Assembly: GCA_002842465.1 (NCBI GenBank)
Contig: PHDA01000022.1
Location: 43,885 to 88,609, forward strand
Direction of reading: 5' to 3'
DNA: 44,725 bases
Source of the DNA: Bacteroidetes bacterium HGW-Bacteroidetes-7
GTDB lineage: Bacteria > Bacteroidota > Bacteroidia > Bacteroidales > UBA932
A model generated the notes under the pieces. The model ran no database searches, was not told where the DNA came from, and worked only from the letters and a program-made list of their open reading frames with translations. Positions 1 through 44,725 of the stretch are shown here, piece after piece (the first letter of the stretch is position 1; each line of letters begins with the position of its first letter). Position numbers and translations under genes: made by a program.

Positions 1-401
1 TCCCTCAGGACAAAGACAACTATATTGTTAAACTTCAGTCGCAGGGTAAGGTAGTAGCAATGGCCGGAGACGGTATTAATGACTCTCAGGCACTTAGCAG
101 GGCAAATGTGAGTATTGCTATGGGTAAAGGTACCGACATAGCTATGGATGTTGCAATGATGACACTGATTACATCAGATATAGCCCTGTTACCAAAAGCA
201 TTCGACTTGTCAAAAAGAACGGTAAAGCTTATCAGGCAAAACCTTTTCTGGGCATTTATCTATAACATTATTGGAATTCCAATTGCTGCCGGAGTTCTCT
301 ATCCATTCACAGGCATACTTTTAAGTCCTATGATTGCAGCAGCGGCTATGGCTTTCAGTTCAGTTTCGGTAGTACTTAACAGTTTGCGACTAAGCAGATA
401 A
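1..401 (+). CDS. copA: Copper-type P1B ATPase, C-terminal fragment
   Basis: The open frame enters from the left edge (first full codon at base 3) and ends at 401, so only about 132 C-terminal residues are present. They carry the end of the haloacid-dehalogenase-type P domain (PQDK, then [10 protein letters not shown], the Mg-binding hinge of P-type ATPases) and the last two transmembrane helices. In P1B ATPases the motif YN in the seventh helix and MxxSS in the eighth define Cu+ transporters; here [15 protein letters not shown] and [11 protein letters not shown] match both. The protein would export Cu+ across the inner membrane using ATP. The N-terminal metal-binding domains and CPC helix lie outside the window, so metal choice rests on these two helices only. 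It converges on the wlbA-like genes with a 16-base gap and no clear terminator. Confidence 0.9.
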
Positions 402-417
402 AGCATTCATGTTTTAA

Positions 418-1428
418 CTACCAGCCAAAGGGATGATTAGCAACCTCTTTGGCTGCAAACGGGTGGTAATCACCCTTAAGCCCAACAGGGATTGAGTTAC
501 GAATGTCATGCACAATCTGAATTGATTTTCGAGCCTCGGTTATACCAAAACCTTCACCCTTAAGAATCCTTTTGTAAGATTCTGTGTGGAGGTCTGCAAA
601 ACCGTCAGTGAATTCAATCTCCTGACCATCAACATTAAATGACCTGTAGATTCTCTGCCCTTTTGAAGAAATCTCTTCAGGTAGAGTAGCTGCATTTATA
701 CTTAGAAAATATCTTACTCTTGCCCTCTTGAATTCAATGTAGCCGGCAACCCTGTCATGGCTCTTTACATGAACCACGCTCTTTTGAACATCACCAAATA
801 CCCAGTTGAGCATATCGTAAAAGTGAATACCTATGTTTGTGGCAATTCCTCCGCTTTTACGAACATCTCCCTTCCAGCTTGTATAGAACCAGCTGCCTCT
901 AGAGGTGATATATGTAAGATCCATATTATAAATCTTATCAGCAGGGCCATTTTCGACCATATTTTTCAGATCGATTATTGACTGGTGATAACGCATCTGC
1001 AGAATTGTGAATACCCTTTGTCCACTCTCCTCCTCTGCCTTTTGCAAAGCATCAAGATTCCACGGATTGAGTACAAGCGGTTTTTCCGATATAACGTTAG
1101 TGCCGATCTTTAGACCGTATCTGATATGTGCATCATGAAGGTAATCCGGCGAACATACAGAAAGATAGTCAGCCCCAAAGCCATCACTCTTTAGTTTTGA
1201 TAAATGTCTGTCAAAGAGTTCAAATTCTCTAAAAAATGAGCACTCCGGAAAATAGCTGTCCATTATTCCCACGCTGTCGAACGGGTCAACCGCAGCCACC
1301 AGATTATTTCCTGTCTCTTTTATTGCCTTAAGGTGTCTTGGAGCGATGTATCCGGCCGCTCCCATCAAGGCAAAATGTTTTACTTTTTCCAATTCAATAA
1401 TTTTTTTTTCGTTCTTTTTACCACCCAA
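418..1428 (-). CDS. WlbA/WbpB-like UDP-sugar 3-dehydrogenase, copy A
   Basis: Gfo/Idh/MocA-family oxidoreductase. The N-terminal NAD-binding fold has the unusual GAAGYIAPRH loop shared with WlbA/WbpB, enzymes that oxidise C3 of UDP-N-acetylglucosaminuronic acid on the way to 2,3-diamino-uronic acids of O-antigens; the family EKP motif follows near residue 115. About 336 residues, close to family size. The frame opens with a TTG at 1428 that overlaps the end of the upstream paralogue by 11 bases; the conserved fold starts only at VKHFALMG (its V codon is GTA, not a start), so translation may begin at this TTG or at a second TTG near 1392, probably by coupling. It is the last gene of the rfb operon. 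Substrate is inferred from family only; no WbpE/WbpD partners are adjacent. Confidence 0.82.
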   Translation of the reverse strand: MGGKKNEKKIIELEKVKHFALMGAAGYIAPRHLKAIKETGNNLVAAVDPFDSVGIMDSYFPECSFFREFELFDRHLSKLKSDGFGADYLSVCSPDYLHDAHIRYGLKIGTNVISEKPLVLNPWNLDALQKAEEESGQRVFTILQMRYHQSIIDLKNMVENGPADKIYNMDLTYITSRGSWFYTSWKGDVRKSGGIATNIGIHFYDMLNWVFGDVQKSVVHVKSHDRVAGYIEFKRARVRYFLSINAATLPEEISSKGQRIYRSFNVDGQEIEFTDGFADLHTESYKRILKGEGFGITEARKSIQIVHDIRNSIPVGLKGDYHPFAAKEVANHPFGW

Positions 1429-2407
1429 ACGGATGTTTTGTGCACTCTAATGCTGCAAAGGGGTGATAATCTCCCTTAAGCCCTTGTGGAGTTGCATATC
1501 TTATATCGTGAACAATCTCAATTGATCCTCTTGCCTCTTCCAGCCCAAAACCCTCTCCTTCAAGAATTTTGGTGTATGAATTAGTGTGAAGTTCAGTAAA
1601 CCCGTCAGAGAACTCAATATCAGTACCCTCCATCATGAGTGAGCGAAATGTCCTCTTTCCGGCATCCTTTGCCTCTTGTGGCAGATTATCTACATTTATA
1701 CTTAAAAAATATCTTACACGAGCCTTTTCTAAGTCCAAAAATCCTGCCACCCTATCGTGACTTGATACATGAACAACATTCTTTTTAACCTTTCCGAATA
1801 CCCAGGTGAGCATGTCATAAAAGTGAACACCAATGTTTGTAGCAACACCTCCGCTCTTTCTCTCGTCACCTTTCCAGCTGGTGTAGTACCAGTTACCTCT
1901 TGATGTAATATATGTGAGATCTACATCGAATACTTTATCTGCAGGAGCTTCGTCAACTCTCTTCTTTAAAGCAATAATCGCGTCGTGAAGTCTTAATTGC
2001 AAAATATTATATACCCTTTTGCCTGTCTCCTGCTCAATTTTCGCCAAAGCGTCAATGTTCCAAGGGTTTAAAACCAAAGGTTTTTCGCAAATAACATCTG
2101 CCCCGGCTCTAAGGCCAAACCTTATATGGGCATCGTGAAGGTAGTTTGGAGTACAAACCGCAGCGTAGTCAAGAACCTGTGAAGAACCACTTTCGGAACT
2201 TATCTGTGAGTGTTTCATCTTATTCAAATGTCTTTCAAGTAACTCAAATTGAGTAAAGAAAGAGCAATTTGGAAAATATGAATCAATAATTCCAACTGAG
2301 TCAAAAACATCGTAGGCTGCACAAAGATTATTTCCGGTATCTTTGATGGCTTTCATATGTCTTGGGGCAATGTATCCGGCTGCTCCTATTAGGGCAAAAT
2401 TCTTCAC
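1418..2407 (-). CDS. WlbA/WbpB-like UDP-sugar 3-dehydrogenase, copy B
   Basis: Tandem paralogue of the next gene, with more than half of the residues identical by eye and the same HPFGW C-terminus. It has GAAGYIAPRH, EKPLVLNPWN and the LTYITSRG / TSWKGD.RKSGG blocks of the substrate domain. The frame could be extended to an ATG at 2476, but homology starts at a GTG at 2407 (GTG AAG AAT TTT GCC), and a TATATTTG element sits inside the extension, so I prefer 2407 (329 residues). Compared with copy A it has a serine-rich insertion of about eight residues near residue 80. Expected role: NAD-dependent oxidation of a UDP-N-acetyl-hexosaminuronate for a surface glycan. Two copies may be two specificities or a hetero-oligomer; the sequence does not decide. 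Confidence 0.82.
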   Translation of the reverse strand: MKNFALIGAAGYIAPRHMKAIKDTGNNLCAAYDVFDSVGIIDSYFPNCSFFTQFELLERHLNKMKHSQISSESGSSQVLDYAAVCTPNYLHDAHIRFGLRAGADVICEKPLVLNPWNIDALAKIEQETGKRVYNILQLRLHDAIIALKKRVDEAPADKVFDVDLTYITSRGNWYYTSWKGDERKSGGVATNIGVHFYDMLTWVFGKVKKNVVHVSSHDRVAGFLDLEKARVRYFLSINVDNLPQEAKDAGKRTFRSLMMEGTDIEFSDGFTELHTNSYTKILEGEGFGLEEARGSIEIVHDIRYATPQGLKGDYHPFAALECTKHPFGW

Positions 2408-2433
2408 AGATATTAGGTTTTTAAAATATCTGG

Positions 2434-2441
2434 CAAATATA
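2434..2441 (-). promoter_or_regulatory. Possible Bacteroidetes -7 element (TATATTTG)
   Basis: On the minus strand TATATTTG fits the TAnnTTTG -7 consensus of Bacteroidetes promoters and ends 27 bases before the GTG start of copy B. A TTTG that could act as the -33 box is present but about 25 bases upstream, longer than the usual 19-21, so the promoter is uncertain. Its main use is to argue against the upstream ATG start. Confidence 0.35.
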
Positions 2442-2485
2442 CACAAAATGTGCCAAGGTGGTGTATCAAAATACAATTTCTAACT

Positions 2486-2884
2486 TTAAAGGGTATCTTC
2501 GGGTAAAACCGGAGTATAAGGCCCCTCTTTTGCTTCGAAAATCACTGTATTTCGGTCAATTACTTCTAAATTGTGATATACGCCAATAGGGATTTCAATG
2601 CCATATTTTCCCTCGCAAGGATCTAATACGTGGCTTGACTCGAGAGAACCGTCACTTTTATAAAAATTCACCTTAAGTGACCCGCGCAGAACAATATATG
2701 TCTCGGCAGTGTGGTTATGTCTGTGTGGTGGCAAGACTGAACCGGGTTCAATGGCGTTAAGAAGCTTTTGAGCCTTAGCATCCAAAGATTCATGAAAGTT
2801 ATAATTCATTCTGAGTCTGGGAGATGCCTTTGCCTCTTTGCTCAGCTTATCAAGGAAATCGTCATCAATAATTGTTTTAGCCAT
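2486..2884 (-). CDS. wbuC: WbuC-family cupin metalloprotein
   Basis: A 132-residue single-domain cupin. The metal-binding motif is visible as PPHRHNHTAETYIVLRG, with further conserved GIEIPIGVYHNLE. This is the WbuC family, found in O-antigen and capsule loci of many bacteria; its chemistry is not established. It overlaps the end of rfbB by 8 bases, so the two are translationally coupled, and it is followed 79 bases later by the wlbA-like pair. Location inside the dTDP-rhamnose operon fits a role in O-antigen sugar synthesis or modification, but that is context only. Confidence 0.85.
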   Translation of the reverse strand: MAKTIIDDDFLDKLSKEAKASPRLRMNYNFHESLDAKAQKLLNAIEPGSVLPPHRHNHTAETYIVLRGSLKVNFYKSDGSLESSHVLDPCEGKYGIEIPIGVYHNLEVIDRNTVIFEAKEGPYTPVLPEDTL

Positions 2885-3935
2885 ACATCTCTTTGTAATA
2901 TTTCAAATAATCGCCACTGGTGACTCTATCCATCCACTCTTTGTTTTCAAGGTACCATTTTACGGTCTTTTCGATTCCCTCCTCAAACTGAAGCGATGGG
3001 CTCCAGCCCAGTTCATTGTGAAGTTTTGATGAGTCAATTGCATACCTTAAGTCGTGTCCTGCCCTGTCTGTAACGTATGTAATCAGCTTTTCACTACTAC
3101 CCGCTTCTCTGCCCAAAAATTTGTCAACAGTTTTGATAATCACCTTGATAAGATCAATATTTTTCCATTCGTTAAAACCTCCTATGTTGTATGTCTCTCC
3201 ATTTTTCCCTTTATGAAAAATCAGTTCAATTGCAGATGCATGGTCCTGAACATAGAGCCAATCTCTAACATTCTCCCCTTTGCCATAAACAGGCAGAGGT
3301 TTGTTGTTTACGATGTTATTAATAAAAAGAGGAATGAGCTTTTCGGGAAACTGGTAACTACCGTAATTGTTTGAACAGTTTGATATTACAATAGGCAAGC
3401 CGTAAGTGTCGTGGTAGGCTCTTACAAAATGGTCACTTGAAGCCTTTGATGCGGAGTAAGGAGAGTGGGGATCGTATTTTGTCTCTTCGGTAAAGAATGT
3501 TCCCTCATCTTCAAGAGATCCGTATACTTCGTCTGTGGATACATGATAGAACAGATTGCCTTCAAAATTTGCACTCCTCTCTTTCCATACATTTTTTGCG
3601 GCCTGCAAAAGGGTTAATGTCCCCATTACATTTGTCTTTGCAAAAGAGAAGGGGTCAACTATCGATCTGTCAACATGAGATTCGGCAGCAAGATGTATGA
3701 CAGAATCTATGTTGTGATTTTTTATTAAACTGGCAACAAGATCATAATCACATATATCGCCTTTAATGAATTTGTAGTTTGAATAGGTTTCAACATCTCT
3801 GAGATTTTCCAAATTTCCCGCATAGGTTAGCAGGTCAAGGTTCATGATGTTATACTGAGGATACTTATTTACCATCAGTCTTACAAGATGGGATCCTATG
3901 AATCCGGCGCCTCCGGTTATCAGAATATTTCTCAT
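2877..3935 (-). CDS. rfbB: dTDP-glucose 4,6-dehydratase
   Basis: Second step of dTDP-L-rhamnose synthesis: dTDP-glucose to dTDP-4-keto-6-deoxyglucose, NAD-dependent, cytosolic. Extended SDR fold with GGAGFIGS at residues 8-15, the T134-D135-E136 catalytic triad (STDEVYG), and Y160-x3-K164 in YSASKASSD. Full length (352 residues) and start ATG at 3935 directly at the conserved MRNILITGG. It lies 15 bases after rfbD and overlaps wbuC, so it belongs to the same transcript. Identification is firm. Confidence 0.97.
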   Translation of the reverse strand: MRNILITGGAGFIGSHLVRLMVNKYPQYNIMNLDLLTYAGNLENLRDVETYSNYKFIKGDICDYDLVASLIKNHNIDSVIHLAAESHVDRSIVDPFSFAKTNVMGTLTLLQAAKNVWKERSANFEGNLFYHVSTDEVYGSLEDEGTFFTEETKYDPHSPYSASKASSDHFVRAYHDTYGLPIVISNCSNNYGSYQFPEKLIPLFINNIVNNKPLPVYGKGENVRDWLYVQDHASAIELIFHKGKNGETYNIGGFNEWKNIDLIKVIIKTVDKFLGREAGSSEKLITYVTDRAGHDLRYAIDSSKLHNELGWSPSLQFEEGIEKTVKWYLENKEWMDRVTSGDYLKYYKEMYG

Positions 3936-3950
3936 AGTTGTGTTTTTTTG

Positions 3951-4835
3951 TTACTCGTTATCGTAAATTTTTAAAAAGAGATCTTTTAAAGACTCTTTCC
4001 AGTGTGGAATCTCAATTCCAAGGTGAGATTTGATTTTTCCCTTATCCAATACTGAGTATTGAGGTCTTTGGGCTTTTGTGGGGAATTTATCGCTTGTTAC
4101 AGGATTAACTTTGCATGTGTTACCACTCAATTTGACTATCTCAGTTGCAAAGTCGTACCAACTGCAAACTCCCTCATTGGCGTAGTGATAAATCCCTGCA
4201 GGCAGCTTTTGATCAACTGCCGGGTTAAATTTTTGGGTTACTATCAGAATTATAACTTTTGCCAAATCGGTTGCATAGGTAGGGGTTCCAACCTGATCAA
4301 ATACAACATCAATTGACTCTCTCTCAGTAGATAATCTGAGAATTGTTTTGGCAAAATTGCTTCCGAAAGCGGAGTATAGCCATGAAGTTCGTATGATTAT
4401 GTGTTCTCCATCCGCCTTAATTATCTCTTTCTCCCCCTCAAGTTTGCTTTTACCATAAACCGAGAATGGGTTAGTAGGGTTATCCTCTTTGTAGGGTACC
4501 GATGCTTTTCCGTCAAATACGTAGTCTGTTGATATGTGAATGAGCAAAATTCCCCTCTTTGCAGAGTGGCGGGCAAGAATTCCTGTTGCGATACCGTTTA
4601 CAAGATTTGCCGTTTGGGGTTCATCTTCGGCCTTATCAACAGCAGTATAGGCGGCGCAATTGATAATTGCCTCTATTTGATTTGTGTCAAGGTACTTTAT
4701 TACATCACCTTCGTTTGTGATATCAAGTTGAGGCAGATCGGTGAAGTGATAATTGTGAATCTTTTCTGCAATAAGCAACTCCCTGAGTTCACTCCCAAGT
4801 TGCCCTTTTGAACCGGTTATTAGAATATTTGCCAT
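3951..4835 (-). CDS. rfbD: dTDP-4-dehydrorhamnose reductase
   Basis: Last step of dTDP-L-rhamnose synthesis: NAD(P)H reduction of dTDP-4-keto-L-rhamnose. Short RmlD-type SDR of 294 residues with the variant nucleotide motif GSKGQLGSEL near the N-terminus, the STDYVFDG block at 102-109 and the Y127-x3-K131 pair in YGKSKLEGE. The C-terminal GIYHYANEG and RPQYSVLDKGK blocks are typical of RmlD. The gene follows rfbC after an 89-base gap that holds a degenerate tandem repeat. Confidence 0.96.
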   Translation of the reverse strand: MANILITGSKGQLGSELRELLIAEKIHNYHFTDLPQLDITNEGDVIKYLDTNQIEAIINCAAYTAVDKAEDEPQTANLVNGIATGILARHSAKRGILLIHISTDYVFDGKASVPYKEDNPTNPFSVYGKSKLEGEKEIIKADGEHIIIRTSWLYSAFGSNFAKTILRLSTERESIDVVFDQVGTPTYATDLAKVIILIVTQKFNPAVDQKLPAGIYHYANEGVCSWYDFATEIVKLSGNTCKVNPVTSDKFPTKAQRPQYSVLDKGKIKSHLGIEIPHWKESLKDLFLKIYDNE

Positions 4836-4872
4836 TTGCAGAGTAGTTATTCTTGAAAAAGGAGCTTTATAA

Positions 4873-4933
4873 ATTTATACTTGATAAGCTGTTACTTGAA
4901 AATTTTTACTTAATAAAGTTTTACTTAGTAAAG
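4873..4933 (-). repeat. Tandem 15-bp repeat over the rfbC stop codon
   Basis: Two contiguous 15-bp units with one mismatch (minus strand CTTTACTAAGTAAAA and CTTTATTAAGTAAAA, 4904-4933) are followed by two more degenerate units down to 4873. The first unit contains the TAA stop of rfbC. No coding or terminator function is evident. Confidence 0.75.
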
Positions 4934-5491
4934 ATTTTCGCTGTAATCAAACAGTTTTGCATCTTTTAGCAATGGGTGCAATTTATCTTTCTCGCTTAAA
5001 ATTATATCATTAAGCGGAATCTGCCAGTCAATATTAATTGAAGGATCGTTCCAGATTATTGATGCTTCACTTGCAGGATTGTAGTAGTTGTCGCACTTGT
5101 AGCTGAAAATACATTCAGGACTCAATACCAGAAAACCGTGGGCAAAACCTCTTGGAATGAACATCATGCGTTTGTTCTCTTCACTAAGAATTGCAGATAC
5201 ATATTGCCCGAATGTGGGTGACCCTTTGCGGATATCAACAGCCACATCAAGCACGGCACCAGTAACTACCCTGACAAGCTTACTCTGAGAAAATGGGGAG
5301 AGCTGATAATGTAATCCCCTGAGAACTCCGTAAGAGGACTTTGATTCATTGTCCTGAATAAAGCGGGTATTGCAAACCTCCTCCTCAAATTTAGCAGCTG
5401 AGAAAGTTTCGAAGAAATAGCCTCTGCTGTCGTTAAATACTTTTGGTTCTATTAATAAAACACCGTCAAGTTGTGTCTTTATGATATTCAT
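4925..5491 (-). CDS. rfbC: dTDP-4-dehydrorhamnose 3,5-epimerase
   Basis: Epimerises C3 and C5 of dTDP-4-keto-6-deoxyglucose to give dTDP-4-keto-L-rhamnose. Cupin-fold RmlC of 188 residues with the conserved [10 protein letters not shown], the catalytic-histidine block LRGLHYQ (H61), and the [10 protein letters not shown] motif. The ATG overlaps the rfbA stop by 4 bases (ATGA), so it is coupled to rfbA. Normal length; no anomaly except the tandem repeat at its stop codon. Confidence 0.96.
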
Positions 5492-6363
5492 CTTATGGTC
5501 AGGTCTTTAAGGTATTGTCCGTATTGGTTTTTTGACATCGATTCCGATATCTGTAAAAGTCTCTCTTTTGTAATCCATCCCTGATTAAAGGCAATCTCTT
5601 CAAGACAGGCAATCTTTAGCCCCTGCCTCTTTTCAATTACCTCGACAAAGCCGGAAGCCTCTGAAAGTGAGTCGTGTGTACCGGTATCCAGCCAGGCAAA
5701 TCCACGACCAAGAGTCTGTACCTTTAGCTTGCCCTCTTTAAGAAACTCCTGATTTACAGTAGTAATTTCAAGTTCTCCTCGTGCCGATGGCTTAATGCTG
5801 TGTGCAACTTCAACCACCTTATTAGGGTAAAAGTAGAGCCCTACAACAGCGTAATTGCTTTTGGGTTTCTGAGGTTTCTCCTCAATACTTAGCACCTTTC
5901 CGTTTTTGTCAAACTCTGCAACCCCGTAGCGCTGCGGATCGTTCACATAATACCCGAAAACTGTTGCCACTCCGCTCTTCTTGGCATCGTTTACGGCCTC
6001 TTTTAACATTCCGGTAAAATTCTGTCCGTAAAAAATATTGTCTCCCAAAACAAGGCAGGCAGTATCGTCTCCAATAAACTCTTTTCCGATTATAAAGGCC
6101 TGTGCAAGCCCGTCAGGGGATGGTTGAGGCGCATATTCAAATGTAACCCCGTAATCGCTTCCGTCACCAAGTAATCTCTTAAACCCGGGGAGGTCTTCAG
6201 GAGTAGAAATTATGAGTATCTCCTTGATTCCTGCCAGCATCAAAACCGATATCGGGTAGTAAACCATTGGTTTGTCATATATTGGTAGAAGTTGCTTTGA
6301 AACCCCTTTGGTTATTGGGTAAAGTCGTGTACCGGAACCGCCGGCAAGTACGATGCCTTTCAT
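5488..6363 (-). CDS. rfbA: Glucose-1-phosphate thymidylyltransferase
   Basis: First step of dTDP-rhamnose synthesis: dTTP + glucose-1-phosphate to dTDP-glucose + PPi. The nucleotidyltransferase signature [20 protein letters not shown] is at residues 8-27, followed by [15 protein letters not shown] and the GDNIFYG block; the C-terminal [13 protein letters not shown] is typical of RmlA. 291 residues, full length, start at 6363. It is the first rfb gene; a patatin-like gene ends 24 bases upstream on the same strand, so a shared transcript is possible. Confidence 0.97.
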
Positions 6364-6387
6364 AATAAGCTGTTTTAGGATGCAAAT

Positions 6388-7482
6388 TTAATCATTTTTG
6401 ACCACTTTTTCTGAAAGTCTTTTACAAAGTGAGTCAAAGAGTTCGGAGTTATGGTCAATATAGTGTTGAGCGGCAGATTCGAGTTTTCGAATGTTAGACC
6501 TGCTTGCCTTGTCAATTCTAATGTCAGCTGTTAAAAGTGGGGGCTCAATGCGAATGTAGTTCTCGGGAACACCATTTATCCTGAATAGCTGTTGCGATTG
6601 ATAGTCAACAGTTTCGGCTACGGATGACATTAAAATATCAAGAATTGGGTTAAGCCAGTGGATATAACCGAAATGTCTGGTTTTATGGTAGTGATAGGGC
6701 TTTATTACTTTTCCGGTACCGGCAGAGATCATAAAATAATCTGAAACGTTGGTAGAAGGCCACAATTTTTTTGCCTCAACAATAGTGCACATCGCAGGGT
6801 TATTTGCATAAACTCCTCCATCTACTAAATGCCTTGGTGATTTGTCTTTGGCAAATATTTGAGCAGGGGTGAAATAGCTTGGAGCGGCTGAAGTCGATTT
6901 AACAATATCGCATAGTTTGTAGTCGGCCATATCGCCATATTTTATGGTAGAATACCTGCTAAAGAGCAAAGCTTTTCTGCTGCTCAGGTCGTAGGCAGTT
7001 ATCAGACAATCTTTTAATACCCCGGATATATATGCGTCACCAACAATCTTATTTGAAAACTCGTACAGAGCATCTTCGCTGTACCTGCTTCTAAAGAGGC
7101 CGAATCCAGATTTGAGCAGATAGGCAGGTGTTCTCTTGAAAAGCAAGGGGCCCAGCTCGGTATAAAAATCGAGGATCTCTTTTGCTGTGTATTTGGGCCT
7201 GTTATCTATTGTACCGTTCTTGGGAGTCAGATAGAGGCAGGTTAATATACCTCCGGCCGATGTTCCCGACATCAAATCAAAAAAATCGGCAACCCTTAGA
7301 TCCTGATTTTTATTCTCTGTCTGCAGACGCCTCTCCAGATGTGAAATTATTGCAGCGGGCAGTACCCCCCGGATTCCTCCGCCATCAATAGATAGAATTT
7401 TTTTCACGTTAAATGATAGATTAAGTTGCTTAGATTCAATATTTTCATTTATCACGAATTTACTAAATAAAATCATTAACAT
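6388..7482 (-). CDS. Patatin-like phospholipase/acylhydrolase
   Basis: Patatin-fold serine lipase with a Ser-Asp dyad: oxyanion loop DGGGIRG (residues 33-39), nucleophile motif GTSAGG (S75) and DGGVYANNP supplying the catalytic Asp. The 364-residue form starts at 7482; homology to relatives begins at KKILSIDGGGIRG, and a GTG at 7407 just before it is an attractive alternative start. No signal peptide or membrane segment is evident, so it is probably cytosolic or peripherally bound. Likely hydrolyses acyl chains of phospholipids; the natural substrate is unknown. It sits between the divergent sensor-kinase gene and rfbA. No nucleotidyltransferase or cyclase gene is next to it, so a CBASS-type effector role is not supported. 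Confidence 0.9.
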   Translation of the reverse strand: MLMILFSKFVINENIESKQLNLSFNVKKILSIDGGGIRGVLPAAIISHLERRLQTENKNQDLRVADFFDLMSGTSAGGILTCLYLTPKNGTIDNRPKYTAKEILDFYTELGPLLFKRTPAYLLKSGFGLFRSRYSEDALYEFSNKIVGDAYISGVLKDCLITAYDLSSRKALLFSRYSTIKYGDMADYKLCDIVKSTSAAPSYFTPAQIFAKDKSPRHLVDGGVYANNPAMCTIVEAKKLWPSTNVSDYFMISAGTGKVIKPYHYHKTRHFGYIHWLNPILDILMSSVAETVDYQSQQLFRINGVPENYIRIEPPLLTADIRIDKASRSNIRKLESAAQHYIDHNSELFDSLCKRLSEKVVKND

Positions 7483-7576
7483 GAAAAAAAATATGTTGAG
7501 TAAAATAAATATACTATGTAAGTATTTTTTTGCCTATTTTTATCGTGGGATTCAATAAGACAGGTCTTTTTACTTT

Positions 7577-9739
7577 ATGGATAAATCATTAGTTGTAGGG
7601 TTGCTTCAAAATGTTGCCATTTTGCTGGCTTTTACTCTGATTTATGATATAATTTGGGAGAGCGAAAAGAAATTCAGAAGCCGGGCTAATAAGATAGTTG
7701 CCGGTTTTTTACTGGGTGGTATTGGTGTTCTCCTTATGAATACACCTTGGACCCTTACACCGGGATTGGTTTTTGACACACGAACAGTTCTCCTGGTAAA
7801 TGCCGGGCTTTTTTTTGGCCCTTTTGCCACAATCATTGCAACCATTGTTATTGGTATCTATCGTCTCTTTATGGGAGGGTCTGGTGTCTGGATGGGAATT
7901 GCAACAATAATCACATCTGCATCTGTGGGTATTCTATGGAAGATGTACAGACCGGCTTGGAGAAAAAGCAATTTCATGAATGATTTGGTTATCGTCAGTT
8001 TTTTGGCCCATTTCTGTATGTTTCTCTCAATCTTTCTGGTAAGAGGAGAGGCCACCAGGGCCACGACTTTCCAGACTATGACCTTGCCAATTTTAGTTAT
8101 CTATCCTCTTTTTGCAATATTGGTGGGCAGGCTTCTTATTAACAGGATGAATAACCACAAGGTCAAAGAGGAGTTGGAGGTTAGCCAGGCCAGATATGAC
8201 TCTTTTATAAACAGAAATAGTGATATGATGTTTATGAAAGACGAGAACGGCAAATACATAGTAGTCAACGACATGTTTTGCAAGATGGCCGGGAAAACCA
8301 GAGAGCAGCTCATTGGACTGACCGATCTGCAAGTTTATGATAAGAGTCACAGCAATAGATATATTGCTACAGACAGTGAAGTTATCACATCCGGGGATAT
8401 TGTAATTTTTGAAGAGATCTTCAATGAAAAAGTTACAGAAACCACAAAGTTCCCTATTAATCTGGGGAAAAATAAGTTGGGTGTAGGTGCAATAATTCGT
8501 GATGTAACAGTAAAGCACAAAAAGAGAGAGCTTCAGGAGGTATTGCTTTATCTTTCAAGGCTTTCGCTAATAGATCATGAAATGAAGGTGTTTATGGAAA
8601 AGATACACTTTCATATGAAAAAGGTAATCAAGGCAGACAATTTCTATATCGCATTATACGATAAGGATAATGATAAGTACTCGTTCCCTTATTATGTTGA
8701 TGAGTATGAAACAATAGATGATGTAGAGAGTTATTCTCTTCATAATTCTCTTACCGATTTTGTACGAATGACCGGAAAGGGAATGCTCATAAACAGCCAG
8801 ACAGAAAAAGAGATTGCTGAGCAATTTCCTTTGGAGTCGGTTGGAGAGTACTCACCGGTTTGGTTGGGGGCACCACTGATGGACTCTTCTCTTAAAGAGG
8901 TAATTGGAGTTGCTGCAGTTCAGGATTATCATAACGAAGATGCGTACCATGAAGAGGACCTTACTCTATTTGAGATTTTTGCAAATACAATAGGAATATT
9001 TATTGATCGTATAAAAATACTGAACAGACTTAAGGAGGCTAAAGAGAGGGCAGAGCAAGGGGACAGGCTTAAAACTGCCTTTTTGGCAAATATGAGCCAC
9101 GAGATTAGAACTCCTTTAAATGGAATTATTGGTTTCTCGGAAATGCTTACAGAAGATATTGAAAACAAAGAGCATAAAGAGTATGCTCAAATAGTAAACA
9201 CCAGTGCTCACAGATTGCTCTCTACCATAAATGACATTATGGATATTGCAAAAATTGAGTCCGGTCAAGTCTCTATTGTAAACGAGAACTTTAATGTGCT
9301 TTTGACTTTAAGAGAGACATACTACTTTTTCAAAAAACAAAATCTTAAGATTGATTTGAAACTAGCTCTGCCAAATAATAAATCAATAGATATTATATCA
9401 GATAAGATTAAGATACAACAGATTATAACAAACCTTTTAAATAATGCTATCAAGTTTACACCCGAAGGTTTTATTGAAATTGGATGCATTGACGAGGGAG
9501 AGACAGTTCAATTGTATGTAAAAGATACCGGAATAGGTATTTCTGAAGAGGATAAGGAGAGAATATTTGAACGTTTTGCTCAGGTTGAATCAAATGGGAA
9601 GCGTGTCTATGGAGGCACCGGACTTGGATTATCTATTGTAAAAGAGTATGTTGGATTGCTGGGAGGAGATTTATGGCTAGAATCTGAAGAAGGCAAGGGT
9701 TCAAAATTTTGTTTTCGTTTGAAAAAGTCTGACAATTAG
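7577..9739 (+). CDS. Membrane sensor histidine kinase, LytS-type TM + PAS + GAF
   Basis: 720 residues. The first 190 or so form a 5TM LytS/YhcK-type sensor region (hydrophobic helices, [16 protein letters not shown]). A PAS domain follows from about residue 203 ([19 protein letters not shown]), a GAF domain from about 322 to 485, then HisKA with [13 protein letters not shown] (phospho-acceptor H508) and a HATPase_c domain with the N box near 616, DTGIGIS and GGTGLGLSI. All catalytic boxes are intact. There is no receiver domain and no response regulator gene nearby, so its partner must be elsewhere. The gene is divergent from the patatin-like gene with 94 bases between them. The sensed signal is unknown. 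Confidence 0.93.
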
Positions 9740-9815
9740 TCCTGACAGAGGTCTCTTGGCAAATTTTTTGTAACTTTATAGTCAAACTAAATTATTAACG
9801 AAAACAACTATTATC

Positions 9816-10334
9816 ATGAGATTCAATAAAAATGTTCAGGACATTCTAAACAAACAGGTTAACGCTGAGTTTTGGAGTGCATATCTATATCTTTCAATGT
9901 CTTCTTATTTTGCTCAAAAGGGTTATGCAGGTTTTGCAAACTGGATGAGAGTTCAATATCAGGAAGAGATGTCACACGCCCTAAAGATATTTGACTATAT
10001 AATCAGCCGCGGAGGTGAGGCCAAAGTTGAGCCTATAGCTCCCGTTGAGACCAACTGGAAAAACACACAGGCAGTTTTTGAGAGCACATATGAGCACGAA
10101 TGCAAAGTGACAGATATGATTCACAATTGCTACGAAGTTGCTATTAAAGAGAAAGATCACGCCGCAGCCAACATGCTTCAGTGGTTTATTGACGAGCAGG
10201 CAGAAGAGGAGGAGGCCGCATTGGCAATTATCGATCAGCTAAAGCTTGTCGGTGATAACGGTGCTGCAATCTATATGCTTGACAAAGAGTTTGCAACCAG
10301 AGTATTTGTTGACGCAACCAAAGCACAGAAGTAA
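9816..10334 (+). CDS. ftnA: Ferritin (FtnA type)
   Basis: 172-residue non-haem bacterial ferritin: a 24-subunit cytosolic shell that oxidises Fe2+ and stores ferric mineral. The ferroxidase ligands are visible at E18, E51, H54, E95, Q128 and E131, one residue offset from E. coli FtnA. Start ATG at 9816 follows an A-rich leader. It lies 76 bases after the kinase gene and is followed by a 28-bp tandem repeat and a hairpin terminator, so it is probably monocistronic. Expected function is iron storage and protection from Fenton chemistry. Confidence 0.96.
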   Translation: MRFNKNVQDILNKQVNAEFWSAYLYLSMSSYFAQKGYAGFANWMRVQYQEEMSHALKIFDYIISRGGEAKVEPIAPVETNWKNTQAVFESTYEHECKVTDMIHNCYEVAIKEKDHAAANMLQWFIDEQAEEEEAALAIIDQLKLVGDNGAAIYMLDKEFATRVFVDATKAQK

Positions 10335-10355
10335 TTTTTTGATGTAAATGCATAA

Positions 10356-10439
10356 CAGTAGTGTTGTTCATGTGAATACAAAGCAGTAATGTTGTTCATA
10401 TGAATGCAAAGCAGTAATGTTGTTCATGTAAATTGATTG
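10356..10439. repeat. 28-bp tandem repeat, three units, downstream of ferritin
   Basis: Three contiguous 28-base units begin at 10356, 10384 and 10412. Each starts CAG TA(G/A)TGTTGTTCAT; the first two end in (AC/GC)AAAG and the third drifts at its end. It starts 22 bases after the ferritin stop codon. The fragment just before it (10341-10352) looks like a further partial unit. Confidence 0.85.
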
Positions 10440-10707
10440 GATTAACTTGTTCTCAAAACTTGCTTAGCACAAATTTTGTTGGTGTAATCACATTCGAGCA
10501 ATTTGTATAAACACGTTCTTTAAGAGAAACGACCTCCGCGCGACGATTTGCCTTTTATCGGTAAATTCCTCAGGCGGAGGTTTTTTTATTCTTTTTTTAT
10601 TGTTTCAAATGCAACAAAACTACACCTTTTTGCATCTTAAGTATAAGGGTGCTAATTATGTATCGCGCATAGTACTTGATATCATTGCAAGTAGTGAGTG
10701 AATTAAT
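10440..10707. other. Non-coding stretch after ferritin
   Basis: This gap holds no convincing reading frame. It contains the hairpin terminator at 10532-10587 and otherwise AT-rich sequence. I could not place a promoter with both boxes here, so the hairpin may end the ferritin transcript (about 200 bases after the stop codon) rather than a separate small RNA. Confidence 0.5.
10532..10587 (+). terminator. Rho-independent terminator after ferritin
   Basis: ACCTCCGC at 10532-10539 pairs with GCGGAGGT at 10574-10581 and is followed by a run of T (10581-10587). The loop holds a second small stem (ATTTGCC with GGTAAAT). Confidence 0.8.
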
Positions 10708-10727
10708 TTTAATTTAATTAAATTAAA
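10708..10727. promoter_or_regulatory. Perfect 20-bp AT palindrome, possible operator
   Basis: TTTAATTTAATTAAATTAAA reads identically on both strands and lies 58 bases before the preferred start of the lipoprotein gene. AT-only sequence makes chance palindromes likelier, so regulatory function is only a suggestion. Confidence 0.3.
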
Positions 10728-10785
10728 TCCTGTTTGCAATTTGACATATGATAGTTTTAAAAATACTTTTTTTAATTACAATATC

Positions 10786-11244
10786 ATGAAAATCAGATAC
10801 CAAAAAGTGAGCGGATGGCTTCTTACAGCTTGTTTATCCGTTCTTGGATTCAGCTCCTGCGAACCTTGGGATATGCCTGCTGAATATGGCACCCCAAATG
10901 CAAACTATTCAGTCAAAGGAAGGGTTACCGACAATTCTAATGTACCAATTCCCGGAATTCAGGTAACAATCGGCAAATCCGGATTGCCACAAGACAGCTA
11001 TTACGACTTTAAAACTCTAACGACCGATGCAAACGGCCAGTTTGTCAAAAGCTACCTTAGAGAATTCCCCAGAGACATATCTTTCAGCCTGACATTTGAA
11101 GATGTTGATGGCCCGGCCAACGGAGAGTTTTCAACAAAGCAACAGACAGTCGAAATTAAAACAACCGAACTTAAAGACGGTGGTTCAAGTTGGTACATGG
11201 GTAGTGCTACTAAAGAGATCACTGTGAAACTGGACAGCAAATAG
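10786..11244 (+). CDS. Radical-SAM-associated lipoprotein
   Basis: 152 residues from the ATG at 10786 (an upstream in-frame start at 10741 lacks a signal peptide). The N-terminus is an SPII signal ending LGFSSC, with lipidated C25, followed by EPWDMPAEYGTP and a carboxypeptidase-regulatory-like beta domain (VKGRVTDNSNVPIPGIQVTIG, then TTDANGQF). From memory this matches the short-lipoprotein partner family of a Bacteroidetes rSAM/lipoprotein system (TIGR04134/TIGR04133). The radical SAM gene follows 67 bases later on the same strand. It should sit in the outer or inner membrane facing the periplasm or surface. Its function, and whether it is modified by the enzyme, are not known to me. Confidence 0.82.
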   Translation: MKIRYQKVSGWLLTACLSVLGFSSCEPWDMPAEYGTPNANYSVKGRVTDNSNVPIPGIQVTIGKSGLPQDSYYDFKTLTTDANGQFVKSYLREFPRDISFSLTFEDVDGPANGEFSTKQQTVEIKTTELKDGGSSWYMGSATKEITVKLDSK

Positions 11245-11311
11245 TTTATTTAGCAACACAATACTTAGCCCGCATTTTTAAACACAATTTCCATTTCCAA
11301 ATTTTTACACG

Positions 11312-12388
11312 ATGTCCGTATCCAAAGGAATCACTCTCAGAAAAAAAGCAGGGTTGGAGCTGTTTCGCCTGCAATACAAAAAAATTGTAAACGAACACCC
11401 TCTTCGCACACTTTTCTGGGAGTGTACCTTAAGATGTAACCTGAATTGCCGCCATTGCGGAAGCGACTGCAAGCACAACTCTTCAATCAATGATATGCCT
11501 GCCGGCGATTTTTTCAAGGTTATTGACGATATCACCCCGCAAGTAAATCCAAATAAAGTATTAATAATTTTTACCGGTGGAGAGGCGCTGCTTAGGGAAG
11601 ATCTTGAGGAGTGTGGCCTTGAGCTTTACCGAAGAGGTTTCCCGTGGGGAGTGGTTACCAACGGATTGGCATTGACTCGTGAAAGGCTTGAGTCACTTAT
11701 GCGATCGGGCCTGCATACAATGACTATAAGTATTGACGGGTTTGAGCAGGAGCACAACTGGATGCGCTGCAATGCCCGCAGTTTTAGCAATGCATTGGAG
11801 GCTGTAAAGATGCTCACTCAGGAGAGTGAGGTGGTGTGGGATGTTGTGACATGTGCAAATCCTAAAAATTTTGATTCTCTAACCAGGTTCCGGGATTTCT
11901 TGATATCTCTGGGTGTGAAGAGGTGGCGACTGTTTACGGTGTTTCCTGCTGGCAGGGCAGCCGGTGATAGCCAGCTCACACTGAGCAGTGACCAGTTTAA
12001 AGGGTTAATGGAGTTTATTGCTCAGACCAGAAAGGAGGGCTTAATTAAGCTTTCGTATGGGTGTGAGGGGTTTTTAGGAGGTTATGAGGCCGAGGTGAGA
12101 GATGGTTTTTATATGTGTCAGGCAGGGGTTACAGCTGCGTCGGTTTTGGCAGATGGTTCAATTTCGGGCTGCCCAAGCATAAGGGCAAATTTTTACCAGG
12201 GCAACATTTACAAAGATTCGTTCATGGATGTCTGGAACAGCGGGTTTCAAAAGTATCGTGACCGCAGCTGGGCCAAAAAGGGCATCTGCCAGAATTGCAA
12301 GCAATTCCGCTATTGTTTGGGCAACGGCATGCACCTCCGCAACGAAAACGAAGAGCTAATGTTTTGCCATTACCAGAAGCTGCGGTAG
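11312..12388 (+). CDS. Radical SAM/SPASM enzyme of the lipoprotein system
   Basis: 358 residues. The 4Fe-4S radical SAM motif is C42-NLN-C46-RH-C49, preceded by an extra C38 and followed by C53; FTGGEALLRED is the GGE SAM-binding motif. A C-terminal SPASM-like region carries further cysteines (GYEAEV..FYMCQAG, SGCPSI, GICQNCKQFRYCLG) for auxiliary clusters, as in peptide-modifying maturases. Start ATG at 11312. Paired with the lipoprotein gene just upstream, it fits the rSAM/lipoprotein arrangement described in Bacteroidetes. It is cytosolic, whereas its neighbour is exported, so any direct modification would have to precede export. Substrate and product are unknown. Confidence 0.88.
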   Translation: MSVSKGITLRKKAGLELFRLQYKKIVNEHPLRTLFWECTLRCNLNCRHCGSDCKHNSSINDMPAGDFFKVIDDITPQVNPNKVLIIFTGGEALLREDLEECGLELYRRGFPWGVVTNGLALTRERLESLMRSGLHTMTISIDGFEQEHNWMRCNARSFSNALEAVKMLTQESEVVWDVVTCANPKNFDSLTRFRDFLISLGVKRWRLFTVFPAGRAAGDSQLTLSSDQFKGLMEFIAQTRKEGLIKLSYGCEGFLGGYEAEVRDGFYMCQAGVTAASVLADGSISGCPSIRANFYQGNIYKDSFMDVWNSGFQKYRDRSWAKKGICQNCKQFRYCLGNGMHLRNENEELMFCHYQKLR

Positions 12389-12419
12389 GGCAGCGGCAGG
12401 GCAGTAGCAGGGCAGCAAA
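12387..12419. repeat. 11-bp tandem repeat starting in the radical SAM stop codon
   Basis: Three units AGGGCAGCGGC, AGGGCAGTAGC and AGGGCAGCAAA are contiguous from 12387. The first overlaps the last two bases of the TAG stop codon at 12386-12388. It runs straight into the A-tract before palindromic element copy 1. Confidence 0.75.
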
Positions 12420-12422
12420 AAA

Positions 12423-12561
12423 ATCTCCGCGCCAGTTTTGGACATGTACCTGTATATCAGGTTATTACAAAAGAGACTTTTGCAAAAACCTCTTAAATTT
12501 CAAAAAGTCCTATTTATAACACACATAATATCAAATAGTTGTCCAAAACTGGCGCGGAGAT
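12423..12561. repeat. 135-bp palindromic element, copy 1
   Basis: The core 12425-12559 is exactly 135 bp and begins CTCCGCGCCAGTTTTGG and ends in its inverse complement; the perfect terminal inverted repeat here is 22 bp with AT at each edge. Outside are an A-tract (12417-12422) and a T-tract (12562-12568), so on either strand the arms form a GC-rich stem followed by T, as in a bidirectional terminator. An inner stem pairs GACTTTT with AAAAGTC. The two halves are similar throughout, so the whole unit is quasi-palindromic. Confidence 0.9.
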
Positions 12562-12674
12562 TTTTTTTCGTGTGTTTGTGTGTGTTGTTTTTATGGTGCC
12601 TGCCGGCGGTTTGTTGTCTAACTGATTTGGTGTATCAGATTGTTTTTCAGCGTGTTCCCAGAAGCTGCGTTAAC
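12562..12674. other. Spacer between element copies 1 and 2
   Basis: GT-rich stretch with TGTGTTTGTGTGTGTTGTTTTTATGG and no coding signal. Short frames that run through this region and the two element copies have no recognisable protein similarity and I treat them as chance. Confidence 0.5.
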
Positions 12675-12809
12675 CTCCGCGCCAGTTTTGGATATGTGCT
12701 TGTATGTCAAATTGTTACAAAAGAGACTTTTGCAAAAATCTCTTGAATTTCAAAAAGTCCTATTTATAACACACATAATATCAAATAGTTGTCCAAAACT
12801 GGCGCGGAG
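12675..12809. repeat. 135-bp palindromic element, copy 2
   Basis: Same length and arms as copy 1, offset by exactly 250 bp. By eye it differs from copy 1 at nine positions, all transitions; the right-hand 60 bases are identical. It is followed by ATTTTTTT and lies 21 bases beyond the sucD stop codon, in the convergent gap between the radical SAM gene and sucD. Confidence 0.9.
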
Positions 12810-12829
12810 ATTTTTTTGCCGGCGGTTGG

Positions 12830-13696
12830 TTAGGCATTCTTACGAAGCAGGTGGGGAATTTGGGCGGGTTCGGAGGCGACGGGTACGCCTGCTTTTGCAA
12901 AGGCGTCGGTCTTCTCTTTTGCCGTTCCGGTTCCGCTTGATATGATGGCGCCGGCGTGACCCATGCGTTTGCCGGCAGGTGCTGTGACTCCGGCGATAAA
13001 GGCGGCAACGGGTTTGGTAATATGATCTTTAATGTATTGAGCTGCCTGCTCTTCGGCGTCACCTCCGATTTCACCAATCAGTACGATTGAATCGGTTTCG
13101 GGGTCGTTCTCAAACATTTTGAGGAGTTCGAGGTAGTAGAGGCCCACCACAGGGTCGCCTCCGACACCTATTGCGGTTGACTGTCCTATGCCGCTAAGGG
13201 TAAGGTTGTAAACTACTTCGTAGGTTAAGGTGCCACTTCGTGAAATGACTCCGGTTTTACCCTCTTTGAAGATGTTGCCGGGCATTATTCCAACAAGTGA
13301 CTTGCCGGGAGAGATTAATCCCGGGCAATTTGGACCTATAAGCGAAACCCCTTTTAAGTCGGCATATCGTTTGGCTTCTACAACATCAAGGGTAGGGACT
13401 CCTTCTGTAATGCAAACAATAAGTGAAACACCTGCATCGGCAGCCTCCATTATTGCATCCTTGACGAAAGGTGCAGGAACAAAAATCACAGAGGTGTTTG
13501 CACCTTCCTTTATAACAGCATCGGCAACGCTGTTGAATACGGGAATACCGCCGGCGTGTTGCCCACCTTTACCCGGTGATGTGCCTGCAATTACCTTTGT
13601 ACCGTATTGCTCCATTTTTGCAGCATGAAATCCGCCATCTCTGCCGGTAATGCCCTGCACTACCAGTCTTGTATCTTTATTTATTAATATGCTCAT
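12830..13696 (-). CDS. sucD: Succinate-CoA ligase, alpha subunit
   Basis: 288 residues. The alpha subunit binds CoA and carries the phosphohistidine; the conserved [23 protein letters not shown] and GHAGAI(ISSGTGTA) blocks are all present, the last containing the active-site His. With SucC it interconverts succinyl-CoA and succinate with ATP or GTP formation, in the cytosol. It starts 12 bases after the sucC stop codon; the pair is an operon on the minus strand. C-terminus is HLLRKNA, normal for the family. A 135-bp palindromic element lies just past the stop and may end the transcript. Confidence 0.97.
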
Positions 13697-13699
13697 TTA

Positions 13700-13737
13700 C
13701 CTCTGTTTTTACTTATTGCCTCTGTTTTTACTTAGTT
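13700..13737. repeat. 19-bp duplication at the sucC-sucD junction
   Basis: Two contiguous 19-bp units (13700-13718 and 13719-13737) share the first 16 bases CCTCTGTTTTTACTTA. The sucC stop codon TAA (13709-13711) lies in the unit nearer sucD, while the other unit encodes the last sucC residues. The shift of 19 bases changes frame, so the duplication helps set the end of SucC. Confidence 0.8.
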
Positions 13738-14857
13738 CTACCGATTTGCTTATAGCCATGCTCATTGTGTCGGCACTATGGAACGAGGTGCCCTTTAAAA
13801 GCTCTCTACCCTCAGCCTCATTTGTGCCTGTAAGACGAATAACCACCGGAATATCAGTTTTTAGATACTTGAATGCCTCTATCAGACCTCTTGCAACATC
13901 GTCGCATCGGGTAATTCCTCCAAAAATATTAATCAAAACCACGTTAACCTCAGGGTCACTCGTAAGCAGCTTCATAGCCTCGATAACCTTATTGGGGTTG
14001 GAGCTTCCTCCAATATCAAGGAAGTTGGCCGGCTCACCACCATACAGTTTGATCATATCCATAGTGGCCATCGCCAGGCCGGCTCCGTTAACCATACAGC
14101 CAATCTTGCCCTTAAGGTGCACATAGCTGAACCCCTTTGACTTGGCATCCTGCTCCCTCTTCTCCTCCTCATCAGGCTCAAAGAGAGCCTCCACCTCAGG
14201 CTGACGATACAAAGCGTTATCATCAAAATTCATCTTTCCGTCAATGGCAATCAACTGACCCTCTTTAGTAACCACAAGCGGATTTATCTCCGCAAGAGAC
14301 GCATCGGTTTCTGTAAAGAGTTTGTAGAGGTTTTGAATAAGCGGAACAGCCTGTTTAACAACGTCAAAGCTATCAAAAAGCATAAATGCCGCCTTTCTCG
14401 CAAGAAATTCCGGAATTCCGATAAGCGGATCAATAGCAATTTTAATAATCTTCTCAGGAGCCGTAGCAGCAACCTCCTCAATATCCATCCCCCCCTCACG
14501 ACTCATGATAAGCACAACAGACCTCGAATTGCGGTCAATCACAAAACTAATGTAGTACTCCGATTCAATATTTACCCCTTTGGCAACCATTACTCGGTCA
14601 ACTTTAAAGCCCTTGATATCCATTCCAAGAATGGCCTCTGCATGCTGCTTAACCTCTTGTGGAGATTTTGCAACTTTTACCCCACCGGCCTTTCCTCGTC
14701 CTCCGGTATGTACTTGAGCCTTAATAACAACTACCTCTGAAAAGAGGTTTCTGTAGGCCTCAAGACAGGAGTCCACATCTGTGCAGACTATGCCCTCGGC
14801 AACGGGAATCCCGTAGCTGTTAAAAAAATCTTTTGCCTGATATTCGTGTATTTTCAT
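13709..14857 (-). CDS. sucC: Succinate-CoA ligase, beta subunit
   Basis: 382 residues with an N-terminal ATP-grasp domain (MKIHEYQAKDFF, then VHTGGRGKAGGVKV) and the C-terminal CoA-ligase fold (LDIGGSSNP, NIFGGITRCDDVA). It supplies the nucleotide site and, with SucD, catalyses the substrate-level phosphorylation step of the TCA cycle. Start ATG at 14857. The C-terminus reads NRGNK, with the stop placed in a 19-bp duplicated segment. Confidence 0.97.
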   Translation of the reverse strand: MKIHEYQAKDFFNSYGIPVAEGIVCTDVDSCLEAYRNLFSEVVVIKAQVHTGGRGKAGGVKVAKSPQEVKQHAEAILGMDIKGFKVDRVMVAKGVNIESEYYISFVIDRNSRSVVLIMSREGGMDIEEVAATAPEKIIKIAIDPLIGIPEFLARKAAFMLFDSFDVVKQAVPLIQNLYKLFTETDASLAEINPLVVTKEGQLIAIDGKMNFDDNALYRQPEVEALFEPDEEEKREQDAKSKGFSYVHLKGKIGCMVNGAGLAMATMDMIKLYGGEPANFLDIGGSSNPNKVIEAMKLLTSDPEVNVVLINIFGGITRCDDVARGLIEAFKYLKTDIPVVIRLTGTNEAEGRELLKGTSFHSADTMSMAISKSVELSKNRGNK

Positions 14858-15025
14858 ATGAGTTGTTTGATTGTCAGTATTTATAAAATAGTTGGGTATA
14901 TTATCTGATTTAGTGTGGTTTTAATTAGTATAACCAAGTTGTAATATTGAAAGTTCAAAGCTTATCTGCAACTAATAAAATTAAGCATTTTGAAAGAGTT
15001 ATGCAATGGCTGTGAATGAAATTTG

Positions 15026-15033
15026 TATATTTG
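15026..15033 (+). promoter_or_regulatory. Possible -7 element (TATATTTG) of the UroD-thioredoxin gene
   Basis: TATATTTG matches TAnnTTTG and ends 16 bases before the ATG at 15050, giving a very short leader. No clear -33 TTTG at the usual distance. It supports 15050 rather than an upstream TTG at 15023 as the start. Confidence 0.4.
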
Positions 15034-15049
15034 TGTAAAGCGAGTTGTT

Positions 15050-16510
15050 ATGAAGGGTAAAGAGTTGATATACAAAGCCATAAGGCTTGAGAAATGCGAA
15101 AGGGCCCCATGGGTTCCATTCGTGGGAGTTCATGGAGCCTATCTAATTGATTGTGATTCGGAAAGCTACCTCCAGTCAAAAGAGTTAATCGTAAAGGGTG
15201 TGAATGCCGCTATCAAGCAGTACGACCCGGATGGGATTCCTGTTGTTTTTGATCTTCAGCTGGAGGCCGAGGCTCTTGGCTGCAAAGTTATATGGGCGAA
15301 AGAGAACCCACCGTCTGTTGTAGGTCACCCGCTTGCACAGGGAGTCAGTTTAGATGAGCTTAAGATTCCGGTTGCGGAGGGTAGAATTGCTGTTGTACTT
15401 GAAGCTGCAAAGGAGCTAAGAGTTCAGAATCCCGATATCGCGCTTTACGGATTGGTTACAGGTCCATTCACTCTTGGTTTGCATCTGCTTGGTACAGACA
15501 TATTTATGCAAATGTTTATGGAAGAAGCTGCTGTTCACAGGTTAATGAGATTCTGCACAGATGTTTCCAAGGAGATGAGCAGATTGTATGCCGAGGCCGG
15601 TTGCGACATAATTGCAATTGTTGACCCGATGACCAGTCAGATTGGAACCGATCAATTTGATACTTTCGTACCTGAATATATGAAAGAGATATTCAGCCAT
15701 ATTACGAAACTTGGCAAATACTCCTCATTTTTTGTCTGCGGAGATGCTCAGCACAATATTGAGGCGATGTGCAACTGCATGCCAGATAATGTTTCAATTG
15801 ACGAAAACATTCCGCTTGATTACGTGAGAGATATATGTGTTTCAAAAGAGATAAGCTTTGGTGGGAATCTGAAACTTACAGCAACACTACTTCTTGGGAC
15901 AATTGCAGATAGTGAAAAGGATGCGCTTGAATGTCTTGCAAAGGGAGGTGAGAGGGGCTTTATTCTTGCGCCTGGTTGCGATCTGCCGTACAAAACAGTT
16001 GTTGAAAACCTTACGGCTGTGAAAGATATTGCAACGGATAAGTACAAAAGAGATATTGCACAGGTTCTGCACAATAAAAAAACAGATGAAGTAAAAGTTA
16101 ATACTAAAGGTGGTAATCAAATCAATCAGACAGATTCTGAAAGTCCGGCAAATGAGACAATTAAATATATTGAAAATGAGTTAAAAACTCAGGTTGAGCA
16201 ATACCTTGCTTTACCAAAGGTTAAAATTGATGTGATAACATTGGATTCTGCCTCATGTGCACCATGCCAGTACATGATGAATGCAGTCCTTAATGCTACA
16301 GAACGATTGGGAGATAGTGTAATTACAGAAGAGTTTAAAATTAAAGAGAACAGGGGATTGGCTATGATGAGTGTGTTGGGTGTTAAGAAAATTCCAACAA
16401 TTTGTATTGATGGAGAGGTCTGCTTTTCATCAATTATTCCACCTGTAAATGAAATTAAGAAGGCAATTGAATTAAGAATAGCTGCAAAAGTTTGTAAATT
16501 AACAGAATAA
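15050..16510 (+). CDS. UroD-fold methyltransferase-like protein fused to thioredoxin domain
   Basis: 486 residues from the ATG at 15050. Residues about 1-345 are a uroporphyrinogen-decarboxylase-fold barrel of the MtaA/MtbA (methylcorrinoid:thiol methyltransferase) branch, with VTGPFTLG, DPMTSQIG, FVCGDAQHN and GFILAPGCDLP; in that branch the His and Cys of the last two motifs bind zinc. After a polar linker, residues about 385-480 form a thioredoxin-like domain with C403-A-P-C406. The methyltransferase branch transfers methyl groups between a corrinoid protein and a thiol; the fused redox domain suggests a thiol-based acceptor or self-reduction, which is inference. A CobW-type GTPase gene follows 95 bases later. 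No corrinoid protein gene is adjacent. Confidence 0.8.
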   Translation: MKGKELIYKAIRLEKCERAPWVPFVGVHGAYLIDCDSESYLQSKELIVKGVNAAIKQYDPDGIPVVFDLQLEAEALGCKVIWAKENPPSVVGHPLAQGVSLDELKIPVAEGRIAVVLEAAKELRVQNPDIALYGLVTGPFTLGLHLLGTDIFMQMFMEEAAVHRLMRFCTDVSKEMSRLYAEAGCDIIAIVDPMTSQIGTDQFDTFVPEYMKEIFSHITKLGKYSSFFVCGDAQHNIEAMCNCMPDNVSIDENIPLDYVRDICVSKEISFGGNLKLTATLLLGTIADSEKDALECLAKGGERGFILAPGCDLPYKTVVENLTAVKDIATDKYKRDIAQVLHNKKTDEVKVNTKGGNQINQTDSESPANETIKYIENELKTQVEQYLALPKVKIDVITLDSASCAPCQYMMNAVLNATERLGDSVITEEFKIKENRGLAMMSVLGVKKIPTICIDGEVCFSSIIPPVNEIKKAIELRIAAKVCKLTE

Positions 16511-16588
16511 GTAAGTACATTGCACAGTCAAAATAATTATGGTACTTTTAATATTGCTTTCTGTATTATTATACGAACTAATTTATTT

Positions 16589-16596
16589 AGAGGAGG
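16589..16596 (+). promoter_or_regulatory. Strong Shine-Dalgarno before the CobW-type gene
   Basis: AGAGGAGG ends nine bases before the ATG at 16606. Such an anti-16S match is exceptional in this window, where other genes lack purine-rich sites, as is usual in Bacteroidetes. Confidence 0.75.
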
Positions 16597-16605
16597 TTAA
16601 AAAGT

Positions 16606-17508
16606 ATGTCAAAAATAGTACTTCTAACAGGGTTTTTAGGAAGTGGAAAGACTACTTTACTAAAAGATTTATTGTCGCATTATTCACTAAAGTATAAGAT
16701 TGGTATTATTCAGAATGAGTATTCCGAAGTATCAATAGATGCTCAGGATCTTAAGAAAACAAAATGGAAATTTGATCTGATTGAGTTAAATAAGGGTTCA
16801 ATTTTCTGTGTTTGTTTATACTCAGATTTCAGACAAGAGGTAGAGAGATTGGTTAAAGAGTCACAACCCGACATAATCTTTATTGAGGCATCAGGACTTG
16901 CAGACCCAATATCAATCGGATCACTCCTGGATGACAACAAATACTTTTATTTGTCAAAAGTGGTCACAATAGTTGATGCTGTTACCTTTTCGTCAATATA
17001 TAAATATATAAAAAGCGTTACAAATCAGGTGAGGGTTGCTGATATTGTTTTGGTCAACAAATTTGACAAAATAACTTCTGACCAGGCAGAGTTAATCAGT
17101 CACACAATTTCTGTTATTAATCCCTTGGCTCAGGTTTTCTTTACTTGCTTTGGAAGGGGGGATTTTGATCCTGAAATAATACTGAAAAGTGAACTTTCAG
17201 AGAGAGTGGTTCCGATTGAAGCCAATAGTGAAGATGGTCTTACTCTAGCTCCACTTGCTGATATTTCGTCCAGGGTTTATAAAAGCACCAATAAGACTGA
17301 TAAGGATAAGCTTTTGCAGTTTGTCCGAAATGTGCCAACTCAGATAATTCGCCTAAAGGGCTTTATTACCTGTGCAGATGGTAACAGCTATTTGATTCAA
17401 TTTGTCAAAGGTGACAAAGAGGCAAAATTGACGAATTGTGAAAATGTCACTCGCACAGAAGTAATTGCAATCGGGACTGATATCCCTGAACTCGACCTGT
17501 TTAAGTAG
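16606..17508 (+). CDS. CobW/COG0523-family GTPase
   Basis: 300 residues. G3E GTPase with P-loop GFLGSGKTT (9-17), Walker-B-like IIFIEASGLADP and NKFD (151-154), then a CobW_C domain with LKGFI. The family's metal-binding CxCC motif is reduced here to C68-V-C70 (NKGSIFCVC). COG0523 proteins insert or allocate metals (Zn, Co for cobalamin, Ni) to client enzymes. Its position after the UroD/thioredoxin fusion suggests metal or corrinoid delivery to that protein; this is context only. The ribosome binding site is unusually strong, which may point to transfer from another phylum or to high expression. Confidence 0.87.
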   Translation: MSKIVLLTGFLGSGKTTLLKDLLSHYSLKYKIGIIQNEYSEVSIDAQDLKKTKWKFDLIELNKGSIFCVCLYSDFRQEVERLVKESQPDIIFIEASGLADPISIGSLLDDNKYFYLSKVVTIVDAVTFSSIYKYIKSVTNQVRVADIVLVNKFDKITSDQAELISHTISVINPLAQVFFTCFGRGDFDPEIILKSELSERVVPIEANSEDGLTLAPLADISSRVYKSTNKTDKDKLLQFVRNVPTQIIRLKGFITCADGNSYLIQFVKGDKEAKLTNCENVTRTEVIAIGTDIPELDLFK

Positions 17509-17521
17509 AAGTCAAATCAAT

Positions 17522-18355
17522 TCATTTTTCAAAAAAAATCACATCCGCAACAACCGGAAGATGATCGGAAGCATCAAATCCCTTAAGGACTCTATGATTT
17601 GTGAACTCCATTTTAAATTTGCTTCTTGAGTGGTTTCTCAGAAACAGGTAATCTATGTGCTTTGTAGGTATTGTGTTAGGGAAAGTAGGATTAAAACCCA
17701 GCTCAGATGGGGTAAATTTTCTGTAAACCAACTTCATCTCTGCGCTTTTTGAGTCGGCATTAAAATCACCACCCAGTATAACCGGAATCTTTTGAGAAAC
17801 AAGGAATTTTCTAATATGCTTTATCTGAAACTTTCTGTAAACCTGATTAAGATCTAGGTGGGTTGTTGCAACCATTATCTTTCCGAATTTCGGGTGCTCT
17901 ATCACTGCGCTACCCATTAGCCGCTGCTCCTCTCCATCCTGTGTAGGCAACCTGTGAAGCAACTCTTCAGATAACGGAAACCTTGAAACAATTGCCCCTC
18001 CGTATTCTCCTCCCGAAAAATCGATGGCCTTATAAAACCTGAAATATCCCAACCCGCTCCTCTTTGCAATCTCCTCCGCCTGATTTCCTTTACCCGAGCG
18101 ACCGGTATTAACATCAACCTCCTGCAGAAAAACAACGTCTGCACCGCTTGCCGCTATGATACGGGCAATTGCATCTATATTAATTACACCCCTCTGCGCC
18201 GGTGGGTTGCAGTGGTGTATGTTGTAGGTCATAACCCTTAGGGTTCCAAAAATCTCCTTTGCATTTGTTTGTGCATAGCAAGTTGCTGTGGGGTAGCCCG
18301 GCACCAGTTGCAGAATGAGGAGGGTAAATAGAAAGAGTGAGAGTTTCTTAGCCAT
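17522..18355 (-). CDS. Secreted endonuclease/exonuclease/phosphatase-family protein
   Basis: 277 residues from the ATG at 18355 (MAKKLSLFLFTLL...); a further start at 18376 would only add seven polar residues before the signal peptide. The signal sequence ends near ATCYAQ. The EEP metal-dependent phosphodiesterase fold is shown by MTYNIHHC, FLQEVDVN (catalytic Glu), GGDFNADS (Asp/Asn) and SDHLPVVADV (terminal Asp-His). Substrates of the family include DNA, phosphoinositides, sphingomyelin and phosphate esters; the substrate here cannot be told. Exported to the periplasm or beyond. It converges with the CobW-type gene 13 bases away and is divergent from the creatininase-like gene. Confidence 0.88.
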   Translation of the reverse strand: MAKKLSLFLFTLLILQLVPGYPTATCYAQTNAKEIFGTLRVMTYNIHHCNPPAQRGVINIDAIARIIAASGADVVFLQEVDVNTGRSGKGNQAEEIAKRSGLGYFRFYKAIDFSGGEYGGAIVSRFPLSEELLHRLPTQDGEEQRLMGSAVIEHPKFGKIMVATTHLDLNQVYRKFQIKHIRKFLVSQKIPVILGGDFNADSKSAEMKLVYRKFTPSELGFNPTFPNTIPTKHIDYLFLRNHSRSKFKMEFTNHRVLKGFDASDHLPVVADVIFFEK

Positions 18356-18492
18356 TTTTTTGTTGTAAAGATACAAAATGGTGATAGCTTTTTGTACATT
18401 TGATCATTAGAGGTGATAAAGAGTAAACAGAATAGCTTAAAATAAATTGCGTAAACTGAATTAAATATATTTAAACACCTAAAATTTAAGTT

Positions 18493-19395
18493 ATGAATAA
18501 ACCGGCAACAATTTTAATAGCATTTGTGATCTCAATATTTTTAATTTCAATCTCATATTCAGCTTCTGCCCAGAAAATTTCAGTTCAGTGGGAGGAGCTA
18601 ACTTCTGAGGATTTTAAAGATGCAGTTGAAAAGTCACAGGGTGTTTGCATTATTCCTATGGGGGTAATAGAGAAACACGGTCAGCAGCTTCCTCTGGGTA
18701 CCGATGTTTATACATCCAGAGAGATAAGCATAAGGGCATCAAAAGAGGAGTATGCAATCGTATTTCCGTTTTATTATACGGGTCAGATTTTTGAGGCAAA
18801 ACAACAACCGGGCACAATAGCTTATAGTAATGAGCTTATATTCAAATTGCTGGATGAGACTTGCAAAGAGATTTCAAGAAACGGTATTAAGAAGATTATA
18901 ATTGTGAACGGACATGGTGGTAACAACAATTTTGTCCGCTATTTCGGGCAAATACAGCTTGAGTCACCCAGAGATTATGCTGTTTACCTATATACTCCCG
19001 AGCCGGATGCTGAGAGTCAAAAGAAAATTGCCGAACTGAGGTCAAGCAAAACAGGAGGACATGCAGATGAGGTTGAGACAAGTGTAATGCTTGCAGTGAG
19101 GCCCGATCTTGTGAAGATTAAGAGAGCAAAAGCCGAATCGGGAGATGATCTCAACAGACTTAATGTAAAGAATGCCTACACCGGTATCTGGTGGTATGGT
19201 AAGTACCCCAATCACTATGCTGGAGAGGCTTCGAAAGCTAAAAAAGAGATTGGAGAGATATCCCTTTCAAACAGTGTCAGACAACTCAAGGAGATGATTA
19301 AGGCAGTTAAGGAGGATACTCAAACCATTAAGCTTCAGAATGAATTTTTCAAAGAGTCTGAGAATCCGCTTAAGACACAGGCTCGATCAAAATAA
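18493..19395 (+). CDS. Exported creatininase-family amidohydrolase
   Basis: 300 residues. Signal peptide (residues 1-27, cleavage after SASAQ), then a creatininase-like binuclear-metal domain: PMGVIEKHGQQLPLGTD with E60, H62 and D71, VNGHGGNN, and GGHADEVETS holding the last metal ligand. Family members cut cyclic or linear amides (creatinine, formamidopyrimidines, mycofactocin peptide). Most are cytosolic, so the signal peptide is notable but seen in Bacteroidetes. No peptide or cofactor operon lies next to it; the substrate is unknown. A short non-coding gap with a hairpin follows. Confidence 0.87.
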   Translation: MNKPATILIAFVISIFLISISYSASAQKISVQWEELTSEDFKDAVEKSQGVCIIPMGVIEKHGQQLPLGTDVYTSREISIRASKEEYAIVFPFYYTGQIFEAKQQPGTIAYSNELIFKLLDETCKEISRNGIKKIIIVNGHGGNNNFVRYFGQIQLESPRDYAVYLYTPEPDAESQKKIAELRSSKTGGHADEVETSVMLAVRPDLVKIKRAKAESGDDLNRLNVKNAYTGIWWYGKYPNHYAGEASKAKKEIGEISLSNSVRQLKEMIKAVKEDTQTIKLQNEFFKESENPLKTQARSK

Positions 19396-19484
19396 ATTGC
19401 TTTTTTGATAATATTGTGATGACCTTTTACGAAATGGGTGTCAACGGGTGTTTACCGTCAGTAACTTTAGTCATTGATTGTTTA

Positions 19485-19602
19485 TTTGGCAAACTCCCTG
19501 GATGACTCTTACATTGTGTTTGCAGGCAGCACATTCTTCTGAACTAAAACCAGGGTTAACGGAGATGATTCGGACACGCACCGGTCATCTCCGTTTCTTA
19601 TT
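19485..19602 (+). ncRNA. Candidate small transcript between creatininase and M64 genes
   Basis: The 321-base gap 19396-19716 holds no plausible gene. It does hold TTTG (19485-19488), a 21-base spacer and TACATTG (19510-19516), close to the TTTG-N19-21-TAnnTTTG Bacteroidetes promoter, and a hairpin with an 11-bp stem (19558-19568 with 19585-19595) then TTTCTTATT. A transcript of about 75-80 bases would result. The -7 match is imperfect and the T-tract weak; it could equally be the terminator of the creatininase-like gene. Confidence 0.25.
19558..19602 (+). terminator. Hairpin with 11-bp stem
   Basis: AACGGAGATGA pairs with TCATCTCCGTT across a 16-base loop, followed by a T-rich tail interrupted by C and A. 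It would stop transcription from the left. Confidence 0.65.
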
Positions 19603-19680
19603 ATTTCTTAAGTTTCAGTAATTCATGCTGTTGCAATAATTTATTGCTTCTTGATGTAACAAATACATCCCATTAATTGT

Positions 19681-19688
19681 TATCTTTG
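19681..19688 (+). promoter_or_regulatory. -7 element (TATCTTTG) of the M64 lipoprotein gene
   Basis: TATCTTTG fits TAnnTTTG and ends 28 bases before the ATG at 19717; a -33 box at normal spacing is not clear. It makes the GCC-preceded start at 19699 less likely than 19717. Confidence 0.45.
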
Positions 19689-19716
19689 ATAAAGGATTTT
19701 GCCTTTTACAGCTATT

Positions 19717-22700
19717 ATGAAAAATCACATTTTATCAAGATACAGACTACTAATCGTAATGGTTGTATTATCAATTATTTCGGTTATATCAGGTTGCAAA
19801 AAAGAGCCGACACTCACACTTACCGCTCAGGGCACCGCTTTTGGAGATTCGGGAGGGCAAACGTCAATTTCAATTATTTCAAATACTGTCTGGACAGTAA
19901 GAGTCTCTGAATCCTGGTGTACGGTTTCGCAACTATCAGGTAAGGGTGATGCAATGGTTAATGTTACAGTGGGGGCCAATAACGGTTACTCCTCAAGAAG
20001 TGTGACAATTACCGTAACGGCAGAAACTCTGGTATCTAGCGTAACTATCACTCAGAGCCAAAAAGATGCATTAATTATTACCAATAAAACCATTAATGTG
20101 CCAAGTGCCGGAGCAACGGCAGAGGTAGAGCTTAAATCGAACATCTCATATGATGTAATCTTACCCTCGGACGCTCCATGGGTTTTACACACCGGAACAA
20201 AGGCTCTCAACACCTATACTCACCTGATTTCCGTAGCTCCCAACCCGGGATACGATGCCAGAACAACAAAAGTTATTTTTAAAGACAAAAATAGCGCGCT
20301 ATCTGATACTTTAACTATCAATCAATTGCAAAAAGATGCAATTTTTATTAATCCTAAAATCGTAAATCTGGAGGATCTTGGCGGTACATTCAATATTGAA
20401 ACCTCTTCAAACATTCAGTTTGATATAATTATTCCTCAAACGGTTACCTGGTTAAGCCATATTGAGAGTAAAGGACTTGTTACAGGCACACATACATTTA
20501 ACGTTAGCGCCAACAGCACTTATGATTCAAGAAGCAGCACCATTATTTTCCGACAAAAGGGGGGAACAATTGCCGATACAGTTACGGTTAATCAAAAGCC
20601 GAAAACCATTATTGAGATTGATAAACCCAACCTATATGTTCAGAAGGTGGGCGGTGTAAAGATTATTAAGGTAACCTCAAATGCAGATTATCAAATTATA
20701 ATGGAGGGTGGTGGCGGCTGGGTGTCTCAAACAACCGGGCAAAACTCTTTTGAATCTGCTGAGTTGCCTGTGAATGAGCACGTATTTACAATTTCGCAAA
20801 ATAATTCCGGAGCTGAGAGGACGGCAAAAATTATTGTAAAATATTCAAATACTGCCGATACCTCAATTATAAGGCAATACATATATCCTGGATATCTTGT
20901 AAGGGCAGAGGCCGGAGAGTCTCTTGATGAGATGATTCCATTGGGCGAGAGGGCTGCAATCAGGGATCTGAAAATTGAGGGTAGCATTACTGTAAATGAC
21001 TTTGGCACATTTAGAGAATATTTGAGGGGAGTTGAGTCTCTTGATATCTCTGCAGGTGTGTTGTTAAATAACGCAATTCCAACAGGTGCCTTCAAAGTTA
21101 CAGGAGCCCCGGGCATAAGTCTGCAAAGCATTATTCTTCCTTCAAGCCTGACTTCTATAGGCGCTGAGGCTTTTTTCGGCTGTACTGCGCTGAATGATAT
21201 AATTTTACCAAATACACTTACTACATTGGGGAGTGCTGCCTTTAAGGGTTGCACCTCGCTACCGGTAATAACAATACCAGCTTCAGTTACTGCTATTGGT
21301 GCAGAGGCCTTTTTTGGCTGCTCATCACTTTTACAGGTTATCTCAAAAATTTCCACTCCTTTTCCATTGTCGGGAGTTTTCACCGGCATAGCTACGGGGG
21401 CAACTCTGATTGTTCCGGTTGGCAGCCTCTCTGCTTATACCTCAACTACAGGGTGGGGATATGATTCCTTTACAACAATTTATGAAGAGGGCTCAACTCC
21501 CGTTGACGTTCTGTCTTTATCAACCTCCTCGTTACTCTCTACGGGCTCAGGGGAGAGCTTTAACCTTACATTGGAGGCAACAGGCAGCTGGAGCATAGAC
21601 TCCAAACCGGCATGGGTTAGTGTTACACCTTCGACCGGAGTAGGAACCAGAAATATTACAGTCACCTTTAACCCATACTCAAGTACACCGGTCACCAGAA
21701 GCGGCTCAATTATTTTCAAACTTAACGGCAAAACTTTAACAGCAAACCTCGGCATAAGCCAGTATAATTTTCCTTATAAAGATGGGGATTATGTTAAGGT
21801 ACAGAGCTCTACAGCGGGTAATGGAATTGACCTTGTATTTTTGGGAGACGGATATACAATTGAGGATATTGGACAGGGCAAATTTATGTCCAATATGAAC
21901 AGTGCGGTGAGCCATTTCTTTGCAATTGAGCCATATAAAACTTACAGAAGCTATTTTGATGTTTATGTTGTATATGCATTTTCACAGGAGAGTGGCATTA
22001 GCGATGCAACCACGACGATTAATACAAAATTCTCTACAAGGTATAACAATCCGGCTCCATCTACCTCAATGTCAACAAATAACACCCTATGCTTTGAGTA
22101 TGCTCTCAAGGCACCTTTAAACTCAACTTTGTCTGAGACTTTGATAACAGTAATTGCCAACAGCACAAGGTATGCAGGAACAGCCTCGCTCTATTCTGAT
22201 GGAAAAGCTATATCAATCGTTCCTGTTTCTAACAGGCTTTACCCATACGATTTTAGAGGAGTTTTGCAGCATGAGTCAGGAGGGCACGGGTTTGGAAAAC
22301 TTGCCGATGAATACACTACAAGTAGTTCATACATACCTCTTTCGGAGCAAAATAGCTTAAGGTGGTGGCATAATGTGGGGCACTTTCGTAATGCAGACCT
22401 CACAAACAACCTCTCGACAATTCTGTGGAGTCATTTCATTGGTGACCCGGCATACTCCTATGTAGGAGCTTACGAAGGGGCATACTATTACTCTTATGGA
22501 GTGTGGAGGCCGGAATCGGGAAGTTTGATGATAAATAATATAGCCTACATTAACGCTCCAAGCAGGGAGATGATTGTTAAAAGAATTAAGCAGCTTGCAG
22601 GTGAACCTTATTCGTTTGCCGACTTTAAGTCGAGGGATGTGAGAGAGGTTGGAGTTTTGACAAAATCGGCCGATATTCCGTTTGACAAGAATATGCTTCT

Positions 22701-22731
22701 TCCTCCGCCAGTGCTCATAAAGGTTGATTAA
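19717..22731 (+). CDS. BACON / leucine-rich-repeat / M64 peptidase lipoprotein
   Basis: 1004 residues from 19717. SPII signal ending SVISGC (C27). Then about four BACON-like beta modules (for example WTVRVSESWCTVSQLSG; later VTWLSH), a BspA-type leucine-rich block at roughly 440-590 (LTSIGAEAFFGCTAL, LTTLGSAAFKGC), another BACON module, and a C-terminal M64-like (IgA-peptidase-like) metalloprotease. The zinc motif reads HESGGHGFGKLADEY, with H852, E853 and H857: one residue longer between the histidines than the standard HExxH. It should be a surface or periplasmic lipoprotein that binds glycans or mucins with its BACON modules and cuts proteins. Substrate is not known. Confidence 0.88.
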   Translation: MKNHILSRYRLLIVMVVLSIISVISGCKKEPTLTLTAQGTAFGDSGGQTSISIISNTVWTVRVSESWCTVSQLSGKGDAMVNVTVGANNGYSSRSVTITVTAETLVSSVTITQSQKDALIITNKTINVPSAGATAEVELKSNISYDVILPSDAPWVLHTGTKALNTYTHLISVAPNPGYDARTTKVIFKDKNSALSDTLTINQLQKDAIFINPKIVNLEDLGGTFNIETSSNIQFDIIIPQTVTWLSHIESKGLVTGTHTFNVSANSTYDSRSSTIIFRQKGGTIADTVTVNQKPKTIIEIDKPNLYVQKVGGVKIIKVTSNADYQIIMEGGGGWVSQTTGQNSFESAELPVNEHVFTISQNNSGAERTAKIIVKYSNTADTSIIRQYIYPGYLVRAEAGESLDEMIPLGERAAIRDLKIEGSITVNDFGTFREYLRGVESLDISAGVLLNNAIPTGAFKVTGAPGISLQSIILPSSLTSIGAEAFFGCTALNDIILPNTLTTLGSAAFKGCTSLPVITIPASVTAIGAEAFFGCSSLLQVISKISTPFPLSGVFTGIATGATLIVPVGSLSAYTSTTGWGYDSFTTIYEEGSTPVDVLSLSTSSLLSTGSGESFNLTLEATGSWSIDSKPAWVSVTPSTGVGTRNITVTFNPYSSTPVTRSGSIIFKLNGKTLTANLGISQYNFPYKDGDYVKVQSSTAGNGIDLVFLGDGYTIEDIGQGKFMSNMNSAVSHFFAIEPYKTYRSYFDVYVVYAFSQESGISDATTTINTKFSTRYNNPAPSTSMSTNNTLCFEYALKAPLNSTLSETLITVIANSTRYAGTASLYSDGKAISIVPVSNRLYPYDFRGVLQHESGGHGFGKLADEYTTSSSYIPLSEQNSLRWWHNVGHFRNADLTNNLSTILWSHFIGDPAYSYVGAYEGAYYYSYGVWRPESGSLMINNIAYINAPSREMIVKRIKQLAGEPYSFADFKSRDVREVGVLTKSADIPFDKNMLLPPPVLIKVD

Positions 22732-22775
22732 GGTAGAGTTGTATTATGACCAAAAAGCTATTATTTTGGGTTCAA

Positions 22776-23843
22776 TTAATTCTTAATTAACACTTTAATA
22801 GCCTCAACATCTAATTCGCCTATATTGCTGGAATTCAGTTCGCTCACCTGTGTTTTTTTTTCTGAATTTGAAAAATTGATGTTTTTTGTCAATAATGGAA
22901 TTCTCAGGTAAATCGAATCGTTTACCAGATCTGATTTTATCATCTCCTGATCACTTGCCATTATTTCGAAAAGTCTCTCGCCCGGTCTGGACCCGGTCAC
23001 TATTATTTGCGAGGTGCTGTCAAACTCACCATTTTTAACGTTTATTCCATAAAGTTCGATAACTGCCCTGGCAAGGTTTCCTATTGAGAGTGCAGGAGAG
23101 TTGCGAATGATTATATCTCCGTTATTACCTTTTTCGAGAGCGAAGAGGGCATACTCGGCTGCCTGACTAAGGGTCATCATAAACCTGGTCATTTTCGGAT
23201 TGGTCACCGTTAGCTTTTTACCCTCTTTGACCTGTTTAATAAACAGCGGAACAACTGTTCCGGATGAACCCATCAGGTTTCCGAACCTTATTATTACAAA
23301 TGAGGTTGCTTGATGGTCAGTTTTGGGGTCTTCAAGTTTATGATTTTCAATTTCAGAAGATTTTGAAAGCACAACCCTCTCCATCATGGCCTTTGTAATT
23401 CCCATGGTGCCGGCAGGGGCAACTGCTTTATCTGTACTAACAACCACAACCTTTTGAACTTTATGATCTACAGCGCTTTCTATGATGTTATTTGTGCCGT
23501 AAACATTAACCGACAGTGCCTCAAGAGGGTGCTGCTCACAGTACAAGACATCTTTCAGGGCTGCAGCATGAAAAATAAAATCACAACCCTTTACCGCCTC
23601 ATTAACAACTGATTTGTCGGTAATATCTCCAGTCAATAATTTTATTTGAGTTTTCGAAAATATTTCTTTAGAATCTTTTTTTTCAAGTAGCTGATCAATA
23701 ACTAATTTAAGACTCTGCTGCTTTTCAATATCGCGGGATAAAATTCTTATCTCCTTGGGATTATGATAAACCAGAAGTTTAGCCAAGGTGCTGCCGAAAG
23801 AGCCTGTCCCACCTGTAATCAGTATTGTTTTATTTTGCAACAT
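22776..23843 (-). CDS. FlaA1/CapD-like UDP-N-acetylhexosamine 4,6-dehydratase
   Basis: 355 residues, soluble SDR of the FlaA1/PseB/CapD group: GGTGSFGS at 11-18, T137-D138-K139, and M147-x3-K151 in place of the usual Tyr-x3-Lys, a substitution typical of this group (for example PglF). It would convert UDP-GlcNAc to a 4-keto-6-deoxy sugar, for a surface glycan. It lacks the membrane domain of WbpM-type enzymes. The C-terminal 60 residues are less conserved and rich in Ser and Asn. The ATG lies 14 bases inside the upstream MFS gene, so the two are coupled, an unusual pairing. Confidence 0.85.
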   Translation of the reverse strand: MLQNKTILITGGTGSFGSTLAKLLVYHNPKEIRILSRDIEKQQSLKLVIDQLLEKKDSKEIFSKTQIKLLTGDITDKSVVNEAVKGCDFIFHAAALKDVLYCEQHPLEALSVNVYGTNNIIESAVDHKVQKVVVVSTDKAVAPAGTMGITKAMMERVVLSKSSEIENHKLEDPKTDHQATSFVIIRFGNLMGSSGTVVPLFIKQVKEGKKLTVTNPKMTRFMMTLSQAAEYALFALEKGNNGDIIIRNSPALSIGNLARAVIELYGINVKNGEFDSTSQIIVTGSRPGERLFEIMASDQEMIKSDLVNDSIYLRIPLLTKNINFSNSEKKTQVSELNSSNIGELDVEAIKVLIKN

Positions 23844-25059
23844 TTTCAGATTTATTCAAATGCATCAGTGAAGGTACGAAAAATGAGATTGCCCCTAAGA
23901 GTGCAATTACGCCACCGGAGATAATAAATGCGTTTGAGATACCAATTGTATCTGCAATGTAGCCGGTTAAAAGCAATCCAACCATTGCCGGCATCATGGT
24001 AAAGGTATCAAATATCGAAAATGCCCTCCCCATAACAGCAGGGTCAATTGATGTTTGCATTACAACTGTGAATGAGCCATGGAAAATGGCTGCTGCAATA
24101 CCACCTATGGTTGTTAAAATTGCGAAAAAGAGGAACCCTTGGGGAGAGAGAAATCCCGAAAAGAAGAATGTAAGCCCCAGGATTATGTACATGGTGTTTA
24201 TCAGGATTATCTTATTGACGTTGAATTTCGGGAGGCTCATGATTCCTCCGCCTGCCAACATTCCCACTCCCCAAACTATCTCAATCAAACTCATCTGGTA
24301 AGTAGTGCCATTAAAATGGTCTAAGGTCATCAGCGGAAATATGGTTGCAACGGGTACGATAAAGAATGTAGCCAAAACAATAAATATGAACAGCCACTTA
24401 AGCCCGGGCATATGTAACAAGGCCTTGAAACCCTCCTTAAACTCTCTGAGCATTGCACCAGCCTCTTCGCTCCCCACTTTCTTTACAGGGTTAGGTATCT
24501 TAACCATTATTAATGAGATCGTTGCGATTATGGCACCCAGAACATCAAACAACAGAGCGTGTGTCATTGAGAGTGAGCTTACAAACAGAGCTGCTATTGC
24601 GGGGCCGGCTATTGTGCTTAAAGAGAAGATTGACTGATTGACGCCTGCTACCCTCATCAGTTGCGATTCGGGGGCTATGAGCGGGGTGGAGGCCTGCATT
24701 GCAGGAACGTGAAATGCGCTACCTATGGAGCGAAGCGCTAAAAGCAGATATATGTATCCGGTTGAAGTTTCGCCCAACCAAAAGAGCAGCGCCATTATTC
24801 CGGAACACATCGCAATAAAAAGGTCTGCAAAAATCATTGTCTTTCTTCTGTCCCATCTGTCCACTAAAACGCCTGTAAATAAGCCCAGTACAAGCTGAGG
24901 CAGAAGAGTGGCTATAGTGGCGAGTGCAAGTACCTCTGCCGACCCTGTTTGGATACTCATCCAGAAGATTACGGCGTAGCCTACGACTGTACTGCTAAGG
25001 GTTGAAAAGAGCTGCCCCGCCCAGATTATTGCAAATGTCTTTTTCCAGTTTGTTGTCAC
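23830..25059 (-). CDS. MFS transporter, macrolide-efflux-like
   Basis: 409 residues with about 12 hydrophobic helices. The loop motif GVLVDRWDRRKTMI is the MFS motif A; the overall pattern (N-terminal WAGQLFSTLSSTVVGYAVIFW) is that of the DHA3 group, which includes MefA-type drug exporters and enterobactin exporter EntS. Inner membrane, proton-driven efflux is expected; the substrate is not known. It overlaps the downstream dehydratase gene by 14 bases. Confidence 0.88.
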   Translation of the reverse strand: MTTNWKKTFAIIWAGQLFSTLSSTVVGYAVIFWMSIQTGSAEVLALATIATLLPQLVLGLFTGVLVDRWDRRKTMIFADLFIAMCSGIMALLFWLGETSTGYIYLLLALRSIGSAFHVPAMQASTPLIAPESQLMRVAGVNQSIFSLSTIAGPAIAALFVSSLSMTHALLFDVLGAIIATISLIMVKIPNPVKKVGSEEAGAMLREFKEGFKALLHMPGLKWLFIFIVLATFFIVPVATIFPLMTLDHFNGTTYQMSLIEIVWGVGMLAGGGIMSLPKFNVNKIILINTMYIILGLTFFFSGFLSPQGFLFFAILTTIGGIAAAIFHGSFTVVMQTSIDPAVMGRAFSIFDTFTMMPAMVGLLLTGYIADTIGISNAFIISGGVIALLGAISFFVPSLMHLNKSENVAK

Positions 25060-25166
25060 ACGAGTTTGGTCTAAATTTCACTATATAACAGCTAATTCGC
25101 AATAAAGGTTTGCGGTTTGCAAAACTAATGTGACTTTTTGTTAATTTGCAATGATGCCTGCACCTT

Positions 25167-25808
25167 TTAGCGGGATTGGCATTTAATAAAGGCCTCCCAC
25201 TGACGCTTTTCAAGGATAGTTCGCAATGTAGTCATCAGCGTTTTAAAGGGGGCAGATAGGTTAGGCACACTTTTCTCTTTAAGTTCTCTTACAGCCTTCT
25301 CGAACTTCGTTTTAAGAGCGATCATCCTCTTCTCCAGTTCTTCTCTGTCGGCTTTTTCATTTTTAGCCTGTTTTAGCAACTCCCTTTTGGCAGCGACAAA
25401 CCTGGCTTCAATTGTTGCAAGTTTTTCTCGCTGGTTTTTCATGAAAACCTGTAGTTGCTCTTCATAAATTGAGAGAGCTTTTCTAACCTCAAGAGCCTGT
25501 TTCTCTGATAATTTTACGGACTTAATACAACTAATAAGAGGATTTGGAGTAACCTTGGTATCAAAGCCGCTTGAACTTGCCAGATATACTTCGGGAAGCC
25601 CACTATTGTTAAGTGAGAACATCTCATCTTCACTACCCGTTGCCACAGGTATGTTAAGATATTGCTGAGCGGCTTGTGCAACCAGCTCATCTACAGTTAT
25701 GTTATTATTGATCTCCCTGCTCTCTTTGTTGCAAGAGATTAGTAAAACACTCGAAATTATTAATAAAGCGAAGAGTGTAATTATTCGGCTATGAGCTAAG
25801 TTTTTCAT
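25167..25808 (-). CDS. Helical lipoprotein of unknown function
   Basis: 213 residues. SPII signal ending LLISC (C26), followed by a polar linker and, from about residue 95, long amphipathic helices rich in Lys and Glu (EARFVAAKRELLKQAKNEKADREELEKRM), likely a coiled coil. The size, LSEKQALEVRK start and WEAF end are loosely like Spy/CpxP-type periplasmic helical proteins, but I see no LTxxQ motif pair and do not assign it. It lies between the MFS gene and manC on the same strand, separated by about 110-130 bases on each side. No enzyme motif is seen. Confidence 0.75.
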   Translation of the reverse strand: MKNLAHSRIITLFALLIISSVLLISCNKESREINNNITVDELVAQAAQQYLNIPVATGSEDEMFSLNNSGLPEVYLASSSGFDTKVTPNPLISCIKSVKLSEKQALEVRKALSIYEEQLQVFMKNQREKLATIEARFVAAKRELLKQAKNEKADREELEKRMIALKTKFEKAVRELKEKSVPNLSAPFKTLMTTLRTILEKRQWEAFIKCQSR

Positions 25809-25935
25809 AATGCTATATTTAAATGAAATTTATCGCTTTTATTGCTGATTAAAGGTAAAAAATATTTTCATTTAGGTCTGTTATTATTACACTATGTTTT
25901 TTGTGTTGTGATTTTGGTACTTCAATTTGCGTTAA

Positions 25936-27090
25936 TTACTTTAACAGTTTTTTAATATTCTGAGCCTCTTTTTTGCTGCAAATAAGTATGTTGTCAGGTG
26001 TATCTACAATTATTGAATCTTCAATTCCCAAAAGTGAAATCTTTTTCCCGGTAGTGCTTATAATAATGTTTCCATGAGAATCTATTTCATTTACTGTTAA
26101 TCCCTTGATTACACTTGAATTCTCGTTTAACCGGAAAAATTCAGGCAGCGCAGTATAGCTTCCAATATCGCTCCAGCCGAAGTCAGATGGGACAACCTTG
26201 ATTTTGGAAAATTTCTCCATAATGCCGTAATCGATTGATATTTTGGTGAATTGAGCAAAAATATCTGTCAGTTTTTGAATACCGCTCTTTTCTGTAATAT
26301 CCTCAATCTGCTCAATCTCTTTGAAAAGCCTGTAATGATCGGGAAGCAGATTTTTAAACGCCTCCATGATTACTGCGATTTTGAAAATGAACATACCGCT
26401 GTTCCACAGATAGTTGCCGGAATTGAGGTATTCTAGCGCCTTTTCATGCGAAGGTTTTTCGCAAAACCTAAGCACTTTCAGCGGCTTTTGTGCTGTGCTT
26501 TCTATAATTACACTATCATAATTTGAGTCATTTTTTATCTTGTCAGATTCAGTTTTAGAATTGTGAGAATTTTTTTCTCCCCCTTCTACCTGCAGATAAC
26601 CGTAGCCGGTTTCCGGTTTTGATGGCTTAATACCCAGTGTTACAATACTATTCTCGTTCTGAGCGCAATGCACAGCGGCCATTACATCTTTTCGAAACGC
26701 CTGCTCATTTTTTATAATGTGGTCAGAGGCAAGCACAATCATGGTGGACCCGGGGAATTGTTTTTCAATTACAACAGCTCCAAATCCAATGGCTGCGGCA
26801 GTATCCCTAAATGCCGGCTCTAAAAGTATATTCTTTTCAGGTAGATCAGGGAGCTCCTCCATTACCGCTTTGGCCTGAATTGAATTTGTCCCTATGAATA
26901 TTCTATCTGCACTTGTAAGCGGTAAAATGCGATCGACGGTCATCCTTATCAAAGACCTATCGCTGTCGATCAGCCTAAGCAACTGCTTTGGTTTTTCACT
27001 GGTTGAGAGCGGCCAAAACCTCTCTCCGGAACCTCCGGCCATAATAAGGACAACCAGGTTTTCCATTGTCGAATTAAAATTCATGCTCAT
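25936..27090 (-). CDS. manC: Mannose-1-phosphate guanylyltransferase
   Basis: Makes GDP-mannose from GTP and mannose-1-phosphate, a precursor of surface glycans and GDP-fucose. Signature MAGGSGERFWPLSTSEKPKQ near the N-terminus, VLASDHII, and the EKP motif (RFCEKPSHEKA) are intact. 384 residues from 27090; an ATG at 27066 (MENLVVLIMAGG) is an equally good start. It is the short type without the C-terminal phosphomannose isomerase domain. A hydrophilic insertion of Asn/Ser/Lys residues lies near 170-195. Divergent from the AraC-type gene. Confidence 0.93.
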   Translation of the reverse strand: MSMNFNSTMENLVVLIMAGGSGERFWPLSTSEKPKQLLRLIDSDRSLIRMTVDRILPLTSADRIFIGTNSIQAKAVMEELPDLPEKNILLEPAFRDTAAAIGFGAVVIEKQFPGSTMIVLASDHIIKNEQAFRKDVMAAVHCAQNENSIVTLGIKPSKPETGYGYLQVEGGEKNSHNSKTESDKIKNDSNYDSVIIESTAQKPLKVLRFCEKPSHEKALEYLNSGNYLWNSGMFIFKIAVIMEAFKNLLPDHYRLFKEIEQIEDITEKSGIQKLTDIFAQFTKISIDYGIMEKFSKIKVVPSDFGWSDIGSYTALPEFFRLNENSSVIKGLTVNEIDSHGNIIISTTGKKISLLGIEDSIIVDTPDNILICSKKEAQNIKKLLK

Positions 27091-27260
27091 CTAGGAAATT
27101 AATCAAAATAACTGTTAAAATTTTGTATAAAGATATTCAATATATGAAGAGATAATTCATTATAAGTTAACAATTGAGTCAAAATATTTTTAATATTGCT
27201 TATTAATTATTAAATTCATAGCGGGATATTATTCAATTTTTTAACTAGTGAGTTTAGCAA

Positions 27261-27277
27261 CTATGTGAAGTACATAG
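27261..27277. promoter_or_regulatory. Short inverted repeat before the AraC-type gene
   Basis: CTATGTGAAGTACATAG (6-bp arms, 5-base centre) lies 40 bases before the regulator's ATG in the AT-rich 226-base divergent gap with manC. It could be an operator; the evidence is symmetry and place only. Confidence 0.3.
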
Positions 27278-27316
27278 CTTACGAATTTCTACTTTTAAGT
27301 TAATACACTTTCCTAT

Positions 27317-28153
27317 ATGGAAGCTTCAAACAAGACCAGTTCATTATTGATTCCCGGGAAAAAGGGATTTTGTTACGGAACATTTTCCAAGGGAAACTCA
27401 ATAAAAATAGGGTGTAAGTACGGTGATATGATTGTATTTATACTTTCCGGAAGGGTCAGGATAATGGCTGATATTTACAAGGAGTATTACTTTAACCAAA
27501 ACACATTTTTCATACTAAAACAGGACGATTACAAATTTGAGGCTTTATCTGAAGTAAGCGTCCTGAGAGTTTGCCTAAGCGATGAATGGGTTGTTTTCTA
27601 TAATAAACTTAAGAATTTAAAAGGACAGAAAAAGGTAAAATTTCTTTACCAATTACCATGGATGGTTACTCTACCGCGCATAGATTCCTTTCTGTTAAAC
27701 ATTAAACAAAAGCTTTCTCATAGTGAATTATCACATCAGGATCAGGATGAACTGCAAATAAATTTAATTTCGTTACTTTCAAAAAATTATTCAAGAGGAG
27801 AGCTCTACAAGTTTCTTGTTGCACTGGATAGAGATGTAACTGATTTCTACAAATTTATATTGGATTCATACAGAAACATGGGGCTTGAAGAGATTATTAC
27901 AGCATCTGGGTTATCAGTGAGCACATTCAACAGAAAGTTCAATAAATTATTCGGAGTCTCTCCTTATCAGTGGATTATTGCAAATAGGGCAGAGGAGATT
28001 CATCGTTGCCTTAAACATACTAAGCTTCCTGTGGCTGAAATAATGAAAAAATACAAGTTTACCGACTATGCACATTTCAATCGTTTTTGCAAGCTTAATT
28101 TGGGTGCGCCTCCAACCGTAATTCGCAAAGGAACCGCCAAGGCGTGGGGGTAA
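27317..28153 (+). CDS. AraC-family transcriptional regulator
   Basis: 278 residues. An N-terminal beta-rich, cupin-like region (KGFCYGTFSKGN, FILSGRVRIMAD) is followed by a helical linker and a C-terminal double helix-turn-helix domain, with GLEEIITASGLSVSTFNRKFNKLFG as the first HTH and PVAEIMKKYKFTDYAHFNRFCK as the second. It would bind DNA as a dimer and respond to a small ligand or surface signal. Lying between manC and ugd, it is a candidate regulator of glycan genes. Targets cannot be deduced. Confidence 0.88.
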   Translation: MEASNKTSSLLIPGKKGFCYGTFSKGNSIKIGCKYGDMIVFILSGRVRIMADIYKEYYFNQNTFFILKQDDYKFEALSEVSVLRVCLSDEWVVFYNKLKNLKGQKKVKFLYQLPWMVTLPRIDSFLLNIKQKLSHSELSHQDQDELQINLISLLSKNYSRGELYKFLVALDRDVTDFYKFILDSYRNMGLEEIITASGLSVSTFNRKFNKLFGVSPYQWIIANRAEEIHRCLKHTKLPVAEIMKKYKFTDYAHFNRFCKLNLGAPPTVIRKGTAKAWG

Positions 28154-28178
28154 ATGAATTGATTGGAGTAGTTTGTTA

Positions 28179-29666
28179 TCAGCGGCCGATTTGATAAGTT
28201 TTGAACCCGATATTCCTTAGCATAGAGTGATTCAACAAATTTCTTCCATCAAATAAGAATGACGGTTTTGTCATATTATCGTAAACCCTTTGCCAATCAT
28301 ATTCTGTAAACTCATCCCATTCGGTGATAACTGCAACTGCATGAGCATTTTCCATCGCAGAATAAGGCTCTTTATGAACATATACAGTACCTATTCCGGG
28401 GCAGTTGCACTTAAAAATGCCTACTAAATTGCTGCCTTCGCATGCCCCTGCATTTAATTGTTCATTTGTCACTTCTCCTCTGCCACAAACAAATGTCCCT
28501 CCGGAAACAGTTTTGAGATCGCTGAATATCTGTTCGGGTTTTACTTTAGGGTCGTAAATATGAATTTCGGCCTGATCTTGAAGCAACTCCCACGCAACAT
28601 AAATAGCCGCGCTCTCTCTTGTGTCGTTTGTCTCCTTTTTAAAAGCCCAACCAAGAAATGCTATTTTCTTGTCTGACACGGTGTTAAATAATGTATTTAT
28701 TATGTTTTGTGCAAAACGTCTCTTCTGATAATCATTAATTTTTAGAACCTGCTCCCAGTAATCGGCTACCTCTTGAAGGCCCAAAGTTCTGCTTATATAT
28801 ACTAAATTCAAAATGTCCTTCTGGAAACAAGAACCTCCGAACCCTACCGATGCCTTTAGAAACTTTGATCCAATTCTGCTGTCCATTCCAATGGCACGCG
28901 ATACCTCCTCCACATCAGCTCCTGTTTTCTCACATAGTGCCGACATTGCATTAATTGATGAGATTCTCTGAGCAAGAAAGGCGTTTGCGGTTAATTTGGA
29001 AAGTTCGCTGCTCCAGACGTTTGTGCGGATAATTCTTTCCTGTGGCACCCATCTGGCGTAAATAGATGCAAGTGACTCAATTGCAGCTGCTCCCTCTTTA
29101 CTCTCTTCGCCTCCGATAAGAACTCTGTCGGGGTTGAGTAGGTCTTTGATTGCAGTGCCTTCGGCAAGAAACTCGGGATTTGAAAGAATCTGAAATTTTA
29201 CTTTACTTCCTGTATTGTCCAGGATATTCTTAAGAGTCTGTGCAGTACGAACCGGTATTGTAGATTTTTCCACTACAATTTTATCATCTTTGGCAACATC
29301 TGCTATTTGTCTGGCACACAATTCTATGTATTTAAGGTCGGCTGCCATTCCTTTTCCCTGACCGTATGTTTTGGTAGGAGTGTTAACAGATATGAATATC
29401 ATCTGAGCCTCGTTGATTGCTGATTCGATATCTGTTGAAAAGAAGAGATTTTTCCCCCTTACTTCTGACACAATATCCTTAAGACCAACTTCGTAAATTG
29501 GCAGATTATCAAGATCTTGACCGTTCCATCTGGCAATTTTCTCTTTGTTGATATCAACAATTGTAACCTTGATATCCGGGCATTTTTGTGCAATAACTGT
29601 CATCGTAGGTCCACCTACGTAGCCGGCTCCAATGCAGCAAATGTTCTTGATATTTTTAGGAATCAT
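28179..29666 (-). CDS. ugd: UDP-glucose 6-dehydrogenase, long form
   Basis: 495 residues. Oxidises UDP-glucose to UDP-glucuronate with two NAD+. N-terminal Rossmann fold ([12 protein letters not shown]), the EKSTIPVRT block, catalytic [10 protein letters not shown] with C280, and a C-terminal UDP-binding domain ([22 protein letters not shown]). It resembles the animal-type enzyme in sequence more than the short bacterial type. Between about residues 385 and 435 it has an unusual segment with C394, C409, C420 and C422. It converges on the AraC-type gene with a 25-base gap. Provides uronic acid for a capsule or O-antigen. Confidence 0.93.
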
Positions 29667-29766
29667 ATCTTGTTGTATTATAGTGTGTTTGTAGTGTTTT
29701 GCGATTTTGTGTGTTGATTCAATGCGTATTTAAAGTGTGAATTTACGAAGAAATTTGGACAAGGGG

Positions 29767-29782
29767 AAAAACTGGCGCGGAG
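29767..29782. repeat. Remnant arm of the 135-bp palindromic element
   Basis: AAAAACTGGCGCGGAG matches the right arm of the full copies. It directly abuts the TAA stop (29785-29787, minus strand) of the ATP-cone nuclease gene. The rest of an element is not recognisable to the left. Confidence 0.55.
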
Positions 29783-29784
29783 AT

Positions 29785-30621
29785 TTACCCGGCAAGTGCT
29801 TTGAGTTCGTCCATGACCTTACGGTATTTCACATTTCCAAGGCTGAGCGAATCCAAAACGGACGGATCTTTGAGAATCTGGCGGCAGATTACAATACCTT
29901 TCTCCATAAGCGCTTGTTTCTGTACATAAGTAAGATTCGAAAGAGAGGTTACAGGAAAAATTCTTTCACGGTCAATTATGTCCTTGAGGCTGTTACCTAT
30001 CGGAAAATCCCAACTCATCAGAAACAAACCGCTGCACTTACCGTATGCCTCTGCATCAGAGGTAAAACGGGTATTTGTAACAACTCCTCCCGAAAAGGTA
30101 AAATTTTCAAACCCCGAAGCTGTCTTTCTCTTCGCAATAATATCATCTACTCTTGAGCGGATATAGAGTGGCACCTGAACATTGGCATTTTTTCCGGTAC
30201 TCTGATAGTATTTACACTCTATGAAACGTTGGTGATTACCCTTGGTGGCTATAACATCAACCTCATGTGTAACACAATGTCCATCAAGAATTTCAGAAAC
30301 TTTAACGTCATATCCAAGCGAACGATAAATTTCACCTACAAAATGTTCAAAAGGGTGCCCCGTTGGACCAAGCTCCATCATTGCCGTTTTGAGCTTATAT
30401 CTCGCGGCGTTGGATGTGGTCATCTTTCTTAGCATCGAAAAGGCTCGCGCATAAATCTGATTGCTTGGAATTACATCCTGCCCTGAAATCCAAACCTCTA
30501 TCTCCCTTACAATCTGATCAATAATAACATCTTCTGCCCCTGAACGAACCAAAGATTCCCTAAATTTTGATGAGGAGAAGGGCACAAGCTCCCCGGATGC
30601 CTTTTGAATTAAAGTTTTCAT
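29785..30621 (-). CDS. ATP-cone domain fused to Mrr-like restriction endonuclease
   Basis: 278 residues. Residues 1-90 form an ATP-cone (MKTLIQKASGELVPFSSSKF... SGAED... IEVWI), the nucleotide-sensing domain best known from ribonucleotide reductases and NrdR. Residues 90-210 have a PD-(D/E)xK nuclease core: E120, D122 (HEVDVIA) and E135-C-K137 (FIECKYY). The C-terminal 60 residues are helical. The combination suggests a DNA-acting nuclease gated by ATP or dATP. No methylase or specificity gene is near, so it is not an ordinary restriction system. Remnants of the 135-bp palindromic element flank it on both sides. Function unproven. Confidence 0.83.
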   Translation of the reverse strand: MKTLIQKASGELVPFSSSKFRESLVRSGAEDVIIDQIVREIEVWISGQDVIPSNQIYARAFSMLRKMTTSNAARYKLKTAMMELGPTGHPFEHFVGEIYRSLGYDVKVSEILDGHCVTHEVDVIATKGNHQRFIECKYYQSTGKNANVQVPLYIRSRVDDIIAKRKTASGFENFTFSGGVVTNTRFTSDAEAYGKCSGLFLMSWDFPIGNSLKDIIDRERIFPVTSLSNLTYVQKQALMEKGIVICRQILKDPSVLDSLSLGNVKYRKVMDELKALAG

Positions 30622-30693
30622 TTATTGAAATGTTGTTACCGAGATGTTGTTTTAGCAATTTTTAAATTAAGCATAGGCATGTTTGCAATAGTT

Positions 30694-30728
30694 ACATTAT
30701 TAAATAGTTATTGCAAACTGGCGCGGAG
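30694..30728. repeat. Diverged right end of the 135-bp palindromic element
   Basis: From 30694 the sequence follows the right third of copy 1 (ACAT, AAATAGTT, AACTGGCGCGGAG) with several changes and small gaps. The left part would fall at the start of the nuclease gene and is not recognisable. A local hairpin TTTGCAATA...TATTGCAAA lies at 30682-30717. Confidence 0.6.
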
Positions 30729-30747
30729 AAATTAACACGTAAATGTA

Positions 30748-30776
30748 CAAAAAAATGCCGGCTAAAGAGCCGGCAC
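30748..30776 (-). terminator. Rho-independent terminator of the thioredoxin-like gene
   Basis: On the minus strand TGCCGGCT-CTTT-AGCCGGCA (30756-30775) is followed by seven T. It lies 53 bases past the stop codon of the thioredoxin-like gene at 30829. Confidence 0.88.
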
Positions 30777-30828
30777 CAATTATCATACTGTTTTTAGTCA
30801 CATTAATTTTTCACGTTGAATTCTCACT

Positions 30829-31443
30829 TTACTTCTTAACCTTTATCGTGCAACCAATGGCAACGGTTGTCTTAACCTCGACCTCCTTACCCGCTAAAAG
30901 TGCATCTACGGCAGCCTCTACATACTTATTGGAGACGTCATTAGCATTTTTATAATTATCGTCAATTGTTCCTATGTACTTGACAATATGCTTGTTGTTC
31001 TCTTTCTTTAGTACAAATACATGAGGAGTTTTTGTGGCTCCGTATTGAGGATAAATTTTTTGACCATCATCAAATAGATATGGATAAGGGAAATTTTTCT
31101 CCTTTGCGCGCACCTGCATCAGTTCGAAGCTATCTTCCGGCTGAGCAGCAGGATCGTTAGGGTTTATTGCAATTACCGGATAGCCCAGCTTTGCGTACTT
31201 TTTCGAAAGCGCGATTTTTCTATCTTCGTAAGCCTTTGAATATGGGCAGTGGTTGCATGTGAAGATCACGATAAAGCCCTTGGCATCTTTGAAATCTGCC
31301 ATCGAAACCATTTTGTTGTCAACATTTTTCAGTTTAAAGTCAGTTGCCTCGTCACCGATTTTGTAACCTCCCTGTGCACTTAAAGTACCTAAGGAGAAAA
31401 GAGTTATGAATAATAACCCGGCTATTTTAGAGATTGTTTTCAT
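30829..31443 (-). CDS. Exported AhpC/thioredoxin-fold protein
   Basis: 204 residues. Signal peptide (cleavage after LSAQ, residue 24), then a peroxiredoxin/thioredoxin fold (YKIGDEATDFKLKNVDNK) with a CxxC at C63-NH-C66 followed by PYSKAYE. This is the widespread envelope 'thioredoxin family protein' type with TCNHCP. Expected in the periplasm as a thiol reductase or peroxidase; the redox partner is not known. It is 201 bases downstream of a TlpA-like gene on the same strand and has its own terminator. Confidence 0.88.
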   Translation of the reverse strand: MKTISKIAGLLFITLFSLGTLSAQGGYKIGDEATDFKLKNVDNKMVSMADFKDAKGFIVIFTCNHCPYSKAYEDRKIALSKKYAKLGYPVIAINPNDPAAQPEDSFELMQVRAKEKNFPYPYLFDDGQKIYPQYGATKTPHVFVLKKENNKHIVKYIGTIDDNYKNANDVSNKYVEAAVDALLAGKEVEVKTTVAIGCTIKVKK

Positions 31444-31536
31444 TTGCTATTTATTTGGATTTGTATTATTGTTTTTTAGTTTTTTTAATTATTCTGTTGA
31501 TGATTTTGAATTCAAAAAATTGCTGATTTACATTTA

Positions 31537-31575
31537 CTGTTTACGGTTTCAGTTTATAGATTCAGTTTACGGTTT
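31537..31575. repeat. 13-bp tandem repeat between two thioredoxin-fold genes
   Basis: Three contiguous 13-base units CTGTTTACGGTTT, CAGTTTATAGATT and CAGTTTACGGTTT, 69 bases past the stop codon of the TlpA-like gene. The rest of the gap 31444-31644 is AT-rich with no gene. Confidence 0.7.
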
Positions 31576-31644
31576 CTGATCATACTTCATGTTTACACTT
31601 TTGGATTATACTATTTGTTTAAGTATTCTAATCACTCTTGCTTC

Positions 31645-32253
31645 TTACAAATGTTTTGAAATTCGCTCCTCAAGCTCCTCTTTGGTGAGTGCTCTGGCGT
31701 CAAAGCTGAGCGTTTTACCGTTTTTGATTACAAGCGTTGCCGGTATTGAGCCGGACCAATCTTTGTTGACGGCCGGAATCCATTCATTCATTTTTTTGAT
31801 ATCATCAAGAAGGTAGAGGTCCGCATCAAGTTTCATTCTTCTGGCAAAATTTTTAACAGCCGTTTCCAGATTATCCGAATCGTCCAATGAAACGAGTATC
31901 ATCTTAAACTTTTCGTTTGATTTGTACTTCTGATTCATCTCCATGAAGTGCGGAAGTTCCTGTACGCAGGGGCCACACCAGGTTGCCCAGAAGTTAACAA
32001 CGTAAAGAACGTCGTCATTATTGATGTATGCCGGTTTAAGTTGTTCGAAGTTTACCAGCTTAATGTTGATGTCTTCTGAGAAGTTCTCATTGTTTGTGCT
32101 TTCTGCTTTTCCTTGGTTGAACTCAGCATTAGTGCTACCCATACTGTGTTCCGACTCTTCAGAACCGGAGCCGGAGTTTTTGCACGAAGACAGTGAAAGC
32201 AAAATTATTGATATTGAAACAGGTATTGCAAGGAGTGTAATTATTGACCTCAT
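31645..32253 (-). CDS. TlpA/ResA-like thioredoxin lipoprotein
   Basis: 202 residues. SPII signal ending SLSSC (C24), a Ser/Gly/Glu-rich linker to about residue 60, then a TlpA-like domain with NFWATWCGPC (C93, C96) and a cis-Pro region SIPATLVIKNGK. Membrane-anchored thiol-disulfide reductase facing the periplasm; family members keep cytochrome c or other envelope thiols reduced. It is divergent from the phosphoesterase-propeller gene, with a full palindromic element in the 325-base gap. Confidence 0.92.
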   Translation of the reverse strand: MRSIITLLAIPVSISIILLSLSSCKNSGSGSEESEHSMGSTNAEFNQGKAESTNNENFSEDINIKLVNFEQLKPAYINNDDVLYVVNFWATWCGPCVQELPHFMEMNQKYKSNEKFKMILVSLDDSDNLETAVKNFARRMKLDADLYLLDDIKKMNEWIPAVNKDWSGSIPATLVIKNGKTLSFDARALTKEELEERISKHL

Positions 32254-32342
32254 TTATTCAAGTATTTAGATTATAAACAACTAAAGAGTGAAAAAGTTCG
32301 ACCTGCCTTCGACCCAACTTGCGTAGCTAGCTACAAAAATTT

Positions 32343-32477
32343 CTCCGCGCCAGTTTTGGATATATTGTTGAATATGAAGGTGTTCTAAAATAGACTTCAG
32401 TCAAAAAGCGTTAAATATAAAAAAGTCTCATTTGCAAAATGCTTAATAACAAACAGTTGAACAAAACTGGCGCGGAG
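32343..32477. repeat. 135-bp palindromic element, copy 3
   Basis: Exactly 135 bp from CTCCGCGCC to GGCGCGGAG, flanked by AAATTT and AAATTTT. The inner stem AGACTT/AAGTCT is kept although the flanking bases differ from copies 1 and 2; the left 38 bases are close to copy 5. It is the only copy in a divergent gap; the rest of 32254-32578 is non-coding with no other signal that I can name. Confidence 0.9.
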
Positions 32478-32578
32478 AAATTTTGCCAAAACGAAAAATT
32501 GGTGACTACGAAAATTTTAATACCTTTATTTTAATTGAAAAATTGAGTTTAAAGTGAATCATAAATTGAAACGAGAAT

Positions 32579-35152
32579 ATGAAACGAATAAATAAATTTA
32601 GAACGCTCCTGCATTTTGCACTGGTGGCGTTGATGATGATGCCTGCAGTGGTAATGACGGCAGAAGCAATCAGGGGCAGGGTAGTGGATGAGAAGGGTAT
32701 TGGTATTGAGGGGGTTGTGGTTTCGGAGGGGTTTAATGTGGCCAAGAGTGGCAGGATGGGTGAGTTTATTTTGGAGCGGAGCCCAAGGGCGAAATTTGTA
32801 TATATTTCTACTCCAAGTGGGTATGAGCATATTGGTCCGTTTTACTTCAAGCTCGAACAGGCAAATAAAAGCCAAAACCACAGCAACAGCAAAGAAACCC
32901 ATGTGCATACCAGTAGCGGCAATGGAGTACATGTGGAAATCATTTTTCCGCTCAGGAAAACTGAAAACGAATCAAACCTCTTCATACATATGGGAGATAC
33001 CGAGGAGTCGGTGTACAGAGATTGGATGGACATTTTGAAGGAGAACATTGCCAACAATGATTATGCATTTGTGCTTTTTAATGGAGATATATGCTACGAG
33101 CCGGGGTTGAGGCTTCATGCCGAGCATTTTACGACTCAAAAGCTTGGTGTGCGGGTTGTTTATTCGGTTGGTAACCATGATCTTGTTGACGGAGCGTATG
33201 GGGAGGAGTTGTTTGAGCAACTTTACGGGCCTGTTTGGTATTCGTTTAACGTTGGCGGGGTTCACTTTGTTGTGACGCCTGTGTTGACCGGCGACAGAAA
33301 GCCAAGCTACAATGCTGATGATTTGTACAACTGGATGAGGAAAGACCTTGAGTCGATTCCCGAAGGAACACCCGTTGTGATGTTCAACCACCATCTTCTT
33401 GGCTTTGAACAGAAATTTAAATTTAAGACAGAAAATCAGGAGTTTGACCTCGGTAAATACAACCTCAAAGGGTACCTCCACGCACATTATCACACAAACC
33501 TCTATCACAAGACAGACAGAGGCGTGGCGGTAATGGCCACGATGCCACCAAACAAAGGGGGAAAAGATCACAGCCCCTCTTCTTTCAGGGTTGTTGAGTT
33601 TGATACACTTGGAAACCTGGCTACACACCTCAAATACTCCCCGCTCAGGAAACATATTGCGGCCAATGCGTATCTGTCGGCCGGCGGTGACGTGTGCAAT
33701 GTAGTTGCGGCAATTTATGATACACCATCTGAAGTTGTTGAGGCAACCATGATGATAGCCGGGGCAGAGTACCAACTTACGCAGAAGAGCAACTGGAGCT
33801 GGAGCACAAATTTTGAACCCTCATCTGAAGCCAAAAACATCATGCGGCCGGCCGAACGACTCAACCTCAACCTCCTCAACCCGGTCGTAATCGAAAGCAA
33901 AGCAATCCGCCACAATGAGCAACCAAAACTCAAGGTGAAATTTTCTGACGGCAGCACCGTGATTACAATCGTAAACATTCTTGAAGGAGCTCAGTCAGCC
34001 GAAATCAAAACTAGTGAAGGCACCTCTACCGAAAAAGAGTTTGTAACAGAATCTAAAAAACAGGTTGCAGAAATTTCTGACGCCAAAAACTCACCAAAAA
34101 TTGGATGGGTGAAAAATCTTGGCGGAAACATATTCATGACCTCGCCGCTGATAACCGAAAACCTTGTGATTTCGGCCACAACTGACGACAATATGGCTCT
34201 GGACGCAGCAATCTGTGCGCTGGACAGGGCTACCGGAGAGGTTGCCTGGAAGTTTAACACCCACAACTCTGTAAAAAACAACCTCCACATATATAACGGA
34301 GTCGTTTTTGCTGCCGATGTAGAGGGCTTTGTCTATGCTTTAGACGCACAAAGCGGAGAGGTTAAGTGGGAAAAACCTCTGAGACAAAATATTATACAAT
34401 ATCCTTATACTCAGGGAGTAGTGGTAAGCAGAGGAGTTGTTTATGCCGGTCAAGGCTACTATCTTACGGCTCTTGATGCTGCGAGTGGGGAGGTTTTGTG
34501 GGTGAACACCCATTGGCGTGGAGATGTTGGCACAGTTGCAAATCCGATAGTTGACGAGGCCAACAATGTTCTATTGACCGCAGCCTACTGGACAGGCCGC
34601 TTTGCACATGATGCAACAACTGGCAAATTGATCTGGGAGAAGAGGGACGGAGATACCCGTTATGCCGACAATTCGCCGGTACTCTTTGACGGAAAATTTT
34701 TCTACGCCTCGCCAGGTTTCATTACCGAGGTAGATCCTTTAAGTGGTGAGGAGCTTATGAAGCTTAAGATCGATTACCGAATCAACAGCAACTCAAGGCC
34801 TCTGGTTACCGAAAAGTACTACATCACAGGCACAACCGACAAAGGGGTTGTTGCTTTTGACCGCACTAACGGCTACAAAGAGGTTTGGAACTTCAAGACA
34901 AACCCCGCTTTGCTTTACACAGCGCCCTACACCAAAGATTTCCAAATGACCGTAGATGGAGGCGTCGCCCTTAAAGGCAACAACCTCTACTTTGGCGCCA
35001 ATGACGGATACATCTATTGCGTAGACGTGCGCAACGGCCGCTTCATCTGGCGAATCAACGCCGGCTCACCCATCCTGGGCAACCTCCTAATTGACCAAGA
35101 CACCCTCTACGTAGCAGACTTCGCCGGCAATTTGTGGGCAGTGAAAATTTAA
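32579..35152 (+). CDS. Calcineurin-like phosphoesterase fused to PQQ-type beta-propeller
   Basis: 857 residues. Signal peptide (1-30), a carboxypeptidase-regulatory/MetallophosN-like domain (IRGRVVDEKGIGIEGVVVSEG), then a metallophosphoesterase with D140, GD at 169-170, GNHD (198-201), NHH (270-272) and HAHYH (301-305). A beta domain follows, and residues about 490-857 form a PQQ/BamB-type propeller of repeated blocks such as YALDAQSGEVKWEKPL. The exported protein probably hydrolyses phosphate esters while the propeller binds a partner or ligand. No PQQ-enzyme catalytic residues are evident, so I call the propeller structural. The substrate is unknown. Confidence 0.88.
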   Translation: MKRINKFRTLLHFALVALMMMPAVVMTAEAIRGRVVDEKGIGIEGVVVSEGFNVAKSGRMGEFILERSPRAKFVYISTPSGYEHIGPFYFKLEQANKSQNHSNSKETHVHTSSGNGVHVEIIFPLRKTENESNLFIHMGDTEESVYRDWMDILKENIANNDYAFVLFNGDICYEPGLRLHAEHFTTQKLGVRVVYSVGNHDLVDGAYGEELFEQLYGPVWYSFNVGGVHFVVTPVLTGDRKPSYNADDLYNWMRKDLESIPEGTPVVMFNHHLLGFEQKFKFKTENQEFDLGKYNLKGYLHAHYHTNLYHKTDRGVAVMATMPPNKGGKDHSPSSFRVVEFDTLGNLATHLKYSPLRKHIAANAYLSAGGDVCNVVAAIYDTPSEVVEATMMIAGAEYQLTQKSNWSWSTNFEPSSEAKNIMRPAERLNLNLLNPVVIESKAIRHNEQPKLKVKFSDGSTVITIVNILEGAQSAEIKTSEGTSTEKEFVTESKKQVAEISDAKNSPKIGWVKNLGGNIFMTSPLITENLVISATTDDNMALDAAICALDRATGEVAWKFNTHNSVKNNLHIYNGVVFAADVEGFVYALDAQSGEVKWEKPLRQNIIQYPYTQGVVVSRGVVYAGQGYYLTALDAASGEVLWVNTHWRGDVGTVANPIVDEANNVLLTAAYWTGRFAHDATTGKLIWEKRDGDTRYADNSPVLFDGKFFYASPGFITEVDPLSGEELMKLKIDYRINSNSRPLVTEKYYITGTTDKGVVAFDRTNGYKEVWNFKTNPALLYTAPYTKDFQMTVDGGVALKGNNLYFGANDGYIYCVDVRNGRFIWRINAGSPILGNLLIDQDTLYVADFAGNLWAVKI

Positions 35153-35180
35153 GACGAGAAATTTGCAGCGGTAGCGTTTT

Positions 35181-36578
35181 CTAGTACCGGTAGTGGTCGG
35201 GTTTGAATGGGCCGTCGGGTGAGACGCCGATGTATTGGGCCTGGTCGGGGGTGAGGCGGGTGAGTTTGACGCCTATCTGGTCGAGGTGCAGGCGTGCGAC
35301 CTCTTCGTCCAGATGTTTAGGAAGGCGGTAAACTCCCAATTCGTAATTGTTTTTCCAGAGTTCTATCTGTGCAATCACCTGATTTGTAAATGAGTTGCTC
35401 ATCACGAATGACGGGTGACCAGTCGCACAACCGAGGTTAACAAGACGGCCCTGGGCAAGCAGAATTATTGAATGACCATCGGGATAGGTGTACATATCTA
35501 CCTGCGGTTTGATGTTGGTCCTCTTTATACCCGGCCACTTCTCAAGCTGAGCAACCTGAATCTCGTCATCAAAGTGGCCAATGTTGCACACAATAGATTG
35601 GTCCTTCATAGCGGCCATATGTTTAGCGGTAATAATGTCGCGATTTCCGGTAGCGGTCACAAAAATATTCGCCTCCTTAACAGCCTCGTCCATGGTCACA
35701 ACCTCGAAACCCTCCATAGCCGCCTGAAGCGCACAAATCGGATCAATCTCGGTAATCAATACCCTGGCACCATAACTGTGCATCGAACGGGCACAACCCT
35801 TGCCAACATCACCGTAACCGGCCACAACTATCACCTTGCCCGCAATCATTACGTCAGTCGCACGCTTAATGCCATCAGCAAGCGATTCGCGACATCCGTA
35901 CAGGTTGTCGAACTTCGATTTTGTAACCGAGTCGTTAACGTTAAATGCCGGGAAGAGGAGTTTGCCCTGCTCCAACATCTGGTAGAGGCGGTGAACGCCT
36001 GTTGTAGTCTCCTCCGAAACCCCTTTTACAGACGAGGCCGCCTTTTGCCAGCGACCCTTATCTGCGGCGAGGATCTTCTTAAGAATCTTATTAAGCTCCT
36101 GCTCGTCCTGAGTATCGGCATGAGCATCCAGTACTGCAGGATTGGTCTCCGCCTCAAAGCCTCTGTGTAACATAATAGTAGCATCGCCGCCGTCATCAAC
36201 AATTAACGTCGGACCCATGCCGGCGCCAAAGTCAAGAGCCCTCTCGGTGCACCACCAATACTCCTCCAGAGTCTCCCCCTTCCAGGCGAAAACGGGCACT
36301 CCGGCAGCAGCAATAGCCGCAGCAGCGTGATCCTGAGTTGAATATATGTTGCAACTGCACCAACGAACCTCGGCACCCAACTCCTTAAGAGTCTCAATGA
36401 GCACAGCGGTCTGAATGGTCATATGCAGAGATCCCATCACGCGGGCGCCGGCCAACGGCTTAGAAGCGCCATACTTTTTGCGCAGAGACATCAGCCCCGG
36501 CATCTCTTTTTCGGCAATCCCAATCTCTTTTCTACCGAATTCCGCCAACGTTATGTCGGCCACTTTGTAGTCTTTCAT
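35181..36578 (-). CDS. ahcY: Adenosylhomocysteinase
   Basis: 465 residues. Hydrolyses S-adenosylhomocysteine to adenosine and homocysteine, NAD-dependent, removing the product inhibitor of methyltransferases. Conserved blocks: [38 protein letters not shown], the NAD loop [10 protein letters not shown], and the C-terminal PDHYRY. It completes the methyl cycle with metH and metF upstream on the same strand. Element copy 4, lacking its left arm, fills the gap before its start, so its promoter is probably within or next to that element. It converges with the phosphoesterase gene 28 bases away. Confidence 0.97.
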
Positions 36579-36596
36579 TTTATATGAGTTTTTGTG

Positions 36597-36709
36597 TTGT
36601 TGATTTTGAGTGCTTTCAAAAATAGACTTTTGTCAAAAATGTTTTTTTTGGAGAAAGTCTGATTTGTATGTTGTTGAATTATAAGTTGTTGTCCAAAAGT
36701 GGCGCGGAG
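36597..36709. repeat. 135-bp palindromic element, copy 4, left arm missing
   Basis: The 113 bases align without gaps to the last 113 bases of copy 5, and the right arm (CCAAAAGTGGCGCGGAG) ends one base before the metF stop codon. The 22 bases that should be the left arm (36575-36596) are different and contain the ahcY start codon. On the minus strand the element includes TATTTTTG, which matches the -7 consensus. Confidence 0.85.
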
Positions 36710-36710
36710 A

Positions 36711-37664
36711 TTAAAAGCTGCCGCGCACAATTCCGGCAACATTGTCGGAGCGGCCGAGGGTGTAGTAGTGTATGCCAGGCACTCCGGCCTTTAGAAGTTC
36801 GCGGGACTGAGCGGTAGCCCACTCGACACCCACCTCACGGGCACCGGCATCATCCCGGCAGGCGGCAACCGCCTTGTACAGGTCATTTGGAACATCAATG
36901 TGGAAAGTCTGCGGAAGCAAACGAATATCGTTCAAGGCCGAAATCGGCTTCAGACCCGCAATAATCGGAACCTCAATCCCAGCACCTCGGCACGCCTCCA
37001 CAAACCTGAAAAACTTGGCATTGTCAAAAAACATCTGAGTAACAATGTAATGCGCGCCCTGGTCAACCTTCGCCTTAAGCAGCGCAATGTCGGCCTCCAT
37101 GTTGGGCGCCTCAAAATGCTTCTCCGGATAGCCGGCCACACCAATGCAAAACGAAGTGGGGGCAGCGTGCTCCATTGACTCGTCCAGATACTTGCCCCGG
37201 TTGAGATTCGCAATCTGCTTCACAAGGCCGGCTGCATTCGCATGCCCATCTTTCTCAGGAATGAAAGAGCGGCTGCCCCGGACAGGGTCGCCACGAAGGG
37301 CCAGAACGTCGTGAATTCCAAGGAAGTTCATCTCGATCAAAGCATTTTCGGTCTCCTCGCGAGTAAAACCGCCGCACAAAACATGGGGCACAACGGTGAT
37401 GTCGTACTTGTACTTGACGGCAGCCGCCAGCGCAATAGTGCCAGGCCGAATTCGCGCCACCCGCTTCTCAAGCGACCCGTCGGGCCTCTCGCGGTACGTA
37501 GTCTCGTTGCGGTGCGAAGTAAAATTGATATAAGCCGGCTGAAACTCCAGCAACCCTTCGATAGCGGTGTAAACCTTGTCAATACTGTGTCCCTTTAACG
37601 GAGGGAGGAGCTCAAATGTGAAGAGCGGGCTTTTTGCGGTTTGAATTTTTTCGAGTACGGTCAT
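36711..37664 (-). CDS. metF: Methylenetetrahydrofolate reductase
   Basis: 317 residues, FAD-dependent TIM barrel reducing 5,10-methylene-THF to 5-methyl-THF, the methyl donor for MetH. Conserved FTFELLPPLKG near the N-terminus (family FEFFPP), HVLCGG, NFLGIHDVLALRGDP, and TQMFFDN. Start ATG at 37664; the stop TAA is immediately followed by the arm of element copy 4. Flanked on both sides by palindromic elements, it likely has its own promoter. Confidence 0.96.
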   Translation of the reverse strand: MTVLEKIQTAKSPLFTFELLPPLKGHSIDKVYTAIEGLLEFQPAYINFTSHRNETTYRERPDGSLEKRVARIRPGTIALAAAVKYKYDITVVPHVLCGGFTREETENALIEMNFLGIHDVLALRGDPVRGSRSFIPEKDGHANAAGLVKQIANLNRGKYLDESMEHAAPTSFCIGVAGYPEKHFEAPNMEADIALLKAKVDQGAHYIVTQMFFDNAKFFRFVEACRGAGIEVPIIAGLKPISALNDIRLLPQTFHIDVPNDLYKAVAACRDDAGAREVGVEWATAQSRELLKAGVPGIHYYTLGRSDNVAGIVRGSF

Positions 37665-37698
37665 GTTTAGGGGGTTTTGTATGTGTTTAGGGGTGGTT

Positions 37699-37833
37699 CT
37701 CCGCGCCAGTTTTGGACATATTGTTGATTATGAGAGTGTTCTAAAACAGACTTTTGTTAAAAATGGGTTTTGTGAAGAAAGTCTAATTTGTATATATCTG
37801 AAATATATGTAGTTATCCAAAAGTGGCGCGGAG
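37699..37833. repeat. 135-bp palindromic element, copy 5, overlapping metH
   Basis: Exactly 135 bp. The right arm has one change (AAAAGTGG for AAAACTGG) shared with copy 4. The inner stem AGACTTT/AAAGTCT is intact. The last 21 bases of the element (37813-37833) encode the final six residues and stop codon of MetH on the minus strand. It ends 34 bases before the metF start on the other side. Confidence 0.92.
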
Positions 37834-40800
37834 ATGTTTTTCGGCCTCCTGTAGTGTAATGTTTTTGCGTTGGGCGTAGTCGCGGAGCTGGTCGGGGGCG
37901 ATTGGGCCTACGTTAAAGTATGTGGAGGCGGGGTGGTCGAAGATGTAGCCGCACACAGATGCGGGCGGATCCATTGTGTAGTTTTCGGTAAGGTGTACGC
38001 CAATGCGTTGCTCTGCCTGAAGAATGTCAAAGAGGATTTTCTTTTCGGAGTGGTCTGGGCAGGCAGGGTAGCCGGGTGCAGGGCGTATGCCTTGGAATTT
38101 GTTGCGGAAGAGCTCTTGCGCATTGAGGTTTTCGTCTGGTGCGTATGCCCAGTACTCTTTGCGAACTCTTTCGTGCAGCCATTCAGCGGTGGCCTCTGCC
38201 AGACGGTCGCTCAAAATCCTGATCATAATGGTGGCGTAGTCGTCGTTTTGGTATGTGGCAAATTTTTGGTTGTCGATTTTTGATGTGACCACGAAGAGGC
38301 CGAGGTGAGACGAATCGGTTTTGTTGGAAATGTTGCTTGCTTCAGGCAGCAGAAAATCGGCGAGGCAGAGGTTGGGGGTGCCGGCGGGTTTTTGCTCCTG
38401 GTTGCGGAGGAAGCAGAGGCGGTAAGGGGTTGATTTTACGTCAACAATGGCGTCGTCACCTTGGGAGTGGGCGGGAAATAGGCCGATGAGGGCGTGGGCA
38501 GATATGAGATTGGTTTGGCAGATGATCTCAATGTATTTTTGGGCTTGTTCGTAGAGCTCTTTAGCTTCGGCGCCTTTAACGGGGTCGTTAAAGATGTCGG
38601 GGTATTTGCCGGTGAGCTTCCACGCATAAAAGAAAAATGTCCAATCAATATAGGGGATGAGCTCCTTTAAATCAATGTTTTTGAGTTCGTGAATGCCGGG
38701 TTTTGCAGGTGGAGTGGAGTTGTAAAGTGCTGATCCGGCAGTGGTTGTTGGGTTGAGCTGGTTGGTGCGAGCTTGAGATAGCGGGATGAGTTTTTGGGTG
38801 GACTTTGAGTTGAGGTGAGCTTCACGAAGATCACTGTAGCGTTGAGTGAGGCGGGTGAGGTAGTCGGGTGCGGTTTCGCTGCGGAGCGCAGAGAGCACGC
38901 CGGCAGCTTTAGAAGCGTCCTTTACATGAACCACCGCACCGGAATAGCCCGGAGCAATCTTAACCGCAGCATGAATCTCAGAGGTGGTCGCACCACCAAT
39001 AAGCAACGGCAACTTAACACCTCTGCGCTCCATCTCCGAAGCAACATTCACCATCTCGTCAAGCGAAGGAGTTATCAGGCCACTCAGCCCAATATAATCG
39101 ACATTGTGCTCAATTGCAGAATCAATAATCCGCTCCGCAGGAACCATAACTCCAAGATCGACAATCTCGTAGTTGTTGCACGAGAGTACAACGCTCACAA
39201 TGTTTTTGCCAATATCGTGCACATCGCCCTTAACGGTAGCAAGAAGCAGTTTGCCCGAACTCTTTACGGGTGCGCCCTGGTTCTCCTCCAAAATGAATGG
39301 CGAAAGGGCCTCAACCGCCCTCTTCATAACGCGCGCACTTTTAACCACCTGAGGCAGAAACATTTTGCCCGACCCAAACAGATCCCCAACCTCGTTCATC
39401 GAATCCATCAGGGGCCCCTCAATCACATCTAGTGTACGCGAATAGTTTAGGCGCGCCTCAAGAGCATCCTCCTGAATATGAGTGTCAATTCCTTTAATTA
39501 AAGAGTACTTGAGCCTTTCGTTTACGGGCAGCGTGCGCCACTCAGCAGCACGAGCAGCAGCAGACGAAACAGCACCCGAACCGGAACGCGGGAAAGAAGA
39601 ATTGACAGAAAGGTTTGAAGGGGATGAATCTAAGGTTGTTGGGGTGGGGTGGAGCTGCTGCTCGGCGTAGGTGAGCAGGCGCTCGGTGGCGTCACGGCGG
39701 CGGTTCAGGATTAGATCTTCGGTAAGTTGGAGCAGGTTGGTGGGAATTTGACTGTAAACCTGCAGCATGCTTGGGTTAACAATACCCATGTCAAGGCCGG
39801 CGTTAATGGCGTGGTAAAGGAATACCGAATGCATGGCCTCGCGAATCTCGTCCATACCACGGAACGAGAATGAGAGGTTGCTTATGCCGCCGCTCACCTT
39901 AGCGTGGGGCAGATTCTGCTTAATCCACTCGGTAGCCTTTATGAAATCGGCAGCGTAGTTGTTGTGCTCCTCAATACCCGTGGCAACTGCAAGCACATTG
40001 GGGTCAAAAATAATGTCTTCAGGCGGAAAACCAATCTTGTTGGTAAGCAAACGGTAACTCCTCTTCGCAACCTCAATGCGCCTTTGGTAACTGTCGGCCT
40101 GGCCCTGCTCATCAAAAAGCATCACCACAGCAGCAGCCCCGTACCTCCGAATTAACCCGGCACGGTGCAGAAACAACTTCTCGCCCTCCTTTAGACTTAT
40201 TGAATTTACAATCGACTTACCCTGAATACATTTGAGAGCACTCTCGATAACCTCCCACTTAGAGGAGTCAATCATGAGCGGCAATTTGGCAATGTCCGGC
40301 TCGGCCATAATCAAATTGACAAACCTGACCATCGCACTCTGAGAATCCAGCATGGCCTCGTCCATACAGATATCAATAACCTGAGCACCACCATCTACCT
40401 GCTCACGAGCAACCTCAAGAGCCTCGCCATACCTCTCCTCCTTTATCAGACGCGCAAACTTCTTAGACCCGGAGACATTTGTCCTCTCACCAATGTTCAC
40501 AAAATTGGTCTGCGGAGTAACTACAAGCGGCTCAAGACCACTCAAGCGCGTATATTGCTCAATAACAGGAATCTCCCTCGGCTTGTGCCTGGCAGCAATC
40601 TCTGCAATCTTTTCGATATGGGCAGGAGTGGTACCACAACACCCGCCAATTATATTCACCCAGCCACTCTGCATAAACTCCTCGGTAATCTCCGCCATCT
40701 GAACAGCCTCCTGGTCGTACTCACCAAACTGGTTGGGAAGACCCGCATTGGGGTGGACAGAGACAAAAAACGGCGACTTTGCCGAAATCTCCCTGACAAA

Positions 40801-41568
40801 CGGCCTCAGTTGGGCGGCTCCCATTGCACAATTCAGACCCACGCTCAACAACGGAAAATGCGAAACCGAAATCAGAAACGCCTCAAGAGTCTGCCCCGTT
40901 AAAGTCCTGCCACTGGCATCGGTAATTGTCACCGAAATCATCACCGGCAACTGCACACCCTTCTCCTGAAACACATTCCCAATGGCAAACAGAGCCGCCT
41001 TGGCGTTCAAAACGTCAAAGACAGTCTCTACAAGCAAAATATGCACACCACCATCAATCAAACCACGAACCTGCTGCGAATATGCCGAAACCAACTGATC
41101 AAACGAAACACTCCTCGCACCAGGGTCACCCACATCAGCCGACATAGATGCCGTCCTGTTAGTCGGCCCTATTGACCCCGCAACAAAGCAGGCGCGGCGA
41201 CACGATTTTTCGAGGGAGGCAGCATACAACTCAACCGCCTCGACACCCAGCCGCGCCCCAGCCAGATTCAACTCATAAACCATCCCCTCCATGTCATAAT
41301 CGGCCAGAGATATTGAATTGGCATTAAACGTATTAGTGCTAATGATATCCGCCCCCGCCATAAGATATTCAAGATGAATGGCCTGAATAACATCGGGACG
41401 AGTAATAGTGAGGAGGTCGTTATTCCCCTTAAGAGGCTTGGAGTGATTTCTGAATTTGGAGCAGCGATAATCATCCTCCTGCAAACGATAGCGCTGAATC
41501 ATGGTACCCATAGCACCATCCAGCACCAGGATCCTCTTTTTAAGGAGATCCGGAAGCAATTTGTTCAT
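37813..41568 (-). CDS. metH: Cobalamin-dependent methionine synthase
   Basis: 1251 residues, full four-module enzyme. Homocysteine-binding barrel with the zinc cysteines C310-C311 ([12 protein letters not shown]), pterin-binding barrel ([14 protein letters not shown]), B12-binding domain with [10 protein letters not shown] (H784 as lower cobalt ligand), and the C-terminal activation domain ([17 protein letters not shown]). Two Ser/Thr/Pro-rich linkers near residues 655-690 and 930-970 are longer than usual. The C-terminal LRATFG and stop codon are encoded by palindromic element copy 5. It starts 45 bases after a DegT-type gene on the same strand. I see no cobalamin or SAM riboswitch before it. 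Confidence 0.97.
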
Positions 41569-41613
41569 CAGAATTTATTTTTGAAATGAGCGGTTAGTCT
41601 CAAATGTTAGAAA

Positions 41614-42756
41614 TCAATTTTTTGAAGAGAGTTCGATAATTACTCCCACAACTCTTTTAATATCATCATCGGAGAGAGTTGGGTGTGACGGCAGGCAGAG
41701 GCCGTTTTCAAAGAGTTTTTCAGAGGTTCCGTTTCCGTAAAACGGATATTTTTCAAATATAGGCTGCAGATGCATTGGCTTCCAAAGTGGGCGGGTTTCA
41801 ATATTTTGAGCCTCCATTGCAAGACGAAGCTCTTCGCGATTGAATCCTGCAACTTTAGGATCAATAATGATAGAGGTAAGCCACATGTTGGATTCAAAAT
41901 CAGCGTTAGGATTGCTCTGAAATGATATGCCCGGAACCTTTTCCAGAAATTTTCTATACTTGGTGTTTACCTCTCTGCGTGTGGCAATATGATCATTTAA
42001 AACTAACATTTGTCCCCGACCTATACCTGCACAAATATTACTCAACCTGTAATTATAGCCAATCTCTGAATGCTGGTAATGAGGCGCTTTATCTCGAGCC
42101 TGTGTAGCCAAAAATTTTGTCTTATCAGCCTCATCCTGAGTTGAACACACAAGCGCACCGCCACCAGAAGTAGTAATAATCTTATTGCCATTAAATGATA
42201 GACAAGCAAATTCACCAAAAGTACCACAAAACTGTCCTTTGTATTTTGAGCCCAAAGCCTCGGCAGCATCCTCTAAAACAGGAATTTCATAACGATTTGC
42301 CACTTCCATAATTTCATCCATTTTCGCGGGCATCCCGTATAGGTGCACAGGAATAATTGCCTTAGGCTTTTTACCTGTAACTTGAATTCTTTCATTAATT
42401 GCCTTTTCAAGCATACAAGGATCCATGTTCCAGGTATCAGGCTCACTGTCAATAAAGACTGGGTTTGCTCCCAAATATTTAATTGGATTAGCACTTGCTG
42501 AAAATGTCAATGACTGACATATAACGTCATCACCCGGCTGTACTCCCAGTTGAATTAAACCCAAATGAATAGCCGCAGTCCCTGAGCTTAATGCAATAAT
42601 ATGTTTCTCTCCACCCAAGTATCCCTCCAGATCCTTCTCAAAACCATCTACATTCGGCCCCAAAGGAACCACCCAGTTGGTGTCAAATGCCTCCTGAATG
42701 AACTGTTGTTCCTGTCCGCCCATATGAGCAAGGGAAAGCCAGATTTTCTGTTGCAT
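41614..42756 (-). CDS. DegT/DnrJ/EryC1/StrS aminotransferase
   Basis: 380 residues, PLP-dependent sugar aminotransferase of the LegC/PglE-like branch. SSGTAAIHLGL, EDAAEALGSKY (D163 region) and SFNGNKIITTSGGG, with K192 as PLP lysine, are intact. It would aminate a keto-sugar nucleotide at C3 or C4 for a surface glycan. The gene follows the FemAB/GNAT-like gene after four bases and precedes metH. It may pair with a FlaA1-like dehydratase such as that at 22776, but that is inference from pathway logic. Confidence 0.92.
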   Translation of the reverse strand: MQQKIWLSLAHMGGQEQQFIQEAFDTNWVVPLGPNVDGFEKDLEGYLGGEKHIIALSSGTAAIHLGLIQLGVQPGDDVICQSLTFSASANPIKYLGANPVFIDSEPDTWNMDPCMLEKAINERIQVTGKKPKAIIPVHLYGMPAKMDEIMEVANRYEIPVLEDAAEALGSKYKGQFCGTFGEFACLSFNGNKIITTSGGGALVCSTQDEADKTKFLATQARDKAPHYQHSEIGYNYRLSNICAGIGRGQMLVLNDHIATRREVNTKYRKFLEKVPGISFQSNPNADFESNMWLTSIIIDPKVAGFNREELRLAMEAQNIETRPLWKPMHLQPIFEKYPFYGNGTSEKLFENGLCLPSHPTLSDDDIKRVVGVIIELSSKN

Positions 42757-42760
42757 ATAA

Positions 42761-43837
42761 TTAATCTATCTTATTAAATAAGGGAAAAAATGACTCATCT
42801 TCAATTGACAATGGATCAAGCGAGTTATTAATTCGAAATGTATTATTCAGCTTAACTAGTTTAATATATATATCATCATTTACAATTTTCCTACCTGTAA
42901 AAAATGTCACGATATCGTTAGGGAAGAAAGATTTTTTGTATTTGAAAATCCCATCTTCATATCCATATCCTCCTCCTAAAACATAATAATCTTTACCATT
43001 TCTCCGTGCCCAATTTATTAATTCAAATTTTAGAAAATCATTTGGTCGTTTGTCAAAAAAAATCTCATCCGTTCCTCCAAGAAATGAAAAAATTGAATTT
43101 TTAGAAACAAGTATAAGTTCAGAAGAAATCACCTTTTCTTCGAAATATACATTACATATTGCGGAATTGTATGGATTATTTCTTATAAAACTCTTGAAAT
43201 CAGATAAATTATAATAAAATTTCTTTGAAGCTTTTGTTCGAATCATTGTTTTAATATAAATGTCATAGAAACACTCAATTTCAATATCTGTAATATCTAA
43301 GTATATAATTTTACTAATTAGGCCTTCACGTTTTGCTTTGTTTACATTTTTTCTGACTTTTGAATCAAATAACTTCCATTGCAATTCTTCATTAATAATA
43401 CAGCCTTTTACATTAAGCATTGTTTTGTGCAAGGTTGAATTATAATAATTAAAATTTTCAAAAAGATTAAAACGAACAAATTCCGTAACTACATTATTTT
43501 TTGAATACCATTCATTAATATCAATCCAAAATTGGTTGATGGTTTTTTCATCAATTTCTTTTGATGTGAGTGGACCAGTATATCCATATGGAGATGAAAA
43601 TTGTTTGTATTCTGTTTGGGTGTTAGATATGCTAACATTAGAAATATAGCCTGGCATTAAAATATACTTCTCGGAAATGTCATCGAGGTATACGAAAGAT
43701 ATAAGATTGCTATTGCATTCAGTAAAATATCTTAAGTAGTCGTATAAAAAATAGGGATCATTTGTATTAATTATTTTGTATATTCTATTGTATATTTCAA
43801 TGTCACTATTTTGTGAAAGATCAAGAACATTAAGCAT
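42761..43837 (-). CDS. FemAB/GNAT-like acyl or aminoacyl transferase
   Basis: 358 residues, AT-rich codon use. The pattern (N-terminal domain; KVRKNVNKAKREGL; then an acyltransferase core with SELILVSKNSIFSFLGGTDE and FLKFELINWARRNGKDYYVLGGGYG) is that of FemAB/BioF2-type acetyltransf_6 proteins found in polysaccharide loci. It probably transfers an acyl or aminoacyl group to an amino sugar made by the neighbouring aminotransferases. It overlaps the upstream DegT-type gene by 8 bases. Donor and acceptor are unknown. Confidence 0.72.
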   Translation of the reverse strand: MLNVLDLSQNSDIEIYNRIYKIINTNDPYFLYDYLRYFTECNSNLISFVYLDDISEKYILMPGYISNVSISNTQTEYKQFSSPYGYTGPLTSKEIDEKTINQFWIDINEWYSKNNVVTEFVRFNLFENFNYYNSTLHKTMLNVKGCIINEELQWKLFDSKVRKNVNKAKREGLISKIIYLDITDIEIECFYDIYIKTMIRTKASKKFYYNLSDFKSFIRNNPYNSAICNVYFEEKVISSELILVSKNSIFSFLGGTDEIFFDKRPNDFLKFELINWARRNGKDYYVLGGGYGYEDGIFKYKKSFFPNDIVTFFTGRKIVNDDIYIKLVKLNNTFRINNSLDPLSIEDESFFPLFNKID

Positions 43838-44725
43838 TTATTATTTCTTTAAATTTTACAATCATTTCATCAATATCTTTAAAATCAATATCTTGATGAA
43901 TCGGAAAGTTTATTATATTTTTTGAAATATATAAAGTGTTGTTGTATTCCAAGGATTGAATTTCATTAACCATTGTATGATACAAACTTACTAGACCAAA
44001 TCCTGCATTATTCATTTCAAAATAAACATTATCACGATTATTCTCATTTAATATAATAGGTAAAGTTTGAGGACAGATACCCTCTTTAAGTTCTGGATGT
44101 AAAAGAGTAATTTTTTTAATCTCTTTTAATTTATTACTTAAATAAGTATAATTTTTTCTCCTAATATCAAAGATTGAATAATAATCATATACAATATTTG
44201 AATAGGATTCAAAATTCGGAGTAATTGAAGTAGGATTATTCTCAACAAGCATACCACCGCTTTCTAGCGGTAATAATTTGTGTAAAGAGTAAAATGTATA
44301 TACACTCAGTCTTCCACAAATACCGCCAATTATATCAGAAATCCATGCGTGCGCGCAATCTTCAACGAATTGTATTTTATTATTAGTTAAGTAGTTTGCA
44401 ATCTGATAATAGTTAACATCGGGAAAGCCAAAATAATGCACTAAAAGTACTATACTGGAACTAGATACTTTTGATTTTAAATCCTCAAAATCAATTTTTA
44501 GCGACCGGTCTAGTTTATAAAAGTTAAATTTAACTTTTGAATTTTTAACTGAATCAAAAATCCCACTTCCTTCATTTGCAGACCAACCAATGTATGCTGG
44601 TAGCAAAATTTCAATATTTTTATTTGTTAACTTATATTTGTCGATAATTATACTCCAAGCATCTCTAGCTGATGATGTTATATAACAAGCCCGTCTGAAG
44701 TGATTTAAATCTTTTGCTTTTTTCT
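43830..44725 (-). CDS. DegT-family aminotransferase-like protein, 5' end cut by window
   Basis: The frame is open to the right edge (upstream residues read ITSSARDAWSIII before LLPAYIGWSANEGSG), so the start lies outside and the TTG at 44606 is internal. About 298 residues are present. Conserved points are VHYFGFP, FVEDCAHAW and SLHKLLPLESGGML with the presumed PLP lysine. It is diverged from the second DegT-type gene in this locus. Very AT-rich. It is likely a sugar aminotransferase, perhaps specific to a variable O-unit. Confidence 0.8.
   Translation of the reverse strand, partial: KKAKDLNHFRRACYITSSARDAWSIIIDKYKLTNKNIEILLPAYIGWSANEGSGIFDSVKNSKVKFNFYKLDRSLKIDFEDLKSKVSSSSIVLLVHYFGFPDVNYYQIANYLTNNKIQFVEDCAHAWISDIIGGICGRLSVYTFYSLHKLLPLESGGMLVENNPTSITPNFESYSNIVYDYYSIFDIRRKNYTYLSNKLKEIKKITLLHPELKEGICPQTLPIILNENNRDNVYFEMNNAGFGLVSLYHTMVNEIQSLEYNNTLYISKNIINFPIHQDIDFKDIDEMIVKFKEIINA

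Follow-up and report, generated by a model that had tools for sequence, protein, structure and literature searches.

A 135-base hairpin repeat in uncultured Bacteroidales, probably one of several small-repeat families copied by a single-strand transposase

The window, a stretch of 44,725 nucleotides of Bacteroidetes bacterium HGW-Bacteroidetes-7 (contig PHDA01000022.1), contains several copies of a 135-bp quasi-palindromic repeat. An earlier note described it as a dispersed, hairpin-forming element of fixed length and unrecognised type, and compared it with MITEs and with ERIC, an enterobacterial repeat of 127 bp. The question is what kind of element this is, what spreads it and what keeps its length constant. 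The description as a dispersed, hairpin-forming, fixed-length family stands. The type can be narrowed, because copies surround a HUH transposase of the RAYT/TIRYT type and look like its non-autonomous elements. Given this association, the element comes closest to the REPIN/TIRtron kind, not to ERIC or to a MITE of a DDE transposase. The 135-base hairpin is probably one of several small-repeat families copied by a single-strand transposase in uncultured Bacteroidales.

Copies, length and folding of the element

The copies in the window are listed in Table 1. All four copies reported as full are exactly 135 bp long, and the fifth, which lacks its left end, keeps the register over 115 nt, two flank bases included. 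This copy and both reported remnants are solo right arms, but the remnant ending at 29782 keeps only about 16 element bases. The bases before it are flank shared with G001, a genome of the same genus with a full-length copy there.

Table 1. Element copies in the window and one of their internal cores
Feature	Position	Strand	Remarks
Full family-1 element	12425..12559	+	135 bp; arms CTCCGCGCCA/TGGCGCGGAG, flanks T and A
Family-independent core, left copy in element 12425..12559	12450..12467	+	CTGTATATCAG-GTTA-TTA, 26 nt from element end
Full family-1 element	12675..12809	+	135 bp; 90% identity with 12425..12559 over 157 nt
Right-end remnant, about 16 bases	29767..29782	+	Solo right arm
Right-end remnant	30701..30728	+	By eye closer to family 2 (124/125 bp)
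Full family-1 element	32343..32477	+	135 bp; G001 copy at same place, 87% identity
Family-1 element without left end	36597..36709	+	Missing end would reach adjacent ORF 35181-36578
Full family-1 element	37699..37833	+	135 bp

Position comparison also places a full-length copy at the site of the first remnant in G014 and, with a nested element of family 3, in G015. The intergenic region of the third full element holds copies with other flanks in G014 and G015, and that of the truncated element holds full copies in G001 and G015. An insertion polymorphism was found at a site where G015 has the element and G014 does not; the empty site, read from relatives that are 82-85% identical, does not give the junction at single-base precision. 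The last element of the window is entered by a 1251-aa ORF (37813-41568, minus strand), the stop codon of which lies inside the right arm.

The expectation of many genomic copies proved correct. The arm pattern CTCCGCGCCANTTT has 34+38 = 72 exact sites in the host genome (G000); the same pattern read backwards, the chance control, has 0+0. Among 25 genomes of the genus the arm is present in five, namely G000, G001, G014, G015 and, as one lone site, G010. The full family-1 pattern was sought in genome_contigs (84,980 species), which may leave out the window's own genome. It gave 30 stretches, all in three MAGs, which by their contigs are G001, G014 and G015. No Rfam family matches the element at gathering scores.

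Arm pairs separated by 90-259 bp were surveyed in fetched stretches of four genomes of four species. Among the 80 pairs, 58 are of 135/136 bp, 17 of 124/125 bp and one of 101 bp, in which the inner stem is missing by eye; the remaining four (164, 219, 219 and 243 bp) result from an insert or from pairing with a stray arm nearby. When these four and one duplicate are dropped, 74 full copies are left, 57 of 135/136 bp and 17 of 124/125 bp, plus the one of 101 bp. The 124/125-bp copies form a sister family (family 2) with the same CTCCGCGCCA tip. In family 1 the mean identity is 91% in the arms and 59% in the interiors. The full copies are preceded by T in 72 of 74 cases and followed by A in 73. 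Their location is extragenic: 57 of 60 copies overlap ORFs of at least 110 aa by at most 45 bp and three overlap more, as counted on ORFs rather than annotated genes.

The element is an inverted doublet of a unit of about 60 nt, with two inverted conserved ends and a variable spacer that fold as a hairpin. The hairpin was borne out in silico: as single-stranded DNA, the four full window copies have fold z-scores of -5.6 to -10 relative to shuffled sequences. For the nested inner stem, pairing exceeds permutation in families 1 and 2. A single rod-like helix was rejected, because permutation gives more mirror pairing of the spacers than is observed.

A RAYT-type transposase among the copies

Of the 25 genomes, only G000, G014 and G015 were found to have RAYT1, the gene of an HUH/Y1 transposase, and in each of the three it is bracketed by element copies. 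In G000 the gene lies between two copies, with 119 nt from the first to its start and 2 nt from its stop codon to the second. In G015 a copy lies upstream of the gene, and on the other side the stop codon is followed at once by an arm, at the end of the contig. In G014, family-2 hairpins flank the gene on both sides and a family-1 copy lies further on. The G014 and G015 orthologues are 76-77% identical to RAYT1; the next match by score has 45%, and partial matches have 47-51% over 156-175 aa. RAYT1 was not found in G001 (89% complete), which carries families 1-3.

The protein contains the Y1_Tnp domain PF01797 (31.9 bits, cut-off 23), which all 13 aligned members match. The HuH and Y motifs are NHVH and YILQNP, and the distance between them is 57-58 in each of the 27 proteins, out of 28, that have both. 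NCBIfam REP_Tyr_transpos is the best family for all three proteins scored, at 33.8 (RAYT1), 49 and 48.1 bits, below the cut-off of 80. Weak helix-turn-helix matches at the C-terminus were obtained for 1-2 of 13 members (best E 0.02). A PDB sequence search with RAYT1 returned repebodies and one secretion protein as weak matches and no HUH entry, PHROGs gave no match, and a plasmid search gave 11 records with listed identities of 24-31%. The AlphaFold model, made from two alignment rows, was too poor to use (pLDDT 50.7). A second enzyme of the host, RAYT2 (G000:C40), was not taken as the cognate enzyme, as it has no such hairpin within 400 bp. A canonical IS200/IS605 element was also set aside, the Y1 match of G000:C16 being interrupted by stops.

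It is proposed, with a probability of roughly 0.84, that the 135/136-bp repeat and its 124/125-bp sister are a non-autonomous mobile hairpin, a counterpart of REPINs, spread by RAYT1, an enzyme of the RAYT/TIRYT kind. Recognition, cleavage and movement by RAYT1 are inferred and may proceed as follows. In single-stranded DNA, probably the lagging-strand template, the arms of about 20 nt would pair and the unit would fold into one long hairpin, as it does in silico. RAYT1 would recognise the arm specific to the family, and probably the core within each half as well, cleave near the foot and insert the unit at an AT-rich site, in many cases immediately past a stop codon, by a chemistry presumed from known HUH enzymes and without a clear target duplication. 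If only units of the right length and register were accepted, the length would stay fixed while the spacer bases drift. The fixed length, which had been attributed to selection on structure, would then be set most simply by what the transposase accepts and not by a host function. Inserted copies could act as intergenic hairpins, those of family 2 perhaps as two-way terminators.

Further families and a shared core

Related RAYT enzymes are present in 22 of the 25 genomes, often with hairpins of their own that have unrelated arms. At the 28 RAYT loci with a readable ORF, a hairpin of 96-160 bp lies within 400 bp in 15, hairpins of only 41-49 bp were found in three, and ten, that of RAYT2 included, have no flanking hairpin by the criterion used. 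As a prediction test, the arms read beside the RAYTs of G007 and G018 were sought in the 25 genomes. The G007 arm has 26+24 sites in G007 and 18+17 in G021 and occurs in these two genomes only; the G018 arm has 16+16 sites, all in G018. The listed pairs are 123 bp long in 23 of 23 cases in G007 and 15 of 17 in G021 (one of 124 and one of 52 bp), and 108 bp in 14 of 15 in G018 (one of 107 bp). G021 carries the G007 family, yet no RAYT match was found in this genome (82% complete). No RAYT lies directly beside any copy seen of family 3, an independent family of mostly 107 bp.

A motif inside the element, about YTGATWATCAR-N4-TTA and 25-27 nt in from either end, is common to families with unrelated arms. 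Such sharing was unexpected. In a leave-one-out test the best register was exact in four of four families, and in family 3, which lay outside the profile, the core was found in 30 of 30 halves. A 3-bp mini-hairpin lies at the core in 32% of the family-1 halves, 38% in family 2 and 43% in G018 (medians 3-6%); in G007 the value at the core is 20%, while another place reaches 28%. The control comprised 18 loci (69,178 bp) of genus genomes without families 1-3 and contained seven hairpins. None of the nine halves scored had the core at p<0.05, five being at 0.08-0.13 and one at 0.053. The arms of the G004 and G010 control hairpins resemble those beside a G013 RAYT, and the control is therefore not free of the same class.

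Known systems and competing explanations

In the portions of the literature cited here, the closest parallels are as follows. Like REPINs (Bertels and Rainey 2011, PMC3116915), the elements are extragenic inverted doublets that form hairpins, with conserved ends, a freer spacer, a preferred fixed spacing and solitary ends as remnants, and the cognate RAYT is close to copies, here in G000, G014 and G015. They differ in the foot: GT(A/G)G occurs in the outer 12 nt of none of 124 elements and within 6 nt outside an end in 2 of 74 copies. The common inter-REP spacings given for REPINs are 71 and 110 bp, whereas the units here are 107-136 bp with half-units of about 60 nt, and their core is common to families with unrelated arms. 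TIRYTs and TIRtrons (Di Nocera group 2013, PMC3733652) are likewise described as RAYT-like genes with long flanking inverted repeats that are not GTAG REPs, single, dimeric or grouped in some genomes (also PMC6006769). The HuH-Y distance here is near the 58-67 range common in TIRYTs and subclass 2.1, and a C-terminal helix-turn-helix is possibly shared (PMC3733652; PMC6006769). However, GGGGWSAS, described in many but not all of their TIRs, is absent from all 124 elements checked. For subclass 2.1, the reported absence of nearby REP-like sequences (Quentin et al. 2018, PMC6006769) contrasts with the hairpin families that adjoin RAYTs here. The same account describes TnpAREP subclass 2.6 in Bacteroidetes, with atypical flanking structures without GT(A/G)G and copies elsewhere in the genome. 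Those structures are described as weaker, and assignment to this subclass was not adopted because the median HuH-Y distance there is 82, against 57-58 here.

Size and symmetry are shared with ERIC and with DDE MITEs, as both are usually described; the RAYT association, the lack of a clear target duplication and the shared core set the elements apart, from ERIC on its general description rather than its sequence. That an ordinary DDE transposase recognises the 17-22 bp terminal inverted repeats in double-stranded DNA is improbable, even though such ends, a non-coding interior, a fixed size and AT-rich surroundings are what a MITE would have. No direct flank repeat of at least 7 nt was found in 73 copies, and mean direct flank identity is not above permutation. 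Repeats of at least 5 nt occur in 8 of 73 (4.5 expected; 50 of 1000 permutations reach 8). This slight excess, at 5-6 nt, leaves weak room for a short target duplication, though AAATTT is its own complement. At the loci read in three genomes, the gene that these ends enclose is of the HUH/Y1 type, and MITE families with unrelated ends would not be expected to have a core in common.

Still less probable are bidirectional terminators or mRNA-end structures selected by the host and spread by recombination, with an incidental RAYT link. An A-tract precedes and a T-tract follows the GC-rich arms, the one family-2 copy scanned has a terminator-like stem on both strands, 26 of 60 copies have convergent genes on either side, and the stop codon is 1-2 bp away at 18 of 76 stop-facing ends; the excess of inner-stem pairing in families 1 and 2 also fits. 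But divergent genes flank 10 of the 60 copies, inner-stem pairing does not exceed permutation in the G007 and G018 families although their length is equally fixed, and under this reading RAYT neighbours would not be expected to lead to genome-wide families. Least probable of all are binding or recombination sites of another protein, such as a nucleoid protein, a site-specific recombinase or an integron-like attC system. Nested symmetric motifs at fixed spacing, tandem half duplications in G015 and the 11 bp, about a helical turn, by which families 1 and 2 differ would suit such sites; the further families of 123, 108 and 107 bp follow no common helical rule, no cassette array was seen in the fetched stretches, and hairpins of this type adjoin RAYT genes.

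Spread by RAYT1 is thus the preferred reading. To our knowledge, repeat recognition by RAYT/TIRYT enzymes and the upkeep of exact length are open questions outside the GTAG-type systems studied in Proteobacteria. The elements may, at about even odds, represent a two-part class. The arm of about 20 nt would be the address for a variable part of the RAYT and the common dyad-plus-TTA core would serve a conserved part, perhaps the C-terminal helix-turn-helix; a swap of arms would found a new family with the core, register and length rule unchanged. If true, TIRYT-like RAYTs, reported without REP-like partners, would have REPIN-like elements of their own. With related enzymes in most genomes of the genus, many with their own hairpin, the genus offers natural experiments for comparing arm, core and length. 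By means of the core motif, such families could also be sought in sequence data alone. Among six RAYT loci outside the genus, one (G072) has a hairpin, both halves of which contain the core.

Anatomy and length of the repeat

The assembly that holds the window (G000, contig C29, positions 43885-88609) comprises 2.39 Mb in 42 contigs. The four copies reported in the window by the earlier note are exactly 135 bp long and, like three right-end remnants, lie at the places claimed. Its expectation of many copies genome-wide is borne out by the arm CTCCGCGCCANTTT, which has 72 exact sites in G000 versus none for the same arm read backwards. Extraction from the fetched stretches yielded two families with a common tip, CTCCGCGCCA (see the table). 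Fixed length despite divergence, proposed for the window, holds in four species: among 80 arm pairs at 90-259 bp in the fetched stretches, 58 are 135/136 bp and 17 are 124/125 bp long, while the sequence drifts, the mean identity in family 1 being 91% in the arms and 59% in the interiors. One pair of the 80, of 101 bp, has lost its inner stem. Four arm pairs with inserts or stray arms and one duplicate were left out of later counts.

Folded as DNA hairpins, the window copies have z-scores of -5.6 to -10. Family 1 pairs beyond permutation where its arms vary (z 5.9) and where the inner stem is extended (z 7.3), and family 2 does so weakly (z 2.9); the permutation leaves relatedness in, and slid partners score lower in nearly all cases. 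The interiors of the G007 and G018 families, hairpin repeats with other arms named after the genomes of two relatives, have no excess pairing over permutation, and the spacers of all four families pair below it. The inner stem of the one family-2 copy scanned resembles a two-way terminator.

Features and their coordinates (L, fetched locus; C, contig; G, genome)
Feature	Sequence	Size or count	Location
Family 1	arm CTCCGCGCCA[C/G]TTTTGGACA; inner AGACTT/AAGTCT	135/136 bp	
Family 2	arm CTCCGCGCCAGTTTGTGGTA; inner GAGCCAA/TTGGCTC	124/125 bp	
Family 3	ATCCCTGGGAATTCTTTCCTTT	107 bp in 21 of 23 listed pairs; one pair each of 106 and 58 bp	
RAYT1		275 aa; start 119 nt after one copy, stop 2 nt before the next	L056:764-1591
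Short repeat	like GCCGCAGGCACCA		L056:80-510; L062 about 4800-5200; similar stretch at window 12593-12609
Tandem duplications, right half of family-1 copies		about 72 bp	L074 (G015:C24) near 8217-8290 and 9426-9498
Family-3 hairpin nested in family-1 loop			L074:2263-2505 (G015:C24:46262-46504)
IS3-like element in family-2 hairpins	ends TGATGTGAACCC / GGGTTCACATCA	five contig ends	G000 C13, C17, C37 starts; C15, C35 ends (L287-L289, L291, L292)
Small hairpin after RAYT2 of G000/G014	AAGTGGTTTT...AAAACCACTT		L062:2618-2680; L139

RAYT genes and the hairpins beside them

A PF01797 search of 25 relatives led to a frame of 279 aa that lies amid a cluster of four copies in G000. The RAYT1 orthologues of G015 and G014 are also bracketed, the downstream side in G015 being cut by a contig end. 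The bracket in G014 is of family 2, so that a single enzyme probably serves families 1 and 2. The only other species with RAYT1, at 76-77%, are G014 and G015, and the next match by score is at 45%. Matches at E<=0.001 occur in 22 of the 25 genus genomes. A 13-protein profile (E<=1e-20) matched 28 of 99 relatives, namely 22/25 genus members, 6/34 family members outside the genus and 0/40 genomes of other families. The distance from HuH to Y is 57-58 residues in all 27 proteins with both motifs. Judged by eye, LFxxPF appears to stand here where GTAG-reading RAYTs have Trp-Gln.

An ORF was readable at 28 of 30 RAYT loci. At 15 of these, a hairpin of 96-160 bp whose arms have 15 or more paired bases lies within 400 bp of the RAYT; three have only hairpins of 41-49 bp, and 10 show none by these criteria. 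A 29th locus, L171, has a hairpin in a separate scan. The arms vary among RAYT groups and are common to close RAYTs (G006/G010, G023/G024, and G013 with G004, the latter having its hairpin some 1.1 kb away from the RAYT). Two arms that had first been noticed next to a RAYT were searched in the 25 genomes as a test of prediction, and both were confirmed as repeats of fixed length, pairs being neighbouring plus and minus sites in the site lists. The G007 arm (at most 1 mismatch) has 26+24 sites in G007 and 18+17 in G021, and none in the rest of the 25 genomes; all 23 pairs in G007 are 123 bp long, with 4 sites unpaired, and the 17 pairs in G021 comprise 15 of 123 bp, one of 124 and one of 52. 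The G018 arm (at most 2 mismatches) has 16+16 sites, in G018 alone among the 25, forming 14 pairs of 108 bp and one of 107.

The loci L160, L178 (G022) and L166 (G011) carry RAYTs of the same clade flanked by hairpins of 41-49 bp, the size of canonical REPs. The small hairpin after RAYT2, another RAYT of G000/G014, possibly represents one more REP type, a short one; where G014 corresponds to window 12.4-12.8 kb, there is a similar hairpin.

A core common to unrelated arms

The halves of all four families have the consensus YTG, an A/T-rich stretch, CAR, four bases and TT[A/G], approximately, 25-27 nt from each end. When each family in turn was left out of the profile, for which 20 G007 and 15 G018 pairs were used, the best register was exact in the left-out family in 4 of 4 cases. 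Family 3, independent and found in the four genomes that have families 1 and 2, was kept out of training; in its 15 distinct copies from the loci, all of 107 bp, the core is at position 26 in 30/30 halves (p<0.05 versus shuffles). In 16 hairpins beside other RAYTs, 24/32 halves have the core at p<0.05 and the left and right offsets agree in 16/16. These hairpins come from 11 loci picked for having one; one of the 16 allows only one position, and since L157/L158 and L170/L173 are closely related, the 16 are not all independent.

Flanks, sites and relation to known elements

The base before the element is T in 72 of 74 copies and the base after it is A in 73, with an A-tract upstream and a T-tract downstream. 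In 73 copies, the mean identity of the two flanks compared directly is not above permutation. Exact direct flank repeats of at least 5 nt number 8 against 4.5 expected (50/1000 permutations reach 8), and none is of at least 7 nt; exact inverted matches of at least 7 nt number 7 against 2.0 expected (1/1000 permutations). The ORF context of 60 copies is convergent in 26, tandem in 24 and divergent in 10, and of the 76 ends that face a stop codon, 18 follow it at 1-2 bp. Next to many copies, the intergenic DNA also contains another short repeat, approximately GCCGCAGGCACCA and its complement.

The most economical account, to which we assign a probability of roughly 0.84, is a REPIN-like element served by a RAYT/TIRYT; the weak excess of short direct flank repeats slightly lowers our confidence in it. 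The element works like a REPIN but is not a canonical one, because it lacks the GT(A/G)G foot. It also resembles the TIRtrons (PMC3733652) and the atypical structures of TnpAREP subclass 2.6 (PMC6006769), but one feature of each is missing here. Apparently new is that unrelated, family-specific arms go together with a single core in a fixed register. The analysis establishes the anatomy of the element, its length rule and distribution, the bracketing of RAYT genes and the two predicted repeat families; cleavage, movement and separate roles for arm and core are inferred.

G001, G014 and G015 share synteny with the window region. In both G001 and G014 a full copy occupies the site of the remnant ending at 29782, and the place of the 32343 copy is occupied in G001, together with a second copy, of family 2. 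One clean insertion polymorphism, filled in G015 versus empty in G014, is consistent with simple insertion without duplication, the flanks, at 82-85% identity, being too diverged for proof. In G015 the right half is repeated in tandem at two sites, which indicates that half-units can multiply. An IS3-like element, recognized by eye, lies inside the apical part of family-2 hairpins, as if these were its target; insertion of IS elements into REPs (PMC1525189) is a case for comparison.
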